Assembly (NCBI RefSeq): GCF_025641885.1 | Contig: NZ_JAOTQN010000001.1 | Coordinates: 310,001-374,000, forward strand | Direction of reading: 5' to 3' | DNA from: Pyrobaculum sp. 3827-6 | GTDB lineage: Archaea; Thermoproteota; Thermoprotei; Thermoproteales; Thermoproteaceae | DNA length: 64,000 nucleotides | Shown here: one piece after another, positions 1-64,000 of the stretch | How the letters are laid out: each line of letters opens with the position of its first letter | How positions within the stretch are numbered: the stretch's first letter is position 1 | Notes under the pieces: generated by a model | Databases searched by the model: none | What the model saw: the letters and a program-made list of their open reading frames with translations, nothing else | What the model was told of the DNA's origin: nothing | Made by a program: the position numbers and the translations under genes

Positions 1-2
1 CC

Positions 3-1517
3 CTGCTCACGCCGGGCGACGGCCGGGCGTATGTGGCTGGGGTGCCCGAGGCGGGCCAGGGCTTCGGCCCCTCGGCGCAGATCGCGCTGTACGTGGCCTC
101 CCGACTCTCGGGCGTCCCGTATACAAACTACACGGCTCTGCTCAGGGTGCTGGCGAGCGACGCCCAGGTCGGGGGGCCCTCGGCTAGTGGTTACATTACT
201 GTGGCTATGTACGCCTTGATGAACGGTCTGGAGCTCAGGAACGACACGGCGATGACGGGAATTATACTGCCGGACGGCTTGATAGGGCCTGTGGGCGGCG
301 TGTCGCAGAAGGTAAGCGCGGCGGCTGAGCGCGGGATCAAGACAGTGCTTGTCCCAATAGGCGAGGCCCCCAGCGGCGTGAGGGGGATAAAGGTGGTTGA
401 GATAGGTACGGTGGAGGAGGCCATTTACTACTTAACGGGTAGGAGGATACCCACGCCGCCTGCGGCGGCGGTGGACGACTCCGTATTTAAGGCGATTTCA
501 AAAGACCTCTTCAACGCTATCTACAGCTACTACAACCAGACGGTGGGCAGGGGCTACGTAGACACGGCTGTGATTCAGCGTCTGAAGAACAAGGGCTACT
601 ACTACGCCGCGGCTTCTCTCATCTACCAAGGCGTCGTAAATTACTACAGGGATCAAGCGGCCTCCTCCGGCCGGACATACCGCAGTTTGTACAACCAGGC
701 GGTGCAGATGGCTAAGGAGGCGGAGGCGGAGCTCTCCCGCATCCCTCTGACGGTGAACAACATCGACCTCGTCGTGGCCAGCTACACGAGGGTGTACGAG
801 GTCTACTTCCAGGCCAACTCCAGCAGGCCGGACGCCGGCGCCATGTACGCCCGGGCTGTGACCTTGAGGTCGTGGGTCGACGAGGCGAGAGCCATGGCCT
901 ACGGCCCGGCTATAAACGAGACGGGCCTCGCGGAGGTGGCTAGGATGTACCTGGACTACGCCAAGACTATGTACGCATATCTCGAGACTACCTACGGCGT
1001 AACGCTGGGCGACTACGGAACAGCCGTCCAGCTGGCCGAGGACCTCTACAGGAGGGGCCTCTACCTGGCCTCCATAGCCAACTCCATTGAGATCATCGCG
1101 GAGACCGCCTCAGCGCTTATGTCGGCGGCCCCCGACAAGTACCTGAACGTGGCTAGGGAGAGGGCCCTCACCAACATGGCAAGGGCCGCCGCGTGCGGCT
1201 ACACCAACACCCTGCCCCTCAGCTACCTCCAGTTCGGCGACTACTACAGCGGGGAGGGCGGCAACCCGCAGAGCGCCCTGACGTACTACATCATGGCGTC
1301 GATATACTCAACGGCGATGGGAGACGTGTCGTGCATGGCGGCTAGGGGAAATGTGACTCTGCCGAGGGTCAACTTCTCCCCGCCGCCGCAACCCCCGGCC
1401 AAGACCGCGGCTACGGCGACTCCACCTGCTGTGCATGGGGAGGAAAAAGGGCTGTGGTTTGTCCTGATTCTCGCCCTCTTGGCTGCCGCCGCTCTTATCT
1501 ACGCCTCTAGACGATAA
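3..1517 (+). CDS. Secreted Lon-like (S16) protease, 5' end outside window
   Basis: The reading frame is open from the first bases of the window, so the gene starts upstream. The visible N-terminal part resembles the Lon/S16 proteolytic domain: a GGPSASG segment fits the nucleophilic serine region, and GGVSQKVSAAAERGIKTVLVP fits the region with the catalytic lysine. No AAA domain is visible. A long, Tyr/Ala-rich, probably helical region follows, then a Pro/Ala/Thr linker and one C-terminal membrane helix ending in SRR. This predicts an extracytoplasmic protease anchored by its C-terminus, an inference from layout. The end overlaps the convergent gene by 11 nt. Confidence 0.75.
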   Translation: MLTPGDGRAYVAGVPEAGQGFGPSAQIALYVASRLSGVPYTNYTALLRVLASDAQVGGPSASGYITVAMYALMNGLELRNDTAMTGIILPDGLIGPVGGVSQKVSAAAERGIKTVLVPIGEAPSGVRGIKVVEIGTVEEAIYYLTGRRIPTPPAAAVDDSVFKAISKDLFNAIYSYYNQTVGRGYVDTAVIQRLKNKGYYYAAASLIYQGVVNYYRDQAASSGRTYRSLYNQAVQMAKEAEAELSRIPLTVNNIDLVVASYTRVYEVYFQANSSRPDAGAMYARAVTLRSWVDEARAMAYGPAINETGLAEVARMYLDYAKTMYAYLETTYGVTLGDYGTAVQLAEDLYRRGLYLASIANSIEIIAETASALMSAAPDKYLNVARERALTNMARAAACGYTNTLPLSYLQFGDYYSGEGGNPQSALTYYIMASIYSTAMGDVSCMAARGNVTLPRVNFSPPPQPPAKTAATATPPAVHGEEKGLWFVLILALLAAAALIYASRR

Positions 1518-1809
1518 CTACGTCGCGTTTATAACCGGCGGCTTTTTTACCCCTCTTCTTGCCAGATCTCTTCCCGGGCAGGAGGGCGGCGGTGAAGAAG
1601 GCGATGGGCACTAGGTACTCCCAGTAGGGGGCGTACATGTAGAGGGCGGCCACGAGACGCTCAGCCACGTCGCCGTTTACAAGGAGGGCGGGTATCGACA
1701 CTAGGAACAGGCCGGCGACGGCCAGCCCGGTCAGTATGCGGTCTCTCACCCTTCTCAGGGCGAGCGCGGTGAGCACAGCAATGGCTGTCAGGGCGATTAG
1801 CCCGAACAT
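1507..1809 (-). CDS. Small membrane protein of unknown function
   Basis: A 100-residue protein with about three hydrophobic segments (residues 2-18, 26-44 and 60-77) and a strongly basic C-terminal tail (KRSGKKRGKK). The ATG is preceded by an AT-rich TATA-like stretch (AGAAATAAAACC on the minus strand, around 1833-1844), about 27 nt upstream, consistent with a leaderless transcript. I do not recognise the family. It overlaps the Lon-like protease tail-to-tail. Confidence 0.55.
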   Translation of the reverse strand: MFGLIALTAIAVLTALALRRVRDRILTGLAVAGLFLVSIPALLVNGDVAERLVAALYMYAPYWEYLVPIAFFTAALLPGKRSGKKRGKKAAGYKRDVVIV

Positions 1810-1951
1810 GGGTGGGGCCTAACACGGCGGTTTTATTTCTAGCGGTTATTATGCGGCCTGTCTTTATAACCGCGGCGCGGCGGGCCTCGGCGGGGGAGCT
1901 GGGCGGGGGGCGGCGGTGTATTGTTTAAATAGTGTTGATATAGATACCGCC

Positions 1952-2473
1952 GTGTGGTTCCTACCGCTTTCTAGAAACGAGGCTGTGGAGGCTATCAAAA
2001 AAGCCTACGCAGTGGCGCAGGAGTACGCGAGGAAGATAGGGGGCAGGCTTGAGGTGATCCAGCCGAGGCATATATACGGCGAGGCGGCGGATAAATTCGG
2101 CTACTCGCTTCAGCTGGGCCGCATAACGGTGAACCTCCCCCCGGCGGCGGTGCTCGTCGTCTGGGGGTTTTACAACGCCGACGAGTACCTGGACTTTGTC
2201 AGGTTTATACAAGACGGGCGGGTGTACGAGTGGTTTGTGGAGCCTATCGCCTACTACCCAGAGAGGGTGGGGGTGTGGGCCGAGGAGCCGCTGATATTTA
2301 GAAACGTCCTCTACATCGACGTCCACACGACGTCGGGGGAGGAGAGGGATCGGACGTACGGCTGGCCGCTGGGATACTACATATCCCCCCTCCAGCCGCC
2401 GCCTGAGGTAAAGCCCCCGAGGAGGCCGAGGGGCGGGGGACCTCCTAGGAGGGAGGGCGGGGGCAGATCTTGA
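1952..2473 (+). CDS. Hypothetical protein upstream of a serine recombinase
   Basis: Family not recognised. The protein is about 173 residues, with an N-terminal helical part, a beta-rich middle with many aromatics, and a C-terminal Pro/Gly/Arg-rich basic tail (about 30 residues) that could bind nucleic acid. I chose GTG 1952 because a TATA-like TTTAAAT sits at 1924-1930, about 25 nt upstream; an in-frame GTG at 1916 would precede this box. The gene overlaps the recombinase start by 4 nt (TTGA), so the two are probably translated together. Confidence 0.5.
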   Translation: MWFLPLSRNEAVEAIKKAYAVAQEYARKIGGRLEVIQPRHIYGEAADKFGYSLQLGRITVNLPPAAVLVVWGFYNADEYLDFVRFIQDGRVYEWFVEPIAYYPERVGVWAEEPLIFRNVLYIDVHTTSGEERDRTYGWPLGYYISPLQPPPEVKPPRRPRGGGPPRREGGGRS

Positions 2474-3228
2474 TCCCCGCGGTCACCTACATAAGAGTAT
2501 CCACCGAGGAGCAGGACCCGGAGAACCAGCGGCTTTTTCTCGAGAGGTGGGCCGGGGAGAGGGGCATCCACATAGTGAAGCACTACGTAGATGTGGGGGT
2601 TTCCGGCGCCACGGAGCCCTGGGGGAGGCCGGCGTTTAGAGAGATGGCCGCCGAGGTGGAGAAGCTCGAGCCGAGGCCTAAGGTGCTCCTCGTCTACGAG
2701 ATATCTAGGCTGGTGCGCTCCTTCCAGGAGCTCTTCACTCTTCTAGACGTGGTGGAGAACAAGCTGGGGCTGGTGGTGGTGTCGGCCTCCGAGAGGGAGC
2801 AGGCTCTGCAGAGCCTCGACGGGGTGTACCGCCAGTTTCTAAGGGCGGTGCTGGCCTTCGTGGCGACTATGGAGAGGGAGTTTATTAGGCAGAGGACCAA
2901 GACGGCGCTTGAGCGGGCTAGGATGCGCGGCAGGATTTGGAACGTGGCGGAGAGGAGAGGCGACATTGCGCAGGCCGTTGTGGATATGTACCTCTCCGGC
3001 GCCTCGCTGAGGGAGACGGCGCGCGCCTTCGGCCTCTCGTTGTACGAAGTGAGGAGGATACTCTCAGCCGCCGGCGTCTACCGCCCGGGGCCCTACACAT
3101 GCCCCCGCTGCTTCTCCCGACTAAAGGTCGTCGAGAGGACCGCAAAGGTGGCAAACGGAAGGTACACAGTGGTGGAGAGGCTCTACTGCCCAAACTGCGG
3201 CTACGAAGAGTCGAGGGAAGGGAGTTAG
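2470..3228 (+). CDS. Serine recombinase (resolvase/invertase family) with C-terminal zinc ribbon
   Basis: A site-specific DNA recombinase of 252 residues. The N-terminal resolvase domain shows the catalytic serine motif (TYIRVSTEEQ, residues 6-15), the conserved EISRLVRS arginine segment and a long helix (FVATMEREFIRQRT). A helix-turn-helix-like stretch follows (MYLSGASLRETARAFGLS), then a zinc ribbon with CPRC and CPNC knuckles. The start is TTG, overlapping the preceding gene by 4 nt. No transposase partner, terminal repeat or attachment site was seen, so it looks like a resident recombinase or an element remnant rather than an intact IS607-type unit (whose recombinase carries an N-terminal MerR-like domain instead). 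Confidence 0.85.
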   Translation: MIPAVTYIRVSTEEQDPENQRLFLERWAGERGIHIVKHYVDVGVSGATEPWGRPAFREMAAEVEKLEPRPKVLLVYEISRLVRSFQELFTLLDVVENKLGLVVVSASEREQALQSLDGVYRQFLRAVLAFVATMEREFIRQRTKTALERARMRGRIWNVAERRGDIAQAVVDMYLSGASLRETARAFGLSLYEVRRILSAAGVYRPGPYTCPRCFSRLKVVERTAKVANGRYTVVERLYCPNCGYEESREGS

Positions 3229-3306
3229 ATTTAAAAATAGCTTAAATGTAGAAATTTATGAAACAAAAAAAATCCACTTAGCAAGCATGGGTGGGTAATA
3301 ACTGCG
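3229..3306 (+). promoter_or_regulatory. Promoter and probable true start with A8 frameshift site for the secreted orphan
   Basis: A TATA-like ATTTAAAAAT lies at about 3230-3239, and an ATG stands 24 nt downstream at 3258, the spacing seen at other leaderless starts here. From this ATG the frame reads MKQKKST then stops (TAG). Seven codons in, at 3265-3272, is a run of eight A. Shifting one base there joins MKQK to an open frame reading NPLSKHGWVITAVVVAVV and continues into the downstream gene. The joined product would have a basic N-terminus and a membrane segment, a sensible signal anchor. Confidence 0.5.
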
Positions 3307-4710
3307 GTGGTTGTAGCAGTTGTTACATTTCTGTGGGTAAGCTGGCCCGAGGTAATTCAGTACCCGTCGGGATATACAATAACTTACAACAGGGGTATTG
3401 GGCAGGAGGTGACGCTTGAGGTGGTGAACGATACTGGGCACCCGGTGCACTTCTGTGCATCGATATTTGGCTGGTACCCCAACGGCTCTGTGGTGAAGCT
3501 AGACGACGTCTGCGCAAGAGGGGTGGGCAAGATTAAAACTGACGCCGTAAGGAAGTACGCCGAGCAGTGGAAGGACTTGGATGGAGAGGTCGGGGTATTT
3601 GTCATACTTACATATATAAACGGCACAGACTCGAAAGGCAACTATACATTTGACAACGCAGTGAAGGGTTTCACAATACGGCCAAAACGTGTAGTAGCTG
3701 GTGAAAACATAAAGGCTACAATAAAAGTAAGGGCAAAGCCTCCCAAGGAGAAAAGCGTGTCACAAGCCTCGGCGGCGATCCTACAGTGGCCACCTCAATC
3801 AATACCTGATCAGTGTTTTACTGCGGCGGGAGATCCGAACCCAGTGACTACATGTTACTACTGGGCACTAGACACTACGTATGTAAGCGCCACAAACACG
3901 CCGGTACCCGTGGTAGTTGCTAGAGTCAGCTCCTCAGACGCATACAACTTACACACCGTAAGAGTGGCACTATTTTTAGCCGCGTCAAGCCAATACGCGG
4001 TATCGTTCTCTGGCGGCGCCATGCTAACTACAAAAAATGCAGACGGCTCGGAGGTGACAACTGGGTTCTCAGCCGACATTGTGACTTTAGCGGTTACAAG
4101 TGATCTATACCTGGACGATTACTACGACTATAGACCCTACCAGTTAGGTCCCAGGATTATAGCTATTGGCTTTTACGGCGACTATGCAGTAGTACGCTAT
4201 AGGAAACAAGCATGTACATATACATGCGTGTATTTAAACGACTACGCCTATATGTACCTTGTTAGACCGAGGATCCCCGTTACGGTATACAAAGACATGC
4301 AACCACTAGACGGAAACCTTGGCAACGTCTTCAGTATTGTTAGCAGTAACTGGGCTGGCAAGACGATCTACGGCAGTGATTCCGTTTCTGTCACCGCTTC
4401 TAGTGTTGTGTACGACAGCGGGGGTATCAGCTTGTTGTCTATGTCTGTTCCCTTGTTGTCAAGGCCTAACATACCGCTGAGCGCAGTTTTTAGCCTCGCC
4501 GCGAGTCTTGGCTCACAAAGTTTCTCAGCGGCGAGGGGAGAGGTTTATGCCACTCTGCAGACAAATGACCCGCGTGTTACGATCTACGCGGTATACTACA
4601 GGCCAAACCCATTGTATGAGTTCAATAATCAGTACTACCCCCTGCCGTCGCTTTTTGTAGATGTTAAGACGTATAAAACGTCGGGGCTGGGGGAGGAGCC
4701 AGAGGGTTAG
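3307..4710 (+). CDS. Secreted or cell-surface protein of unknown function (start probably frameshifted)
   Basis: A 467-residue frame opening with GTG inside a hydrophobic stretch (VVVAVVTFLWVSW), followed by a beta-rich, Tyr/Ser/Thr-rich, Cys-containing exported-type sequence. Family not recognised. GTG 3307 would give a protein with no charged residues before the hydrophobic helix; a promoter and ATG 49 nt upstream suggest the true N-terminus lies in another frame, joined across an A8 run. Paired cysteines suggest disulfides, common in hyperthermophilic crenarchaea. It follows the recombinase by under 100 nt but has its own promoter. Confidence 0.6.
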   Translation: MVVAVVTFLWVSWPEVIQYPSGYTITYNRGIGQEVTLEVVNDTGHPVHFCASIFGWYPNGSVVKLDDVCARGVGKIKTDAVRKYAEQWKDLDGEVGVFVILTYINGTDSKGNYTFDNAVKGFTIRPKRVVAGENIKATIKVRAKPPKEKSVSQASAAILQWPPQSIPDQCFTAAGDPNPVTTCYYWALDTTYVSATNTPVPVVVARVSSSDAYNLHTVRVALFLAASSQYAVSFSGGAMLTTKNADGSEVTTGFSADIVTLAVTSDLYLDDYYDYRPYQLGPRIIAIGFYGDYAVVRYRKQACTYTCVYLNDYAYMYLVRPRIPVTVYKDMQPLDGNLGNVFSIVSSNWAGKTIYGSDSVSVTASSVVYDSGGISLLSMSVPLLSRPNIPLSAVFSLAASLGSQSFSAARGEVYATLQTNDPRVTIYAVYYRPNPLYEFNNQYYPLPSLFVDVKTYKTSGLGEEPEG

Positions 4711-4743
4711 TCAGTTCTTAAAGGATTCTTCACTTCTCCGCGA

Positions 4744-4760
4744 GGTGAAGCTTCTTCACC
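4744..4760. terminator. Hairpin between convergent genes
   Basis: A perfect 7-bp stem with a 3-nt loop (GGTGAAG CTT CTTCACC), followed by pyrimidine-rich TTTCTCCT on the plus strand. It lies between the ends of two convergent genes (4710 and 4790). A second partial copy of the arms (CTTCAC ... GTGAAG) lies just upstream. Confidence 0.4.
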
Positions 4761-4789
4761 TTTCTCCTACTGGCTCCCCGTTTATATAC

Positions 4790-5335
4790 TTAACATATCT
4801 TGTCGATGTATTTAGATATGTCGTGTCCCCTCTTCTTGAATTCTCTTAGGTCTTCGTAGCGGCTCCATGGGTAGGATATCCAGACCCACTCCTCTACCTT
4901 CTCTGCGTAGTAGTCGGGGGTGAATCTGCTGGTGGTTTTTAGGTGGAGGACGGCGGTCTTCACCTCGGCGGCGCCTATGAGGTCTAGTAGGCTTTTCGCG
5001 AGCATGAGTGTGTGTCCCGTGTCGGCTACTTCGTCGGCTATGAGGACCCGCCTGTCGCGGATCACTCCGGGCTCGATGCTGTGGTAGAGGAGGGGCCTCT
5101 CGGCGCGTCTCTGGGCCAGCCCCCAGTACTTCACGCCCATGGAGATGACGTCGTCTACCCCCAGGACGTCGCTGATTATCCTGGCCGGCACCAGCCCCCC
5201 GCGGGAGATGGCGATTATAACCTCGGGCCGGTAGCCGCTCTCCTCTACCCTCCTCGCCAGGGCCTCGCTGAGCGCTATCCCCTCGGCCCACGTAATGAAG
5301 CGCACCTTGACGCCGCCGATCTCCACTATTGCCAT
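4790..5335 (-). CDS. Purine/xanthine phosphoribosyltransferase family protein
   Basis: A 181-residue type I phosphoribosyltransferase. The PRPP-binding loop is clear (VLIADEVADTGHTL), and the SRGGLVPA segment fits the pyrophosphate loop. The family transfers phosphoribose from PRPP to a purine base in salvage; the exact base (xanthine, guanine or hypoxanthine) cannot be fixed from sequence alone. ATG start at 5335. It sits divergently beside CTP synthase, another nucleotide gene. Confidence 0.85.
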   Translation of the reverse strand: MAIVEIGGVKVRFITWAEGIALSEALARRVEESGYRPEVIIAISRGGLVPARIISDVLGVDDVISMGVKYWGLAQRRAERPLLYHSIEPGVIRDRRVLIADEVADTGHTLMLAKSLLDLIGAAEVKTAVLHLKTTSRFTPDYYAEKVEEWVWISYPWSRYEDLREFKKRGHDISKYIDKIC

Positions 5336-5367
5336 GGTGCTCAGGTGGGGTGTGTATAAAACATTTG

Positions 5368-5428
5368 TCAGCGCCCGCCACTGCTGGGCAGGCTCTCGCC
5401 ACCCGTCAGCGTGGGTTCAAGTCGTCAC
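5368..5428 (-). ncRNA. Candidate C/D box sRNA with a guide matching the tRNA T arm
   Basis: On the minus strand: C box GTGACGA (5428-5422), a 12-nt spacer CTTGAACCCACG, D' box CTGA (5409-5406), 3 nt, a weak C' box GTGGCGA (5402-5396), then D box CTGA (5371-5368). The 12-nt guide is complementary to CGTGGGTTCAAG, which is the T-arm consensus of tRNAs; the D'+5 rule would point to the stem G two positions before T54. The C'-to-D spacing of 24 nt is longer than the usual 12, so only the D' guide looks standard. It lies in the gap upstream of pyrG. Confidence 0.33.
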
Positions 5429-5455
5429 CGTGTCTACCCCGGCGGATGTATTTAA

Positions 5456-7460
<2,005 letters not shown>

Positions 7461-7507
7461 GAGTTGGTTTTGTTATTCAAGATTTATAACAGTTATTTTA
7501 ACTGGGC
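7461..7507. promoter_or_regulatory. Compact bidirectional promoter (nuoA / DMT transporter)
   Basis: Only 47 nt separate the divergent ATG of nuoA and the GTG of the transporter gene. The self-complementary core TTATAA (7484-7489) lies about 26 nt from one start and 22 nt from the other, so a single TATA element may serve both directions with leaderless transcripts. Confidence 0.5.
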
Positions 7508-8278
7508 GTGCTGGCTCTGGCGTTTTCTGTAATTTCCGCAGTGGCCTATGGCGTGGCGCCATTGATCTACCGCCCGGCTCTGCAGTGCACATCTCAGTAC
7601 AGGGCAGTGGGCCTCTTCTCTCTGTATTCAATTGCGCTGGGCCTAGTGCTTCCGTGGAGGGGCTTTGACCCTCGTGGGGTCTTGTCGGCGGTGTCGGCCG
7701 CCTTGCTGGGGGGCGTCGTCGGTAGCTGGCTGTACGTAACCTCGGTGAAGGCCGGCGGGGCGGCTGTTGGCAATATAAGCAGTTCGCTGTACATTGTCTT
7801 GTTGCCGCTGGTTGCTGGTCACTATCGTCTGTTGCCCGCGGCGTTGCTGGTGCTTCTGGGGCTCGTGGTGGCGTCTGCGCACAGCTCTGGAGCGCGGCGA
7901 GGTGGGGCCTACGGCGTCGCGGCCGCTGTGGCGTGGACCGGCTCCATTAGCCTCTACGCCTCGGCTGTAGATCTGCTGGGCCCGGGCGGGGCTTTGTTAA
8001 CGCGGGGGGTTGTTGTGTTCTTCGCCACTCTGTTGTTGGGGGCAGGGGGGAGCGTGTGTCGGGTGGGGCGTCTGATTCTCGGGGGGTTTGTGGACACGTT
8101 TGTAGGCTTCGGCGCCTACACCTTCGCGGTGTCTATAGGGGACTACGTCACGGTGTCTTTAGTCATGTCTTCTTACCCGCTCATCACGGCGCTTTTCGAG
8201 AGGCCCTTTATGTGGAGGAGGGCGGCGGGCGCCTCTATTGCAGTCCTCGGCCTGGCTTTAGTTGCCCTCATAGGATAA
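7508..8278 (+). CDS. DMT/EamA-type membrane transporter
   Basis: A 256-residue protein made almost entirely of hydrophobic helices, about ten, arranged as two halves of roughly 125 residues each, the layout of the drug/metabolite transporter superfamily. The substrate cannot be predicted. GTG start, leaderless by position. The neighbouring surE has its own TATA box, so co-transcription is not required. Confidence 0.7.
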   Translation: MLALAFSVISAVAYGVAPLIYRPALQCTSQYRAVGLFSLYSIALGLVLPWRGFDPRGVLSAVSAALLGGVVGSWLYVTSVKAGGAAVGNISSSLYIVLLPLVAGHYRLLPAALLVLLGLVVASAHSSGARRGGAYGVAAAVAWTGSISLYASAVDLLGPGGALLTRGVVVFFATLLLGAGGSVCRVGRLILGGFVDTFVGFGAYTFAVSIGDYVTVSLVMSSYPLITALFERPFMWRRAAGASIAVLGLALVALIG

Positions 8279-8300
8279 AAACCCGCCTAATGCGCCTCTT

Positions 8301-9050
8301 GTGAAGATAGTAGTGACTAACGACGACGGCCCTCATACGCCTCTTCTGGAGCCGCTGGTGGAGGTGCTCGAGTCGCGGGGCCACGAGGTGGTCGTCGTAG
8401 TCCCGGAGAGGCCGAGGTCCGCCGCGGGACTGGCGAGGACCTACCACAAGCCCCTGAGGGTGAGGAGGATTGGGCGGTTCTACGTGGTGAACGGCTTCCC
8501 CGCCGACGCCGTGTTTATGGCCTTGAAGCTGGTTGCGCCAGACGCCGACATGGTGCTCTCCGGCGTCAACGTGGGGGAGAACATCGGCATAGAGGCCACC
8601 TATGGAAGCGGCACTGTGGGAGCGGCTGTGCAGGCAGGCGCGCTGGGCGTGCCCTCAATCGCCGTCTCTATGGAGGTTGGCGGCGACGTGGAGTTTATGA
8701 AGAGGGTGGTGGGGGGAGCCGTCGAGTCGTTGCGAGCGGGCTTAGACGGGGCGCTGGCGGCCAGCGTCAACATACCTCGGGAGTGGGGAGGGGGTGTCTA
8801 CTGCGTGAGGAGGCTCGCCAGGTCGGTCTACAGTGAGAGGCTGTACGAAGGCGTGGATCCAAGGGGCGAGAGGTTTTACTGGAGGTGGGGGCCTAGGAGG
8901 GAGAGCTTCGAGCGGGATACAGACGCGTACTACTTCTACGAGATGCGTGGAATAACTGTGCTAGGCGTCTCCGACTCGGGGATAGTGAGCGTCGGGGGGT
9001 TCGGCAGAGAAATGGGGGTGAGAATCGGGGCAAAGCAAATAAACTGCTGA
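8301..9050 (+). CDS. surE: 5'-nucleotidase SurE
   Basis: A nucleoside monophosphate phosphatase of 249 residues. The N-terminal metal-binding motif MKIVVTNDDGPH and the family blocks SGVNVGENIG and YGSGTVGAA are intact. GTG start; a TATA-like GGATAAAAAC lies about 23 nt upstream. Family members dephosphorylate nucleotides and sometimes polyphosphate in the cytoplasm. Confidence 0.95.
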   Translation: MKIVVTNDDGPHTPLLEPLVEVLESRGHEVVVVVPERPRSAAGLARTYHKPLRVRRIGRFYVVNGFPADAVFMALKLVAPDADMVLSGVNVGENIGIEATYGSGTVGAAVQAGALGVPSIAVSMEVGGDVEFMKRVVGGAVESLRAGLDGALAASVNIPREWGGGVYCVRRLARSVYSERLYEGVDPRGERFYWRWGPRRESFERDTDAYYFYEMRGITVLGVSDSGIVSVGGFGREMGVRIGAKQINC

Positions 9051-9062
9051 CATGGGGCGGCC

Positions 9063-9401
9063 ATGGACGTGGTTAAGACTCTGAGGTACAGATTTGTGCG
9101 GTACTGTGTCAACAAGGCGTACGCAGATTTGGACCTCGGCGGAGTCCCCGCCGAGGTTGTCAACGTGCTGGACGACGTTGTGAGCCAGATAAGAGACTTG
9201 GAGAGGCACATCACCTCCGTGGACTCCGCCGTGAGGGTGATGCGGGTGGACCTCCCCGAGAGGTTGAAGATGTTGAAAGAACGTGACCCAGCCCTGGCGG
9301 AGGCTTTTGTGAAGAATATGGTGAAGTACTGCCTAGAGCTGGAGGAGATTTCAAACTCCAGGTTTAGGGAGTACCTCGAGGAGTTGTTAAGCGGGTTTTA
9401 A
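9063..9401 (+). CDS. Small helical protein of unknown function
   Basis: 112 residues, charged and predicted mostly helical, with no membrane segment. It sits 12 nt after surE and 14 nt before an XPD-like helicase gene, so all three may be one transcript. Family not recognised. ATG start. Confidence 0.6.
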   Translation: MDVVKTLRYRFVRYCVNKAYADLDLGGVPAEVVNVLDDVVSQIRDLERHITSVDSAVRVMRVDLPERLKMLKERDPALAEAFVKNMVKYCLELEEISNSRFREYLEELLSGF

Positions 9402-9415
9402 AGCCCCGCTATTTA

Positions 9416-10618
9416 GTGAGGTACGTCCTGCACGCCCCCCCTGGGTTTGGGAAGTCTAGGCTTATCGCAAGGCTGGCGGCGGGTAGGCGTTCTCTAATCT
9501 TCGTCAGAAGCCACGTGGAGGGGCTCCAGATGGCGCGCTACGTGGCGGAGCACGGAGGCGACGCCGGCGTGCTGTTCGGAAGAAGGCATCTCTGCCCCTT
9601 TAGGGCGGAGAGCTGGGCTCGGTGCTTCGAGCTGAGAGATAGCGGGGTGTGTAAGGCCAAGTCTCGCAGGGCCGAGGCGCCGATTTTCGACGTAGAGGAG
9701 CTGTATAAATTGGGGGTGTGTCCATACGAGGCGCTCCACGTGGAGGGCAGGCGCAAGGGGGTGGTGGTGTTGCCCCTTGCCTATCTGTCGAAGGTGTCGA
9801 ACATATCCGCCGTGGCTGACCTTTTCGAGGAGGTGGAGTTCGTCGCGCTGGACGAGGCGCATAACCTGCTGTCGACTGTAGAGGTCGGCGACGAGGAGCT
9901 TTACTCGCGGAGGTACTGCATCGGGGGTGGGGGCGGCTTGACGTGTCTCGTGTTGCCGCTAGTTGGCGAGGTGGCTGGGAGGGCCCGTTTTCTGGTGGCG
10001 GCAAGCGCCTCCGTTGTGAGGCAGTTTTCTGATATTTTTACATATTTCCTAAGGGCCGAGTATGTAGAGGTACAGCGCCTGCCGGGGGAGGAGAACCTCG
10101 ACGTAGATTACATGCCTCTGAAGATCAGATACAGAACCCGTCTAAAGAAGCGGTATGTAGACGCGGTTATTGACAGGGTTAGGCAGATTTTCAGGGAGTA
10201 TAGGAGGGCTGTGGTGTTTCTGCCAAACAAAGAGCTGGCGTCGCTCTACGCTAGCAAAATTGCAGACCTGCCTGTATCTGACCAGCCCCTAGGGGATATT
10301 GACCACGTAATAGTGACTTACTACGGTAGCCCCATTTCCGAGGGTGTCAACTTAAACGTGAAGGCTGGCGTGTTGGTTGGGTTTCCAATTCCAGATGTCC
10401 GTAGCCGGGAGCTGTGGGACAAGGTAAGGATTCTCAAGAGGCTGGGGTATGACGGGTATAAATACGGGGTGTTGTTCACCGCAGTTAACCACGTCGTGCA
10501 GGCCGCGGGGAGGGTCATGAGGGGGCTAGACAGAGAGAGGAAGTACATCCTGCTAATAGACGACAGATTTGCTGAATACAGATCGTACCTCCCGCGGTAC
10601 CTGTCGAGAGCCGTGTAG
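9416..10618 (+). CDS. Short XPD/Rad3-like DNA helicase with iron-sulfur cysteines
   Basis: A superfamily 2 helicase-like ATPase of 400 residues. Walker A is APPGFGKS (7-14) and the DEAH box is at 146-149. Between them are four cysteines (60, 70, 79, 102) placed like the 4Fe-4S ligands of XPD. The C-terminal half carries a motif VI-like segment (QAAGRVMRG). At 400 residues it is clearly shorter than typical archaeal XPD (about 550), so it is a compact relative rather than the canonical repair helicase. GTG start overlaps no neighbour but lies 14 nt after the upstream gene. Confidence 0.75.
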   Translation: MRYVLHAPPGFGKSRLIARLAAGRRSLIFVRSHVEGLQMARYVAEHGGDAGVLFGRRHLCPFRAESWARCFELRDSGVCKAKSRRAEAPIFDVEELYKLGVCPYEALHVEGRRKGVVVLPLAYLSKVSNISAVADLFEEVEFVALDEAHNLLSTVEVGDEELYSRRYCIGGGGGLTCLVLPLVGEVAGRARFLVAASASVVRQFSDIFTYFLRAEYVEVQRLPGEENLDVDYMPLKIRYRTRLKKRYVDAVIDRVRQIFREYRRAVVFLPNKELASLYASKIADLPVSDQPLGDIDHVIVTYYGSPISEGVNLNVKAGVLVGFPIPDVRSRELWDKVRILKRLGYDGYKYGVLFTAVNHVVQAAGRVMRGLDRERKYILLIDDRFAEYRSYLPRYLSRAV

Positions 10619-10641
10619 TAGCTTATATTTTACAATTATAC

Positions 10642-11523
10642 GTGTGGGAACTCCTTTTGCTACTTCTGCTTCTTGCCCTTACTATGAACGACGGCGTGCT
10701 CGTCGGCATTGGGAAGACCGGGCCGGTGTACCTCGCCATGGATAGACACGTCGTAATAACCGGCTCCACCAGGAGCGGCAAGACGAGGCTAGCCAAGAAG
10801 ATAATCGCCAGGTCAGGACTGCCTGCGCTGGTGCTGGACTGGCATGGGGAGTACGGAGGTCTTTCTATAGATGCCAGGAAGCTGAAGTTCACCTTCGAGA
10901 AGTTCGACAAGAAACTTCTAGTGGAGATACTAGGCCTGTCGCTTAATCTCAACGAGCCGAGTATCTACTTCCTCTACAGAGCAGTGAGAGGCAGGCGGCT
11001 GGAGACTCTGAGGGATATCCTCACCGCGCTGGAGGATTTCCTAGTCACCACTAGGAGCGAGGTGGAGATGAAGGCGGCGATAGCCCGGAGGCTGGAATAT
11101 GTAATTGACGTCTTCGAAGAGGGGGTAATACCCGTCGACATGTTATTCAAGACAAAGAAAACTATATCAATAAATCTTTCAAAACTAAAACTATATGAAG
11201 AAAAAATTTTAGTAATTTTATTCATACTGTCATCATTATATAATTTTTTATTTGAAAAAGGTATTAGCAGAGGCCCGGAGAGGCTATTGGTAATAGACGA
11301 GGCGCAGAACATCTTGGGGAGAGGCGACGTGGTGAAGTACTTAATTTTCGAAAGCGCAAAGTACGGGCTCAGGATAGTGCTTGTGAGCAACGAAATGCCG
11401 GCGCAGGACCTCCTCGTCCACTGCAATCTTGTAATCACGAGGCCTCACTACACCTACAACATAAAGACGGCGCGCGCCGCTGTGGTGAGGGACAACAAAA
11501 TCACAGAGTTATGGATAGTGTAG
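10642..11523 (+). CDS. HerA/VirB4-like P-loop ATPase with N-terminal membrane helix
   Basis: 293 residues. An N-terminal run of leucines (residues 4-13) could be a membrane anchor; alternatively translation starts at the ATG at 10684. Walker A is GSTRSGKT (41-48) and Walker B LLVIDEAQ near residue 215, and the downstream block (ESAKYGLRIVLVSN) fits the HerA/DUF87 DNA-translocase group. Around 11150-11270 the DNA becomes sharply AT-rich in an otherwise GC-rich gene. It ends overlapping a small downstream gene by 13 nt. No NurA nuclease partner is nearby, so the role is unclear. Confidence 0.7.
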   Translation: MWELLLLLLLLALTMNDGVLVGIGKTGPVYLAMDRHVVITGSTRSGKTRLAKKIIARSGLPALVLDWHGEYGGLSIDARKLKFTFEKFDKKLLVEILGLSLNLNEPSIYFLYRAVRGRRLETLRDILTALEDFLVTTRSEVEMKAAIARRLEYVIDVFEEGVIPVDMLFKTKKTISINLSKLKLYEEKILVILFILSSLYNFLFEKGISRGPERLLVIDEAQNILGRGDVVKYLIFESAKYGLRIVLVSNEMPAQDLLVHCNLVITRPHYTYNIKTARAAVVRDNKITELWIV

Positions 11524-11699
11524 AGAAGATATTAAAGCTCCTAGGTTTAGAAAAGGACGAGCTTGCTCCATGTGATATATATATTAACTATTTTATGCAG
11601 TATATCGCTAGTATTGAGAGAAAAATCTCAGAATTAAAAAGTAAAGTAGAGTACTTAGAGGATATATGCTTTAAAAATGTCAAAGAAATAAATAAATAG
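11511..11699 (+). CDS. Small coiled-coil protein of unknown function
   Basis: 62 residues, AT-rich coding sequence, predicted helical with a coiled coil in the second half (ASIERKISELKSKVEYLED). It overlaps the end of the HerA-like ATPase gene by 13 nt, so it is likely translated from the same transcript and may be its partner. Family not recognised. Confidence 0.55.
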   Translation: MDSVEKILKLLGLEKDELAPCDIYINYFMQYIASIERKISELKSKVEYLEDICFKNVKEINK

Positions 11700-11718
11700 G
11701 GGCACCTTCTTTATGTAT

Positions 11719-12087
11719 ATGGCCGACATCCGGACCCTCTCACGAACTTACAACGACAAAACAGACTCTTTCCGTATCAAGCTCATCACAATCAAATTCC
11801 TCCGGGAGCAGGTGCAAAACGCCAAGGGAAACCTCGTGACCTTCCGCCCCTCAAAGGTGGCGCAGGACCTCCATCTCTACGGGAGGCAGGACCTAAGAGC
11901 CAAGACTGTGTTGATAAGAGCTTTCCTAGACGACTTGGTCCAGAGGGGCTACATCACGATAATTAAGAGAAGCGCGAGGGGAAAGGTGTACGGCTTGTAT
12001 AAAGCCAACAAGTTCTGGGATATGCTGTCGATATACGAACCGGAGAAGGTTCTGGAGTTTTTAGAGTCAGAAAAAATTCAGCAGTAG
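11719..12087 (+). CDS. Winged-helix-like DNA-binding protein
   Basis: About 122 residues. Layout fits a winged helix: helices at residues 15-60 followed by a recognition-like helix (KTVLIRAFLDDLVQRG) and a beta wing (YITIIKRSARGKVYGLYK). No effector domain is visible. The start could be ATG 11713 or 11719. It lies between the HerA-like ATPase/coiled-coil pair and an M48 protease, so it may regulate this cluster. Function is inferred only from fold pattern. Confidence 0.55.
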   Translation: MADIRTLSRTYNDKTDSFRIKLITIKFLREQVQNAKGNLVTFRPSKVAQDLHLYGRQDLRAKTVLIRAFLDDLVQRGYITIIKRSARGKVYGLYKANKFWDMLSIYEPEKVLEFLESEKIQQ

Positions 12088-12115
12088 TCTTATATTGAGG
12101 AGACTGGGTAAATAG

Positions 12116-13006
12116 GTGCAGGCAGTAGAATTAATACAGCTTCTCAAGGATAAATACAAAAAAGAGAGCTATAAGGCGGCCCTGGTCGGGACGTATAAGG
12201 ACGGGAGGTATGTAGACCCCCCGCCGTTGCAGACAAACCTATCCCTCTTCCTAGCCCCCCTGGCTCTTTCAGTAGCCCCACTCCTGGCGGTCAAAGACCT
12301 ATACATACAATGGGCACTCGGGGTGTCCCTCATATCCATCACCTACATGGCGCTGTATATATACCTAAAGAAAAACTGCTTTATCCCAGACGCGGTCAAG
12401 GTGGTGCGGACTAACTACGGAGACGTGGAGTACCTCAGGAGGAACAAGCTAGAGATCTTGGAAAACCCCCAGAGGCTACCGGGGGACTACGAGTACTACT
12501 ACGCGCCTGTCAACGTGTGCGTGGCCAGAGACAGACGCCCCAACGCCTTCACTCTAGACGGGCCGCGAGGCCCCGTCGTCTACTTCACCACTGGCATATT
12601 CGCCCGGCTGTCCCCCGAGGAGTTGCAGGCGGTGCTGGAACATGAGAGGGGGCATATCGAATACCGCCACACCCACAAACTACTTGCCTTCCTAATCTCT
12701 GAGTACACCCTCAGAATCCCCCTCGTACACCTGGTCTACGCCAAGTACTCAATAACGCTTCTCGCGATACACCTCATAGGCGTGGCTCTTCTCTACACCG
12801 CCATGCTCCAGGCTTTTGAATTCGAGGCAGACAAATACGCGGCGCGGAGGCACAGGGAGAGGCTGGTCTCGGCGCTGGTTAAGCTGGACTGGAACGGCAT
12901 AGTAGAGTCGTTGCTAAACCCCGTAGCCGCTAGGCTGACTCTGCTAGCCAGGACGCACCCCCTCACAATAGACAGAATACGTAAACTCCATGCAATTCCT
13001 TACTAG
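12116..13006 (+). CDS. Membrane M48 family zinc metalloprotease (HtpX/Ste24-like)
   Basis: 296 residues. The zinc-binding HERGH (HExxH) follows the typical LSPEELQAVLEHE block, and the third-ligand region EFEADKYAA lies downstream. Two hydrophobic segments precede the catalytic domain (about residues 42-58 and 68-85) and two follow it, as in membrane M48 proteases, which cleave membrane or misfolded proteins. GTG start. Its end overlaps the next gene by 17 nt. Confidence 0.85.
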   Translation: MQAVELIQLLKDKYKKESYKAALVGTYKDGRYVDPPPLQTNLSLFLAPLALSVAPLLAVKDLYIQWALGVSLISITYMALYIYLKKNCFIPDAVKVVRTNYGDVEYLRRNKLEILENPQRLPGDYEYYYAPVNVCVARDRRPNAFTLDGPRGPVVYFTTGIFARLSPEELQAVLEHERGHIEYRHTHKLLAFLISEYTLRIPLVHLVYAKYSITLLAIHLIGVALLYTAMLQAFEFEADKYAARRHRERLVSALVKLDWNGIVESLLNPVAARLTLLARTHPLTIDRIRKLHAIPY

Positions 13007-13376
13007 ACTAGCCCGCTCGATAGAGCAACTGGACAGACTGGCGCAGAAGTACCAAGACGACGAGTTGAGAAGCGTCGTGGCGGAGCTGTATAAGCAGCTA
13101 ACCACGATAATAAACCTCCTAGAGAAGCTCTACGCCATATACACGGAGCTGGACATAGTCATGAAGACAGACCTCAGAATAGAGCCCGGCCTCTACCTAG
13201 ACACGGAAGCCCCCACCCAGCCTGAGAAGCTGGCGGAGTTCCTATCTAGGCTGAGGGCCGAGGGGCACGACCCCGACAGAGCCTTGGCGTACCTCCTCGG
13301 CGCTGGCGTTGCGCAACTCGAGCTGAGAGACGGGGAGCTCCTCATAAAGCCGAGGCAGGGGCGTCAGCGCTATTAA
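12990..13376 (+). CDS. Helical protein of unknown function after M48 protease
   Basis: 128 residues with a strongly helical N-terminal half (about residues 5-60, coiled-coil-like) and a charged C-terminal part. It starts within the end of the M48 protease gene, so the two are translationally coupled. The 3' end overlaps a candidate antisense C/D sRNA. Family not recognised. Confidence 0.55.
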   Translation: MQFLTRLARSIEQLDRLAQKYQDDELRSVVAELYKQLTTIINLLEKLYAIYTELDIVMKTDLRIEPGLYLDTEAPTQPEKLAEFLSRLRAEGHDPDRALAYLLGAGVAQLELRDGELLIKPRQGRQRY

Positions 13377-13411
13377 CCACAATCACCAGTCAGACAGCCT
13401 GGTCTCCTCAC
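13364..13411 (-). ncRNA. Candidate C/D box sRNA
   Basis: On the minus strand: C box GTGAGGA (13411-13405), 11-nt guide GACCAGGCTGT, D' box CTGA (13393-13390), 3-nt spacer, C' box GTGATTG (13386-13380), 12-nt guide TGGTTAATAGCG, D box CTGA (13367-13364). The 48-nt size, 11-12-nt guides and 3-nt D'-C' gap are the standard archaeal layout. The C and C' boxes each deviate from consensus. Predicted targets are ACAGCCTGGTC and CGCTATTAACCA; the first resembles a tRNA D-arm. It overlaps the last bases of the convergent gene on the plus strand. Confidence 0.5.
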
Positions 13412-13432
13412 CCAGCCCAGAGCACCTGGGTG
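13409..13432. terminator. Hairpin between convergent genes
   Basis: A 7-bp inverted repeat (CACCCAG ... CTGGGTG) with a 10-nt loop, followed by AATTTAAC, in the 59-nt gap between convergent gene ends at 13376 and 13436. It touches the 5' end of the candidate sRNA on the minus strand, so it could instead relate to that RNA. Confidence 0.3.
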
Positions 13433-13435
13433 AAT

Positions 13436-13861
13436 TTAACACTTTTCTAACAACTCCAGATACCTCCTCAGCACCGCCCCTACGTCTAGGCTGGTGCTGA
13501 ACCTACGCCGGACCTCGCCGGAGGCTACCCTAGCCGTTTTACCAGACAGCACAACCTCCGCCGTGGAGGTCGGCGAGACGTATGGCCTATACACCACCTG
13601 GTCCCCCACAACCTCCAGAGGCCCCGTGTAGGTGTAGTACCTAGACTTCAAAAGCTCGCCGACCCTATCCATCAGCCGCGTAAGAAGCCAAGCCGCCCTT
13701 CTCAAATCCTCCCCACCCACTAAGCACTCCCTGCCCCGGGCCACCACGGCCCCATATGTGCTTCTGGCGTACATGTGGAGGGCGAGCACCCTATCACCTG
13801 AGGTAATTGTGATAGATCTCACCCCGGGGCTCGCCGTTATTGAGAGAAGCACCTTAGACAA
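13436..13861 (-). CDS. Hypothetical protein downstream of zinc-finger gene
   Basis: About 141 residues, beta-rich N-terminus (KVLLSITASPGVRSITIT) and a helical C-terminus. Family not recognised. The start is taken as TTG 13861, which overlaps the stop of the upstream zinc-finger gene; the longer open frame upstream to 13984 runs over that gene and is unlikely. Translational coupling suggests a two-gene operon. Confidence 0.5.
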   Translation of the reverse strand: MSKVLLSITASPGVRSITITSGDRVLALHMYARSTYGAVVARGRECLVGGEDLRRAAWLLTRLMDRVGELLKSRYYTYTGPLEVVGDQVVYRPYVSPTSTAEVVLSGKTARVASGEVRRRFSTSLDVGAVLRRYLELLEKC

Positions 13862-14039
13862 GCTCCAGCGGAGTGTAGCCGTCTGGACACCTATACTGAA
13901 GCTTCCTCGCACAGACGTCGCAGAAGACGTAGCCCCACTTCTTACACACATACCTATCTTCAAATGCGTATATCCTCCTCCCACAGCGGGAGCACCTCCC
14001 CACCATCAAAGTCTTCGGAGGGTAAACCATCGCCCCCAT
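13854..14039 (-). CDS. Small zinc-finger protein
   Basis: 61 residues with zinc-binding pairs CSRC, a single C (YVCKK) and CDVC, plus a final C (YRCPDG), resembling small treble-clef or AN1-like fingers of archaea. ATG at 14039 follows an AT-rich TTCAAATACC stretch by about 22 nt. It is divergent from the BtpA gene. Probable nucleic-acid or protein binding; no specific role can be assigned. Confidence 0.55.
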   Translation of the reverse strand: MGAMVYPPKTLMVGRCSRCGRRIYAFEDRYVCKKWGYVFCDVCARKLQYRCPDGYTPLELV

Positions 14040-14139
14040 GCAAAGAGGGGGTATTTGAACATTTCGCCACAGACGCCGGCCACCGCGGAGAGATGCCGAC
14101 GGGGCAGACAAGTATATATAGGGACAGGTGGCGTCGCGT

Positions 14140-14862
14140 GTGATTATCGGAGTGCTCCACCTACTGCAGATCGACGACACCGACTATCTAAACCACGCCG
14201 TTAGAAATGCCAAGAGGCTGGAGGAGGCGGGGGTAGACGCCATAATTGTGGAGAACTACTACGACGCCCCCTACAAGCCCCGCGCCGACCTCCGGAGGGC
14301 CATCGCAGTCGCCGTGGCCGCCCGCGACGTGGTGCGGGAGGTGTCGGTGCCGGTCGGCGTGAACCTACTACGCAACGCCTGTAGAAAGGCGGCCCTCGTC
14401 GCGAAATACGCCGGCGGCAGATTTATAAGATGCAACGCCTACACAGACATAGTGCTTACAGAATCCGGCGTGCTGACCCCCGAGGCCCCCTACCTAAGAG
14501 AGGTCAAGGTGCTGGCAGACGTCCACGTAAAACACGGCCGCTCCATCTACCCCCCGACGCTGGCGGAGGCGGTCGAGACCGCCACAACCAGGGCGAGGCC
14601 CTACGCCATTGTGATAACAGGCGGAAAGACGGGGGAGCCCCCAGACCCAGTGGACATAGCCGTCGCGAGGGCCCACACAGACCTGCCGGTGTTGGTGGGG
14701 AGCGGAATCTGCTTCAACACCCTAACCCTCCTCAAAATCGCCGACGGGGCAATCGTAGGCACTTGCCTAAAAAAGGGCAGGGAGATAGACGTGGAAAAAG
14801 CCAAGAGGCTGGTGAGAGAGGCTAAAAACACGCTGAGCCCAAGAAGAAGGCTCTCGCTCTAG
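14140..14862 (+). CDS. BtpA family TIM-barrel protein
   Basis: 240 residues. The sequence (IIGVLHLLQ, VDAIIVENYYDAP, VPVGVNLLRN, VLADVHVKHG, PVLVGSGI) matches the BtpA/SgcQ family, named for a cyanobacterial photosystem I biogenesis factor but widespread in archaea with unknown substrate. GTG 14140 lies 25 nt after TATATAT (14113-14119), so it is preferred over GTG 14128. The end overlaps the convergent nucleotidyltransferase by 4 nt. Confidence 0.85.
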   Translation: MIIGVLHLLQIDDTDYLNHAVRNAKRLEEAGVDAIIVENYYDAPYKPRADLRRAIAVAVAARDVVREVSVPVGVNLLRNACRKAALVAKYAGGRFIRCNAYTDIVLTESGVLTPEAPYLREVKVLADVHVKHGRSIYPPTLAEAVETATTRARPYAIVITGGKTGEPPDPVDIAVARAHTDLPVLVGSGICFNTLTLLKIADGAIVGTCLKKGREIDVEKAKRLVREAKNTLSPRRRLSL

Positions 14863-15935
14863 GGCAGAATCTCCCCATCTCTCACGTCCTGCTCCACCTC
14901 CCTGTTCGGCCCCACCGAGGCCCCCCTCCCGATGTAGACCTCGTCCCGCACGTAGACCCCGTCCGCCACGACGGCCTCCACCACCCGCGTCCACCTCCCA
15001 AGCACAACCCCCTCCCCCACGATAGACCTCGCCACGTAGGCCCCCGCCTCGGCCACCACGCCGTCCATCAACACGCTCTCCCTAACCCTCACACCCGGCC
15101 CCAGCCTACTGCCGCTACCCACCACCACGTAGGGCCCCAACACGCTACCAGCCCCCACCGACACCCCCTCGCCGATGTACACCGGAGGGATGATCTTAAC
15201 CCCCGGCAACTCCTTCGCGCAGCCGCACTTATCCAAAGCCGCGAAGTTTGCCCTCAGGTAGTCGGAGTGGGTGCCGATGTCGAACCAAAGCCCCCGGTGC
15301 ACGTATCCATACACGTCGAACTTCTCCATAAGCCTCGGGATTATGTGTTTCGCAATCTTCACCTCCCCCGCGTTGACGTCTGGGAACTCCGCCACCGCCT
15401 CGGGCTCAAATACGTAAAACCCGGCGTTGGCCAGGTTGCTCCCCACCGGCTCCCTAGGCTTCTCCACAAACCTCCTAACCCTCCCGCCGCCGTCCACAAC
15501 AGCTATGCCGAACCTCCCCACCTCCTCCTGCGGAACCTCCACCAAGGCGATCGTCACAGCGCCGCCGCTCTTCTTGTGAAACTCCCAGAGGCCCCTAACG
15601 GAGAGGTCCGTAAAGACGTCGCCGTTAGCCACAATCAACGGCCCCCTAAGCCCTAGACTCCTAACCACATTCACCACAGCCCCCCCGTCCCCCAGCGGCC
15701 TGTCCTCCTCCACCACCCTAACCCTGCCCCCCCACCTCGCCCCCACGTGGTTCCGAATTACGTAGGAGAGGTACCTCGCCGACACAACCGGCTCGGCCAC
15801 CTCCGCCACCCGCTCAATCACCCAGTCAATTACCGGCCTCCCCAGCACGGGAAACAGCGGCTTCGGCTTGGTGTAGCTAAGAGGCCTAAGCCTCGTGGCG
15901 AAGCCGCCCGCCAAAATAATTCCACACTCAGCCAC
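14859..15935 (-). CDS. Sugar-1-phosphate nucleotidyltransferase
   Basis: 358 residues. The N-terminal Rossmann-like nucleotidyltransferase domain has the signature GIILAGGFATRLRPLSYTKPK and VANGDVFTD; the C-terminal third is a left-handed beta-helix with hexapeptide-like repeats (IGEGVSVGAGSVLGPYVVVGSG). Such enzymes make NDP-sugars (GDP-mannose, dTDP- or UDP-glucose) for glycosylation; the nucleotide cannot be fixed. GTG start with a TATA-like TTTATAA about 22 nt upstream. Confidence 0.9.
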   Translation of the reverse strand: MAECGIILAGGFATRLRPLSYTKPKPLFPVLGRPVIDWVIERVAEVAEPVVSARYLSYVIRNHVGARWGGRVRVVEEDRPLGDGGAVVNVVRSLGLRGPLIVANGDVFTDLSVRGLWEFHKKSGGAVTIALVEVPQEEVGRFGIAVVDGGGRVRRFVEKPREPVGSNLANAGFYVFEPEAVAEFPDVNAGEVKIAKHIIPRLMEKFDVYGYVHRGLWFDIGTHSDYLRANFAALDKCGCAKELPGVKIIPPVYIGEGVSVGAGSVLGPYVVVGSGSRLGPGVRVRESVLMDGVVAEAGAYVARSIVGEGVVLGRWTRVVEAVVADGVYVRDEVYIGRGASVGPNREVEQDVRDGEILP

Positions 15936-16017
15936 GTAAAAACAAAAACCATGTTATAAATACATGACCACAGACGCGTCGCACAGCCGCCGGCAACCGT
16001 CAAGCACCAGAAGGCGG

Positions 16018-16035
16018 AACCCCCCACAAGGGGGG
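16018..16035. terminator. GC-only hairpin downstream of a minus-strand gene
   Basis: Six C, ACAA, then six or seven G: a 6-bp all-GC stem with a tetraloop, in the 163-nt gap between two minus-strand genes. It lies about 65 nt past the stop of the gene ending at 16099 and before the promoter of the nucleotidyltransferase gene. The rest of the gap holds only that TATA box. Confidence 0.3.
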
Positions 16036-16098
16036 GCGATATCAGCAACCCGCCGCGCGGCGCCGCCGGCAGATATAGGCGTAATCCACGCCGTGGGT

Positions 16099-16791
16099 TT
16101 ACAGCTGTTTTACGTATTCAAACGCCACCACCTCCGCCTCTCCTATGTCTACATCTCTCCTCTGGAGCACGTTGCCGCCCTCGCCCAGGATGAAAAAGGC
16201 CCGCCGGCTCCGGGGAGACGTGGCGTTGAGGTAGAACTTGGCAACCACGTACCGGTTCCCCCTCCTCACGAAGATCTCCAGGGGCATGAGCCCCAGCCGG
16301 CAGGTGCAGTTCATGGAGAGCTCCCCGCCCCTCTGCAGAACCCTCGCGGTGGCCCAGGCCTTGCCCACCAGCTCCACGTCTGTGGGCACGGCGTTTATGT
16401 GGAGAAGCGACCCAGCCCTGGAGGCCCCCAGCGCCACGGTGGGGCTGGCGTTGGAGAGGAGGATCGGCTTATTCCACACCTGCTCCCAGGCGCCGAACTC
16501 CCGGGCCCTGACCCCTGCGACGGTGACCGCCTTCCTCGCCAGGGGCCTGAGGCCCTCAAGGTCAAGCACATATGCGGGCTTGGCGAGCGCCACCGCCTTC
16601 ACGATGGAGGTGGAGAAGGAGGCCAGGGCCACGTGGCCCTCGAGGAAGTCGCGGCCGACATCTGGAGCCGCCGAGTCGACGTCGACCCCCACGTACTCCT
16701 CCACCCTCCTGCCGCTCTCGACGTCTAAGTAGACAAGCCTCTTGCCGACGACCCCCAGCGCCAAGGTGCACGGCGTGTTGAAGGTAGCCAC
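16099..16791 (-). CDS. Hypothetical protein
   Basis: 230 residues, alternating beta and alpha segments, no membrane helix. Family not recognised. GTG start at 16791, with GGTTTTATATCC on the minus strand (about 16806-16817) some 20 nt upstream. It is divergent from the small gene at 16864, with a short inverted repeat (TACTC GTT GAGTA, 16826-16838) between the two promoters that could be an operator. Confidence 0.6.
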   Translation of the reverse strand: MATFNTPCTLALGVVGKRLVYLDVESGRRVEEYVGVDVDSAAPDVGRDFLEGHVALASFSTSIVKAVALAKPAYVLDLEGLRPLARKAVTVAGVRAREFGAWEQVWNKPILLSNASPTVALGASRAGSLLHINAVPTDVELVGKAWATARVLQRGGELSMNCTCRLGLMPLEIFVRRGNRYVVAKFYLNATSPRSRRAFFILGEGGNVLQRRDVDIGEAEVVAFEYVKQL

Positions 16792-16863
16792 GGCCCTCGT
16801 AGATCGGGGATATAAAACCGTATATTACTCGTTGAGTACATAAGTCCCGCTACGCGGAGTTGC

Positions 16864-17070
16864 GTGGACTTCCGGGTAATTGCCAAGCTTGTCGCGTCTA
16901 GAATAGGCGAGGAGCCCACAGATCTGGACAAGGTGCTGGAGGGGCTTGGGATAGACATGCCGTGGATAGACAAGATCAAGCTGGTACACAGCATGGAGGG
17001 GGTGGAGGCCGTCTACCACGCAGTATCAGGCAAAATCCTCGTGAGGAGGGTAAACGCGGCGAGGGCCTAG
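16864..17070 (+). CDS. Small protein of unknown function
   Basis: 68 residues, mainly helical, no membrane segment or metal motif. Family not recognised. GTG start about 24 nt after a weak TATA-like ACATAAG. The next gene (HIT family) has its own TATA-like TTTATTAA just after this stop, so they are probably separate transcripts. Confidence 0.5.
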   Translation: MDFRVIAKLVASRIGEEPTDLDKVLEGLGIDMPWIDKIKLVHSMEGVEAVYHAVSGKILVRRVNAARA

Positions 17071-17097
17071 TTTATTAACTGGGGTTTTCAAATCGAC

Positions 17098-17559
17098 GTG
17101 GACTACAGAGTTGTCTACGCCCCGTGGCGCTACAGATACATAAAAAACATAGGGAAGGAGGGGTGCTTCCTCTGCAGAGCGGCTGGCGAGCCCCACCGAG
17201 ACGACGAAAACCTTGTCCCCCACAGAGGGAGGCACGTATTCGCCATACTCAACAAATACCCCTACACCTGGGGACACGTAATGATCGCCCCCTACAGACA
17301 CATCTCCCAGTTCGAAGAGATGTCTACTGAAGAGTGGATCGAGATGGTGGCACTCGCCAGGAGGCTCACGCAGACCCTGGCGAAGATCGTCGGCGCCAGG
17401 GACTTCATAATTGGAATAAACGTGGGCCGCGCCGCCGGGGCGGGGCTGGAAAGCCACATACACCTCCACATAATCCCCAAAGACACTGACGTGCCCGCAA
17501 CCGACGACCTGGACCTCGCTCTTATACAGCTAACCCGCGACCTGCGGAGGGCCCTATGA
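17098..17559 (+). CDS. HIT family nucleotide hydrolase/transferase
   Basis: 153 residues with the histidine triad HIHLHI near the C-terminus, and CFLC plus a further His near the N-terminus that could bind zinc, as in many archaeal HIT proteins. Members hydrolyse or phosphorolyse dinucleoside polyphosphates or AMP conjugates. GTG start. It overlaps the ATPase gene by 4 nt (ATGA), forming an operon that continues into the PIN gene. Confidence 0.9.
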   Translation: MDYRVVYAPWRYRYIKNIGKEGCFLCRAAGEPHRDDENLVPHRGRHVFAILNKYPYTWGHVMIAPYRHISQFEEMSTEEWIEMVALARRLTQTLAKIVGARDFIIGINVGRAAGAGLESHIHLHIIPKDTDVPATDDLDLALIQLTRDLRRAL

Positions 17560-18599
17560 TAAGGAGGATATGTCTAGACCACTTCAGAGGGGTGAAAAGG
17601 GGTTGCGTGGAGCTGGGGCGCCGCGCCCTCATCCACGGCCCCCCAAACTCGGGAAAAACCACGTACCTAGAGGCCCTCGCCCTCCTCGTCCAGAGCCGGG
17701 GCGAGCAGTGGCTGGCGCTTGAGGGCCCCCTCCTAATTATCCATGAGCCCGAGGACCTGCACCACGGGGGCGATCTCGACAAGCCCTTCGCCGTGGAGTT
17801 CACCGCTGAGGTGGGGGCCGGCGAGGTCAGCTACGGCTACAGATACGCCACTGCGACGAACTACGTGGAGCAGTGGGTCGGGGCGGGGGGGAGGTTGCTG
17901 GCGAGAATGGCGAAGAGGGGGGAGCGCGGCGTCTTGACGCACCCCGTGGAGGCGGAGCTCTGCGCCGCGCCGTACGCGGTGATGAACGAAGACGCGCTCA
18001 TAACCTGCGCCGCTGTGGAGAGCGAGGAGCTCAGAGCCGCCGAGAGAACCCTCATGGAGCTGAGGATAGGGCTGAAAGACAAGTTTTACTTCATCAGCGG
18101 GAGGAGGCTCGCCGCGTGGAAGTACACCTACGAAACCCACGTAGACCTCATGCCGCAGACCAGCGTGGGGCCGGAGGGGCAGTTCACACCCCACCACCTC
18201 TCCCGGGTCCTAACCCTCCCCTCCTACGAGCCGGTTAGAGAGGCCCTCTACGCCTACCTACCCGCCGCAGGGGTGGAGGATGTCCGCGTCGGCCTTGTGA
18301 AAAGCGGCAGAGTGGCGCTGTACGTGAAGAAGGGCGGGTTGTGGACCAACGCCTACAACGCCGGTAGCTACACCAAGGCAGTCCTCCCAGTCCTCCTCCA
18401 GATGCTCCTAGCCAACGAAGGCTCCGCGGTCTTCATAGACGACGCAGATCTCGCGGTGCCCAGCGACAAAGCCGAGGCGCTCCTGTCCACCCTGCTGGAG
18501 ATCGCCGAGAGGAGGCGCCTCCAGCTCGTCGCCGCCGCCAGGGAGCCCGCCTTCGCCCGCGCCGCCGAGAAGCTCGGCATGGACATCGCCGCTCTGTGA
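17556..18599 (+). CDS. RecF/ABC-like P-loop ATPase of unknown role
   Basis: 347 residues. The N-terminal block (RRICLDHFRGVKRG ... LIHGPPNSGKTTYLEAL) is like RecF or OLD-type ATPases with Walker A GPPNSGKT, and the C-terminal Walker B-like segment is AVFIDDADLAVPS. The insert between them is short and lacks a long coiled coil, so it is not Rad50/SMC. Coupled by 4-nt overlaps to the HIT gene before and the PIN gene after. It may act in DNA or RNA metabolism, as its neighbours suggest. Confidence 0.7.
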   Translation: MIRRICLDHFRGVKRGCVELGRRALIHGPPNSGKTTYLEALALLVQSRGEQWLALEGPLLIIHEPEDLHHGGDLDKPFAVEFTAEVGAGEVSYGYRYATATNYVEQWVGAGGRLLARMAKRGERGVLTHPVEAELCAAPYAVMNEDALITCAAVESEELRAAERTLMELRIGLKDKFYFISGRRLAAWKYTYETHVDLMPQTSVGPEGQFTPHHLSRVLTLPSYEPVREALYAYLPAAGVEDVRVGLVKSGRVALYVKKGGLWTNAYNAGSYTKAVLPVLLQMLLANEGSAVFIDDADLAVPSDKAEALLSTLLEIAERRRLQLVAAAREPAFARAAEKLGMDIAAL

Positions 18600-18937
18600 A
18601 GCTGGTGCTAGACACCTCGGCCCTCATCTACATAGTAGAGCGCAGGATAGACATAGGGGTCTTGTTAGAACACGAAATACACATCCCAACGGCCGTGGTG
18701 GAGGAGCTCCGCACCCTCTCCACAAGGAGTAGAAAGGCGAGGGCCGCTGCGCAGTTGCTCCCCCTCCTAAGGCCGAGGATAGTGGAGAAGCGGGGCCCAG
18801 CCGACACGGCCGTGGTGGAGCTGGCGAGGGAGATAGGCGCCGTCTTGGTGACGGGGGACTCCGCCCTGGCCGAGCGCGCCAGGCGCGAGGGGGTGCCCGT
18901 GGCCAAGTTCCACAAGGGACAGCTCGCCATATATTGA
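18596..18937 (+). CDS. PIN-domain ribonuclease
   Basis: 113 residues. Acidic active-site residues are visible at LVLDTSALI, AVVEEL, ADTAVVELA and VTGDSAL, the four-block PIN pattern. It lies directly before rpo7 and spt4, an arrangement I recall from other archaea, where this PIN protein is related to Fcf1/Utp24-like rRNA-processing nucleases rather than a toxin; no antitoxin gene is adjacent. GTG start overlaps the preceding stop by 4 nt. Confidence 0.85.
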   Translation: MKLVLDTSALIYIVERRIDIGVLLEHEIHIPTAVVEELRTLSTRSRKARAAAQLLPLLRPRIVEKRGPADTAVVELAREIGAVLVTGDSALAERARREGVPVAKFHKGQLAIY

Positions 18938-18994
18938 GAAGCCGCTTGCTGGGGCGGTGGGTGAAAGTATATAAATAACGGGATACTGCACAGC

Positions 18995-19570
18995 GTGCCT
19001 TTTAGATTAGTCGAGGCGGAGGACTACGTGCGGATCCCCCCCACGGAGTTTGGAAAGCCGCTGGAGGACATCGCCCTACAGCAGTTGAAAAGCCGATACG
19101 AGGGGAGGGTGTTGAGAGAGGTTGGGTACGTCGTGGCGGTGTTGAAGGCCGAGGTGGGGCGCGAGGGGAAGATCGTCTTCGGCGACGGCGGGACCTACCA
19201 CAAGGCTGTATTCACAATGCTGACGTACATGCCTCTAGACGGCGAGGTGGTGGAGGGCGTCGTGGAGAACGTCAGGGAGATGGGCATGCTAGTCAGAATC
19301 GGGCCAATCCTCGGCTTTATAAACAAGATACACGTCATGGACGAGCCCAACATATTCTTCGACGCAAGCACCAAGAGCTACATCGGCGAGAGGACAAAAC
19401 GCAAGGTGTCGGCCGGCGACGTGGTGAGGGCCCGCATCACCGGCGTCAGCTTCACCACCCCCAGAGAGGGCACAGACCTCCTCCTCAGAGTAACCCTCAC
19501 CATGAGGATGCCCGGCATGGGCAAGCTGGAGTGGCTAAGGGAGAAAAAGCCGGCGGCTAAGAAGACATGA
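18995..19570 (+). CDS. rpo7: RNA polymerase subunit Rpo7 (RpoE')
   Basis: 191 residues: N-terminal tip domain (PFRLVEAEDYVRIPP) and a C-terminal S1/OB domain (GEVVEGVVENVREMGMLVRIGPILGFI). With Rpo4 it forms the stalk of archaeal RNA polymerase, which helps open complex formation and RNA binding. The GTG start is 24 nt after TATATAAATA (18967-18976), a strong leaderless promoter. It overlaps spt4 by 4 nt. Confidence 0.96.
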   Translation: MPFRLVEAEDYVRIPPTEFGKPLEDIALQQLKSRYEGRVLREVGYVVAVLKAEVGREGKIVFGDGGTYHKAVFTMLTYMPLDGEVVEGVVENVREMGMLVRIGPILGFINKIHVMDEPNIFFDASTKSYIGERTKRKVSAGDVVRARITGVSFTTPREGTDLLLRVTLTMRMPGMGKLEWLREKKPAAKKT

Positions 19571-19788
19571 GCGCCAAGAGGAAGACGCTAAGCGGCTACA
19601 AGGCGTGCAAGCGGTGCAAGCTAGTGGTGCCAGAAGACGCGAAGCAGTGCCCCAACTGCGGCTCTGAGGAGTTCGCCCTGAGGTGGCGCGGCATGATAGC
19701 AGTAATCGACCCCGCCAAGTCGTGCATCGCCAAGAGGCTCGGCATAGAAAAAAGCGGGATATACGCCCTAGAAATAGTAGAGGAGTAG
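19567..19788 (+). CDS. spt4: Transcription elongation factor Spt4 (RpoE'')
   Basis: 73 residues with the zinc ribbon CKRC ... CPNC and the family C-terminal block (WRGMIAVIDPAKSCIAKRLGI). It binds Spt5 to make a processivity clamp on RNA polymerase. ATG overlaps the rpo7 stop. Confidence 0.96.
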   Translation: MSAKRKTLSGYKACKRCKLVVPEDAKQCPNCGSEEFALRWRGMIAVIDPAKSCIAKRLGIEKSGIYALEIVEE

Positions 19789-19849
19789 AAATACAGGGGA
19801 CGTCCGCAGGAGCCGCAGAAACTCTTTAATAACATTTACAACTCGACAC

Positions 19850-22249
19850 ATGGGCAGATGGGTTGTCACCCTCCTTCTACTACTTGTCTTTATAGCGTAT
19901 GCCAAGCCCTTCCTCGGAGGGGAGGCGTATTATATGTGGGACGTGGGGAGGGCGGCTGAGGAGGGGTCACTCCCCGTCTTCATAACGCCCGACCTCGCGG
20001 GGGTTAGACACGAGGTGTACCTCGGCGAGAAGCTGTGGGTCGTTGTCCAGATACGCAACGCATATTCGCCGTGTCCCTTCTCTATAGAGATTGTGGACGT
20101 CGATACCGACGCCACGGTGGCGTCGAGAAGCGCCACCCTCAACGTCTGCGGCGGATCTATGCTGGGCGGCATGTACTACACGTTAGTCATCCCCGAGTTT
20201 GGCATCACGGAGCCCGTGGTGGAGGGTAAGAAGTACAAAATCGTGGCGCGGGTTGGTAGCGAGTGGGGGGCCACCACCTTCACAGAGAGACACGCCCCGC
20301 CCGCCAAGATATCCTCCATCACCGTTTTCGAAGGGGGGAGGGCCGCGACGCAGTTAAAACAAGGCCAGAAATACGAGGTGAGGGTCAAGGTCAGGAACAA
20401 CGGCGAAGCTGACGGCAAATACACAGCCGTCTTATACCTAGACGGCGTCAAAACCAACGAGACCCAGGTCATGGTCCTGGCGAGGAGAGAGGGGGAGGCG
20501 GCCCTCAGATTCACCGCCAACGCCACGGGGCAGAAGCTCAACATAACCGTCGCGGTGTTCGGCGTGATACTGCAAGACGCCCAGTCCCTCCTGGTAGACG
20601 TAATATACCCACAGCCCAAGTTTGTGGCAGAGTCGCCCCCGGAGATAATGGCGAAGGTTGGGGAAGCCGTGGAGGTTAAAGCCAGACTCAAGAACCTGGG
20701 CGACACATGCCGCGTCGCCGGCGTTACATACGCCGCCTCTCCCCCGGCCGACGTCGACATAAGCATGACAGGAGGCACAGTGGCGCCTGGCGGCTACCTC
20801 GACCTAAGCCTAAAGATAGCCCCCAGAGAGGCCGGGGTTGGCCACCTCACCCTGTCGATAAACTGCGCACAGACCACAGACAAGGTAGAGATCCCACTCC
20901 GCATATACGCCAAGCTAACAGTAAAGGCCGCCGATCACCGAGGCGGGGCGCCGCCAGTCCGCATTACCATCAACGGGCGCGAAGTAAACGAGATCTCCCT
21001 ACCCGGGGGCCAAGTGGAGGTGGAGGCGGAGAGGGAGAAGGTGCTGGGCAACCTCCGCTACGTCTTCGACAAGTGGAGCGACGGCTCTGCGGAGAACCCG
21101 CGGACGCTGAACCTGAGGACAAACACCGAGCTGGTTGCCCTCTACAAGGTGCAGTACTACGTCAAGGTGGACGCCCCCGGCGCGAGGGTAGAGGGCTGGT
21201 ACGACGCTGGGACCACCCTCAACCTCCCCATACAGCGGGAGATCGCCTCCGGCGACACGAGGAAGGTCTTCACAGGTTGGTCGGGCGCCGGTTGCCCCTC
21301 TGCAGGCGCCATCACTGTGATCGGGCCCGTGGACTGCGTTGCCCAATACAGAGACGAGTATAGAGTCGTTGTGGAAGATCCCCAGGGACGCTTCGGCGGC
21401 ACCTTCTGGATCCCCATGGGAGCCACTTTTACAAGCGACATACCACTGACCTACGAAGCTACGCCAGACACGAGACTTAAGCTAGCTGACGTTGAGGGAT
21501 GCAGGTGGAGCAGGCGGGGCACATCCGCCGTAATCGAGGTCAGCGGGCCAGCGAGATGTATAATTAAGTGGACAAAAGAATTCAAGATCACTATAAACGA
21601 CGGCCTTGGCGTATATAGAGACATATCTCTGTGGGTAGGCGAGGGCAAGGTTTTAGCGCTTGGGAGCGGCGACGTCTTCTCCGTGGGGAACGACAGCGTG
21701 GCCCTACCTGCTACACAGACACGAGACTCCGTGAGGTACGTCCTGGCTGGGTGGCAGTGCGGAGGCGAGCAACTCCCCACGACAGCTCAGATGACCATCA
21801 AGTCAGCCATCCAGTGCACAGCCCAGTGGGTAAAGGAATACCCAGTCACCACGGCGGTGTATCTAGACGGGAGAGAAGTCGCCAGAAGCCCCACCACGTG
21901 GCTGAGAGAAGGCCAGTTAATAGAAAAAGACAGCACAAGGGAAGCCCCTCCCCCAGGCCCCCTCTCCATAGTTGAGTTTGACAAATGGGAAGTCAACGGA
22001 AAGGAGATCAAAAACAAAACATTAAAAATGTGGGTAGACGCCCCGCTCTCAATATACGCCTACTACCACACCAACAACCTACCTCTGTACCTCCTAATCG
22101 GGGCCGTAGCCGGCGGAGCAACCGCGGCATTCCTAATATTTACAAGAAGGAAGAAGGGAGAGACGACGGTAGTCAGAGGCTCCAAGACAGTGGAAATTGA
22201 ACCCATTAAGGAGGACTCAGACACAAAGGTTAGAGAGACCAGAGGATAA
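19850..22249 (+). CDS. Secreted beta-repeat receptor-like protein with C-terminal membrane anchor and Thr-containing tail
   Basis: 799 residues: signal peptide (VVTLLLLLVFIAYAKP), CARDB-like beta domains, then at least four repeats with the pattern ...FDKW..G......L...T...A.Y...Y.V, resembling bacterial cell-surface Flg_new/List-type repeats. A membrane helix (LYLLIGAVAGGATAAFLIF) follows, with a basic cytoplasmic tail of about 35 residues containing GETTVV, a possible phospho-threonine site. A TATA-like CTTTAATAAC is 24 nt before the ATG. It heads the kinase operon and is a paralogue-like match in layout to the protein at 39412-41763 on the far side of the locus, so it may be the sensor or surface scaffold of the system. 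Confidence 0.7.
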   Translation: MGRWVVTLLLLLVFIAYAKPFLGGEAYYMWDVGRAAEEGSLPVFITPDLAGVRHEVYLGEKLWVVVQIRNAYSPCPFSIEIVDVDTDATVASRSATLNVCGGSMLGGMYYTLVIPEFGITEPVVEGKKYKIVARVGSEWGATTFTERHAPPAKISSITVFEGGRAATQLKQGQKYEVRVKVRNNGEADGKYTAVLYLDGVKTNETQVMVLARREGEAALRFTANATGQKLNITVAVFGVILQDAQSLLVDVIYPQPKFVAESPPEIMAKVGEAVEVKARLKNLGDTCRVAGVTYAASPPADVDISMTGGTVAPGGYLDLSLKIAPREAGVGHLTLSINCAQTTDKVEIPLRIYAKLTVKAADHRGGAPPVRITINGREVNEISLPGGQVEVEAEREKVLGNLRYVFDKWSDGSAENPRTLNLRTNTELVALYKVQYYVKVDAPGARVEGWYDAGTTLNLPIQREIASGDTRKVFTGWSGAGCPSAGAITVIGPVDCVAQYRDEYRVVVEDPQGRFGGTFWIPMGATFTSDIPLTYEATPDTRLKLADVEGCRWSRRGTSAVIEVSGPARCIIKWTKEFKITINDGLGVYRDISLWVGEGKVLALGSGDVFSVGNDSVALPATQTRDSVRYVLAGWQCGGEQLPTTAQMTIKSAIQCTAQWVKEYPVTTAVYLDGREVARSPTTWLREGQLIEKDSTREAPPPGPLSIVEFDKWEVNGKEIKNKTLKMWVDAPLSIYAYYHTNNLPLYLLIGAVAGGATAAFLIFTRRKKGETTVVRGSKTVEIEPIKEDSDTKVRETRG

Positions 22250-22271
22250 CTTTAAAACTAGTAGGAGGTCA

Positions 22272-22802
22272 ATGAACATGCCAAGACTACCATGGATATT
22301 CTCAGTAATACTATTAGCTAAAGTTATCTTAGCCAGTGTGGCGGGGGGGTACAACAACACCAGCGTCTTAAGTGGAAATGTGACTCAAATTCTTGAATTA
22401 GAAAAAAACCTAACCACTTTAAAAAACCAGACAGAAAAACTCAGAGACTTGGTCAACTCTCTAAATAAGACTCTAAACCTGCTAGAAGCAAATCAAACAA
22501 AACTTAATACAGCATTAATGGACCTAAGGCTCTATGTAAGAAATTTAGATAATAATATACAGAACATTGATAACCTAGTAAAAAAATTAGATAATGATAT
22601 GCAGAACAATAATCTAGTACAGACGCGACTTAATCAAAGCCTCACGGCCAGCTTAAAGAATTTTGAAAGATTATTAAAAGATTTATATACATACATACTT
22701 GTCGTATTAATTATTTCCGTTGTTTCTTTGTCTATTGCCGGCTTCGCCCTTATAAAAGCCCTCAGACAGAAAGCCGCCGCGCCCGGCGACATATGTGCGT
22801 GA
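22272..22802 (+). CDS. Coiled-coil membrane protein upstream of kinase
   Basis: About 176 residues, AT-rich. An N-terminal signal or anchor (WIFSVILLAKVILASVAG), a long Asn/Leu-rich extracytoplasmic coiled coil (residues 40-140, with NLTTL, NQTEK and similar sequons that could be glycosylated), a membrane helix (YILVVLIISVVSLSIAGFALI) and a short basic tail. ATG 22272 has a strong Shine-Dalgarno (AGGAGGTC) 3-10 nt upstream; ATG 22278 would be leaderless from ACTTTAAAAC. It probably signals or bridges between the surface protein and the kinase; that is inference from order. Confidence 0.65.
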   Translation: MNMPRLPWIFSVILLAKVILASVAGGYNNTSVLSGNVTQILELEKNLTTLKNQTEKLRDLVNSLNKTLNLLEANQTKLNTALMDLRLYVRNLDNNIQNIDNLVKKLDNDMQNNNLVQTRLNQSLTASLKNFERLLKDLYTYILVVLIISVVSLSIAGFALIKALRQKAAAPGDICA

Positions 22803-22808
22803 CAACAC

Positions 22809-23999
22809 ATGTCTGGTGAAGGTCTGCTCTCCGTCGGCGCGGTTCTGGGAGGTACCTACAAAGTCGTGCGACAACTAGGGCGGGGAGGCATGGCCGTGGT
22901 TTGGCTAGTGGAAGACAAGGAAAAAAACCTCTATGCCCTAAAGGAGCCTATTGTAAAGGGCGTCTCTCCAGAAAAGGCGAAGCAACACATCGCTTTCATC
23001 GACCACGAGAGAAAAATCTTGGCGCAGATAAGCCACCCCAATGTATTGAAGCTGTACGGAGCCTACAAAATGAAATATGGAGGCATGGAGCCAGTAATAA
23101 TCCTCACCGAGTACCTCGACGGCGGCTCGCTGAGAGATATAAAAGAGCCCATGTCCGCAAAAGAGCTGAGAGACACAGCACGCCAGATACTCGAAGGTCT
23201 AGCCGCCGTCCACAAGCTAGACATTATTCACAGAGACATCAAGCCAAGCAACATAATGAGGGGACGCGGCGGCTTAAAAATCGTAGACTTCGGCACAGCG
23301 CTACACCGCTTCGAGAAGGCGCTTCAGATAGTGATCTCCCCCGGTTGCTACACGGCGCCTGAACAATCGGCCGGCGAGAGCCTCCCGCAGAGCGACGTGT
23401 GGTCTGTCGGCGCCACGTTGATATACCTAGCCACAAAAGAACTCCCCTATAAATACATGAAGGGGTACACAAGAGACTGCAGAAAAGTCGGCGACATCGA
23501 GCTAGAGCTACCAGATCTAGGCGACGATTTGCTAAACCAGTTTTTAAAAAAGGCGCTACACCCCGACTACAAACAAAGATTTGCAGACGCCGCAGACGCC
23601 CTCGGCTTCCTCCAGGGAGAGGCAAAGGCAGAGAAGCCCGGCCTAAAACTAAGAATAAAGACGCACCAAGTAAGAGTCTCCGGAGGGAGGCTCTACATAG
23701 GCAGAACCGACGACCCAAAAATGGACATGAAGGCAGAGGGGGAGGTGCTCTATATATACGACCCAAACCGCTACATATCCCGGCGCCACGTAGAAATAGC
23801 AGAAATCAACGGAAAGTGGTTTATCAGAGATCTAGGTAGCACAAACAACACCGCAATCTACAGAGACGGCAAGTGGCACGTCATATCAAAAGGCAAGGGC
23901 ACCACCTCCCCGTGGTTTGAACTAGCGTCGGGAGACATCATATCGCTGGGATACGACGAAGAGAAAGGCCCCTACATACAGATATACGTAAGGATATGA
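22809..23999 (+). CDS. Ser/Thr protein kinase with C-terminal FHA domain
   Basis: 396 residues. A complete Hanks-type kinase domain: glycine loop GRGGMA (24-29), lysine K45, HRDIKPSN (141-148), DFG (160-162), APE (184-186), DVWSVG. The C-terminal FHA domain (about 280-396) has GR (298-299), SRRH (324-327) and STNNT (344-348), all canonical. It should phosphorylate Ser/Thr in the cytoplasm and bind phospho-threonine itself; no membrane helix is present. It is followed by a PP2C gene overlapping by 4 nt, the classic kinase/phosphatase pair. Confidence 0.93.
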   Translation: MSGEGLLSVGAVLGGTYKVVRQLGRGGMAVVWLVEDKEKNLYALKEPIVKGVSPEKAKQHIAFIDHERKILAQISHPNVLKLYGAYKMKYGGMEPVIILTEYLDGGSLRDIKEPMSAKELRDTARQILEGLAAVHKLDIIHRDIKPSNIMRGRGGLKIVDFGTALHRFEKALQIVISPGCYTAPEQSAGESLPQSDVWSVGATLIYLATKELPYKYMKGYTRDCRKVGDIELELPDLGDDLLNQFLKKALHPDYKQRFADAADALGFLQGEAKAEKPGLKLRIKTHQVRVSGGRLYIGRTDDPKMDMKAEGEVLYIYDPNRYISRRHVEIAEINGKWFIRDLGSTNNTAIYRDGKWHVISKGKGTTSPWFELASGDIISLGYDEEKGPYIQIYVRI

Positions 24000-24802
24000 T
24001 AGCCGTAGCGCTGTACACACCCCTCCTCGGCTTCGCAACAGGCGCCGCAGACGGGACACAGCCGCGTCTAATATGCAACAGCCCGCCACAGCTAAAAAAA
24101 CCCCGCAGATGCCGAAACCCGCTGGTAGCCGCCGGCGTCTACAGCGCCAAAGGCCCGAGACCCAACAACGAGGACGCGGCCCTCGCGGTGATCTACCGAC
24201 AAGACAAGCAGATCTACAGCCTAGCCGCCGTCGCCGACGGCGTAGGCGGCCTCCGCAAAGGAGAAGTCGCCAGCCACGTCGCCGTCTGCCGCCTCGCGGA
24301 GGTCTTCATAAGCCACGTCACCAGAGGCGCCGCGCGGACAACCCAGTGGAGAACCTGGATAAAAGACGCCATAGACGCGGTACACCGCGCAGTCGTAGAA
24401 AAGGCAGGCGGAGGAGCCACGACCCTGACAGTGGCGATCTACGACGGCCAGCTCCTCCACGTGGCAAACGTCGGCGACAGCCCAGCCTACCTAGACGGAG
24501 GCATAGTAACCACGGAGCTCGACGAACAGGGAAGCTACATAACCCAGGCCCTGGGCCACAGAAGCTACACAGCACCTCACTACTACAGCCGCCCGCTACA
24601 CGCCAAGCGGCACGAGGTGGTGCTAGTCACAGACGGGGTAGACGACGTGTTGAAAAAAGAGGGGAAAGAGCTTTACAAAACGCCAGCAAAAACCCCCCTC
24701 TGCAAAGCCTGCCGCCTAGTCAACACAGCCCTCGCCAGAGGCGGGCGCGACAACGCCACAGCCGCCGTCATGTGGATCTACCACCCAGGAACTGTAGATT
24801 AA
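23996..24802 (+). CDS. PP2C-type Ser/Thr protein phosphatase
   Basis: 268 residues with the metal-binding motifs intact: NED (58-60), DGVGG (81-85), GGGATTL (138-144), GDS (160-162), TDGVDD (212-217), RDN (251-253). It is expected to be an active Mg/Mn-dependent phosphatase opposing the neighbouring kinase. The first 45 residues are an extra extension with two cysteines. ATG overlaps the kinase stop (ATGA). Its 3' end overlaps the convergent FHA gene by 35 nt, so those transcripts are antisense there. Confidence 0.93.
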   Translation: MIAVALYTPLLGFATGAADGTQPRLICNSPPQLKKPRRCRNPLVAAGVYSAKGPRPNNEDAALAVIYRQDKQIYSLAAVADGVGGLRKGEVASHVAVCRLAEVFISHVTRGAARTTQWRTWIKDAIDAVHRAVVEKAGGGATTLTVAIYDGQLLHVANVGDSPAYLDGGIVTTELDEQGSYITQALGHRSYTAPHYYSRPLHAKRHEVVLVTDGVDDVLKKEGKELYKTPAKTPLCKACRLVNTALARGGRDNATAAVMWIYHPGTVD

Positions 24803-25508
24803 CCACCTGCGCCACCGAGATAATATCCCCCGGCCTCAGCAACTGCGCCCCCAACCCCCTTATAGACCTCCCATTTAGAAAAGTGCCGTTCTTAGAACCC
24901 AAGTCCTCGATATAGTAGGCACCACCCGAAAAAGTAATAGCGAAGTGAACCCTGCTGATGTACTTAAGCAACTCCTGCGGAACACCCACCCTAGCAAAAA
25001 ACTCACGACCAAAAACCATATACGACCCCCTCACCTGAAGCCTAACGCCGGTAGGCAACTGCAGAAAATAGACAGGCTCCCCCCTGACGGGAGGCTTAAA
25101 CACCTTCACCACCCCCCGCCTAGAGGCCACCCACAGCGCAGCCACCACCGCGCCGGCCACAGCCACAGCCACGAGAGGCACAACAAGCGGAGGCAACCGC
25201 CCCCCAATAGTTATGTTGTAGATATACGGAAGCCCGTTGTGAACTATATACACCCGGTACTCCCCCTGCGCCGTGTTGGGAGTAGTCCTCCACAAAAGGT
25301 ACTTGCCGGTGATCCTCACCTCGAAATCCCTCTTAACAACCACATGCCCCGTAGACACGTCCACAACCTCGACGCTGGCCAACCCCGGCTCGTCAAAATA
25401 CACATACACACTCTCCCCAGGCGCAAAGCTAAGCCTCTCCAGCCCCGCGTCGTCGACAACGGTTACCCCCCACGCCGCCGCCGCCAGAAGCAGAACCAGC
25501 AAAAGCAT
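24768..25508 (-). CDS. Membrane protein with extracytoplasmic beta domain and cytoplasmic FHA domain
   Basis: About 246 residues: signal peptide or anchor (MLLLVLLLAAAAWG), a beta-rich outer domain, a membrane helix (PPLVVPLVAVAVAGAVVAALWVA), a juxtamembrane stretch, and a C-terminal FHA domain with GREFF, SRVHF and SKNGTFLNG, all key residues present. I chose ATG 25508 because GATATAAAT lies about 24 nt upstream; an upstream ATG at 25547 would overlap the divergent gene. It may read phospho-threonine at the membrane. Convergent with the PP2C gene. Confidence 0.85.
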   Translation of the reverse strand: MLLLVLLLAAAAWGVTVVDDAGLERLSFAPGESVYVYFDEPGLASVEVVDVSTGHVVVKRDFEVRITGKYLLWRTTPNTAQGEYRVYIVHNGLPYIYNITIGGRLPPLVVPLVAVAVAGAVVAALWVASRRGVVKVFKPPVRGEPVYFLQLPTGVRLQVRGSYMVFGREFFARVGVPQELLKYISRVHFAITFSGGAYYIEDLGSKNGTFLNGRSIRGLGAQLLRPGDIISVAQVVNLQFLGGRST

Positions 25509-25538
25509 AAAAATTAATATAGAGGTATTTATATCTTT
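25509..25538. promoter_or_regulatory. 30-nt overlapping divergent promoters in the FHA cluster
   Basis: Two leaderless starts face away from each other, ATG 25508 (minus) and ATG 25539 (plus), with 30 nt between. The minus-strand TATA (GATATAAAT, about 25527-25535) and the plus-strand TATA (CATAAAAATTA, about 25506-25516) lie within or next to the opposite gene. Transcription of the two genes is likely to be mutually exclusive or jointly controlled. Confidence 0.5.
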
Positions 25539-27101
25539 ATGAAACAACTCGGCAACCTCGAGGTGGAGATCTACGCCAGCGAAGCCCCCGAAGGCTATGT
25601 AGACGTCGAGGTGAGGCTCAAAGGAAGCCCCCAGGAGCCCGTCCCCGAGCGGGAAGTCGCCTTCGCCATACTAATAGACAAGTCAAAATCCATGGCGGAG
25701 TTCGACAAGCTACAACACGCCATACAAGCCGCCAAAGAAATCATAGACTCCATGCCCCCCAACAACATCGTCGCAGTCTACGCCTTCGACGAAAAAATCA
25801 AAACCCTCATCCCCCCACTCCCCGCCGAGAAGGCACAAAAACTAGCAAAACACCTCGAAAAACTCAAGCCAGGCACCTACACCCTCCTATACCAAGCCCT
25901 ACTCCACGTAATAGAAGAACTCAGAGGAGTCAAAAAAGGCCCCCTCCGCAGAGGCGCCGTCCCAGAAGACGCCGTCAAGCGGATAGTAGTAATCACAGAC
26001 GGAGAACCCTGGCCCTACTACACAGAGGAGAGGTGGTACGAATCCCTAGGCAGATCAGCCGCCAAATACGGAATAACCATATCAGCCATCGGCATAGGAC
26101 AAGACTACAACGAAAAAATACTACACACCCTAGCCACATCCTCAGGCGGCGCCTGGTACCACATAACCAGCGCAGGAGACCTCTCCAGAGTACTAGCAAA
26201 CGAACTCAAGCGGGCAAGCACCGTAGCAGCCCGCCACGTAAAAATCACCATAGAACCCACAGGAGCCGAACTCACAGAAGTAAGAAAAATAGGCCCCACA
26301 GTATCCAAACACCCACCCACAAAAGAAATAGAGATAGAAGAAATAACCGCAGGCGAGGTAGTCAGCACAGTCTTCAGAACAAAACCAACCACACAAAACT
26401 ACCACATCACCATCACAGTAGCCACAGAAGAAGGCCAAATCCAAGAAGAAATAACCCCCCAGAAACTCACCACAGACCGAACCGCAACCCTAACCCTAAC
26501 CATGGCCCAAGAACTAGAAAAGCTAGCCCAAGGCGGCGTCATCAGCGTCGAGGTACTCAGAGCAGTAGCCGACACCGAAACCACCCCAGAACACATCCGC
26601 AAAAAAGCCCAAAAACTCCTACAAGAACCACACCAAACAGGAAAAGAAGCCTACTGGGACGCCACAGTAACCCTCACCCTAGAAGAACCCAAACCCCCCA
26701 CCCAGCCACCCACAGAAGCCACCCCCCAACCCCAGCAACAAACCACAACCCAACCCCCAGCCACGGAGCCCACCACCCCCCACCCCACAAGCCAAGCAGT
26801 AAAATGCGTAGTAACATGCCCAGAAACCGGAAAAAGCATAGAAGTGGAACTACCAGCCCTCCTCGGCAGAGAAGACCTACAGCCAATACTACCCCCCGGC
26901 AAAGCCCCCTACATCTCCCGCAGAATAGGCGAAAGGGCCCACCTCAAAATATACACAACACCCCAGGGAATATACATAGAAGACGCAGGAAGCAAAGGCG
27001 GCATATACATAGAAGGAAAAAGAGTCACCCAGCCCACCCCACTCCCCAACACCACCATAAACCTCGCAGGAGTGGCAGATATAAAAATAGAATGTAAATA
27101 A
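25539..27101 (+). CDS. VWA-domain protein with C-terminal degenerate FHA domain
   Basis: 520 residues. N-terminal von Willebrand A domain with MIDAS DKSKS (47-51), the threonine of GTYTLLYQ and ITDGEPW; a beta domain; a Pro/Thr/Gln-rich linker (PPTQPPTEATPQPQQQ); then an FHA-like domain with LLGRED but SRRIGERAH instead of SRxH and SKGG instead of SKNG, so phospho-binding may be lost or altered. A cytoplasmic adaptor is likely. VWA plus FHA partners recall ArnB/ArnA, which control the Sulfolobus archaellum (a known system, not shown here). The coding strand is strongly A/C-rich. Confidence 0.88.
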   Translation: MKQLGNLEVEIYASEAPEGYVDVEVRLKGSPQEPVPEREVAFAILIDKSKSMAEFDKLQHAIQAAKEIIDSMPPNNIVAVYAFDEKIKTLIPPLPAEKAQKLAKHLEKLKPGTYTLLYQALLHVIEELRGVKKGPLRRGAVPEDAVKRIVVITDGEPWPYYTEERWYESLGRSAAKYGITISAIGIGQDYNEKILHTLATSSGGAWYHITSAGDLSRVLANELKRASTVAARHVKITIEPTGAELTEVRKIGPTVSKHPPTKEIEIEEITAGEVVSTVFRTKPTTQNYHITITVATEEGQIQEEITPQKLTTDRTATLTLTMAQELEKLAQGGVISVEVLRAVADTETTPEHIRKKAQKLLQEPHQTGKEAYWDATVTLTLEEPKPPTQPPTEATPQPQQQTTTQPPATEPTTPHPTSQAVKCVVTCPETGKSIEVELPALLGREDLQPILPPGKAPYISRRIGERAHLKIYTTPQGIYIEDAGSKGGIYIEGKRVTQPTPLPNTTINLAGVADIKIECK

Positions 27102-27104
27102 GAC

Positions 27105-27509
27105 ATGGAAGAAAAAACAGAAACCCTAGACATACCCATACAACCCCTAATCCCCCCACTCCCCCCACTACAACCCGCCGAACAGACACAGCCCATAAAA
27201 CCCACCAAAAAGCCACCCTACACCCTCACAGACCCCACAGGCCGCTACAAACTATCCACAACAAACTACGCAGAATACGGAAGAGACCACTTCCTAGACC
27301 TAGGAGAAGACGCCCAATACATATCCAGAAAACACTTCGCACTAAAATACCAAAACGGCACACTATACATAAAAGACCTCGGAAGCAAAAACGGAACAAA
27401 ACTCAACGGAGTCGACATACGAGGCAAAGACTGGCAACCACTAAAACCCGGCGACGAAATAGAAATCGCAGACGTCATAAAACTAAAAGTAGTAACAGAC
27501 AACATTTAA
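27105..27509 (+). CDS. Small GarA-like FHA protein
   Basis: 134 residues: a Pro-rich N-terminal segment with KTETLDI, then an FHA domain with GRDHF, SRKHF and SKNGTKLNG, all key residues present. The size and layout, a threonine near an acidic residue ahead of a lone FHA domain, match GarA/OdhI, where kinase phosphorylation makes the FHA domain bind its own tail. The resemblance is structural, not proof of function. It starts 4 nt after the VWA gene, so same operon. Confidence 0.88.
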   Translation: MEEKTETLDIPIQPLIPPLPPLQPAEQTQPIKPTKKPPYTLTDPTGRYKLSTTNYAEYGRDHFLDLGEDAQYISRKHFALKYQNGTLYIKDLGSKNGTKLNGVDIRGKDWQPLKPGDEIEIADVIKLKVVTDNI

Positions 27510-27529
27510 GAAACAGACTCATACAACAC

Positions 27530-30500
27530 ATGCGGCACCTAGCAGTAGCAATACTACTCATAGCAATCACCACCACAGCCCAGACAATCTCAACCATCTA
27601 CAACCTCCCAGACCAAGTAAAAACAAAAATAGACGAAGCCGCATACCACCTAGTAAAAAACCGCGAATACCCCCTCAAACTCCCCCTAGCACTACCCGGA
27701 TTCGCCTACGGAAAACACAAAAACATACACATGATAGTAGTAGCAATACCATACAGCCCAGACAACCAAAGCGGAGTCACAAACCTAGTAAACACAATGA
27801 CAAATTTATTAGTAAATAGAAAGTGGGAGGGCTTTGCCAATGCCTTAGCCAGTATAAGAAGCGTGTACTATCCATACGAAACATTCAAAATCAAACTAAT
27901 CTTCATCATGTTTATAAATACACAAAACCTATTAGACATACTACAAGACACCATGAGAGACCTTATTAAAAATGGGGATGGAAAAGCAACAATACCATAT
28001 GTAGATAATATTCTAAGAATCTTAAAAGAAAACTTCACCAAATGGCAAGAAACCGAAGAGGCTAATCTATTAACAGAATTAGCGGATCCCCAGAAAATTA
28101 AAATTAATTTTGATGAAAATAAAGACATTTATATCGAGCAAGGGGGAAAAATTAAAATGACTCTTCATGTGAAAAAAAATAGTGAAACTATAGGTGATAT
28201 ATATATATACTTCAAGTATGAATCTAATGAATATACAAAAGATGATACAATGATGTGTGATATTTCAATAGTTTTTTATGATGTACTTTTTGACTACAGT
28301 TCGTTGCCTCCTAGTAGGATTCAAAGCGGTACCACACCGCCAAGATTTTATGATGCAGACATTAGATCATTTTTAAAAGAAAAATTGTATAGTTCACTAA
28401 GTAAATGGTTAAAACTAAGTGTGAAGAATCTTACTTATATATTTCCCGGTGCAAATAATGAATTGATTAACAGTCTGACATCTGAATTAAATAGTAATAT
28501 AACGCGATACGTATCAGATGTAGCAGTTGAAGTGTCGGTAAAACACCTAGATAGTTATGCTATTGACTCAATAGTTATGAATTATGTCCAGATTGGCAAA
28601 ATTTTAAATAATCGATTTACAAAGACGTCTGTTGGTAGTTGTTCGTCAGATAAGGTAGTTGATGCGTTTGAAAGTTTGTTACGTACAAATGTCGAAATTG
28701 GCAAAGAGACGCAGGTGGTCAAAGATTGGCTAATAAGCGCGGCGAAGGATTCAATCATTCTAAAATTTTCTTCCGCCCTTAATGATTTCGAAAATACATT
28801 TATAAATGATTTCAAAATTCTTGATAATTCATACAATAATCTATTGAATGGCATAAAAGATTCCTTTAATGATAAAGGGGATGAAATTAAACAAGAAATT
28901 ACTAAGATCGTAGGTAATACTTTTGGTCAAGTTGTTACAGGTTGCATTGAGGGCTATCTCAGCGACGTTGCAAAGAAAGGCATAGGAGCGGCGGTTTCTA
29001 CAATACCCGGTGCCAACGTAGTGCTGATGATACTTAACGGCGTGGTGGGGGGCTTAAGTAAAATCGTCATCATCAACGGTGAAATCTATACAGAAAGCTA
29101 CGTCCTTGACAGCACGTTCAAGGGTATTACCGTGTTCAACACCACTAACCGAGCCGCCTGCAGAGGCGATCGTCTACCGGTACGTTCTTCATTTGCAAGT
29201 TACCCGGACCTCACCGAAGCCGCCTTGGCGTTTCTACAAGGCGTTGCAAGCGGCATAGCTAAGATGTTTTGGTCAGGTGCGGGTGGAGTTATCGACATGG
29301 TTCCCATCGTCAGAGTTGTGGATCTGCCCTATCCAGGCTACTACTTCGCCATGCCAGCAGTACCCGGCATTTACAATATCACAATATCTGTAAAAGCCCA
29401 AAGCATAATAGACGAGTTTATAAAAGGAGCAAAGGAGAAAATCAAAAACCAGCTTAGTAACATAAAATACAAAGAGGGTTTGGCCAAGGTTGTCAATGAC
29501 ACTGTGTATAAGTATATAGATAAATTACTGGGTAATACCCCCAATGTTGAACGACTGGTCAACAGTAAGATAATCGCTTCATCAACTGAGAATTTTGATA
29601 AAGATGGTTACTTGAGGCTTAGCGTATATCTTGTTTCTGTGCCGCCGTATGTTTACGGCGGCAGGTCTGGCGACGTTTTTAACTACAGCCTCAGCTACGA
29701 CATATGGGGCGTCATAAGGGCAAACTTAGCCTCTCATGCGGCCAAAGTAAACAACTATATCCAAAAAATGTGCTCAAATCAGCAAAGTGAAGGCGACAGT
29801 AGTTCCGCCGGCCAGCTACGGCCGCAAGTTAGCCTAAATCCATTTGACCGATTGCAAGGTCTCTGTAAGGATAAGCTTCAAGAGTTGTTTCAACAGATCT
29901 TGAACAGAGTATTGAAGCCTTTGGACGACGTATCAGTTAGATTAGGAACGAGTGGGGACATTCAGTGCAGTCTGGAGGGCATTGTGGAAAGTGCTGGAAA
30001 ACAGGTAGTTGCTCAAGTTATTAGCGCAACTAAGTCAAAGATTGAAGAGAAGCTGAACGAAGTAGTTGGGGGAGGAATCTGCGGCAGTTTGGTAAATGCT
30101 GTTAGGGGGAGTGTCGAGAATTTAGTTGCGAAGATGTTAGAAGACGTATCGGGGGTGCAACAGTTAGCCAACGCGATATTCACGCCGGAGGGGTCAACCG
30201 CCGGAGGAAGTCAAAGCGGTCTGCCGCAGGAGGGATCTGGCGACGGTGGCGGTGGTAAGTCAATAAGGGTGGGGGTGTGTTCGTGGAACTCCGTGAAATT
30301 CGCCAAGCTTTACGCATTGAAGTTGTATAATAGTTTGGTGGATGCGTTAAATGTACCCTCTTACTTCTTGTCGATAAAGCCAATAACGTCGATGGCCGAG
30401 TCGCCGACTCAGAGGGTGTGCTATGGAGTGGTGAACGTTCCGTACTTTGTAAATACAGCTATGGATTCAAAAGGACTTTCAGATGAGGAAAAGAAGAGCA

Positions 30501-31165
30501 TCATACTAGATTCACTAGATATCATAGCAAGCGACGAGACACTTAAATCATTATTTTACAGATTTATCGATAAAAAAACATTTAAAAGTTATATAGTTAG
30601 TTATGAAATTAGGTTGTTCCCACCCTCAATTAATCTGCATACAGAGGAAGTGGAGCTTAATATTCTGTATCAAATTGATGGGAAAGTTTATTATTTATGT
30701 AAGCCTCCTCCATACGTTTTTAGTGATATAAAAATATCTTTATTTTCCATTCCGTCTTTACCTCAAGATCCATCTAAAAAGGAGAGTCTGTTAAAAGAAC
30801 TGATTGATCGTTCAATTCTAAGAGATGATTTGAGGAGTTGTGAGCAGATGAGTTTGATAATTCAGCGTCTTACGGATGTAAACGGTATCGACGATTTGGT
30901 TGGCAGGTTGCTTGAGTTGAGATCTGCTAGGCGTTTGGTAATGCCTGTAGCCACTGGGTACAATGTCTATTTTAGTGCTGGTAAGGTATATCCAGTTATT
31001 AGGGTCACGGCCCAGGGTGAGAAGAACCCGTACTACTTCGTTGTGCCGTTTGCTACTCCGGCTCGTGAGTTTTTTGTGCTTGGCAAGGTGGGCGATGTAG
31101 TTGTGTTTGACGGTGGTGAGGCCGTGGTGAACAAGCCGTTTTACTACATCAACGTGACGAGGTGA
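27530..31165 (+). CDS. Very large secreted protein of unknown function (1211 residues)
   Basis: Signal peptide (LAVAILLIAITTTAQ), then long helical and mixed regions with no recognised domain. Two adjacent Gly-rich hydrophobic stretches near residues 480-520 and 555-590 (IGAAVSTIPGANVVLMILNGVVGG; GVASGIAKMFWSGAGGVIDMV) could insert in a membrane. A Gly/Ser linker (GSTAGGSQSGLPQEGSGDGGG) separates a C-terminal part; cysteines are spread through it. Composition changes along the gene: A/C-rich, then very AT-rich (about 27.8-28.9 and 30.4-30.9 kb), then G/T-rich. A TATA-like ACATTTAAG 25 nt upstream lies in the end of the FHA gene. It could be the exported substrate of the adjacent system. Confidence 0.75.
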   Translation: MRHLAVAILLIAITTTAQTISTIYNLPDQVKTKIDEAAYHLVKNREYPLKLPLALPGFAYGKHKNIHMIVVAIPYSPDNQSGVTNLVNTMTNLLVNRKWEGFANALASIRSVYYPYETFKIKLIFIMFINTQNLLDILQDTMRDLIKNGDGKATIPYVDNILRILKENFTKWQETEEANLLTELADPQKIKINFDENKDIYIEQGGKIKMTLHVKKNSETIGDIYIYFKYESNEYTKDDTMMCDISIVFYDVLFDYSSLPPSRIQSGTTPPRFYDADIRSFLKEKLYSSLSKWLKLSVKNLTYIFPGANNELINSLTSELNSNITRYVSDVAVEVSVKHLDSYAIDSIVMNYVQIGKILNNRFTKTSVGSCSSDKVVDAFESLLRTNVEIGKETQVVKDWLISAAKDSIILKFSSALNDFENTFINDFKILDNSYNNLLNGIKDSFNDKGDEIKQEITKIVGNTFGQVVTGCIEGYLSDVAKKGIGAAVSTIPGANVVLMILNGVVGGLSKIVIINGEIYTESYVLDSTFKGITVFNTTNRAACRGDRLPVRSSFASYPDLTEAALAFLQGVASGIAKMFWSGAGGVIDMVPIVRVVDLPYPGYYFAMPAVPGIYNITISVKAQSIIDEFIKGAKEKIKNQLSNIKYKEGLAKVVNDTVYKYIDKLLGNTPNVERLVNSKIIASSTENFDKDGYLRLSVYLVSVPPYVYGGRSGDVFNYSLSYDIWGVIRANLASHAAKVNNYIQKMCSNQQSEGDSSSAGQLRPQVSLNPFDRLQGLCKDKLQELFQQILNRVLKPLDDVSVRLGTSGDIQCSLEGIVESAGKQVVAQVISATKSKIEEKLNEVVGGGICGSLVNAVRGSVENLVAKMLEDVSGVQQLANAIFTPEGSTAGGSQSGLPQEGSGDGGGGKSIRVGVCSWNSVKFAKLYALKLYNSLVDALNVPSYFLSIKPITSMAESPTQRVCYGVVNVPYFVNTAMDSKGLSDEEKKSIILDSLDIIASDETLKSLFYRFIDKKTFKSYIVSYEIRLFPPSINLHTEEVELNILYQIDGKVYYLCKPPPYVFSDIKISLFSIPSLPQDPSKKESLLKELIDRSILRDDLRSCEQMSLIIQRLTDVNGIDDLVGRLLELRSARRLVMPVATGYNVYFSAGKVYPVIRVTAQGEKNPYYFVVPFATPAREFFVLGKVGDVVVFDGGEAVVNKPFYYINVTR

Positions 31166-31167
31166 CG

Positions 31168-31776
31168 CTACTGCTGGGTAATTTCTAAAACTATTTTTTT
31201 CCTGGCGCATATATAACTCCACAACATATACGGAGCCCCACTTATGCTGTTACAACTATTTATCGCCCCTTCACCAAATACCTCATTTATTATTTGTCGT
31301 AGCTCTTGTGGCAGTTTGTCGCAACTTATTTGCTGTGCGACGTCGGTTATGAGGAGGTATCCTGCTGTGCATGCGGCTACTTTGTCGGGTGACGGCGCTG
31401 TGGCTTTTGCTTTTATTGTGTAGACTCCGTGTGGTAGTGTTATTTCCTGTGCACTTGTTTTGCCGAATAGTCTTACTTCTATGTCGTGTTGGGTGGGGAT
31501 TTTCTTTACGCCTTGTGGCGTTGTTATGTATATACAGGTGGGGGCGCCGCAGTCTATATAGGCTATTTTCTGTATTTTTATCTGGAGGTCGTGTGGGAGG
31601 GCGATTACCGCCTCTTTTTCTGTGCCGGGTTCTGTGTTTAGCAGGTTTTGTATTGCTATTGAGAGGTCGTCAGCTAGGAATAGGCGTATGTTGCCCATTA
31701 GGTAGAGGTACGTGCCGTATATGGCGGTTGAGGTGGCTATCAGCAGGGCGGCTAGCAGTATGTAGGAGGGCCTCAT
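31168..31776 (-). CDS. Pseudopilin-like membrane-anchored protein
   Basis: 202 residues: one N-terminal hydrophobic helix (YILLAALLIATSTAIYGTYLYLMG), then an extracytoplasmic beta-rich domain with several cysteines (DCGAPTC, ACTAGY, SCDK, NSCNS). Last gene of a seven-gene operon; ATG overlaps the upstream stop by 4 nt. No clear prepilin peptidase site. The stop is only 2 nt from the convergent 1211-residue gene. Confidence 0.6.
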   Translation of the reverse strand: MRPSYILLAALLIATSTAIYGTYLYLMGNIRLFLADDLSIAIQNLLNTEPGTEKEAVIALPHDLQIKIQKIAYIDCGAPTCIYITTPQGVKKIPTQHDIEVRLFGKTSAQEITLPHGVYTIKAKATAPSPDKVAACTAGYLLITDVAQQISCDKLPQELRQIINEVFGEGAINSCNSISGAPYMLWSYICARKKIVLEITQQ

Positions 31777-32525
31777 TGCTCAGCTCTACATTTTGTAGTT
31801 ATTACTGTTCCGGCTCCTTCTCCGATGGAGGTGGCGACTATTACTAGTCGACAACTTTTATCTGCAAACTCGGGGGGGATGGCTACCTTTATCTCGTGTC
31901 TGTTTGTGATGTTGAAGTACCAGATGGCTTCTCTGGGGTCGAGGTTGCCGAGTGCTGGGAATACTCTCAGCCCTACGTCTGACGCTATTTGGTAGACCGC
32001 GGCGTAGTTTATTAGGTTGATTGGGGTGTCTCCCCGGGTTAGGCTTACCACCGCTCTGACTCCGCCGAAGAGCCCTAGGTTTTTGTGTTCTATGTGGACG
32101 TCTGCTTTTGAGTAGACGAATGCTATTTGTCTGTGGCCGTCTTTTCGGCATTCTGCCTCTACGTAGATTTCGCTGATGTATTTGTCACCTGCTTGTGATT
32201 TGGCTGCGGCCTCTACCCTTGTTAAGCTACACTGGGTGCCTCTCAACATTGCGTACGCCGCCGCCTTTGGGAGGAAGGTTATGTTTAGGTAGCTTTTGAA
32301 GGCTTTGGCGGGGTCTTCGTCTTTTGTGGCGTTTATTACAAGGGCGGTGGCGTACATGGCCTCTTCTATGGAGTTTCTTAGCATGTGTTCTATTTCTCTC
32401 TTTTCTATTATGTTGTCTTCTATGGCGGCTTGGGGGCCTAGTGTCCTCTTGGGGAGGGTTACGAGCATTATGAGTGTCGTGGCGAGTATTATGGCGGCTA
32501 CCGCGAGGGCTACTTGGCCTCTCAT
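31773..32525 (-). CDS. Pilin-like protein with class III-type signal
   Basis: 250 residues. N-terminus MRGQVALAVAAIILATTLIML: RG followed by Q-V fits the archaeal prepilin peptidase site, with the hydrophobic helix directly after it. The rest is an extracytoplasmic domain with cysteines. ATG overlaps the preceding stop by 4 nt. Likely a minor pilin of the machine encoded divergently at 35.4 kb. Confidence 0.65.
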   Translation of the reverse strand: MRGQVALAVAAIILATTLIMLVTLPKRTLGPQAAIEDNIIEKREIEHMLRNSIEEAMYATALVINATKDEDPAKAFKSYLNITFLPKAAAYAMLRGTQCSLTRVEAAAKSQAGDKYISEIYVEAECRKDGHRQIAFVYSKADVHIEHKNLGLFGGVRAVVSLTRGDTPINLINYAAVYQIASDVGLRVFPALGNLDPREAIWYFNITNRHEIKVAIPPEFADKSCRLVIVATSIGEGAGTVITTKCRAEQ

Positions 32526-32917
32526 CGTGACAGCATTAGGACTACTAGCCTCCCCTCGCCTCTTGTTATTAGGATCTGGGCGCCGTCGGCGGCTGTGGGG
32601 TTGTATCCGCGGGTTATTGTGAAGAGCTTGCCTTTGGTGAGGGATGTCACGGTTAGGTTGTAGCCTATGTTGGGGGGTATTAGGGTCTCTAGGGCGAGAC
32701 GGGCGTATTGGGGGTCTCCATCGCCTGTCATGCCGTAGGCGACGGCGTAGATGATTCCGCTGTCTGTCCAGTTGATTAGTATGCGCTGGGCGTTTATCCG
32801 GAGGGCGTAGTCGCCTGCGACGTACTGCACTTTGAAGAGGTGTTGGGACATGACGAAGGTGAGGATGACCGCGGCGACGATTAGCACTGTTTCATATAGG
32901 GCGGCTTGGCCTCTCAT
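32522..32917 (-). CDS. TadE-like or minor pilin
   Basis: 131 residues from ATG 32917: MRGQAALYETVLIVAAVILTF, an RGQ-type signal with a Glu soon after the cleavage region, as in type IV pilins and TadE. The longer frame upstream runs into the preceding gene and is rejected because ATG 32917 overlaps its stop (ATGA). Extracytoplasmic beta-rich C-terminus. Confidence 0.65.
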   Translation of the reverse strand: MRGQAALYETVLIVAAVILTFVMSQHLFKVQYVAGDYALRINAQRILINWTDSGIIYAVAYGMTGDGDPQYARLALETLIPPNIGYNLTVTSLTKGKLFTITRGYNPTAADGAQILITRGEGRLVVLMLSR

Positions 32918-33396
32918 GGCTTGGAGATGGGGGTGGCCTTCACCGTGCCGTTGGGTAGCACTATGAAGGAGGTTGCCGGCTGGCTTACCAGCGCCTGGGG
33001 GTCTCTGCATGGGAGGGGGTGGGCGGATTTGGCTGTGTCTTGGGGGATTTGGTAGGAGGGGGAGGGTACGAGGAAGTAGTAGCCTTTGGGGTAGTTGAGG
33101 TACGTGGCGTTGATGAGGAGGGCGGGGTAGCCCGAGGCTCTGAAGTACTTAATGTCTAGGTCTGTGCACTCCATGTAGTAGGGCGTGATCAAGAGCTCCT
33201 GTCCCTTTACTTTTAGTAGTGTGATGTTGCTTGGTTTGAAGTAGACGCTTTGCGCGCCCGCGGCGCCTTCGAGTATCTTGTATCTGCTTTCTATGAGGGA
33301 TATGTATCCCTGTGCGGTGGTTAGGAAGTTGGTGGTGGCTAGGTAGACGGCTGCCGCGAAGACGACGATGAGGATGACTGCCTCTACTACGTTCAT
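32914..33396 (-). CDS. Pilin-like membrane-anchored protein
   Basis: 160 residues with an N-terminal helix (VEAVILIVVFAAAVYLA); the E-A-V-I order would fit a relaxed prepilin peptidase site. The rest is an exported domain with two cysteines. A TATA-like GTTTATATCC lies 24 nt upstream, inside the operon, so this and the following three genes may have their own promoter. Confidence 0.6.
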   Translation of the reverse strand: MNVVEAVILIVVFAAAVYLATTNFLTTAQGYISLIESRYKILEGAAGAQSVYFKPSNITLLKVKGQELLITPYYMECTDLDIKYFRASGYPALLINATYLNYPKGYYFLVPSPSYQIPQDTAKSAHPLPCRDPQALVSQPATSFIVLPNGTVKATPISKP

Positions 33397-33424
33397 GTTG
33401 TTAATATTGTTTGGGGATATAAAC
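33397..33424 (-). promoter_or_regulatory. Internal promoter in pilin operon
   Basis: The only real gap (28 nt) in the seven-gene operon holds TTTATATCC on the minus strand, centred about 24 nt before ATG 33396, matching other leaderless promoters in the window. Confidence 0.45.
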
Positions 33425-33964
33425 TTATTTTAGGTAGAGTACGATTTCTGGCTTTTCTACTTCTATGTCGTTGTCGTTTTGGCATTTTGTTACTGTGGTG
33501 TATATGTAGTACTCTCTGCCTTGGCTGTCTACGCGTTTCTGTCTGGCGAGGCGGGGGGCCGGGAGATCTCCTTGGCAGGCGGCCCATTCTTTGACGGTTT
33601 TTTCCAGTACGGCCCGGGTGCCTGTGCCGCTGAGTATTTCGATGCCTGGGGCGGCTGAGGTGAGCTCTGCTGTGTTGATTTCGCACTGGGCGGGGGCTCT
33701 GCTGTCTCTCCCGACGGTGATTAGGATCTTGTCTCCGGCGGCCTCTATGGTGAGGGGGTAGTAGAACTCTACGTATGCTGTGTAGTTGCCCGGCTCTATT
33801 CCGGCGCGTTGTGTCATTAACTTGATTAGGGTGGCGGCTTCGTAGCACGCTCTTAGATTTATGTCGTAGACGGCGCCGTCGTACAGCGTGAATACGTAGA
33901 GCATGGCGGCTGCCCCCCCGGCGAGGATTACGGCGTACAGCAGGGCGGTTGCGGGGATTTCCAT
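33425..33964 (-). CDS. Pilin-like membrane-anchored protein
   Basis: 179 residues: N-terminal helix (ATALLYAVILAGGAAAMLYVF) and a beta-rich extracytoplasmic domain with four cysteines. ATG 33964 overlaps the upstream stop (TGATG); GTG 33967 is an alternative. No canonical class III cleavage site. Position and layout mark it as an accessory pilin-like subunit. Confidence 0.6.
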   Translation of the reverse strand: MEIPATALLYAVILAGGAAAMLYVFTLYDGAVYDINLRACYEAATLIKLMTQRAGIEPGNYTAYVEFYYPLTIEAAGDKILITVGRDSRAPAQCEINTAELTSAAPGIEILSGTGTRAVLEKTVKEWAACQGDLPAPRLARQKRVDSQGREYYIYTTVTKCQNDNDIEVEKPEIVLYLK

Positions 33965-34554
33965 CACCTAGCCAGGGCCTGTCTGATGTACAGCTTGATG
34001 AAAGTCGCCGACCCGCTGTATACCTCTCTCCCGGCGGCTGAGATAGTAACTGTGCAGCTGGTGGATTCCTTTGGGATTATTGTGATTTCTTTTGTGTCTA
34101 TGGTTTCTAGGGCTAGGGGGGAGCCGTATATTTTTTCATCTGCGATGTTTGTAATATTGGTGAAGGTAATGGCTATGTACTTGACGCCGTAGAGTGTCTC
34201 TGTGGATATGTGTGATCCGTAGGGGGGGACTTCGCCTTCTTTAAACACCGCGGTGAGGTCTGGCTTTACCTCTGTCAAGCTCTCCATGGGGTGCGGCGCG
34301 AGGTACCACGCCGAGGCATCATAAGACGTTGCGCCGAGGGAGTCTGCGGCGCAGTTGCTTGACCAGCTGATTTTGAAACCTAGTTTTTTGACGTAGAGCG
34401 CCTCTCTGAAGTTGTATATGTTTGACACTTTCAGCAACTGCCAGCCCACGTCTAGAGCCTTGGCCGAGTCTAGAAGAGGAAAAAGGAAAGTAGATACGGT
34501 TGCTACTAACGCGACGACAAGGAAAAAAAGGAGGATAGTTGGTACGATGTCCAT
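33964..34554 (-). CDS. Pilin-like membrane-anchored protein
   Basis: 196 residues: N-terminal helix (TILLFFLVVALVATVSTFLFPLL), then an exported beta-rich domain with two cysteines. ATG overlaps the pilin stop (TAATG). Family not recognised beyond layout. Confidence 0.6.
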   Translation of the reverse strand: MDIVPTILLFFLVVALVATVSTFLFPLLDSAKALDVGWQLLKVSNIYNFREALYVKKLGFKISWSSNCAADSLGATSYDASAWYLAPHPMESLTEVKPDLTAVFKEGEVPPYGSHISTETLYGVKYIAITFTNITNIADEKIYGSPLALETIDTKEITIIPKESTSCTVTISAAGREVYSGSATFIKLYIRQALAR

Positions 34555-35060
34555 TAACGCACCGTTACGGGGTAGAGCTCAGTCCTTTCTCTGCCGCTTC
34601 CCTTTTGGTAATATACGGCCAAGTAGTAAGTAACGCCAGGTTGTAGATCTTGATTCGTGATTCTGCCTACTAGAGTTTTAGATTGACCAGCTTGTAGTGT
34701 AAGATCTTGCCCACCTTGTTGCCCACTTCCCTGATTAGTGGAGAAAGTTATTGGAATTCCCTCATCCTGCCCGCCTCCGCTACCTTGCCCACTACTTCCG
34801 CTACCTTGTCCGCTACTTGTGCCGCCTAAGAGCTTTGCCTCAAGGATTGTTGTTGAGGCGCCACCTACTTCTCTTACAGTTATTGATACGTCATATGTTT
34901 TGTCGCCTATTTTTGTAATGCTTGCTTTTTCAATTATGACTTTTGGCTGTGGGTTGAACATTCCTGAGAACATGCCCCAGAACATTAGGACGGCTACTAT
35001 GCCTATCACCGTCAGCAGTACTGCTATTACCACGCCGCTGATGCCTCTTGGGTTCCGCAT
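34554..35060 (-). CDS. Archaeal type IV pilin, probable major subunit
   Basis: 168 residues. N-terminus MRNPRGISGVVIAVLLTVIGI is a textbook archaeal class III signal: RG then I-S, followed by the conserved hydrophobic helix (DUF1628-like). The globular domain has an unusual Gly/Ser/Gln-rich insertion of about 35 residues (SGQGSGSSGQGSGGGQ). First gene of the operon with a TATA-like ACTTAAAAAC 25 nt upstream. Divergent from the secretion ATPase. Confidence 0.85.
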   Translation of the reverse strand: MRNPRGISGVVIAVLLTVIGIVAVLMFWGMFSGMFNPQPKVIIEKASITKIGDKTYDVSITVREVGGASTTILEAKLLGGTSSGQGSGSSGQGSGGGQDEGIPITFSTNQGSGQQGGQDLTLQAGQSKTLVGRITNQDLQPGVTYYLAVYYQKGSGRERTELYPVTVR

Positions 35061-35409
35061 GTTTTGAGTTTTGTTGTTGTTTTTAAGTTTTTTGTCTATA
35101 TCTGGTGTGTAGTTGGCGGCTGGTTTGGGCTGTGTCTCTGAAGTGTTGTATGTGAATTCATATGGTGGTGTGTCGTGCCTTATTTGTGGTCGGCGTGTGG
35201 TTTCTGGCTTGGGTTGGGGCTGTGGGGTTTATGCCGCGGTTGAGCTGACTGACGTCTTGTGTGGGCCTGTGCGGGGGTTGGTTGTGTAGTTGTGAGGGGG
35301 GTTGTGGGGGGTGCTGGGGTGCCTATTGGCGTAGAGTGGGGTTTGGCTGTGGCGGCTTTGGCCGCTTTGGCTTTGGGGGAAGTTTTTTATTGTTGGTGTA
35401 TTTCTGGTT
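35061..35409. promoter_or_regulatory. 349-nt divergent intergenic region between pilin operon and ATPase operon
   Basis: The longest gene-free stretch of the window. The ends hold the two promoters: ACTTAAAAAC (about 35081-35090, minus) 25 nt before the pilin ATG and AGTTTTTTAT (35381-35390, plus) 24 nt before the ATPase ATG. The middle 290 nt is G/T-rich on the plus strand with no credible ORF, hairpin or sRNA that I could see; it is a candidate regulatory region. Confidence 0.55.
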
Positions 35410-37692
35410 ATGCGGCTGTTTTCCAGATCTAGGGATGTGGAGGAGGGTTCTGAGGGGGGTGGTGGGCGTCGTGGGTTGTTTGGTAGGAGGAGGAAGGGTG
35501 AAGGGGAGGAGGAGGGGGGGTCTGGGGTGTCTGTTAGGGTGTGGCGTGGGGGTGTGGAGGGGCGTGTGGTGGAGTCTTATAGGGTGGGTATTTCGACGGT
35601 TAGTGTTGTGGAGCGCGGCGCGTCTCTTTACTATGTGGTGGAGGACCCTCCCGTCTCGGAGAGGGATTTAAGGAGGCTGGGGTCTGTGTTGGAGAGGATT
35701 TCTGAGGAGTTGGAGGATCCTGGGCTTTTTCTGGACGTCCAGAGGCGGGAGGAGGCTAGGGCTTATCTGAGGGAGAGGCTTGGGAAGCTGGGGGTTAAGA
35801 GCGACGTTTTGGTGGCGTTGGCGGAGCGGGAGCTTTTGGGGTTTGGGCCTCTGGATCCTGTGCTTAGGGATAAGAATTTGGAGAATGTGGAGTGTAAGGG
35901 GCCTGATGTGCCGCTGACGGTGTTTCACTCGCGGCATGGCCGTATGGAGACTAATATGTCGTTTTCGAGGGGGGAGCTTGACCGGCTGGTGCAGAGGCTG
36001 GTTTTTCTGTCTGGGAGGACTATCAGCATCTCTAGCCCGAAGGTTGACAACGCTTTTCTGCCGGGGGTTGGGCGCCTCACCGCGACCTACGGGGGGGAGA
36101 TCTCTCCTCAGGGCTCGTCGTTTGTGGTGCGTATTTTTCCGGAGAGGCCTTGGACGGTGCTGGGGCTTCTGGAGCGGGGTACTATTTCGCCGGAGCTGGG
36201 GGCTTATCTGTGGCTTGCTGTGGAGTTTAAGATGCCGATTTTGGTGGCTGGGGAGATGGGGTCTGGGAAGACTAGCTACGCCAATGCCCTTCTGGGGCTG
36301 GCGCCGCCTGACAAGCGGATCGGCACCGCGGAGGACCTCCCCGAGTTTAAAATTCCTCATTTGAACTGGCAGTCGCTTATTACCGACGATAGGAGGGGGG
36401 TTACGCTTATGGATCTGGTGGCTCTTCTCCTGCGCTACAACGTGGATTATGTTGTTATCAACGAGATTAGGGGTGCGAGGAATCAGAGGGGGGAGGTGGA
36501 CGCCGTGGCGTGGTTCCAGGCTGTGGCGACGGGGCACGGGGGTGTCACCACAATACACGCCGACACTGTGGAGGACGTGTTTAATAGACTTGACCAGATG
36601 GGTATCCCGCCGTCGTACCTCACCTCCCTGGCGCTTGTGGTGTATATCGGGAGGTTTAAGATCGGGGGGAGGATCCAGCGCAGGACTCAGTACGTTTTTG
36701 ACATCGTGGACCCCGCGAAGAGGCTTTACAACACCATATTTAGATACGACAGGGACTGCGACTGCTACCGGGCTGAGGGTCTCGAGTCGGCGAGGACTAC
36801 TAAGAGGATTATGGAGCTGGCTAAGTGGGACGCCGAGAGGTTCAAGGCGGAGTTGGATAGGAGGGCTGAGTTCCTGAGGAGGCTCCTCTGCATCCACCAG
36901 AGGAAGCCTATTGTTGATCTTAGGGAGTTGGCCGAGCTTTTTGCGAGGTTTTATAGGGGGTACATGCCTGAGGTTGGGGACTGCGCACCGGCGCAGCTGG
37001 GGCCTCGGCAGCCCGCCGCCGCGCCTAGGCCCTCTGCTGAGTGGGTTCTGAGGTTTAGGGGGCCGCGCGGCAGGAAGGTGTACTACTTCGAGCCCTCCCC
37101 CGGCTTGGTGTTGCTTAACGTGGAGGGGAACTCCAGGGTTGTGGAGGATGAGGTGTTTGAGCTGTATGTGAATGGGAGTGGGGAGCTGAGGTACAGGGTG
37201 GAGATGGATGGCAGGGAGGTTGGGCGGGGGGTCCTGCCTCTGGTTAAGCAAGCTCCTGGTGGCGTGTCTGGGGATCTTGTCCCCGCGTCTAGTGGGGCCG
37301 CGCCTCCGGCTGGGCGGGGGGCGGAGGCGGCCGGGGCGGTGGGCGAGGAGACGCTGGTGGCTGAGGAGACGAAGGTTGTTGAGGAGACTCTAGTCGCCCC
37401 CCAGGTTGGTGACCTGTGTATCAAGTTCGGCGGTGGGGTTGTCAAGCTTGTAGATGGGAAGGTCTATGGGAGGGCTGACTTTGGCTTTCTGGAGGCCGAT
37501 TTGGCTTCGTATGTTTCGCGTCAGCATTTTAAGTCGATGCGTGTGGAGGGGCGTTGGTATCTCGTGGATTTGGGGTCTAAAAACGGCTTGTATATAAACG
37601 GCGCCAGGGTCGAGGCTGGGGGGCGTGCTGAGGTTTGGCCGGGTTACAGGGTTAGGGTAGGCAAGGCGGAGGGGGTGGTGGAGCTATGTTGA
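35410..37692 (+). CDS. Type IV pilus/Tad-type secretion ATPase fused to a C-terminal FHA domain
   Basis: 760 residues. The N-terminal 40 residues are charged and Gly-rich. The GspE/FlaI/TadA ATPase core has LLGFGPLDP, Walker A GEMGSGKT (281-288), Walker B-like VVINEIRG (348-355) and the His box TTIHADT (380-386). A C-terminal linker holds a period-6 threonine repeat EETLVAEETKVVEETLVA (nt 37345-37398, Thr 648, 654, 660), and then an FHA domain with YGRADF, SRQHF and SKNGLYING. The ATPase powers pilus assembly or secretion at the inner face of the membrane; an FHA fusion is not part of normal FlaI/PilB/TadA and suggests control by Thr phosphorylation. It overlaps the platform gene by 7 nt. Confidence 0.95.
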   Translation: MRLFSRSRDVEEGSEGGGGRRGLFGRRRKGEGEEEGGSGVSVRVWRGGVEGRVVESYRVGISTVSVVERGASLYYVVEDPPVSERDLRRLGSVLERISEELEDPGLFLDVQRREEARAYLRERLGKLGVKSDVLVALAERELLGFGPLDPVLRDKNLENVECKGPDVPLTVFHSRHGRMETNMSFSRGELDRLVQRLVFLSGRTISISSPKVDNAFLPGVGRLTATYGGEISPQGSSFVVRIFPERPWTVLGLLERGTISPELGAYLWLAVEFKMPILVAGEMGSGKTSYANALLGLAPPDKRIGTAEDLPEFKIPHLNWQSLITDDRRGVTLMDLVALLLRYNVDYVVINEIRGARNQRGEVDAVAWFQAVATGHGGVTTIHADTVEDVFNRLDQMGIPPSYLTSLALVVYIGRFKIGGRIQRRTQYVFDIVDPAKRLYNTIFRYDRDCDCYRAEGLESARTTKRIMELAKWDAERFKAELDRRAEFLRRLLCIHQRKPIVDLRELAELFARFYRGYMPEVGDCAPAQLGPRQPAAAPRPSAEWVLRFRGPRGRKVYYFEPSPGLVLLNVEGNSRVVEDEVFELYVNGSGELRYRVEMDGREVGRGVLPLVKQAPGGVSGDLVPASSGAAPPAGRGAEAAGAVGEETLVAEETKVVEETLVAPQVGDLCIKFGGGVVKLVDGKVYGRADFGFLEADLASYVSRQHFKSMRVEGRWYLVDLGSKNGLYINGARVEAGGRAEVWPGYRVRVGKAEGVVELC

Positions 37693-39371
37693 GGAGGCTT
37701 TCGCCTGACCCGGAGCAGGCGGCTGTTCTGGGGGTTAGGCTGGACGCGCTGAGGCGCACTGGCTTGATTTTGGTGGCCGCCGTCGGGGGCCTTGGGGGGG
37801 TTTTGGCGGCGTTTGCCTTAATGGCGCGCCAGCCGATGTTTCTAGCCGGGGCTCTGCTGGCGTTTCTCCTCGCGCCTGTGTTGTATATGTACCCCCTTTT
37901 TGAGGTTAGGAGTAGGCTGGGGAGGGCGGAGGGGGAGCTTCTGCCTGCGGCTGTGTACGCCACTATCTACGCCGCGGCGGAGCGGGATATGGCTGAGGGC
38001 TTCTTCGCGGTGGCTCGGGAGGCGGATCTCGCCCCGAGCTTGTCTGCGATGGCTAAGGGGGTTGAGAGGTTGCGGGTGAAGCGCCTCATCCCGACGTCGT
38101 ACGAGGCTCTGGGGGAGGCGGCGCGGCTTTTTGAGGGGAGCAAGGTTTCAGACTTCCTAATCACCATGTCTGTCGCCCGCACGGTGGGGCTTAGCCAGTA
38201 TATCCAGGCGAGGGATCTTTTGAGGAGTGTCTTGTTTGAGCTTAAGTCCGCCTATGCCCGTCTGGCTGAGAACTTGAAGACGCTGGGGGAGGTGATTTTG
38301 GTGTTTTTCGGCGTCTTGCCGCTGATGCTCTTCATCACCACGACGATTTTCTACAGCTCTGGGGCGTCTATGCAGTTGCTGGCCTACACCTTTGTGGGGA
38401 TCCCGCTCTTCACCGTGGCCTTGGCTTTTCTCCTAGACGCGTCGTATCCCAAGACGCCTGAGAAGTTTTTGAGGTGGTACAGGCTGTACGGCATCGGGGC
38501 GGCCGCGGGGGCCGCCGCGGGCTTCGCCGTGTATATGGCTGTGAGCCCTCTGGGGCTTCCGGTGAAGTCTCTCCCGGCTAACGGCCTGCCTTTCCTTAGA
38601 GATATCCGGGCGTCGTACGCCGCGGCCATTGCGCTGGGCGTGGCGGCGGCGGTTGTCTTCGGCTTCGTTGTTCCTAAGTACCTGGCGGAGAGCTCCAGGA
38701 GGTGGGGGCTCATCTCGGCGTTGCCTTTCTTCACCAGGGACTTGGCTGAGTTGGTGAAGACTGGGCTGTCTCCCGCGCAGGCGGTTGTGAGGCTTGCGGA
38801 GAGGAAGACGTACAATAGGCATTTTGACCGGCTTTTGAGAGACGTGATGAGGAGGATTGTGTCGGGGGCTACTTTTTCAGAGGCGGTGAAGGCCGCGGGG
38901 GCTGGGGCGCCGTGGTTCGCCCGCGTGGTTCTCCACGCCTCGGCGGAGGCGGAGAAGCTGGGCGCTAGACACGAGATTTTTGCAGAGCTCGCCGACACGT
39001 CGAGGGAGCTTGTGGATATTTTGAAGGCGGCGCGGGCAAACGCCAGGGGGTCCGTCATGTTTGGCTTTATGACTATTGGCATAATCGCCGTCCTCATGGG
39101 GGGCGTGGTGAAGACGCTGGTTTTTCAAGTAGCCGACTACGCTACGAACGTGTCGGCGGCCGGCGCTGTTCCTATGAATATTCAGCTAATTACATGGAGC
39201 AGGGTACCGGAGGTGTTGAGATACGCCTTGGTGGGGGCTGTCATAAACTCGGTGGCTTTGGGGGTTCTGATTGGTAAGATGAGTGACGGCAACTTCTTCG
39301 CCAGCGCTCTTTACGGACTTATAGCTTCAATCATAGCCACCGCCTCGATATTTGCGTCACTCTTTATATAG
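37686..39371 (+). CDS. TadC/FlaJ-like platform membrane protein (two T2SSF domains)
   Basis: 561 residues with about nine membrane helices and two T2SSF-like cytoplasmic regions (around residues 75-190 and 340-440), the layout of archaeal pilus platform proteins. It binds the ATPase and the pilins. The ATG overlaps the ATPase gene by 7 nt, so the two are made together. Confidence 0.9.
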   Translation: MLRRLSPDPEQAAVLGVRLDALRRTGLILVAAVGGLGGVLAAFALMARQPMFLAGALLAFLLAPVLYMYPLFEVRSRLGRAEGELLPAAVYATIYAAAERDMAEGFFAVAREADLAPSLSAMAKGVERLRVKRLIPTSYEALGEAARLFEGSKVSDFLITMSVARTVGLSQYIQARDLLRSVLFELKSAYARLAENLKTLGEVILVFFGVLPLMLFITTTIFYSSGASMQLLAYTFVGIPLFTVALAFLLDASYPKTPEKFLRWYRLYGIGAAAGAAAGFAVYMAVSPLGLPVKSLPANGLPFLRDIRASYAAAIALGVAAAVVFGFVVPKYLAESSRRWGLISALPFFTRDLAELVKTGLSPAQAVVRLAERKTYNRHFDRLLRDVMRRIVSGATFSEAVKAAGAGAPWFARVVLHASAEAEKLGARHEIFAELADTSRELVDILKAARANARGSVMFGFMTIGIIAVLMGGVVKTLVFQVADYATNVSAAGAVPMNIQLITWSRVPEVLRYALVGAVINSVALGVLIGKMSDGNFFASALYGLIASIIATASIFASLFI

Positions 39372-39411
39372 ATTTGTGAGAAAATTTTTTAAACTGGGAG
39401 AAGTTTTGGAT

Positions 39412-41763
39412 ATGCGTAAGGAAGTCGTTATATCGCTTGTAATCGTTATGTCGCTCATGTTAATGCAGATAACGCATGCACAGGACATAGTAAGATATAG
39501 CACTACTGTAAGGGCGCCACTGCCTTCGCCTTCGGGGGATTTTATAGTGGTGGTGGCGGACGAGTATGGTTTTGTCAGGGGCGAGGCCTATCTTGGTGAT
39601 TATCTATATGTTGTCTTTGACTTGACTCAGTTCACTGGTAGGGTGAGGGTTAAGGTGTATTTTGACTATAGGCTGGTGGCGGAGGGTACTGTGGATGGGG
39701 GGTATTGGTATGCTTATGGTTTTAGGACTGTGGAGCCTATTTTTGAGGGTAAGGTCTACACTGTTAGGGTGGAAGTATATTCGCTCGGCGGTGTCCTGCT
39801 GGGGAGCGGGACGTATAGCTATGTGGAGAAGTACTGCCCAGATGCCGACATTGTTGACGTAAAGTGGAGCCCGTTTATTCATAAGCAGACTTCTTCTGTT
39901 ACTGTGAGGGTTAGGAACAGGGGGGAGAGGGGTGAGGCTTATCGTGTGGTTGTGTATTCCCAGTCTGGTGCTTTACGGGAGACTTCCGGGTCGGTGAGTG
40001 TGGGGTCGGGCTCTACTGGTGAGGTGACTCTGGCGGTTCCGGTGGATAAGTACGTGTCTAATGATGTGATGTATGTAAAGGTGCTGTGTGCCGGGGGGAG
40101 GAAGGAGGCGGCTGTCCGCACGTTTCCCATCTCCGTGGTTCCTCAACGGCCGGGGCCTTTCACAGCTTCGATTAGCACTGTGGAGCTTAGGCTGGGGGTT
40201 GAGGGTGTGTTTTCTATTACTGTGACTAACAAGGGGTATGCGGCCGACATAGTTGATTTCTCGCTGTCTGAGGGGCGGTATACGGTGGATAAGCCTTCGC
40301 AGGTGGGGGAGGGCGGATCTGCTACTTTTACTATTAGACTTACGCCTGAGAGGGCTGGGGTGTACGAGATCAAGGCGGTGCTTCGCTATAAATCTCCTGC
40401 GACAGGCGAGGTGTATGAGGATGTCTTTACGATACCTGTGAAGGTATATGCCAGACTTGCCGTAGAGTTGCGTGACCACACTGGCCAGTTGCTGGACGCC
40501 GTGCCTGTGATTGACGGAGTGGCGGCGCGGGAGAGGTGGCTCCTTCCCGGCACCTACACCGTGGAGGTTCCTCAGGTTGTGAATGTCGCCCCAGACGTGA
40601 GGGCTGTTTTTGAGAGGTGGGAGGGGGCGGCTGGGGGGACGAGAGCCACGGTGAGCCTCGAAAAGAATACTGTGGTGAAGGCGTTGTACAGCAGGCAGTA
40701 CCGCGTCGTGGCCTACCTCGCGCCTGCCGGTAACAACCTGGAGGCGTGGGTGAGGGAGGGCGACGTATATACCCTGCCGGTTGATAAGTACGTCTCCGTG
40801 GAGAGGGGGGTGAGGTGGGCTTTGAGAGATGTGAGGGTGAACGGCGTCTCGCAGGGTGTAAATACGCAGTTCCGCGTGGTGCAACCCACCGAGGTGAGGA
40901 CTGTGTGGGCTCGGGAGTACCTCCTAGTTGTGGACTGCGGTGATGTAAAGTGTGTAGGGGGGGAGAGCCGAGTGGAGAGGTGGGTTGAGGAGGGGGGCTC
41001 TCTGAGTGTCAGTCTTGAGCAGTATGTCCCGGCTGGGGGTAGGGAGAGGTGGCGGCTGGACGGGGATGCGAAGATGTCTATAAAGGCCGATGGGCCGAGG
41101 GAGATAAAGCCGAGGTACGTGAGGCAGTATCTTCTTAAGCTGGGCTATGTGGTTAGGGATGCCTCCGGAGAGGTCGAGAGGCGGGTTGTGAAGGAGGAGT
41201 GGGTAGACGCCGGTGTTCAATATTCAGTAGATGCCAACTCCCTCAGGCCGGTGGGGGGCGAGGGGGTTAGCTACAGACAGTCCGCCGTACTGCTTGACGG
41301 CAAGCCGTCGTCGGCGTCTTTCACCGTGGCGGCTCCACACGACGTCTATGTGGTCTGGGATAAGTACTACTTAGTGGAGGTCTATACGCCAATCGGAACG
41401 GCCTCTGGGGCCGGCTGGTACCTGGCTGGTAGCTACGCCACCGTGTCGATTGACCAGCCGGTGCGCGGATTCCTAGTACTGGACAAGTTTGAAGGTTGGA
41501 GAGATCAGAGTGGCAACATGTATAGAAACGCAACTGTTACTCTAAGGGTTGATCAGCCGATTAGGTTAACTGCCGTGTGGTCTAAAGACTACACACAGGT
41601 TGCCGCAGTAGCCGCAGTTGGGGGGGCTGTGGGATTTTTTGGATGGATAAAGCGCGACGCTCTGGAGAGTATGTGGTATAGACTGGAGAGTACTGTGACA
41701 AGAACGCGGAGTAGTGATAGAAAAAGGAAGAGGAAGAATATAGATATTGAAAAAGTAGAATAG
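39412..41763 (+). CDS. Secreted beta-repeat protein, second member of the pair
   Basis: 783 residues from ATG 39412: signal peptide (VVISLVIVMSLMLMQITHAQ), beta domains, then four or more FExW..G......TV.A.Y...Y.V repeats like those of the 19850-22249 protein, a C-terminal membrane helix (AAVAAVGGAVGFFGWI) and a basic tail (DRKRKRKN). The frame is open to 39352, but a TATA-like TTTTTTAAAC lies 25 nt before 39412. It closes the pilus operon and mirrors the first protein of the kinase operon. Confidence 0.75.
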   Translation: MRKEVVISLVIVMSLMLMQITHAQDIVRYSTTVRAPLPSPSGDFIVVVADEYGFVRGEAYLGDYLYVVFDLTQFTGRVRVKVYFDYRLVAEGTVDGGYWYAYGFRTVEPIFEGKVYTVRVEVYSLGGVLLGSGTYSYVEKYCPDADIVDVKWSPFIHKQTSSVTVRVRNRGERGEAYRVVVYSQSGALRETSGSVSVGSGSTGEVTLAVPVDKYVSNDVMYVKVLCAGGRKEAAVRTFPISVVPQRPGPFTASISTVELRLGVEGVFSITVTNKGYAADIVDFSLSEGRYTVDKPSQVGEGGSATFTIRLTPERAGVYEIKAVLRYKSPATGEVYEDVFTIPVKVYARLAVELRDHTGQLLDAVPVIDGVAARERWLLPGTYTVEVPQVVNVAPDVRAVFERWEGAAGGTRATVSLEKNTVVKALYSRQYRVVAYLAPAGNNLEAWVREGDVYTLPVDKYVSVERGVRWALRDVRVNGVSQGVNTQFRVVQPTEVRTVWAREYLLVVDCGDVKCVGGESRVERWVEEGGSLSVSLEQYVPAGGRERWRLDGDAKMSIKADGPREIKPRYVRQYLLKLGYVVRDASGEVERRVVKEEWVDAGVQYSVDANSLRPVGGEGVSYRQSAVLLDGKPSSASFTVAAPHDVYVVWDKYYLVEVYTPIGTASGAGWYLAGSYATVSIDQPVRGFLVLDKFEGWRDQSGNMYRNATVTLRVDQPIRLTAVWSKDYTQVAAVAAVGGAVGFFGWIKRDALESMWYRLESTVTRTRSSDRKRKRKNIDIEKVE

Positions 41764-41831
41764 ATATAAAAATTACTTTTTTAATTATAACATTTTTTCA
41801 ACTATATGATTTTTATTGACTTAATGGTATG
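41764..41831. terminator. T-rich region between convergent genes
   Basis: AT-rich 68 nt with several runs of T (ACTTTTTTAATTATAACATTTTTTC) just after the plus-strand stop, typical of archaeal oligo-T termination. The stop of a convergent gene lies at its right edge. Confidence 0.4.
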
Positions 41832-42212
41832 TCAATGGCGTTGTGTTGTACATTTTGCGGCGCGTTGCGCTATGGAGAAGAGGTGCTGCCTGTAGGCCTC
41901 TAGTTCTCTTATCAGCGTGGTGTAGTCTAGGGGGTGGGCTGTGAACTCCTCTCCGAGTATCTCGGCGGCGACTGTCCTTAGGGCGCCTCTGGTGACTCTG
42001 TCGTATAGGTCTAGTAGCCTCTTGACTCTGGACTCGAACACGTAGTAGTTGGCGACTAGGCGGGCGGCCTCCGCCTCGTCTAGACAGGCTCCGCACTCTA
42101 TGAGGTTGACAAGGGTCTCTATGGCCTCGGCTGTCCTAGCGCCGACGGCTTTGCGGAAGGTCGGCGACTTTGTCTTTTCTCTAAGTATGGCCAGCGCCTC
42201 CTGGAGATCCAC
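41832..42212 (-). CDS. Helical protein of unknown function
   Basis: 126 residues, helical and charged, with cysteines at ECGAC (a CxxC-like pair) and near the C-terminus. GTG start. Family not recognised. Divergent from the coiled-coil gene, with TTTATATAGG between them. Confidence 0.55.
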   Translation of the reverse strand: MDLQEALAILREKTKSPTFRKAVGARTAEAIETLVNLIECGACLDEAEAARLVANYYVFESRVKRLLDLYDRVTRGALRTVAAEILGEEFTAHPLDYTTLIRELEAYRQHLFSIAQRAAKCTTQRH

Positions 42213-42297
42213 GGGGTGTTGTTGGAGGCGTCTTTTAAGCTGTGGCCCGCCGCGGGGGGGGGGCGTCAGGTTTATATAGGGGGGTTGGGGCTTTTTT

Positions 42298-42381
42298 GTG
42301 TCTGGTGATTTGGGGGCTGTTGTCTACGACGCGCTTAGGATCGCCGTGGAGCACGTTGTGGGTAAGCTTAGGGAGGGTTAA
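42298..42381 (+). CDS. Candidate 27-residue leaderless ORF upstream of a coiled-coil gene
   Basis: GTG 42298 is about 25 nt after TATATAGG, the expected leaderless start. It encodes a short helical peptide (GDLGAVVYDALRIAVEHVV...) ending at TAA 42381, inside the start region of the coiled-coil gene but in another frame. Either a short leader peptide or the original N-terminus of a gene split by a frameshift. Confidence 0.35.
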   Translation: MSGDLGAVVYDALRIAVEHVVGKLREG

Positions 42382-42823
42382 GGAGCTGTCTACTGAGGAT
42401 ATCTTCCTCCTGTATCTGGGTACGATTTTGAGAGAGATGGGGGAGATTAGGGCCGAGATGGCTCGGCTGGAGCAGAGGATAGATGAGATAAATAAAAGAC
42501 TGGAACAAAAAATAGACGAGACAAATAAGAGAATTGACGAAGTAAATAAGCGAATTGACGAGATTTATACCCGTTTTAATGAGATATATAGACGTTTTGA
42601 CGAGGTTAATAAGCGTATCGATGAGGTTAATAAGAGGATTGATGAGGTGAATAAGCGGATTGACGAGACGAACCAGAGAATTGTTGAAACTAATAAGCGA
42701 ATTGACTCCGTTGTGGATGTGTTGGCTAGGCGTATTGAGGAGACTAATCAAAGGATTGATGCGTTGCAGGTAACGTTGCTTGAAATTAAGAAGCTTCTTC
42801 TGGAGCTTGTTAAGTCAAAGTAA
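42356..42823 (+). CDS. Coiled-coil protein with heptad repeats
   Basis: About 155 residues from TTG 42356 (ATG 42437 is the alternative). The N-terminal part (LSTEDIFLLYLGTILREMGEI) is followed by about ten near-identical heptads (IDEVNKR), a continuous coiled coil. The function is not known. The start is uncertain because the promoter at about 42270 points to a different frame. Confidence 0.6.
   Translation: MWVSLGRVKELSTEDIFLLYLGTILREMGEIRAEMARLEQRIDEINKRLEQKIDETNKRIDEVNKRIDEIYTRFNEIYRRFDEVNKRIDEVNKRIDEVNKRIDETNQRIVETNKRIDSVVDVLARRIEETNQRIDALQVTLLEIKKLLLELVKSK
42480..42720 (+). repeat. Tandem 21-nt (seven-codon) repeats encoding IDEVNKR-type heptads
   Basis: About ten or eleven tandem units of 21 nt, each close to ATTGACGAGGTTAATAAGCG plus one base, with third-base and some first-base changes. 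The unit equals one coiled-coil heptad, so copy number can change by whole heptads without a frameshift. Confidence 0.75.
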
Positions 42824-42966
42824 TCTATTCTGTATAAGCGGACAGTTTTGCGCCCTCTTCTGATTGCTTGACGGCCGCTGGTTTTGTTTCTTTAGGGTGG
42901 TGCGTGGATGCGGGAGTGTGTTTGCGGCGTTGTAAATGCATTTATAGGGAGTTGGAGGTGTAAGGC

Positions 42967-45645
42967 ATGTTGAGCGCCAGGATTTTGGAGAGGTCTGGCT
43001 TCTTGAGGAAGCGGTGCCCGCTCTGCGGGTCCTATTTCTGGACTCTGCGCCGTGACCAGGTTTACTGCGGGGATCAGCCATGTGTGCCGTATGGCTTCAT
43101 TGGGAACCCTCCGGCGAAGGTGTCGGTGGAGTCGCTTGGGGAGCTTAGGGAGAGGTTTCTGCGGTTCTTCGAGCGGCATGGCCATGTTAGGATTAAGAGG
43201 TATCCGGTTGTGGCTAGGTGGAGGGACGACGTCTACCTCGTGGGGGCGTCGATTTACGACTTCCAGCCGTGGGTGACGAGTGGGGCGGTGCCGCCGCCGG
43301 CGAACCCCCTGGCGATTTCCCAGCCCTCTATCCGGCTGACCGACGTGGACAAGGTTGGGAGGAGCGGCCGCCACCTCACCGGCTTCGAGATGATGGCTCA
43401 CCACGCCTTTAACTACCCCGATCGGCATGTATACTGGATTGACGAGACTACTGAGTACGCGTACCGGTTCTTTACAGAGGAGCTGGGCATTGCGCCTGAG
43501 GAGATTACGTTTAAGGAGTCTGTGTGGGAGGGCGGGGGGAACGCCGGGGAGTGTTTTGAGGTTTTGATAAGGGGGCTGGAGGTGGCGACTCTTGTCTTTA
43601 TGCACTACGAGGTTAAGGAGGGGAAGTACGTGGAGCTCCCACTTAAGATTGTGGACACCGGCTACGGGCTTGAGAGGATTTACTGGCTTCTGAAGGGGAC
43701 GCCGACTATATACGACGCTGTGTTCGGGCCGTTTCTGGATAGGGCCAGGAGGCGGCTGGGTGTGCCGGAGCCCCCCGTGGACGTCATGGGGAGGGCCTCC
43801 ATCTACTTCGGCCAGATGGACCCCGAGGTTATCGGGCTGGAGAAGGCCTACGACGTAATTGCGGAGAAGATCGGCGTCGACCCCAGGTGGCTGAGGGAGG
43901 TGTTTAGGCCGCAGGAGGCGCTGTACGTGCTGGCCGACCACAGCAGGACTGTGTCGTGGATGATCGCAGACGGCGTCATCCCCTCGAACAGCGGGGCGGG
44001 GTACCTCGCCCGCCTCCTCATTAGGAGGGCGCTTAGGAGTTTGAGGCTTGCTGGGGTGGAGGCGCCTCTGGTGGAGCTTTTCGACATGCACCTCAAGGAG
44101 CTTAGGGGCGACTACCCGGAGGTGTGGGAGGCGAGGGGGCTCATCCTCGAGCTGGTGGATATCGAGGAGAGGAAGTACAGAGAGGTTTTGAAGTCGGCCC
44201 CGGGTGTGGTGAAGAAGGCGCTTGACGAGGCGAGGAGGCGGGGGAGGTCTGGCTTCGACGCCGACGACCTAGTGTCGCTGTACGACAGCTACGGCCTCCC
44301 GCCCGAGGTGGTGGCGGAGGCGGCGAAGTCGCTCGGGGTTGAGGTTAGGATACCCGACGACTTCTACTCCAGGCTGGCGGCGCGGCACGCCAGGAGGGAG
44401 AGGCATGAGGAGAAGACGCTGGTGGAGATGGCCAGGGTGGTGGACCTGCCGAGGACTAGGGAGCTCTTCTACGAGGATCCCTACATGAAGAGCTTCAAGG
44501 CGAGGGTTCTGAGGGTGATAGACGGGAGGTACGTGGTGCTTGACCAGACGGCGTTTTACGCAGAGGGCGGCGGCCAGCCGGCGGACGTCGGCGTGCTCAA
44601 GTTCGACGGCGGGGAGGCGAAGGTTGTCGACGTCCAGCGGGTGGGGCACGTAATTGTGCACGTCGTCGAGGGGAGGGCCCCGCCGGAGGGGGGCGAGGTG
44701 GTTGGGGAGATCGACTGGGAGAGGCGGTACGCCCTCATGAAGATGCACACAGGCACGCACGTCCTTATCCAGAGCATTAGGAGGGTGCTGGGGCCCCACA
44801 TATGGCAGGCGGGGGCGCAGAAGGACATACCCTCCAGCCGCCTCGACGTGACGCACTTCAAGCTCCCCACGCCGGAGGAGGTGGCGGCTATTGAGAGGCT
44901 CGCCAACTCCGTGGTGCAGGCGAACCTCCCGGTGTACGCCAGGTTGGTCCCCCGAAACGTGGCGGAGGCGAAGTACGGCTTTGTCTTGTACCAAGGCGGG
45001 GTGGTGCCGGCGAGGGAGATCAGGGTGTTGCAGATAGGCCCCGACGAGGCTCCATTCGACGTCCAGGCGTGCGGAGGCACCCACCTCAAATCCACGGGAG
45101 AGATCGGCCTCATCAAGATTCAGAAGGTGGAGCGCATCGCCGACGGCGTGGTGCGTTTCATATTCACCACGGGGCTCCACGCCCTTGCCTACGTCCAGGA
45201 GCTGGAGCGGCAGGTGGCCGAGGCGGCTTCTCTGGCCGGGGGGAGGAGGGACGACGTGGTGGACTCGGTGAGGAGGCTGTTGCAGAGGGCGGAGGAGGCT
45301 GAGAGGAGGGCTAACCGCTACGCGGAGCTCTACGCCGCCGGGCTCGCGCAGAGCCTGAGGACTGAGCCCGCCGGCCGCTACAAGCTAGCCGTCTTGGAGC
45401 TAGACGACGAGGAGCTGGCCAAGAGGGTGGCGCAGATAGCCACGGGCCGCGACAAGGATCTGGTTCTGCTTGTGGTGGGCGGGGGGAGGGCCACTGTGTT
45501 TACGGGAGGCGTCGACGTGGCGCCTATCGTCAAGGCGATGCGGGAGGTGGGGTTCAGAGGCGGCGGCTCTAAGACCTTTGCCCAGGGGGTGTACACAGGC
45601 GACGTCAAGACTTTAATAGAGGCTGTGAAGAGGGCGCTGGCATGA
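42967..45645 (+). CDS. alaS: Alanyl-tRNA synthetase
   Basis: 892 residues of archaeal-type AlaRS: an N-terminal extension with zinc-like cysteines (CPLCGSYFW ... CGDQPC), class II catalytic core ([21 protein letters not shown]), the editing domain with HTGTH and the CGGTH metal-binding pair, and the C-terminal C-Ala region. It charges tRNA-Ala with alanine and edits Ser/Gly. ATG start with ATTTATAGG about 24 nt upstream. Overlaps nac by 4 nt. Confidence 0.97.
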
Positions 45646-46022
45646 TCCCCTCCAACCCCCGCGACTTGGAGCGGATCCTCAAGAGGATGGGCATTAAGGT
45701 GGAGGAGGTGGACGCGGCGTATGTAGAGATTAGGCTCAAGTCGGGGGAGGTCCTCCGCATCAACAACCCCACCGTGGCTCTGATGAAGATGCCTAACAAG
45801 ATGCTTGTCTACCAGATACAGACGGCGGAGGGCTCGGTCCAGAGGGTAGCCCAGCAGCAACAACAGCCCCAGGCCTCTGGGTATGTGCCAAGTGAGGAGG
45901 ACATCGCGCTCGTGGCGGAGCAGACGGGGGCCCCGAGGGAGGAGGTGGTGAAGGCCCTCATAGAGGCGAAGGGGGATTTGGTGCAGGCGGCGATGAAGCT
46001 GATGTCGAGGAGGCAGGGCTAG
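45642..46022 (+). CDS. nac: Nascent polypeptide-associated complex protein (alpha NAC)
   Basis: 126 residues: NAC domain ([27 protein letters not shown]) and a C-terminal UBA domain ([33 protein letters not shown]), with a Gln-rich linker. It binds ribosomes and nascent chains. ATG overlaps the alaS stop. Confidence 0.95.
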
Positions 46023-46068
46023 GCCCGGCGGCTGGATAAAGTTTATATTATACCCCCATCTCTGTCGT

Positions 46069-46614
46069 ATGCCAGTTAGGCCGGCGCGGTGCTACAAGCG
46101 GATTAAGGGGCCGCCCTACACGAGAGAGGACTACATCCACGGAGCCCCTATGATCCAGATACCCAAGTTTGACATGGGCACTACAAGCGCGGCGGCCCGG
46201 GCGGCCTTCACCATGGTGGCTAAGCTCGTGGTGGAAGAGCGGGGCCAGATTAGGATGCAGGCGCTGGAGGCGGCGAGGCAGATGGCCTCGAAGTACTTGA
46301 CTAAATACGTGGGGGACGCCAACTACTACCTCAGGCTTAATGTGATCCCCCACCACGTCCTCAGGGAGAATAGAATGCTGGCAATGGCGGGCGCAGACCG
46401 TCTACAAGAGGGTATGAGGCTGGCCTTTGGATCGCCGGCGGGGAGGGCGGCGAGGGTCGAGCCGGGGGAGGTCATATTCTACGCCGAGTTTAAGCCGGAG
46501 CACATGGCCCACATCAAGGAGGCGCTGAGGCGCGCCTCGTCAAAGTTGCCCCTGCCCACACGGATAGTTATAGAGGCGAAGGATGGAGGTGGCAAGGCAA
46601 CTGCACAAAGATAG
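46069..46614 (+). CDS. rpl10e: Large ribosomal subunit protein L10e (uL16)
   Basis: 181 residues with the family start MPVRPARCYKRIKGPPYTRED and the conserved NVIPHHVLRENRMLAMAGADRL block. It lies at the tRNA path of the large subunit. ATG is 24 nt after GTTTATATTA, so leaderless. Its end overlaps the next gene by 32 nt. Confidence 0.96.
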   Translation: MPVRPARCYKRIKGPPYTREDYIHGAPMIQIPKFDMGTTSAAARAAFTMVAKLVVEERGQIRMQALEAARQMASKYLTKYVGDANYYLRLNVIPHHVLRENRMLAMAGADRLQEGMRLAFGSPAGRAARVEPGEVIFYAEFKPEHMAHIKEALRRASSKLPLPTRIVIEAKDGGGKATAQR

Positions 46615-47323
46615 GATAGAGGCCGCTCTTGTACTACTAGAGCGCGTCCTCAACGGGCTTGTCACCTCCCGCTCCGCGCTGGTCGCCGAGCTCCAGGAGG
46701 TGTATAGGGAGAAGGGGGTTGAGCCCCTCCGCGGCCTTTCGAAAGAGGGGATTTACGACAAGGAGATAGCCACGGTGTATCTAGTAGGGATCTACGGCGC
46801 AGGTGTCCTCGCCGCCGGGGATTACGACGACATTTTCTACATCGAGAACAGGGCTGTCGAGGCTGTGGAGATTATACGCAACGTCGGCGAGGTCCTGCCC
46901 GCCGAGCTTAAGGAGGCGCTGGCGAGGAAGACGGAGGAGGTGAAGGGGAAATCCGCCGAGGACAGGGTCTTTAGAGTCCTCAGGCTCGTGTTCACGGGGG
47001 TGGTTTTGGGCTACTACCCAGAGATTTTGCTAACCAAGGCTTTGAAGATCTACGAGACTGCGTATCCACAGCTCTCGGAGCGCCTGGTAAACTACGCCGC
47101 CTTCTACAGCGCCTACAAAATAGCTGAGGACATCGCGCTGGGGAGGATAAGAAGCGCCGAAAACCTCAAAATTATGAAATACACATACTGCCTCAGGATG
47201 GGCTTCCAGAAATGTAAGCCAAGCGACAGACTGATCGCCGAGGTGGCCCACCACATATACAAAGTGGATAACTCCCTCTTATCGAAGCTCTTCGCCAAGG
47301 GGGTACTGCCTAAGATTGGGTAG
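46583..47323 (+). CDS. DUF2192-like archaeal protein
   Basis: 246 residues, helical, soluble, with a few cysteines. It resembles the archaeal DUF2192 family, an identification from memory with moderate certainty. It starts within the L10e gene and ends over the convergent hydrolase by 14 nt. No biochemical role can be given. Confidence 0.6.
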   Translation: MEVARQLHKDRIEAALVLLERVLNGLVTSRSALVAELQEVYREKGVEPLRGLSKEGIYDKEIATVYLVGIYGAGVLAAGDYDDIFYIENRAVEAVEIIRNVGEVLPAELKEALARKTEEVKGKSAEDRVFRVLRLVFTGVVLGYYPEILLTKALKIYETAYPQLSERLVNYAAFYSAYKIAEDIALGRIRSAENLKIMKYTYCLRMGFQKCKPSDRLIAEVAHHIYKVDNSLLSKLFAKGVLPKIG

Positions 47324-47912
47324 AGCCGCACCTACCTACGAATTTTTTCACGGCGTCTGCAATTCTGTGGATGTGCTCCTCCCTCTGGGGGGAGTGGCCC
47401 ATCCCCTCGATCTCCACAACCTCCAGTGGGAAGTTTAACTTGTCTGACAAGCCGGCGAGGATGTCGACGTGTATCCTCGGCACTACGTTGTCCGCGGAGC
47501 CTCTGATGTAGAGAACCGGGGGCATCCCGTTGCCTATGTAGCGGGACGGCGAGGTCTGCTCCAATTTGCCGCCCAGAGAAGCCAGGTGGTTAGCCAGCTT
47601 CTTCATGTAGGGGTCGTCTGACTGGAGGAGGTACTGGAGCTGGAGCCTCCTGTCCACCGGCGCCGCCACGGCGATTACGCAGTTGACAGAGCCTGGGTTC
47701 CTCGCCGCGAGGAGGAGTGCCACGGTGCCCCCCATGCTGTGCCCGGCGGCGACCGCCACCGGCAATTCCCTCACACCGGCCTCGTAGCCGTCGTCCACAT
47801 CTCTTATAGAGGGCGCCACCACCTCGAAGCCGCTCTCGGCGAGCGGCCTTGTCAGCCAGTTGATGTTTGTAGGCGAGCTTCTGTAGCCGTGAAACGCCAC
47901 CGCCTTAGGCAT
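47310..47912 (-). CDS. Alpha/beta-hydrolase
   Basis: 200 residues with the nucleophile elbow GHSMGG, an aspartate-bearing segment (RGSADNVV) and a C-terminal His (GMGHSPQ): a catalytic Ser-Asp-His triad. Substrate unknown; the size fits small esterases of the RBBP9/YdeN type. ATG with ATTTAAAAAG about 24 nt upstream. Confidence 0.8.
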   Translation of the reverse strand: MPKAVAFHGYRSSPTNINWLTRPLAESGFEVVAPSIRDVDDGYEAGVRELPVAVAAGHSMGGTVALLLAARNPGSVNCVIAVAAPVDRRLQLQYLLQSDDPYMKKLANHLASLGGKLEQTSPSRYIGNGMPPVLYIRGSADNVVPRIHVDILAGLSDKLNFPLEVVEIEGMGHSPQREEHIHRIADAVKKFVGRCGSTQS

Positions 47913-47992
47913 AGCGCTAGTGGGGTGTAGCTTTTTAAATTTTGGGGCGGGGAAGGGGCCATTGATTTATAAAGTGGTGGTGATCTATAGGT

Positions 47993-48817
47993 ATGCGTCT
48001 TGAGGTTAAAATAAGCGGGTTGCCTAGAGACAAGAGAAATATATTGGTCATGGCATGTCCCGAGCCCTCCCTGGCTGGCGTCGTGGCGGTTGAGTACCTA
48101 ATCGATGCGTTAAAGATGGAGGAGATAGGCGCGATTAGAATCACCGAGATGCCTCCGGTAATCGCGGTGGTCAACGGCGCCGCGAAGTTGCCGCACCGCA
48201 TATTCTACTCACGTGAAGCTGGGATAGTGGCAATTAGACAACACGTCCCCATCCCACCGCAGATATATGCGGAGTTTATACACAAGGTACTCGACTGGGC
48301 TGAGGAGAACAAGGTAAAGCTCGTGGTCTGCCTCTCCTCCATGCCAGCCGCTGGCGAGAGGGAGAGCGACAACGTATACTTCGTAACCGAGGAGGACCTC
48401 GTGGAGAAGTTTAAGCAGTACGGGTTCGAGCCCATAAAAGAGGCCACCGTGGCGGGGCTTGAGGGGGCGTATCTCGACGCGGTGCTTGGGAGGAATATAG
48501 ACGGCGCCCTCCTCATAGCCGAGTCTAGACTCCTCACAGCTATCAAGAGGCTGGTTGACAGCGGCAAGATCTCGACTCACCGCGACGTCATGCTTATACT
48601 AAACGACTTGGTGGGCCGCGTGGGGCCGGACGTCGGCGCCGCCCTGAAGCTGATAAACGCCGTGGCGAAGCTCGCCGAGATTCAGATAGACACCGCAAAG
48701 CTACAAGAACACGCCTCTAAATACGCCTTCCTCATCGAGAAGAACCTCGAGGCCCTCTTCAAGCCCATAGAGGCCGTGGCCACCGCCCAGAAGAGAGAGA
48801 TACCGCTGGTCTTCTAG
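47993..48817 (+). CDS. PAC2 family protein (proteasome assembly chaperone-like)
   Basis: 274 residues. The sequence (ILVMACPEPSLAGVVAVEYLIDALKMEEIGAI, then a central VVCLSSMPA block and VAGLEGAYLDAVLGR) matches the archaeal PAC2/PbaB family, some members of which help proteasome alpha-ring assembly. ATG is 25 nt after ATTTATAAAG. Confidence 0.8.
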   Translation: MRLEVKISGLPRDKRNILVMACPEPSLAGVVAVEYLIDALKMEEIGAIRITEMPPVIAVVNGAAKLPHRIFYSREAGIVAIRQHVPIPPQIYAEFIHKVLDWAEENKVKLVVCLSSMPAAGERESDNVYFVTEEDLVEKFKQYGFEPIKEATVAGLEGAYLDAVLGRNIDGALLIAESRLLTAIKRLVDSGKISTHRDVMLILNDLVGRVGPDVGAALKLINAVAKLAEIQIDTAKLQEHASKYAFLIEKNLEALFKPIEAVATAQKREIPLVF

Positions 48818-48852
48818 GAAAAGTTTTTTAAAGAGCCACCTCCCAACCCTCC

Positions 48853-49392
48853 ATGCCCAGCTGGAGGGAGCTTGTGCTGGTCAAGGACCACCCTATGCAG
48901 CGGATATTTATCGAAAAGGTGGTGGTCAACATCGGCGTGGGGACAGGCGGGGAGAAGCTTGAAAAAGCCGCGGATTTGTTGAAAGACTTGACAGGAGCAG
49001 AGCCTTCTAAGAGGAGGGCGAAGCGCTCAATTAAGGACTTCGGGATTAGGAAGGGGGAGCCGATAGGCGTCGCCGTGACCCTGCGGCGTGACCAAGCCGT
49101 GGATTTCCTAATGCGCGCGCTACAGGCGGTTAACAACAGAGTCAAGAAGACAAGCTTCGACGACAGAGGCAACGTGTGCTTCGGCATAAAGGAACACATC
49201 CTGTTGCCCGGCGTCAAGTACAACCCAGCCGTGGGCATCTGGGGAATGGACGTATGTGTAAAGCTGGCTAAGCCGGGGCTGAGGGTCCAGCTCAGGAGGC
49301 GGAGAAGAAGCAAAGTTGGGAAGAGGCAACTCGTGACTAGGGAGGAGGCTGTCGAGTTTTTCCAAAAGGTGCTGGGGGTCCAGGTTGATTAA
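48853..49392 (+). CDS. rpl5: Large ribosomal subunit protein L5 (uL5)
   Basis: 179 residues with MQRIFIEKVVVNIGVGTGGEKL and GIRKGEPIGVAVTLR, the L5 signatures; it contacts 5S rRNA. The gene is not in the usual S10/spc cluster here but stands with a phosphoesterase and a methyltransferase gene. The ATG is 24 nt after TTTTTTAAAG. Overlaps the next gene (TAATG). Confidence 0.95.
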   Translation: MPSWRELVLVKDHPMQRIFIEKVVVNIGVGTGGEKLEKAADLLKDLTGAEPSKRRAKRSIKDFGIRKGEPIGVAVTLRRDQAVDFLMRALQAVNNRVKKTSFDDRGNVCFGIKEHILLPGVKYNPAVGIWGMDVCVKLAKPGLRVQLRRRRRSKVGKRQLVTREEAVEFFQKVLGVQVD

Positions 49393-49895
49393 TGCTAGTA
49401 GTCGCGCTGTCGGACAGCCACGACAACATAACCGCGGTCAGGAAGGCCGGCGAGGAGGCGAGGAGGAGGGGGGCGTCGCTTGTCCTGCACGCCGGGGACT
49501 GGGTCTCCCCCTTCACGGCGAAGTTTCTAAGAGAGGCTGTCGGCGAGGGGGTGAGGATAGTAGGCGTCTGGGGGAACAACGAAGGGGAGAGGCCCTACTT
49601 CTTAGAAACTGCGAGGAGGTACGGGGTCGAGATCGCGGGGGACGCCGCCGAGCTGGAGGCCGGGGGTAGGAGGATAGCAGTGTACCACGGCACGTCGCCT
49701 GTGTTGCTGAGGGCCCTCGTGGAGTCCGGCATATACGACGTGGTGATATACGGCCACACCCACCAGGCCGCTGTGGAGCGTAGAGGGAAGACGCTCGTGG
49801 TAAACCCCGGCGAGCTGTGCGGATGCCTCACGGGTAGGTCAACCTACGCAGTGATTGACCTAGAGAGGCTGGAGGTGGAGCTGGCTTTCTTGTGA
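49392..49895 (+). CDS. YfcE/MJ0936-type metallophosphoesterase
   Basis: 167 residues with the calcineurin-like metal motifs SDSHDN, HAGDW, GNNEG, GHTH and the NPGE segment. Family members are phosphodiesterases acting on model substrates; the natural one is unknown. Overlaps the methyltransferase gene by 4 nt. Confidence 0.9.
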   Translation: MLVVALSDSHDNITAVRKAGEEARRRGASLVLHAGDWVSPFTAKFLREAVGEGVRIVGVWGNNEGERPYFLETARRYGVEIAGDAAELEAGGRRIAVYHGTSPVLLRALVESGIYDVVIYGHTHQAAVERRGKTLVVNPGELCGCLTGRSTYAVIDLERLEVELAFL

Positions 49896-51142
49896 AGTGG
49901 ACGCCCGGCGAGCTAGTCGCCTTCACGGCCCGGGTGATATACGAAGTGGCGGAGGGCGGCCTCACCCTGGACTACGCCTTTCAGAAGGTCAAGAGGGGGT
50001 GGAGGCCGCTGGACAGCTTCAAGGTGTTCTACGACGTCTCCTTCGACGCGGTTAGGCACTACTTCTTTCTGAAATTCGCCGCCTCCCGGCTATTCGGCTC
50101 CTCTGGGGCTAAGGCGGTGGCCAAGGCGTGGTTTATCTACAGGGCGGATCAGATGCTCTACAACAGAGATATGGTGAGCCGCTTTAAGAAGAGGTTGCTT
50201 AAGAGGGCCCTCGCCGCGCCCGGGGACGTGCTCCGGGAGGTGGAGAGCCTGAGGGGGGACCCGGCGCGGTACCTCTCCATAAAGTACAGCTACCACCCCA
50301 AGATAGTCGCCACACTGCTTAGCCACCTGCCCGCGGAGGAGGTGGAGAAGCTTCTCGACGCGGGGAACAAGACCTGGATCTGGCTTAGGATAAACACCCT
50401 AAAGGCCGACGTGGACAAGGCCTTGAATATGCTGGAGGCCGAGGCCGAGGTGGAGCCGCACCCGAGAATACCATTCGCAGTGTTGCTTAAGAGCTCCAGA
50501 AGGCCGGTTCAGTACCTAGAGGCGGTGAGGCGCCTCGTGGCGATACCCCAAGACCTCGCCTCTATCTACGCCGTCCTCTCCCTCAAGCCGGAGCCCGGAG
50601 ACAGGATTGTGGACCTCGCCGCCGCCCCGGGCATGAAGACAAGCCTAATAGCACAGCTGGCTGAGGGCAGGGCCAAGATAGTGGCGGTCGACCTCTCACA
50701 GAAGCGGGTGGCTAGGATGAAGCAACTGTTGAAACGCGTCGGCGCCGGGGACACGGTGGAGGTGGTGAGATCCGACTCCAGAAAGCTAAAGACGCGGCTC
50801 TTCGACAAGGCCCTCCTAGACGCGCCCTGCACCTCCAGCGGCGCCTTCACCAAGGAGCCCGCCGCCAAGATCTACCCCAGGCTAGAGGACGCGCCGAGGT
50901 ACAGCAGGTTGCAACGAGAGCTGTTGAAAAACGCCCTGGAGCTGGCCGGGGAGGTGGTGTACGCGGTGTGTAGCATCCTGCCCGAGGAAGGCGAGGAGGT
51001 GGTGGGGAGCGTCGAGGCGGCCCCCGAGAAACCTCTCGAGGACCTCGCAGATCCCTACGTAGGGGGGGTAGGGGGGAGGACCTTCCCCCACATACACAGA
51101 AGCGAGGCGTTTTTCATCTCTAGACTCAGGGCACTACGGTAG
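49892..51142 (+). CDS. RNA m5C methyltransferase (NOP2/Sun, RsmB-like)
   Basis: 416 residues. An N-terminal NusB-like helical domain (about 1-140), then the SAM-binding core DLAAAPGMKTSLIAQL, and the two cysteine motifs LDAPCTSSG and VCSILPEEG. It methylates cytosine in tRNA or rRNA. GTG start overlaps the phosphoesterase stop. The end overlaps the convergent gene by 17 nt. Confidence 0.9.
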   Translation: MKWTPGELVAFTARVIYEVAEGGLTLDYAFQKVKRGWRPLDSFKVFYDVSFDAVRHYFFLKFAASRLFGSSGAKAVAKAWFIYRADQMLYNRDMVSRFKKRLLKRALAAPGDVLREVESLRGDPARYLSIKYSYHPKIVATLLSHLPAEEVEKLLDAGNKTWIWLRINTLKADVDKALNMLEAEAEVEPHPRIPFAVLLKSSRRPVQYLEAVRRLVAIPQDLASIYAVLSLKPEPGDRIVDLAAAPGMKTSLIAQLAEGRAKIVAVDLSQKRVARMKQLLKRVGAGDTVEVVRSDSRKLKTRLFDKALLDAPCTSSGAFTKEPAAKIYPRLEDAPRYSRLQRELLKNALELAGEVVYAVCSILPEEGEEVVGSVEAAPEKPLEDLADPYVGGVGGRTFPHIHRSEAFFISRLRALR

Positions 51143-52265
51143 CGCCTAGGTACTCCAGGTAGGCCCTGGCCTCCTCATACACGTCGTCCAGCACATATGC
51201 GAGGTGGTTGCCAAGCCCGGCTTTCAACACGGCGCGGCCCGCGCCGTCTGGCAACCTAACGGCCACCTGAGTGTTACAAGCATCTACCCTCTGGGCCACG
51301 TCGGTAAGCCCCCTCAAGAGGACTGCCCTCTTCAAGTCCCCGGATACTCTGAGAAGCGTAATGGGCATGCCGGGCGGCACCCCCACCCTCAGAGCCGCCA
51401 CGGCCTTCGTGGCCATCCTAGGTACTATGGAATACTTCCCAAATGAGGGGGGCGCCCCGTCGTGCGTCAGCAAGAGGCCGCCGTCGGTGACCATGTTTAC
51501 GTTGCTAATCCACGCCGGCTTCCCCGAGAGCCGCCTCAAAACCACAGCCGAGTAGAGCGCCCTGAGATCACCCTCGCAAGTCGCCGTCACCCCCCAGTCG
51601 TTGAGAACAGCCAGCGATATGCAGGGCGTCCAGCCGCGCTCTCTCACCTTGCTGAAGTCAAAACACCAACAGCCCAGAGTCAAGCCGTCCACGTCGCCAG
51701 CCGCCTCCCGCAGAGCCTTCGCATAGGCGAGCGGGCGCTCCAGCTCCCCGGCGCCGAAGGCGCTCTCCACAGCCCTGGCCACCAGCGCCTCGGCCTCGCC
51801 CCTCGCCCCCACCTCCAGACTCCTCCTATACACCCCCTCCTCGTCAATAAACAGTTTGGGGCCGCCCGACAGGTCGGAGGACACCAGCCACTTGTTAGGG
51901 GCGCCCACCAGCGCAAGTCTAGGCGGCCTCCTGAGGAGATCCACAAGCCTCACCAGCCTCTCCACCTTGGCCAGAGGCGGAGGCGCCCCGGGGCCCTCCA
52001 GCTGGACAACCTCCACAAACCTCCCCATCGCCCTCAGCGCCGAGGCGGCCTCCAAGGCGGCGGGCATGGCGTTGTAGTGAGGCCACGCCAGCAGAATATT
52101 GTAGTCCCCAGCCGCCGACAAAATCTTAGGCTCGGACCCCCCAGTCAAGACGAGGATAAAGTTGGCACCACCCAAGTACTTGCCCAGGGCCTCCTCATAC
52201 ATTCTCCTGTACTCCTCCCGGGTCTCCGCGTCGACGTTAGGCGCGGCGGCTACGTGCAGAGGCAT
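51126..52265 (-). CDS. L-fucose isomerase-related sugar isomerase-like protein
   Basis: About 379 residues. The central and C-terminal parts (GCWCFDF, CISLAVLNDWGVTATCEGDLRAL, GNHLAYVLDD) fit the L-fucose isomerase-related family; the true substrate is unknown. I prefer ATG 52265 because TTAATTAAAC lies about 21 nt upstream; GTG 52271 is the alternative. It is the last gene of a group with a DUF711 and an ACT-domain gene. Confidence 0.7.
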   Translation of the reverse strand: MPLHVAAAPNVDAETREEYRRMYEEALGKYLGGANFILVLTGGSEPKILSAAGDYNILLAWPHYNAMPAALEAASALRAMGRFVEVVQLEGPGAPPPLAKVERLVRLVDLLRRPPRLALVGAPNKWLVSSDLSGGPKLFIDEEGVYRRSLEVGARGEAEALVARAVESAFGAGELERPLAYAKALREAAGDVDGLTLGCWCFDFSKVRERGWTPCISLAVLNDWGVTATCEGDLRALYSAVVLRRLSGKPAWISNVNMVTDGGLLLTHDGAPPSFGKYSIVPRMATKAVAALRVGVPPGMPITLLRVSGDLKRAVLLRGLTDVAQRVDACNTQVAVRLPDGAGRAVLKAGLGNHLAYVLDDVYEEARAYLEYLGATVVP

Positions 52266-52287
52266 AAACACTCCGAATACTGTTTAA

Positions 52288-53634
52288 TTAACCTTTCTTT
52301 AACCTCTCCACGCCGGGGGGAGCCGTGCCGCCTCTAGACATCAGCGGGATTTTCCCGTAGCGCGACACATCCACCACAGCCACCTTTCCATAGAGGCCGC
52401 CGAGGTCGTGGAACTCCCCCGGCCTCCCGCCGGGGATCGGCACCAGCCTCACCCCCAGCGGCTTGTCGAGATGTACAGCAAGCGCCATGACGTCTGCTAT
52501 CACAGCCGCTACCACGTCTGGGCTGGCCTCCGCCGGTATCCCAACCATGTCAAGCCCCGTGTTACAGACAGCCGCCATGGCCTTCAAGGTGTCCAGCGTC
52601 ACTGCGCCCTCCGCGGCGGCGCTGGCCATCACGGCGTCTTCGCTCACAGGTATAAAAGCCCCGCTTAGGCCGCCGATGGTGGAGGACGCCACGGCGCCCC
52701 CCTTCTTCACCGCGTCTGTAAACAACGCCAAGGCGAACACCGAGCCAGGGGCCCCCACCCTCGGCAGGCCCATGGCCTCAAGCACAGCCGCCACCGAGTC
52801 CCCCACCTTGGGCGAGGGCGCCACGCTGAGATCCACAGCCCCGAAGGGCACCCCCAGCTCCCTCGCCACCTCCCTCCCAACCAGCTCTCCCAGCCTGGTT
52901 ATTTTAAACGCGGCTCTCTTCATGGCGTCGTGGAGTGTCCTCACGTCGGCGTCTGGCAGACTCCTCACCACAGACTCTATAACCCCCGGCCCGCTGACGG
53001 CTACGTTAATCAACGCGTCCGGCAGACCGAGGCCGTGGTAGGCCCCCGGCATGAAGGGCACGTCCTCGGGGAGGTTGGCGGTCACGGCGAAGCGGGCCGC
53101 GGCGTGGGGCTTCAGACCCAGCACCAGCTCGGCGGCCCTCCTCACGGCCTCTAGATTTATCCCCGTCATCGTCGAGGCGGCGTTGAGAAAGCCGGCGACA
53201 CGCCCCGTCTTGTTCAGCCCGTCAACCAAGCCCTCTATCAGGGCCCTGTCCCCCCGGGAGACTCCTGCGTGGACAAACGCCGAGAAGCCGCCGACGAAGT
53301 CGACGCCGTATTTCTCGGCGAGTTTGTCTAGAAAAACGGCTATCTCAACGGCGGAGGACGCGTCCCCCAGAGGCTCCAGCAGTATGGACACGGGGGACAC
53401 CGCCAGCCTAACCGTGACGATCTTCACCCCAAGGCGCGACGCCACCTTCTCCACCGCAGGCCTAAGCCTCCTGAGGTAGGGCTCTAAGAGCTCTCCAAGC
53501 GCTTCGACGGTCTCCGCGGCGGTCGGCCTCATCGCCGGGAGGGTATTTACGCTGAGCGTCACCGCGCGGATGTCGAGCTCCCTAAACAGCAACATCTCAA
53601 GCACCTCGCCGATTTCCCGCGGGTCGAATCTCAT
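52288..53634 (-). CDS. DUF711/UPF0210 family protein (glycyl-radical-like fold)
   Basis: 448 residues. Sequence blocks (TLPAMRPTAAETV, GGFSAFVHAGVSRGD, VSGPGVIESVV, STIGGLSGAFIPVSED, NTGLDMVGIP) match UPF0210, a PFL-like fold family of unknown function. It overlaps the ACT-domain gene by 4 nt, a pairing conserved widely as UPF0237-UPF0210. Expected to act in the cytoplasm, probably with the ACT protein as regulator. Confidence 0.9.
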   Translation of the reverse strand: MRFDPREIGEVLEMLLFRELDIRAVTLSVNTLPAMRPTAAETVEALGELLEPYLRRLRPAVEKVASRLGVKIVTVRLAVSPVSILLEPLGDASSAVEIAVFLDKLAEKYGVDFVGGFSAFVHAGVSRGDRALIEGLVDGLNKTGRVAGFLNAASTMTGINLEAVRRAAELVLGLKPHAAARFAVTANLPEDVPFMPGAYHGLGLPDALINVAVSGPGVIESVVRSLPDADVRTLHDAMKRAAFKITRLGELVGREVARELGVPFGAVDLSVAPSPKVGDSVAAVLEAMGLPRVGAPGSVFALALFTDAVKKGGAVASSTIGGLSGAFIPVSEDAVMASAAAEGAVTLDTLKAMAAVCNTGLDMVGIPAEASPDVVAAVIADVMALAVHLDKPLGVRLVPIPGGRPGEFHDLGGLYGKVAVVDVSRYGKIPLMSRGGTAPPGVERLKKG

Positions 53635-53903
53635 ATCCTCTGCATGTAGCGAAACACATCTATGTGGTACACCGCCACCATCACCCCCAGACGCCTCCCC
53701 TCCTCCTCAAGCTCCCGGCGCAACTGGGCGATGTCCACGTCGGCCTTAGATATGTCCACCACCATAATCATAGAAAATATGTTCTGCACCACCGTCTGGG
53801 CGATATCCACAATATTGGCATTGTGCCGGGCAAGGACGGAGGCTATACCAGCCACGATGCCAACCCGATCAGCGCCTAGAACAGACACAACAGCCAGCTC
53901 CAT
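53631..53903 (-). CDS. ACT-domain protein (UPF0237)
   Basis: 90 residues, one ACT domain (VVSVLGADRVGIVAGIASVLARHNANIVDI) that likely binds an amino acid. I chose ATG 53903 because TTATATAGAG lies 25 nt upstream; the frame extends to TTG 53918. Partner of the downstream UPF0210 gene. Confidence 0.9.
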   Translation of the reverse strand: MELAVVSVLGADRVGIVAGIASVLARHNANIVDIAQTVVQNIFSMIMVVDISKADVDIAQLRRELEEEGRRLGVMVAVYHIDVFRYMQRI

Positions 53904-53970
53904 GAGCCAAGTATCCAACCTCTATATAAAAACAACCGGCCACGCGCTATAAAAAACGTACAGAAACTAC

Positions 53971-54048
53971 GTGAAGACAGCAGTCGGAACACCCTACAAA
54001 ACCCACCCCCCAGAACAACTCTTACGTAAATTACGGAGAAGGAAATAG
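53971..54048 (+). CDS. Candidate 25-residue leaderless ORF
   Basis: GTG 53971 lies about 20 nt after a TATA-like CTATAAAAAA, with no other gene to explain this promoter. It encodes a short peptide with a basic C-terminal end (LLRKLRRRK). It could equally be an RNA start. No homologue is recognised. Confidence 0.25.
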   Translation: MKTAVGTPYKTHPPEQLLRKLRRRK

Positions 54049-54072
54049 ACTTTTTACACGACACGTAAATTA
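54024..54072. repeat. Two direct repeats ACGTAAATTA before the AsnRS-like gene
   Basis: Exact 10-nt copies at 54024-54033 and 54063-54072, 39 nt apart. The second overlaps the likely TATA element of the next gene, so a repressor binding both is possible. The first contains the palindrome TTACGTAA. Confidence 0.35.
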
Positions 54073-54093
54073 AAACCATTTTACAGAGCCCAT

Positions 54094-55155
54094 ATGGATT
54101 ATCTGGAGCCTAGGTTTCATCCAGCGGTGGTTGAGTTTGAGAAGTTTGTGGCGGATAGGGAGGGCTACCGTAGGGCGTTGGAGGAGTGGCTGAGGTACTC
54201 CTGGAGGTGGGCCCGCGTCGACAAGTACCGGCTAGTCTTTAAGATACAGGCGGCTGCCCTAAGGGCTATCCGGGAGTTTCTAGACAGCCAGGGCTTCACA
54301 GAAGTCCTCCCGCCCATCATCGGCCCTGTGACAGACCCCGGCATTAGAGGAGCCAGGCAAGCCGCCATTGACTTCTACGGCCGCGAGTATAAGGTGATGT
54401 CCTCCGCCATCCTCTACAAACAGTACATGGCCGCCTCGCTGGGCAAGATATATTTCGTAAGTCCAAACGTGAGGCTTGAGCCCCCCGACTCGATATACAC
54501 CGGTAGACACCTCGTCGAATTTGTACAGGTGGATGTGGAGATTCTGGGCGCAGACTACCACAAGGCGATGGAGGTGGCGGAGGGCCTTGTGGCCTATGTG
54601 GTGAGGGCCGTGGGGGAGGAGTACGGCAGAGAACTAGAGAAGGTATTCGGCAGATCTCTGCCTGAGCTTAAGCCGCCGTTTAGGAGGTACAGCCATGGGG
54701 AGGTGGTGAAGATTGTCAACTCCTTGGGTTGCCGCAACCCCCCCGACGCGGAGCTTGAGTGGAGTTGCGAGAGGCTTTTCTCTGGTCTGCACAGGCAGCC
54801 CGTGTTTATATACGACTACCCCAAGGGTTCGCGGGGTTTCTACGACCGGGAGGACCCGGCGAGGCCGGGGGTGTTGAGGGATTTCGACATGCTCTACCCA
54901 GAGGGTTTTGGGGAGGCTGTTAGCGGAGCTGAGCGTGAGTACGAGCCGGAGAGAGTGGCGGCGAGGATTAGGGAGGGCGGGGAGGACCCGGCGAGGTATC
55001 AGTGGTATCTAGAGATGTTGAGAGAGCTCTACCCTCTGCAGACGGCGGGCTTCGGCATAGGCGTAGAGAGACTGACAAGATACCTATGCGGCCTAAGAGC
55101 AGTATGGGAAGCAAGACCATACCCAAAACTAGCAGGAATAGCGCCTACGCCATAA
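54094..55155 (+). CDS. AsnRS-like protein lacking the anticodon-binding domain (candidate archaeal asparagine synthetase A)
   Basis: 353 residues with a class II aaRS core close to AspRS/AsnRS (AIREFLDSQGFTEVLPPII, GREYKVMSSAILYKQYMA, GFGIGVERLTRYLCG). The N-terminal OB-fold that reads the anticodon is absent. Archaeal proteins of this shape are known to make asparagine from aspartate and ammonia with ATP, which is the likely role; tRNA charging cannot be excluded. ATG is 23 nt after an AAATTAAAAC box. Confidence 0.8.
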   Translation: MDYLEPRFHPAVVEFEKFVADREGYRRALEEWLRYSWRWARVDKYRLVFKIQAAALRAIREFLDSQGFTEVLPPIIGPVTDPGIRGARQAAIDFYGREYKVMSSAILYKQYMAASLGKIYFVSPNVRLEPPDSIYTGRHLVEFVQVDVEILGADYHKAMEVAEGLVAYVVRAVGEEYGRELEKVFGRSLPELKPPFRRYSHGEVVKIVNSLGCRNPPDAELEWSCERLFSGLHRQPVFIYDYPKGSRGFYDREDPARPGVLRDFDMLYPEGFGEAVSGAEREYEPERVAARIREGGEDPARYQWYLEMLRELYPLQTAGFGIGVERLTRYLCGLRAVWEARPYPKLAGIAPTP

Positions 55156-55236
55156 TTATAATTAACTTTGAGAGAAGGGTATGGGATTCTACTTTAATCT
55201 AATTGTTGTACAAAAGGCTGGAGTATTCTTCAAGTA

Positions 55237-56364
55237 ATGTACTTCCCAGGTCTTGAAGGTGTTGTAATTAAGGAGACAAAAATATGTCACATAGATCTGG
55301 AAAACTCCAAGATATACTACAGAGGGTACGACCTCGAGGAACTCGCCCTGAACTCAAGCTTCGAGGAGGTTGCCTATCTCCTCTGGTTCGGCCGCTTCCC
55401 GACTAGGAGGGAGCTGGAAGAGTTCAAAAACGAGTTAAAAAACTACAGGAGGCCGCCTAGACATGTCGAGGAGATCGTGGCGGCGGCCCCCCCAAGCGCG
55501 GAGCCGATAGACGTGTTGAGAACCGGCGTATCGGCACTGGCCCTAGGCGAAGACTTGTCGGCCAAGGATCCCGAGGCTGAGTTGAGGAGGGGCGAGCGGA
55601 TCACCGCCGCCATGCCCTACATCGTCGCCGCGTTTCACAGGTTGAGGAGCGGGCAGAGGCCTGTTGACCCGGCCGAGGCGGCGAGCCACGCGGAGTACTA
55701 CCTCTGGGCGGTGAGGGGGGAGAGGCCGAGTCCCCGCGAGGTGAAGGCCCTCGACGTCATGTTGGTGATATATGCCGAACACTCTATGAACAACAGCGCC
55801 TTCACCGCGGTGTCGGTGGCCTCGACGCTGGCGGATATGTACGCCGCCGTCACCGCCGCAATAGCCAGCCTCAAGGGGCCACTCCACGGAGGGGCAAACG
55901 TCGACGCGGCCAAGATGCTCGAGGAGGTGGGGAGCGTCCAGAGGGTGCAGAGCTGGGTAGACGAGCAGCTAGCCAAGGGGAGGAGGATCCCAGGGTTTGG
56001 ACATAGGCTGTATAAAAAGGGACCTGACCCCCGTCTGAGAGTGCTACGCGTCCTCGCCAGAGATCTGGCGGCTGAGAGGGGCGACTTCCGCTGGGTAGAG
56101 CTGGCGGAGAAGCTAGAGGAGTACGTGACGTCTAAGCTATCGCAGAAGGGCATATACCCAAACACAGACCTCTACGCCGCGGTCATCTTCAGATACCTGG
56201 GGCTACCGGTTGACCTAAATCTCCCTACCTTCGCCGTGTCTAGAGTGGCTGGGTGGGTGGCGCACGTGGTGGAGTACCGGCAGTCAAACCGCCTAATTAG
56301 ACCCACCGAGAGGTACACAGGTCCGCTGGGGCTGAGGTACGTGCCCATCGACCAGAGGGGCTAG
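55237..56364 (+). CDS. gltA: Citrate synthase
   Basis: 375 residues. Catalytic segments SLKGPLHGGAN (His), GFGHRLYKKGPD (His) and YPNTDLYA (Asp) are all present. It condenses oxaloacetate and acetyl-CoA; a methylcitrate activity is possible in this family. The promoter is AT-rich but the box is less clear than elsewhere, and the ATG was taken because KICHIDLENSKIYYRGYD follows in the usual place. Confidence 0.93.
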   Translation: MYFPGLEGVVIKETKICHIDLENSKIYYRGYDLEELALNSSFEEVAYLLWFGRFPTRRELEEFKNELKNYRRPPRHVEEIVAAAPPSAEPIDVLRTGVSALALGEDLSAKDPEAELRRGERITAAMPYIVAAFHRLRSGQRPVDPAEAASHAEYYLWAVRGERPSPREVKALDVMLVIYAEHSMNNSAFTAVSVASTLADMYAAVTAAIASLKGPLHGGANVDAAKMLEEVGSVQRVQSWVDEQLAKGRRIPGFGHRLYKKGPDPRLRVLRVLARDLAAERGDFRWVELAEKLEEYVTSKLSQKGIYPNTDLYAAVIFRYLGLPVDLNLPTFAVSRVAGWVAHVVEYRQSNRLIRPTERYTGPLGLRYVPIDQRG

Positions 56365-56419
56365 GCCGGTTCTCTATTTGGCTATATATTCCTTTAAATA
56401 GGTACACATTTGGGGGGCT

Positions 56420-57190
56420 ATGAAGGTGGCTGTCCTGGTCAAGACGGCGCTCGACACGGGCCAGCTCCGGGTGAGGGATACGGTGGCGACAGAGGAAACC
56501 CCGCTGAAAATCAGCGACATTGACCGTAACGCCATTGAGGAGGCGGTGAAGCTAAAGGGGCAGGACAAGGCGTACGCCGTCACTGTGCTGAAGTGGGGGC
56601 CCCTCCAGAAAAAGGCCCAGGAGGCTGAGAACGTGTTGCGGGAGGCTCTGGCCATGGGCCTGGACGAGGCGTACCTCGTCGCCGACGAGAGGTTGCTAAA
56701 CGCGAGCCACGTAGTCACGGCAAAGGCGCTGGCCGCCGTGGTGAAGAAGGTAGGCGCGGACATCGTGCTGGCCGGGGAGGCCACTGTCGACAACTACACA
56801 GGTCAGATACCCGCTAGAGTCGCCGCGGAGCTGGGCTGGCCCGTGGTGACCTACGTGAGGGAGCTGAGGGTAGAGGGGGGGAGGCTAATAGCCAGGCGCG
56901 ACTTGGAGGACCACGTGGAGGTTGTGGAGGTTCAGCTACCGGCTGTTGTCTCGGTGACGAGGGAGATCAACCAGCCGCGCATCCCCACGTTGCTAGCGAT
57001 TAGGGCTGCTATGAAGAAGCCGGTGAATAGGCTCACCCTTGCCGATCTCGGCGTCGAGGTGGCGCCCAGGATAGCCGCCGCCTACAAGCCCCTTGTAATA
57101 CAGAGGAAGAAGGTGGTAATTAAAGACGGCACGCCGGAGGAGAAGGCTGAGAAGTTGATACAGTACCTCAGACAGGAGGGGGTGATATGA
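56420..57190 (+). CDS. etfB: Electron transfer flavoprotein beta subunit
   Basis: 256 residues with the FixA/EtfB block (KVAVLVKTALDTGQLRV ... ISDIDRNAIEEAVKLKG ... ATVDNYTGQIPARVAAELGWPVVTYV). With EtfA it carries electrons between dehydrogenases and the membrane; the FixC/FixX partners that make the Pyrobaculum EtfABCX complex bifurcating are not in this window. ATG is 25 nt after CTTTAAATA. Overlaps etfA by 4 nt. Confidence 0.93.
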   Translation: MKVAVLVKTALDTGQLRVRDTVATEETPLKISDIDRNAIEEAVKLKGQDKAYAVTVLKWGPLQKKAQEAENVLREALAMGLDEAYLVADERLLNASHVVTAKALAAVVKKVGADIVLAGEATVDNYTGQIPARVAAELGWPVVTYVRELRVEGGRLIARRDLEDHVEVVEVQLPAVVSVTREINQPRIPTLLAIRAAMKKPVNRLTLADLGVEVAPRIAAAYKPLVIQRKKVVIKDGTPEEKAEKLIQYLRQEGVI

Positions 57191-58083
57191 AGGCCCTAGT
57201 GGTCTACCCCAACAGGGAGCTTCTATATGCCGCGTCTACACTAGGCGGAGAAGTCGCGGCGCTGGTCTTCAGCGAAAGGGAAGCCGAGGCCGTCAAGGGA
57301 GTGGCTCACAGGGCGTTGGTGGCTGAGGTAGATCCGAGGCTACCCGACGCGGTCGCGGAGGCTGTTGTCAAGGCCGCCCAGAGCTACCAGGTAGTGTTGT
57401 TGCCGTCTACTAAAAACGGGAAGACCGTGGGGGGCCTGGTGGCGCAGAGGCTGGGGGCCGAATTCTTGACAGACGTACTTACGCTGAGGGTGGAGGGCGG
57501 CGTGTTGAAGGCGGAGAGGTACGTCTTCGGCAACAAGGCCGTGGCGGCTGTGGAGGCCGCTCCCCCCGTTGTAGTGACAGTTGCGCCGGGCAGGTTCCAG
57601 GGCCAGCCGCCGGCAGTCCAGACCACGGTGGAGAAGGTGGCTCTTCAGGCGGGTTCTAAGATGAAAATCGTGTCTGTGGAGGAGAAGGCGAGAGGCGCCG
57701 TTAAGCTAGAGGAGGCGGAGATCATCGTGTCTGTGGGCAGGGGCTTCAAGAAGAAGGAGGATCTCCAAATGGCTTTTGAACTAGCCAGAGTACTTGGCGG
57801 CCAGGTGGGTTGCTCCCGCCCCATAGCCGCGGACTTGAAGTGGTTGCCTGAGGAGCACTGGGTTGGGCTCTCCGGCAAGAAGGTGAAGCCGAAGCTCTAC
57901 CTAGCCATCGGCATCTCCGGCCAGCCGCAACACATAGCTGGTATACTAGACAGCCGCATCATCGCGGCGATAAACAACGACCCCTCCGCGCCTATTTTCC
58001 AAAACGCAGACTACGGCGTCGTGGAGGACTTGTACAAAATAGTCCCCATTTTGATAAACAAGTTGTCAAAAACTAAGGGCTAG
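57187..58083 (+). CDS. etfA: Electron transfer flavoprotein alpha subunit
   Basis: 298 residues with the C-terminal FAD-binding signature (KPKLYLAIGISGQPQHIAG ... IIAAINNDPSAPIF). The ATG overlaps the etfB stop, and the end overlaps the convergent CBS gene by 11 nt. Confidence 0.95.
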   Translation: MKALVVYPNRELLYAASTLGGEVAALVFSEREAEAVKGVAHRALVAEVDPRLPDAVAEAVVKAAQSYQVVLLPSTKNGKTVGGLVAQRLGAEFLTDVLTLRVEGGVLKAERYVFGNKAVAAVEAAPPVVVTVAPGRFQGQPPAVQTTVEKVALQAGSKMKIVSVEEKARGAVKLEEAEIIVSVGRGFKKKEDLQMAFELARVLGGQVGCSRPIAADLKWLPEEHWVGLSGKKVKPKLYLAIGISGQPQHIAGILDSRIIAAINNDPSAPIFQNADYGVVEDLYKIVPILINKLSKTKG

Positions 58084-58471
58084 CCGGGGATTTAAGCTCT
58101 CGGAGCACGTCTCTAATAGACACCATCCCCACGAGCTCCCCCTTTTTGTTGACAACCACCAGGTGGCGGATGTTGTGCATTATCATCAACTCAGCCGCCT
58201 TATCCACGTCGGCGTCTTCGCCTACGCTTACCACGCCCGTGGACATAAATGCCTCGATGGGCGTGGACAGCGGCATCTTTATGGCGATGGCCTTCACAAT
58301 GTCCCTTTCGGAGATCACCGCGACGGGCTTGTTGGGATTGTCGGCCTCCACCACTACAAGCGCCCCCACGTTCTCCGCGGCCATCTTCTCGGCGGCCTGC
58401 AACAAGGTGTCTTTTGGGGTGATGGTGACGGGCTTCCTACGGACCAGCGAGCCTACCAGACGCCGCCTCAT
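58073..58471 (-). CDS. Two-CBS-domain protein, downstream copy
   Basis: 132 residues with two CBS domains (QAAEKMAAENVGALVVVE ... AVISERDIVKAI; AAELMIMHNIRHLVVV ... MVSIRDVL). They bind adenine nucleotides. ATG 58471 overlaps the stop of the upstream copy by 1 nt (TGATG), favouring it over the longer frame to 58495. Paralogue of the next gene. Confidence 0.88.
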   Translation of the reverse strand: MRRRLVGSLVRRKPVTITPKDTLLQAAEKMAAENVGALVVVEADNPNKPVAVISERDIVKAIAIKMPLSTPIEAFMSTGVVSVGEDADVDKAAELMIMHNIRHLVVVNKKGELVGMVSIRDVLRELKSPASP

Positions 58472-58890
58472 CACTCCTCCGGAGGGGGCCACCAAACCTT
58501 CTCCCCAATAGCCTTCAGCGCCTTGTCCTCAATCAAGTCTCGGATTGACACGACCCCCGCCAGCGTCCCGTCGTCGTTTAAAACTACTACATGTCTAATA
58601 CCCCTCTCCCTCATCGCCTTAACCACTTTATACACGTCGTCTCCCCTCTTCGCTGTGAGCAGAGGCCCCCTCGTGCCGATATTCACAGCCTTCTCATCCA
58701 TACTCACCCCCCGGTCAAGCGCCTTAATAACGTCGCGTTCAGACACCACAGCCACCGGCCTCCTCCCGCTGTCTACCACCACCACGAGTCCAATGTTGTT
58801 ACTAGCCATTAGCCTGACAACGTCTCTCACAGTGGCGCCCTCCGTGACATATATAGGTTGCCGCCGAATATAGACATCTATCTTCTCCAT
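58471..58890 (-). CDS. Two-CBS-domain protein, upstream copy
   Basis: 139 residues, two CBS domains (VRDVVRLMASNNIGLVVVVD ... VSERDVIKAL; VYKVVKAMRERGIRHVVVL ... VVSIRDLI). ATG is 24 nt after TATATATAC. It and the downstream gene probably arose by duplication and form an operon; the two may form heterodimers. Confidence 0.88.
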   Translation of the reverse strand: MEKIDVYIRRQPIYVTEGATVRDVVRLMASNNIGLVVVVDSGRRPVAVVSERDVIKALDRGVSMDEKAVNIGTRGPLLTAKRGDDVYKVVKAMRERGIRHVVVLNDDGTLAGVVSIRDLIEDKALKAIGEKVWWPPPEE

Positions 58891-58928
58891 GTCATAAAGT
58901 TGAGACGTGTATATATACTCTATTCTAC

Positions 58929-60314
58929 TTAGCCAAGGAACTTGCGGTACTTAGCCATGGCTATTATATTTGACTCATTTCTATACATCCGTAGAAGCGC
59001 TAGGTATGTGCCTGCGGCTCTCTCTCTAACATCTAGGTAGTCAAGAGCCTCGTTTACAACTTTTACAAAATCCTCGCCGACGTAGCGCTCCGCAGTGGCG
59101 GGGTCGTAGAACTGCGCGTCGTACTGAACCTCCTTCCGGTAGGCAGGTAGCGCCCTCAGCAGGAGGTCAAGCTTATCCCCACGCGCGAGCTCCACCACGG
59201 TAGGCGCGTCGAGCAGAATTGGGGGCAACCCCATGGCGTACCACGTGGAGGTGTATACAATAGCCCTCGGCATATTAACCACGCGGTCGTGTAACGTCAG
59301 TGTTCTGCCGTACACGCTCCAGCTAACGCGGTCGCGGGTTGGGGGCACGAGCCGCGCCATCTCGACGATCTTGTCGGCGTATTTCGCAACTACTCCCCGG
59401 TAGGTCGAGCTGGCTTGGGTAATTATCTGGTAAAGCTCCGGATCTACAGCCTTGACCCCCCTCACACAGCATGCGGCAAGTAGCGACTCCTTTACATTTA
59501 CATACTCGTTATAAGACACGTCGTATCTAACCGCCGACTGGATAGTTACTGTGTAGTAACCAGAGTACTGTAGCACTTCTAAATGCGCCAGCTGTGGGTT
59601 GTTTATACCTCCGCGGAAGGGTGGGGAGCCCATCCCCAGGATGGGGTGTATCCTCACGCCGAACCTCTCCTCTATCTGCGGCGTCTTTGCCAAGGTCAAC
59701 ACAATGGAGAGCGCGGATGCTATGTGGCCGTACTTGACGGCTGAGTCGGACTTGCCCAGGAACAGCCTGATCCTCTGCGGCTTCTCCTCCAGCTTATTCA
59801 TAAAGGAGGCGAGCATGTCCTCGATCTTCAGCTGGGCGTGGGCGTCCTCCACCAGCGGCACAATTTCTATAGGCTCCCACTTGATACCCAATTCCTGTTC
59901 GTAAATTCTCGACTTGTGTTGCAACATCCTGTATACAAGGTAAAGCGTGTCTATATCAGCCACCATGGGCAGTACCACCCACCTAATGGCCTGCCTTCCC
60001 ATCAGCTTCACAGAGAAGTAGTTGGCGAGGACGGCCGCCTCAAGGGTCAGCATAGCTCTTTCAAACTCCTCAAGCCTTGGGTTAGGCATCCGGGGGGTTA
60101 GAAAGAACTTCTCCCCCAGAGGCAAGTCGGCCTCCTTAGCCTTGACCGTAATGTCCTTGGGCTGGGAGTAGGGCGTAGTCTTCCCCTCGTAGTCTATCAT
60201 AACCTCGTCGCATCCATAGGCGGTGTGGCCAACCAACGCCTCATCCACCTCCTCGGCCGTGGTGATCTTCACAGTCGTGTCTGGGTGTTGTGTACACATT
60301 AGCTTAGGCGTCAT
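58929..60314 (-). CDS. ppcA: Archaeal-type phosphoenolpyruvate carboxylase
   Basis: 461 residues, the short archaeal PEPC type (start PKLMCTQHPDTTVKI; GMGSPPFRGGINNP; YSGYYTVTIQSAVRYD). It makes oxaloacetate from PEP and bicarbonate, feeding the citrate cycle or the dicarboxylate/4-hydroxybutyrate CO2 fixation cycle known in Thermoproteales. ATG is about 24 nt after CTTTAAAAAC. Confidence 0.95.
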   Translation of the reverse strand: MTPKLMCTQHPDTTVKITTAEEVDEALVGHTAYGCDEVMIDYEGKTTPYSQPKDITVKAKEADLPLGEKFFLTPRMPNPRLEEFERAMLTLEAAVLANYFSVKLMGRQAIRWVVLPMVADIDTLYLVYRMLQHKSRIYEQELGIKWEPIEIVPLVEDAHAQLKIEDMLASFMNKLEEKPQRIRLFLGKSDSAVKYGHIASALSIVLTLAKTPQIEERFGVRIHPILGMGSPPFRGGINNPQLAHLEVLQYSGYYTVTIQSAVRYDVSYNEYVNVKESLLAACCVRGVKAVDPELYQIITQASSTYRGVVAKYADKIVEMARLVPPTRDRVSWSVYGRTLTLHDRVVNMPRAIVYTSTWYAMGLPPILLDAPTVVELARGDKLDLLLRALPAYRKEVQYDAQFYDPATAERYVGEDFVKVVNEALDYLDVRERAAGTYLALLRMYRNESNIIAMAKYRKFLG

Positions 60315-60429
60315 TACCTCCGTCCCTATGGAGGTTTTTAAAGTTTAAGCTATAAAATCTATAATTATAAAAATAATTAAAAGACAACAAAAAAGTTAAG
60401 ATTTAAAAAGTTTTGTATTAACCACGCCG

Positions 60430-61518
60430 ATGAGAGCCGCCGTCCTAAGGCAGTACAACCAGCCACTGAAGCTGGAGGACGTCAACGCGGCGCCTCCTCA
60501 ACGCGGCGAGGTCAAGGTGAGGATTCAGGCCGCCGGCGTGTGCCACAGCGACTTGTACGTACTCGAAGGCGCCACACCCGTACCGCCGCCTCTCGTGCCG
60601 GGGCACGAAGCGGTGGCGGTGGTGGAAGAGGTAGGCCCCGACGTCGACAGCGTATCACCCGGCGACGTGGTCGTCACCAGCTTCATATGGCCGTGTGGAC
60701 GCTGTAGGAACTGCGTAAGGGGGGCGGAAAACCTCTGCGAAAATTTTGCAAAAGTCCGGCTGAAAGGCGTACTGCTGGACGGAACCACAAGGCTGAGGAG
60801 CCCCACGGGAGAGGAGATTAGGATATTCCTCGGAGGGACCTGGGCGGAGGAGGCCGTGGTCCCGGCCACCGCGGTGGCTAAACTGCCGCCAGCTATGAAG
60901 GGCCGTAGAGAATTGGCCATGCTCGGCTGTGCCTACCTAACGGCGTACGGCGCGGTGGTGAACACAGGCTCCGTCTCCCCGGGAGACGTCGTGGCGGTTA
61001 TAGGCACGGGCGGCGTCGGGCTGGCCGCTGTCCAGGTGGCAAAGGCCGTGGGGGCCAGGGTGGTGGCGGTGGGGAGGAACCCCCAGAAGCTTAAATTAGC
61101 GGCGGAGCTGGGGGCCGAGGTGGTGGATACAAAATCCGGCGACGCCGTGAAGGCGGTGCAGGAACTGACAGGCGGGAGGGGGGCAGACGTCGTCATTGAG
61201 GCGGTTGGGTCCGACGAAACTATACAACAGGCGGTGGACATGGCGGCCCTGGGCGGGAGGGTGGTCCTCGTCGGCTTAATGCCGCTGGGCCACAAAACGC
61301 CCCTGGCCCTCGCCAGGGTGGTCCGCGGGGGGATACATATTATGGGTAGCTACGGCGCGAGGCCTAGGCTAGATCTGCCCGTAGTCATCAAGATGGTGGA
61401 GAGGGGTCTCTTACAGCCGGAGAGGCTCGCTGGCCCCGTCTACAAGCTGGAGGAGATAAACGAGGCGGTGGAGGCTTTAAGGAGCGGGAGGGCCATTAGA
61501 CCTATAGTGGTGCCTTAG
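60430..61518 (+). CDS. Zinc-dependent alcohol dehydrogenase
   Basis: 362 residues of the medium-chain dehydrogenase family. Catalytic zinc ligands in GVCHSD and GHEAV, structural zinc in CGRCRNCVRGAENLC, and the nucleotide site GTGGVGLAAVQ. Substrate unknown. ATG is 24 nt after ATTTAAAAAG. The end overlaps the convergent flavoprotein gene by 42 nt. Confidence 0.92.
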   Translation: MRAAVLRQYNQPLKLEDVNAAPPQRGEVKVRIQAAGVCHSDLYVLEGATPVPPPLVPGHEAVAVVEEVGPDVDSVSPGDVVVTSFIWPCGRCRNCVRGAENLCENFAKVRLKGVLLDGTTRLRSPTGEEIRIFLGGTWAEEAVVPATAVAKLPPAMKGRRELAMLGCAYLTAYGAVVNTGSVSPGDVVAVIGTGGVGLAAVQVAKAVGARVVAVGRNPQKLKLAAELGAEVVDTKSGDAVKAVQELTGGRGADVVIEAVGSDETIQQAVDMAALGGRVVLVGLMPLGHKTPLALARVVRGGIHIMGSYGARPRLDLPVVIKMVERGLLQPERLAGPVYKLEEINEAVEALRSGRAIRPIVVP

Positions 61519-62823
61519 CCACAGCCTCCCCACGACGGCGAGGGGGTGCCACACCGGCGCGGTGAAGGGCATATAGGTGTACTCCGCGTAGAAGAGGTCC
61601 TCCACAAGCCTCCCTATAAACTGCGACGCGAGGTCTATATAACCGGAAATAGACTGGGTCAGCCCCACGGCCTGCACGCCTATCAACCTCCCCCGGGAGA
61701 TCACGGCCTTCAGCGTGACGTCCCTCAGCTCCCTCATGTACCTAGCCTTGTCGTGTGTCTTCACCACGTAGCTCTCCACAGGCATGCCCTTCCTCCTCGC
61801 CTCAGCCTCTGTGAAGCCGACAGTGCCGACATACATCTCGTCGAATTTAGTCACAGAGGCCCCCGCCACAGGTGGGAACTCGGCGGCTCTGGCCCCCAGA
61901 GCCGCGTTAGTCCCCGCCACGTAACCCATCTTGTTTGCATACGTGGCGAGTGGAATCCACACGGGCTCCCCCGTCACCTTATGTATAGATTCGGCGATGT
62001 CCCCCGCCACGTAGACCCCCGGGGGGCCGGCCTCCATATACTTATTCACAGAGACCGCCCCCGTGGGGCCCAGCTTGGCGCCAGCCTTAACAGCGAGCTC
62101 CACGTTCGGCCTCACCCCGGTGGCCATGACCACGGCGTCTGCCGGGTAGCGCCCCTTGTCGGTTACCACGTACTCCACCTTGCTCCCTCCCGCAATCTTT
62201 TCTATCCTCTCCCCCATCCTGAGCTCCACCCCCCGGCTCTCCATGTAGCTCGCCACCAGCCGCCCTATGTCTGAGTCAAGCACCTTAGACATGGGGAAAG
62301 GCCCGGCGTCTATTAAAACCACCTTTTTACCCATTGAGTTTAACACATCCGCCATCTCAACCCCTATATACCCCGCCCCCACCACCACCACACTAGCCGC
62401 TCCCCTCAACACAGACCTAGCCTCCTCCACGCTGTCCACACCCCTCAGCACCACCACCCCGCTCTTATCCAGCCCCTCCACCTGCGGCACCCACGGCCTG
62501 GCGCCAGTGGCGATTATCACAGCGTCGAAGTCGAGAGCCCCGGCGAGACGCCCCTCTAGCTTAGCTTTACCACCTGCGATGTCGACTACCTTCGTCTTGG
62601 TGTACACCTCCACGCCCCTCTCCAACTCAAAACTCTCCTCCTGGTAAAGCCACAGAGCCTCTTGAGAAAGGCCGGCGATGGCGTAGGGAATGGCGCACGG
62701 CGCGTGGGTGATGTAGCCGCCAGCCTCCACTAGGACCACTCTGCAACTCGGGCACATCCTCTTGGCGCGAGACGCGGCGGTGGCCCCCGCCGCCCCCCCT
62801 CCCACTACTAATATCGTCTTCAC
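61477..62823 (-). CDS. CoA-disulfide reductase/NADH oxidase-like flavoprotein
   Basis: 448 residues: FAD site (ILVVGGGAAGATAASRAKR), the active-site cysteine region THAPCAIPYAI, a second NAD(P)H site (VVVVGAGYIGVEMADVL) and a C-terminal dimerisation domain. Members reduce CoA disulfides or S0/polysulfide, or oxidise NADH. GTG start. Just downstream of the sdhB gene but with its own AT-rich promoter. Confidence 0.9.
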   Translation of the reverse strand: MKTILVVGGGAAGATAASRAKRMCPSCRVVLVEAGGYITHAPCAIPYAIAGLSQEALWLYQEESFELERGVEVYTKTKVVDIAGGKAKLEGRLAGALDFDAVIIATGARPWVPQVEGLDKSGVVVLRGVDSVEEARSVLRGAASVVVVGAGYIGVEMADVLNSMGKKVVLIDAGPFPMSKVLDSDIGRLVASYMESRGVELRMGERIEKIAGGSKVEYVVTDKGRYPADAVVMATGVRPNVELAVKAGAKLGPTGAVSVNKYMEAGPPGVYVAGDIAESIHKVTGEPVWIPLATYANKMGYVAGTNAALGARAAEFPPVAGASVTKFDEMYVGTVGFTEAEARRKGMPVESYVVKTHDKARYMRELRDVTLKAVISRGRLIGVQAVGLTQSISGYIDLASQFIGRLVEDLFYAEYTYMPFTAPVWHPLAVVGRLWLRHHYRSNGPPAP

Positions 62824-62862
62824 TAGATAAACATAAATAAATCCTTTTTAATCTTTCTGGAA

Positions 62863-63168
62863 TTATGTATCAGTAACTAAATCTTTAATTATATTTTTAC
62901 CTTTCAAGGGCTCTATAAATATCTCCTTTGTCCCCAGGTCGGAGAGCTTTATGGCGCACGCCAGCCGCGGCACGCCGTTTATAACCATGGCGCAGGCCCC
63001 GCAGACCCCCATCCTACACGCGTATCTAAAACTAAGCGATCCATCAATCCCCCTTATTTTAAACAAGAGATCTAACACAGTGACGTTGGGGTTCTCCACC
63101 TCCAACCTGTAGCTCTGGTAGTACTGCCGTCCCTGGGTGCCCCGCTTGACGTGGATAGTGACCTCCAT
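62863..63168 (-). CDS. sdhB: Succinate dehydrogenase iron-sulfur subunit, N-terminal [2Fe-2S] half only
   Basis: 101 residues with the ferredoxin-like motif CRMGVCGAC ... LAC, as in SdhB/FrdB residues 1-100, ending KGKNIIKDLVTDT then TAA. The second half with the [4Fe-4S]/[3Fe-4S] clusters, another 100-130 residues, is missing; a promoter and the next gene follow at once. A Shine-Dalgarno (AGGAGG) precedes the ATG, which overlaps the sdhA stop (TGATG). It may be truncated, or the other half may be encoded elsewhere. Confidence 0.8.
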   Translation of the reverse strand: MEVTIHVKRGTQGRQYYQSYRLEVENPNVTVLDLLFKIRGIDGSLSFRYACRMGVCGACAMVINGVPRLACAIKLSDLGTKEIFIEPLKGKNIIKDLVTDT

Positions 63169-64000
63169 CAGTACCTCCTAACCTCAGGCATCCACCTCGT
63201 GATGTTCACCTCCCGCTTAGCCACGAGGAGAGAGCCCCCGTAGATGTAGTACAGGGTGTGCCTCAGCCACGACTTGTCCTCTCTCTGCGGGTAGTCAAGC
63301 CGGTAGTGAGATCCGCGGCTCTCTTGTCTGAGGAGGGCGCCGGTAAGTATGGTCTGCGCCGCTAGAACAGCCCCGTCGAGCTCTAAAACCTCGCGGAGCT
63401 CCATGTTATAGACAAGCCCCCCGTCTGAGATTCTAATATCGGCGAGCCTCTTCTGCAACGCCGACAGCCTCCCCAGCGCCTTAGACAGCTCAGAGCCGTG
63501 CCTCACCACGCCCGCCGCCTCATCCATGATGTTCTGCAACTCCCTCGCAATAGAGGAGGGGGTCTCCCCACCCCTCTCCCGCTTAAGGAGGCCGTGCACC
63601 CGCTCCTCCTCCCTCTTCACCTCCTCGGTCAACATTCCGGAGGGGGTGGAGGGCGTGGATTTCGCGTAGTCCGCAGCCGCCTCGCCAGTGAGCCTCCCCC
63701 ACACGGCGCACTCCGAGAGGGAGTTTGACCCCAGTCTATTCGCCCCGTGGAGGCCTACCGACGCCACCTCCCCCGCCGCCCAAAGCCCCCTTATCCAGCG
63801 TCCGTCAGCCGTGAGGACCCTTCCCTGGGCGTCTGTGTATACGCCCCCCATGAAGTAGTGGGCCGCTGGTCTAACGGGTATGAGATCCCTCGTGGGGTCG
63901 ACGCCGGCGTACGTCTTGGAGAGCTCGAGTAGCTGAGGCAACCTCTCCTTTAGCCTCTTCTCGTCGATATGCCTCACGTCGAGGCCCACGTAGCAGAGGC
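63168..64000 (-). CDS. sdhA: Succinate dehydrogenase/fumarate reductase flavoprotein subunit, 5' part outside window
   Basis: The frame is open to the window edge, so the N-terminus is missing. Visible: the capping-domain end, HYFMGGVYTDAQGR (substrate and FAD region), LWAAGEVASVGLHGANRLGSNSLSE (FAD signature), a helical domain and the usual C-terminus. It oxidises succinate to fumarate (or the reverse) and passes electrons to SdhB, encoded directly downstream. Confidence 0.95.
   Translation of the reverse strand, partial: LCYVGLDVRHIDEKRLKERLPQLLELSKTYAGVDPTRDLIPVRPAAHYFMGGVYTDAQGRVLTADGRWIRGLWAAGEVASVGLHGANRLGSNSLSECAVWGRLTGEAAADYAKSTPSTPSGMLTEEVKREEERVHGLLKRERGGETPSSIARELQNIMDEAAGVVRHGSELSKALGRLSALQKRLADIRISDGGLVYNMELREVLELDGAVLAAQTILTGALLRQESRGSHYRLDYPQREDKSWLRHTLYYIYGGSLLVAKREVNITRWMPEVRRY

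Follow-up and report, generated by a model that had tools for sequence, protein, structure and literature searches.

Archaeal pili are very diverse, and to our knowledge hardly anything has been reported on how they are regulated after assembly; the best-studied phospho-switch, the Arn network, acts on archaellum expression. We found no report of an archaeal pilus switched by phosphorylation in the open-licence literature. The combination of a TerY-type vWA protein, a PP2C phosphatase, and a kinase, associated with ter genes, is known as the TerY-P triad.

In bacteria, FHA domains are fused to Tad ATPases in the Kil system of Myxococcus (KilF; PMC8460266), whose description mentions no kinase, and in the class III CpaF proteins (PMC12019362), while the binding of an FHA domain to a phosphorylated threonine of TssL activates the type VI secretion system (T6SS; PMC3953482). 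In Sulfolobus, ArnB phosphorylated by ArnC binds the FHA domain of ArnA (PMC12852372), and the part of the survey by Makarova et al. (2016) used here reports the ArnA and ArnB genes as never occurring in type IV pilus (T4P) loci (PMC4858521). The same part of that survey credits the T4P locus of Thermoproteus uzoniensis with at least six unique extra components and does not describe its kinase or FHA content (PMC4858521). The actinobacterial FHA protein OdhI is phosphorylated at Thr14/Thr15 in its tail (PMC2784874).

Here, we describe a locus of the hot-spring archaeon Pyrobaculum sp. 3827-6 in which genes of both kinds, for phosphothreonine signalling and for a pilus-like machine, lie together. 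It was examined in a stretch of 64,000 nucleotides (contig NZ_JAOTQN010000001.1, positions 310,001 to 374,000), hereafter the window, whose coordinates are used throughout. A first-pass annotation of the letters had read the locus as a phosphothreonine signalling cassette built beside a pilus. The genes it named are all present at the coordinates given below, with five FHA proteins above the Pfam cut-off and with intact kinase, PP2C, and ATPase motifs.

A discrete island beside spt4

The locus occupies positions 19788..41862 (about 22.07 kb, no strand assigned), inserted between spt4, which ends at 19787, and a conserved 126-aa gene (41832-42212, minus strand). In the closest relative, G004 (Rpb7 98% identical, flanks about 96% identical), DNA homology ends at 19,787 and restarts at 41,863, and 78 bp separate the two matching points; therefore, the span first marked out is a discrete insertion. 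We searched 19 relatives with the Rpb7 gene to the left of the locus and mapped the window genes onto the retrieved stretches. The same site was empty in all 10 relatives in which it was readable (nine congeners and one further member of the family): there, the spt4 region beside rpb7 adjoins the 126-aa gene, with AlaRS next in eight of them; the DNA marker on the left was an ORF running antisense to spt4. The GC content is 0.52 in the island versus 0.58 and 0.59 in its flanks. Signs of a mobile element were looked for, and neither direct or inverted repeats of at least 10 bases at the island ends nor an integrase among the island genes could be found. Pfam recognizes seven FHA matches in the whole 2.30-Mb assembly, five of which fall in the island within about 14 kb.

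Two further features of the genome may be mentioned. A coiled-coil protein with heptad repeats (IDEVNKRIDE) is encoded at 42242-42823 (plus strand), between the island and AlaRS; the gap that holds its gene is close to zero in most relatives and shorter in G004, and related coiled-coil ORFs occur near the corresponding locus of G015, a Thermoproteus. Moreover, a second kinase and FHA gene pair (G000:C2:142320-143497, L170) exists independently of the island, and relatives of its kinase occur elsewhere in the genus.

Kinase, phosphatase, and FHA proteins

The Hanks-type Ser/Thr kinase (22809..23999, plus strand; 396 aa) carries a C-terminal FHA domain (Pkinase, 9.9e-40; FHA, 1.2e-7), retains its catalytic motifs (K45, HRDIKPSN, and DFG), and has homologues of 29-61% identity. 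The PP2C-type phosphatase (23996..24802, plus strand; PP2C_2, 1.1e-13) has intact acidic motifs and an Stp1-like NCBIfam match of 3e-28 that lies below the equivalog cut-off. The membrane FHA protein (24768..25547, minus strand; FHA, 5.4e-15) comprises a signal/transmembrane (TM) segment, a small ectodomain, a second TM segment, and a cytosolic FHA domain, with the TM segments at residues 10-28 and 112-130. Upstream of the kinase, a small coiled-coil membrane protein with two hydrophobic segments (22275..22802, plus strand; start codon uncertain) had no homologue in the related loci.

In the VWA-FHA protein (25539..27101, plus strand; Pfam VWA, 4.6e-18; FHA, 3.7e-6), an ArnB-like region of beta-sandwich, vWA domain, and helix bundle is followed by a linker and then by the FHA domain. 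Its PDB sequence matches are vWA2 5a8j (1.5e-15) and 8s05, and Foldseek, run on an AF2 model with a mean pLDDT of 70, placed 4fx5, 8s05, and 5a8j on top (TMt 0.58-0.62), in agreement with the tripartite fold of ArnB. As modelled, the protein is an ArnB fold with an FHA domain added in cis, so that ArnA- and ArnB-like parts are predicted to share a single chain. This FHA domain is atypical, with an insertion (SRRIGERAH) and GSKGG in place of G-S-x-N-G, and judging from its sequence it may not bind phosphothreonine. The small soluble FHA protein (27105..27509, plus strand; 134 aa; FHA, 6.5e-15) has a Pro/Thr-rich N terminus and not a single cysteine, and hence no RanBP2-type zinc finger of the kind found in ArnA.

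Surface proteins, exported protein, and pilus genes

Surface protein A (19850..22249, plus strand; 799 aa; Pfam CARDB, 2e-6) consists of a signal peptide, CARDB/Ig-like repeats, a C-terminal TM segment, and a predicted cytosolic tail with repeated T-x-V. Surface protein B (39412..41763, plus strand; about 783 aa; Pfam Flg_new_2, 1e-4) has a signal peptide, Ig-like and InlB-B-like repeats, a probable C-terminal TM segment, and a short basic tail; its start is more likely at 39412 (MRKEVV..., opening a signal peptide) than at the TTG at 39352. As had been proposed for these large proteins at the two ends of the locus, they belong to one family, being 24% identical to each other and linked by profile matches. 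Homologues of surface protein B in G015 and in G005 (Thermoproteaceae archaeon Bin S10) are 40-45% identical and lie behind or flank the kinase arm.

The 1211-aa exported protein (27530..31165, plus strand) has its sole homologue in G015, at 31-34% identity versus 72% for the ATPase, i.e., it is fast-evolving. Pfam, NCBIfam, and PADLOC gave no match to it, and an AF2 prediction of its fold from a two-sequence alignment was discarded at a pLDDT of 33. We regard it as a candidate secreted substrate or adhesin.

The secretion ATPase of the T4P/Tad family (35410..37692, plus strand; T2SSE, 2.2e-24) has an intact Walker A motif (GEMGSGKTS), a linker (EETLVAEETKVVEETLVA), and a C-terminal FHA domain at residues 700-751 of 760 (2.5e-9). 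It is of the archaeal GspE type, with afGspE (2oap, 1.3e-65) as its best PDB match, and its score of 222 bits against the NCBIfam FlaI equivalog is under the 550 bits or more required of an archaellum FlaI/ArlI. The TadC/PilC-like platform protein (37686..39371, plus strand; T2SSF, 1.2e-12) finds its best NCBIfam relative in UpsF of the UV-induced pili, at 84.6 bits where at least 400 are required.

Seven pilin-like proteins (31168..35060, minus strand) are encoded, all on that strand, at 34554-35060, 33964-34554, 33425-33967, 32914-33396, about 32522-32920 (start uncertain), 31773-32525, and 31168-31776. The first-pass annotation had called all seven pilin-type. Each of them has a single N-terminal hydrophobic segment and is conserved in G015, in the same order and with 38-73% identity; a canonical class III leader (R/K-G / hydrophobic), judged by eye, is present in only three, namely, the first, fifth, and sixth of those listed. 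The ORF at 33393-33848 was rejected as a shadow ORF, the true gene there being 33425-33967 (minus strand). A scan of the genome for prepilin peptidases gave no match to PF06847 and a single match to PF01478 (C3:131263; 24.2 bits, E 7e-5), below the cut-off of 26.5.

Distribution of the two arms in relatives

The whole set occurs in just one other genome, G015, at a different genome site and without the flanking genes of the island. There, the two arms are at most 18 kb apart, and the ATPase is 72% identical, full-length, and equipped with the C-terminal FHA domain. The order of the genes for the membrane FHA protein, VWA-FHA protein, large exported protein, seven pilin-like proteins, ATPase-FHA, and platform is the same as in the window; the PP2C and kinase genes, by contrast, are found beyond the platform gene, with the surface-protein gene after them. 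Among 398 genomes of the phylum, a full-length ATPase with a C-terminal FHA domain was found only in these two, both of which have the kinase arm. Beyond them, the nearest relatives of the ATPase (family f40) align only as far as the linker, and their locus in G166 has no adjoining kinase arm.

The kinase arm is more widespread, in a patchy manner (3 of 19 family genomes). It was found in G005, in Vulcanisaeta JCM 14467, JCM 16159, and KMA_Bin30, in other metagenome-assembled genomes (MAGs) including one of the Desulfurococcales, and in G070, which belongs to another family. Where long flanks were available (G030, L058, JCM 14467, JCM 16159, and G070), kinase and PP2C are accompanied by a membrane FHA protein and a surface protein, with no T4P ATPase or platform; several other kinase-arm contigs measure only 3.5-6 kb and carry little information on neighbours. 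In particular, the G005 locus (L048, contig C27, 1-8563) reproduces the gene order of the window, from the kinase through PP2C and the membrane FHA, VWA-FHA, and small FHA proteins to the surface protein, except that precisely the pilus block is absent where the small FHA gene gives way to the surface-protein gene; it is thus a natural pilus-minus core of the island.

Since the kinase arm occurs without pilus genes in relatives and G005 keeps the gene order minus the pilus block, comparison of these sequences indicates that the signalling part is an older, separate membrane-signalling module of Thermoproteia (kinase, PP2C, FHA, and surface protein), to which the pilus arm would be a plug-in that brought its own FHA domain. 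The same pilus-free occurrences, together with G005, rule out the kinase arm as an integral part of the pilus. Accordingly, the notion of a pilus-specific cassette had to be abandoned, as most relatives that have the kinase arm have it without pilus genes, whereas the vicinity of cassette and pilus held up, with both arms in one island and again in G015 at another site. The separation of the arms, named beforehand as what would speak against the cassette, was seen in one direction: kinase arms without a pilus arm were found, and no orthologous pilus arm without a kinase arm was found in the relatives. The link of the module to pili rests on two genomes because most kinase-arm loci have no nearby pilus genes.

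As for the state of these loci, the kinase gene is broken by stops or frameshifts in Vulcanisaeta JCM 14467 (L052/L053) and JCM 16159 (L065), and so is the surface-protein gene in JCM 14467, which may reflect decay or errors of the draft assemblies. The richest kinase-arm locus is that of G070 (L075/L076; another family of the class), with three FHA proteins, PP2C, kinase, surface protein, and a large exported protein weakly similar to VWA-FHA.

A threonine motif in tails and linkers

The motif [D/E/G/Q]-T-x-[V/I] is repeated in the tails of surface proteins, in FHA linkers (the membrane-FHA linkers of relatives), and in the ATPase linker. In 18 cytosolic tails and linkers (1008 aa), T-x-[VI] was observed 39 times versus 13.4 expected from within-sequence shuffles, a count that none of 3000 shuffles reached. 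In the same set, neither S-x-[VI] (3 versus 6.6 expected) nor the reversed order (7 versus 13.4) was enriched, and A-x-[VI], E-x-[VI], and T at +3/+4 spacing showed no comparable enrichment; T[VI] was mildly raised (25 versus 13.6), partly since TVV-type tags score under both patterns. A preference of FHA domains for the residue at pT+3 is known from other systems. The tags do not obviously satisfy it, their conserved residue being at +2, and with T..[VI] and T..[DE] unenriched while T.[VI] is enriched, pT+3 was ruled out as the determinant of the tag. The tail of OdhI reads ETTSV, compatible with T-x-V.

The motif was found by inspection, so the comparison of 39 with 13.4 is post hoc; fairer tests are the tails unseen when the motif was noticed (a small set of 179 aa) and a genome scan. 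Two unseen membrane proteins of JCM 16159 (322 and 191 aa), with no detectable similarity, have three tags each, and the unseen FHA linkers of G008, a genome without a detected orthologous kinase arm, are free of tags. When 472 ORF tails taken from all loci were scanned blindly, eight had at least two [DEGQ]T.[VI] within their final 60 residues; every one of these lies in a kinase-arm neighbourhood, and two of the eight are the same gene in overlapping loci. In our own genome (874 ORFs, 864 kb of 2.30 Mb), the single tail with at least two [DEGQ]T.[VI] is that of surface protein A, and the single 30-aa stretch with three matches is the ATPase linker. The latter is poorly conserved with respect to G015, yet its EETLV..EETKV..EETLV is kept as EETVV..EETRL..EETLV, that is, as three EETx[VL]. 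Candidate phosphosites are Thr648, Thr654, and Thr660 of the ATPase, along with threonines in the surface protein A tail; in surface protein B of the window, the tail does not have the motif.

Membrane proteins with T-x-V-rich C-terminal tails are also encoded in the kinase-arm neighbourhoods of Vulcanisaeta (L110:1511-2479, minus strand; L110:2837-3412, plus strand; L052:5283-6668, plus strand), an example being EGTRIYSSETLVKSAQEETRVKEKEQ. Such T-x-V-tailed proteins without detectable similarity are candidate clients of the FHA network.

A possible phosphothreonine switch and the alternatives

The combination of a kinase, a phosphatase, and threonine tags that immediately adjoin an FHA domain or sit on receptor-like tails is, at the sequence level, consistent with a switch based on phosphothreonine-FHA recruitment. 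It is possible to hypothesize that contact with a surface, or the state of the envelope, is sensed by the surface proteins or by the membrane FHA protein, the best sensor candidates being the surface proteins with their Ig-like/InlB-like repeats, one C-terminal TM segment, and tagged tail. The kinase would phosphorylate the threonine tags, and FHA domains would bind them, joining receptor tail to motor, or motor to motor or scaffold; this binding would place the ATPase under the platform and so start or stop pilus growth or secretion. PP2C would erase the marks, and the ArnB-like VWA-FHA protein and the small FHA protein would serve as scaffolds. The presence and conservation of the parts are observed; from them we infer that the tags are phosphorylated and bound by FHA domains, that this governs where the motor is placed or how active it is, and which way the switch works.

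Our preferred reading, to which we give about even odds, is that the island encodes an archaeal machine resembling a type IV pilus, through which the 1211-aa protein may be secreted, and that this machine is under such a local phosphothreonine switch. The earlier suggestion that phosphorylation turns the pilus on or off draws support from the FHA domain of the ATPase itself, the three E-E-T-x-[V/L] kept in both ATPases, and the threonine motif in surface-protein tails, from which control of assembly would be an extrapolation. More tentatively, and with the balance tilting somewhat against it, Thermoproteia may use a general phosphothreonine tail code, in which one FHA-kinase would write [D/E/G]-T-x-[V/I] tags on unrelated membrane proteins (surface receptors, others, and the pilus motor), PP2C would erase them, and FHA proteins would read them; new machines would plug in through a tag plus an FHA domain, and the window would present a captured motor.

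The alternative that fares best, although we consider it rather unlikely, is that the module controls the surface proteins, as envelope or S-layer-like receptors, with the pilus arm merely co-travelling and the ATPase FHA domain tethering the motor to phosphorylated receptors without any switching. It agrees with the recurrence, without pili, of precisely the set of surface protein, membrane FHA, kinase, and PP2C, and with the tagged tails of surface proteins and unrelated membrane proteins in T4P-free loci. Against this, the highest tag density in the genome sample belongs to the ATPase linker, all three of whose tags are conserved across 72% identity, and the FHA fusion of the ATPase was found only alongside the kinase arm.

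We deem it improbable that control is transcriptional, in which case the FHA/VWA proteins would assemble, depending on phosphorylation, into a complex that represses pilin expression, and the ATPase would not be a target. The model of the VWA-FHA protein, predicted to be soluble and of the ArnB fold, would suit this reading, as would the regulation of archaellum expression by Arn proteins through kinase-dependent assembly (PMC6509490, PMC12852372). However, no DNA-binding protein was recognized among the island genes, the ArnA-type zinc finger is absent, the FHA domain and tags reside on the ATPase itself, and, in the part of the survey used, Arn genes are reported to be absent throughout from T4P and archaellum loci (PMC4858521).

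Finally, an island for defence or inter-cell competition, delivering the large exported protein upon contact by a Tad-like apparatus in the manner of Myxococcus Kil, appears highly improbable: the patchy kinase arm (3 of 19 family genomes), the fast evolution of the exported protein (31-34% versus 72% identity for the ATPase), and the FHA-rich Tad-like precedent (PMC8460266) are in line with it, but no toxin or immunity domain was recognized, and the PADLOC search, on which a defence system was rejected, returned just generic kinase matches.

In the island, kinase, phosphatase, readers, and probable phosphosites all lie alongside the machine, and these phosphosites are known by residue. If the pilus-like machine is indeed under a local phosphothreonine switch, a ready-made receptor module would have captured a motor through the addition of a tag and an FHA domain, which would be a simple way for regulation to evolve.

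Comparison with known systems

The locus of G015, of the T. uzoniensis type, shares with the island the ATPase-FHA, platform, seven pilin-like genes, large exported protein, VWA-FHA, membrane FHA, kinase, PP2C, and surface protein; it differs in lacking a small FHA protein, in having a single surface protein where the island has two, in the position of kinase and PP2C at the far side, and in its genome site. Partly from its gene content, we infer that G015 corresponds to T. uzoniensis and its locus to that singled out by the survey (PMC4858521).

The first-pass annotation had likened the locus to T6SS and to ArnA/ArnB, and both remain analogies. The threonine phosphorylation pathway of T6SS (PpkA/PppA/Fha) likewise combines a Hanks kinase, PP2C, and FHA proteins to control a secretion machine, whereas the machine of the island is a type IV pilus, without T6SS components. 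The VipB/TssC sheath, sought in our own genome with a positive E. coli control, gave no match, which rules out membership in T6SS; of the proteins scanned against the TagH/Fha family TIGR03354 (cut-off 120 bits), the kinase scored 19.1 bits and the ATPase 16.2 bits. With the Sulfolobus ArnA/ArnB/ArnC network, the island has in common a vWA protein of the ArnB fold, the reading of phosphothreonine by FHA domains, and an archaeal kinase; it differs in that the FHA domain stands in cis on the ArnB-like protein, no zinc-finger ArnA is present, the phosphatase is PP2C rather than PP2A, and the genes lie inside a T4P locus. Actinobacterial OdhI/GarA resembles the island as an FHA protein with a phosphorylated threonine tail, but is a single soluble protein that controls metabolic enzymes.

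Closer bacterial parallels, absent from the first-pass annotation, are the FHA-fused Tad ATPases (PMC8460266, PMC12019362). Kil and class III CpaF share with the island an FHA-fused secretion ATPase, an FHA-rich locus, and a Tad-like platform; in them, the FHA domain is N-terminal to the ATPase, whereas in the island it is C-terminal, on an ATPase that, unlike theirs, is of the archaeal GspE type (best PDB match, 2oap). If the proposed switch operates, the island would represent an archaeal counterpart of the FHA-controlled T6SS and of Kil.

Follow-up and report, generated by a model that had tools for sequence, protein, structure and literature searches.

Can threonine phosphorylation act on a pilus machine directly, through the motor that builds the pilus? 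Known archaeal phospho-Thr (pThr) signalling acts on motility-gene expression, and the question is raised by one gene in the window analysed here, a 64,000-nucleotide stretch of DNA from Pyrobaculum sp. 3827-6. Its product comprises, in order, a T2SSE ATPase core, a beta-sandwich, a disordered linker with a threefold Thr repeat, and a C-terminal FHA domain. The parts of this protein and the neighbouring genes of the island are listed in Table 1.

Table 1. Positions in the window of the motor ATPase, its parts, and the other island genes.
Feature	Position	Strand	Evidence or remark
CARDB-type surface protein, cytoplasmic tail GETTVVRGSKTVEIEPIKEDSDTKVRETRG	19850..22249	+	
Soluble Ser/Thr kinase, C-terminal FHA	22809..23999	+	Pkinase E 1e-39
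PP2C phosphatase	23996..24802	+	PF13672 E 1e-13
Membrane-anchored FHA protein (TM-FHA)	24768..25547	-	FHA E 5e-15
VWA-FHA protein	25539..27101	+	VWA E 5e-18, FHA E 4e-6
Small FHA protein, 134 aa	27105..27509	+	FHA E 6.5e-15
1211-aa secreted protein, family unassigned	27530..31165	+	Syntenic in G016
Seven pilin-like small proteins, N-terminal hydrophobic segment each	31168..35060	-	Divergent from ATPase gene
FHA-fused pilus motor ATPase, 760 aa	35410..37692	+	T2SSE and FHA by Pfam
T2SSE ATPase core, aa 235-411	36112..36642	+	Pfam and invariant residues
Beta-sandwich insert, aa 541-615	37030..37254	+	AF2 mean pLDDT 92.8
Disordered linker, aa 616-666	37255..37407	+	AF2 pLDDT <50
Period-6 Thr repeat EETLVA-EETKVV-EETLVA, aa 646-663	37345..37398	+	Candidate phospho-acceptors T648/T654/T660
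FHA domain, aa 669-760	37414..37689	+	Pfam, AF2, pocket residues
TadC/T2SSF-type platform membrane protein	37686..39371	+	PF00482 E 1.2e-12, NCBIfam UpsF
Large CARDB/InlB-B-like surface protein, C-terminal membrane anchor	39352..41763	+	

The preliminary description had claimed a secretion ATPase with a built-in FHA domain, and this is confirmed by Pfam, which recognised both the T2SSE core (E 2e-24) and the FHA domain (aa 700-751, E 2.5e-9; wider in the structure prediction) in a single 760-aa frame. The hallmarks of archaeal type IV pilus (T4P)-type motor ATPases, namely a T2SSE domain with Walker A (GEMGSGKT), Walker B (VINEIRG), and His boxes (GHGGVTTIHAD), are all present, with residues G281, G286, K287, T288, E352, H376, and H383 of the core invariant, and a TadC-type platform protein, which accompanies such motors, is encoded by the adjacent gene that overlaps the ATPase stop. 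The top NCBIfam models were those of the archaellum ATPase FlaI and the bindosome ATPase BasE, both under their cut-offs, and the TadA family scored more weakly than archaeal GspE/FlaI/BasE. The closest solved structures are archaeal GspE (2oap) and FlaI (4ii7), and 6ccd (Rv1747) is the sole FHA among the PDB sequence matches. By these likenesses, the protein is classified as an archaeal type IV pilus/GspE-type motor ATPase carrying an FHA domain, and its nearest models and structures (FlaI, BasE, and archaeal GspE), together with relatives in Thermoproteota, indicate that the window is archaeal. The beta-sandwich was unrecognised by Pfam and without a PDB structural match at E<=0.001.

Within the linker, the triplet EET occurs at aa 646-648, 652-654, and 658-660. 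The translation agrees with the earlier placement of Thr 648, 654, and 660 at period 6 and with a branched aliphatic residue at +2 of each (V/V/V here, V/L/V in the orthologue described below). FHA specificity is usually set by the +3 residue, which is A/V/A in the ATPase and W/L/A in the orthologue; A and W are not typical determinants for FHA domains, and judged by this residue the middle site (T654) appears the most FHA-like of the three. In the AF2 model of the C-terminal part, the beta-sandwich and the FHA domain are confident, the linker is disordered, and the repeat is unstructured. The FHA domain contains the GR, SxxH, and NG residues of phospho-Thr-binding FHA domains (G687-R688, S703-R704-Q-H706, and N725-G726, the canonical pThr pocket), and the structures closest to it in fold, among them GarA, OdhI, and DgcB with its tail peptide, are FHA domains that bind pThr. 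The geometry would permit binding in cis of T648 or T654, with T660 sterically marginal because just about 10 residues separate the third unit from the first strand of the FHA domain.

An orthologue in G016, a genome of a different genus in the same family (L032:3077-5296), encodes a 739-aa protein of equal architecture and 72% identity, whose linker reads EETVVW-EETRLL-EETLVA. Conservation of the repeat in orthologues, a test set beforehand on which the phospho-acceptor proposal could have failed, is seen in this only orthologue: all nine E/E/T residues, and hence all three EET triplets, are kept, with the third unit (EETLVA) the best conserved. Identity is 363/466 in the ATPase, 46/69 in the beta-sandwich, and 64/91 in the FHA domain; within the linker it is 13/18 in the repeat versus 9/33 in the remainder (Fisher p 0.003), all of this being one independent comparison (two orthologues). 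From this pair of sequences, the repeat appears to be conserved to the same degree as the folded domains, with the other linker parts fast-evolving. A functionless repeat, produced by chance low complexity or recent codon slippage, would fit the tandem arrangement of the units at the DNA level, where 4-7 of 18 nt differ between them. We give that explanation very little credence, however, and two results speak against a chance or slippage origin: among 200,000 shuffled versions of the 56-residue linker, 0 had the pattern EETxxxEETxxxEET, and the orthologue keeps the repeat with synonymous change while the flanks have diverged. Relative to G016, nine repeat codons are identical, four synonymous, and five changed, and because 4 of the 13 conserved codons differ synonymously, the match between the orthologues is not a recent copy. 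In 157,527 aa of fetched loci, EETxxxEET occurs in no other predicted protein besides those of the ATPase gene and its orthologue.

The repeat might instead be an unphosphorylated structural or docking element, serving as an acidic spacer or adding a strand to the FHA domain or to TadC, with an FHA domain that works independently of phosphate. The Glu residues are indeed conserved as strictly as the Thr, and phosphate-independent binding of some partners is known for FHA domains of the GarA type (Nott et al. 2009, as cited in PMC12321487). Yet Thr would be dispensable in an acidic spacer, and all three Thr are kept; AF2 assigns the repeat no structure, the pThr pocket is intact, and a kinase and a phosphatase are linked to the gene, and we consider such an element improbable.

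The fusion was present in 2 of 398 sampled Thermoproteota genomes, those of the window and G016. Among the 19 family genomes, the G016 protein is the one orthologue beyond the window; the 81 class genomes contained no further full-length ATPase match among the matches listed and no FHA in any other ATPase frame; and across the 398 genomes, no ATPase match at E<=1e-70 beyond this pair reached the FHA domain. Other FHA matches in the 398-genome sample lay in frames no longer than about 510 aa or in kinase/VWA proteins. A search of genome contigs with the ATPase gave no match, and when the kinase served as query, bacterial kinases crowded the result. A diverged fusion may occur in an unsampled genome. 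That FHA domains are unusual in GspE/FlaI/TadA ATPases, as had been stated, is borne out for archaeal motors; in bacteria, such fusions are documented (PMC12019362, PMC8460266).

The genes around the ATPase gene resemble those of a pilus machine and a phosphorylation module. All seven pilin-like proteins have syntenic homologues in G016 (six of the seven were tested against Pfam, with no match), and the TadC-like protein is 70% identical there. The kinase retains the catalytic K/HRD/DFG residues in alignment. In the G016 locus, the order of the pilin/ATPase/TadC block is kept, with TM-FHA, VWA-FHA, and the large secreted protein adjoining; the PP2C, kinase, and CARDB genes lie on the downstream side of TadC. 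Across the 19 family genomes, the TadC-like partner and the FHA-kinase are found in the same three genomes only (the window genome, G016, and G008), in each of which PP2C adjoins the kinase (3/3). The TadC fragment of G008 lies at a contig end, so the ATPase gene may fall in an assembly gap. This co-occurrence suggests that the pilus machine and its kinase are inherited together, and since kinase and phosphatase genes accompany the motor gene both in the locus and in inheritance, the motor is probably switched directly by phosphorylation. The kinase module is also present in genomes without the fused ATPase, so the kinase must have other clients; kinase, PP2C, TM-FHA, and CARDB-like genes cluster in other Thermoproteales that lack the fusion, and homologues of TM-FHA occur in loci of other Thermoproteales.

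Several further observations concern these gene families. In several Thermoproteales (L033, L045-L055), the signalling cluster at 22809-27509 recurs next to genes for surface proteins, in most cases without a fused ATPase. In G007, two divergently arranged membrane FHA genes (L034:6461-7414 and 8151-9119) encode near-identical FHA domains with different membrane/extracellular parts. A CARDB-type surface gene at L052:7766-9973 extends over three overlapping frames, reflecting frameshifts or assembly errors, and T[RKV]V motifs abound in its tail. Just outside the island, a small protein encoded at 42242-42823 has heptad-like repeats in tandem (NKRIDEV) and is probably a coiled coil.

Motifs resembling the linker repeat occur elsewhere in the islands. 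The pattern [DE][DE]T[KRVL], derived from the ATPase repeats alone, occurred 5 times in a set of 21 other segments, drawn from linkers ahead of FHA domains and from surface-protein cytoplasmic tails with boundaries set by hand. Shuffled sequences gave an expectation of 0.62 (p about 4e-4), motif and segments both having been chosen after the sequences had been seen; looser patterns gave weaker p values in the same 21 segments. We regard this modest enrichment as suggestive only. The occurrences are TEETKLG and VEETVVADRG before FHA domains, and GEETRTW (G016), DETKTR, and PVEETRSSS (both G008) in surface-protein tails; the related tail sequences DSDTKVRE and GETTVVRG are found in the window. 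Pairwise likeness between the surface-protein tails was limited to isolated nominal matches. Separately, a similar tail motif is present in surface proteins at L031:10149-12272, L033:4863-7259, L144:849-3527, and window 19850-22249 (RLEPLEGEETRTW, EIELIEYDETKTR, GIEPVEETRSSS, and EIEPIKEDSDTKVR), all membrane-anchored and with partly unrelated ectodomains, and this common motif is possibly a kinase site or an FHA ligand.

Such tail motifs bear on the main rival to a switch built into the motor, namely that the ATPase FHA domain is a receptor for phosphorylated partners (CARDB-type tails, VWA-FHA, or the kinase), so that adhesin engagement would recruit or position the motor and the linker repeat would be secondary, autoinhibitory, or a pseudo-ligand. 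The related motifs in island surface-protein tails speak for it, as do KilF and T6SS Fha, which work in contact-triggered machines (PMC8460266, PMC12607579). Enrichment in the tails alone is weak, however (p 0.012-0.18 by pattern), one of the window's two CARDB-type surface proteins has no tail motif, and the upkeep of the linker repeat would be left unexplained; we rate this rival as fairly unlikely.

The reading that we favour, at even chances, is that the pilus motor is under a multivalent Thr-phosphorylation switch composed of the linker EET sites and the FHA domain. It draws on the observed domains, repeat, conservation, predicted disorder, pocket residues, synteny, and co-occurrence, and the earlier proposal that the three Thr are FHA-directed phospho-acceptors is upheld to the extent that the repeat is kept in a disordered linker, the pThr pocket is intact, and the kinase (22809) and PP2C (23996) are encoded close by. 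Under such a switch, the island FHA-kinase would phosphorylate the linker EET threonines, T654 perhaps before the other two, as its +3 residue would suggest by analogy, and PP2C would strip the phosphates off again. If the motor is a hexamer like its homologues, the phosphorylated form would present as many as 18 pThr alongside 6 FHA domains. A part of these pThr would be held by the FHA domain of their own or a neighbouring subunit, leaving the tails closed or cross-linked, and the surplus could recruit other island FHA proteins, the membrane-anchored one above all. Phosphorylation would thereby control if the motor engages the TadC platform and assembles pili, and at which place it does so. 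A more far-reaching version seems to us possible rather than probable. In it, this would be the first pilus motor of an archaeon with a direct Thr-phosphorylation switch, based on a multivalent code of three acceptor Thr and one FHA domain per subunit, with one acidic-Thr motif shared by the module's kinase, phosphatase, FHA proteins, and surface-protein tails.

Should it be true, a phospho-reader and its candidate ligands within one motor would imply post-translational control of the pilus machine in hyperthermophiles, and the repeat predicts which substrate motif an archaeal kinase, itself uncharacterised, would recognise. Our literature search found no report of an FHA-fused archaeal pilus motor ATPase. 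Three things are new here: an archaeal pilus motor that ends in an FHA domain, its threefold Thr repeat, and an island whose kinase and phosphatase are co-inherited with it. FHA-fused secretion ATPases were known before in bacteria, and the window protein is an archaeal variant of these, not a new category.

Compared with FlaI, GspE 2oap, UpsE, and BasE, the window ATPase has the same core with Walker A/B and His boxes, and a TadC-type partner and pilin-like genes adjacent, whereas these motors lack an FHA domain and the window ATPase adds a beta-sandwich, a Thr-repeat linker, and FHA after the ATPase. In Sulfolobus, the ArnA-ArnB-ArnC system of kinase, FHA, and VWA proteins controls a type IV pilus-like machine (PMC12852372, PMC6509490). 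ArnC phosphorylates T353 in the SIETT motif of ArnB, in a region needed for early ArnA binding (PMC12852372), which provides an archaeal precedent for Glu-Thr sites. Arn acts on archaellum expression via a zinc-finger FHA protein unfused to the motor, whereas the window FHA domain is fused to it; according to Makarova et al. (PMC4858521), ArnA/B are never found inside T4P loci, and the window ATPase, which lacks the zinc finger, is not an ArnA. Elsewhere in the window genome (L041:9225-9680 and 9677-11332), an ArnA-like zinc-finger FHA protein is encoded next to a Ser/Thr kinase gene.

Among bacterial systems, GarA/OdhI carry the phospho-Thr motif ETTS N-terminal to FHA (PMC12321487) and had been offered as the precedent. 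They do show an FHA domain with a pThr in the same chain, but they are one of several such cases, and, being small free regulators of metabolic enzymes with one motif, they do not accommodate a 760-aa motor ATPase fusion that has EET but no ETTS. DgcB and Rv1747 fit better. The FHA domain of Bdellovibrio DgcB is bound by the protein's own Thr peptide LEKpTSIV (PMC6733907), although DgcB is a diguanylate cyclase with a single site and the window ATPase has three candidate sites. Mycobacterium Rv1747, a transport ATPase, likewise combines FHA domains with a disordered linker, and its condensation is controlled in vitro by the kinase PknF and the phosphatase PstP (PMC9312465); it is an ABC transporter with two FHA domains, against one in the window ATPase. 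In the T6SS, PpkA/PppA/Fha form a kinase, phosphatase, and FHA switch of secretion-machine assembly (PMC12607579), although the machine is unrelated and its kinase is transmembrane, unlike the soluble kinase of the island. Comparable fusions are bacterial CpaF class III (PMC12019362) and Myxococcus KilF (PMC8460266), secretion/Tad ATPases with an N-terminal FHA domain, which in CpaF class III is attached through a disordered region; the Kil loci are rich in FHA proteins. Both belong to the bacterial Tad lineage, whereas the window ATPase is archaeal, carries its FHA domain at the other end, and has archaeal GspE/FlaI/BasE as its nearest ATPases, which places it outside their group. If the switch is real, it would be convergent with KilF and CpaF class III, at the opposite end of the protein.
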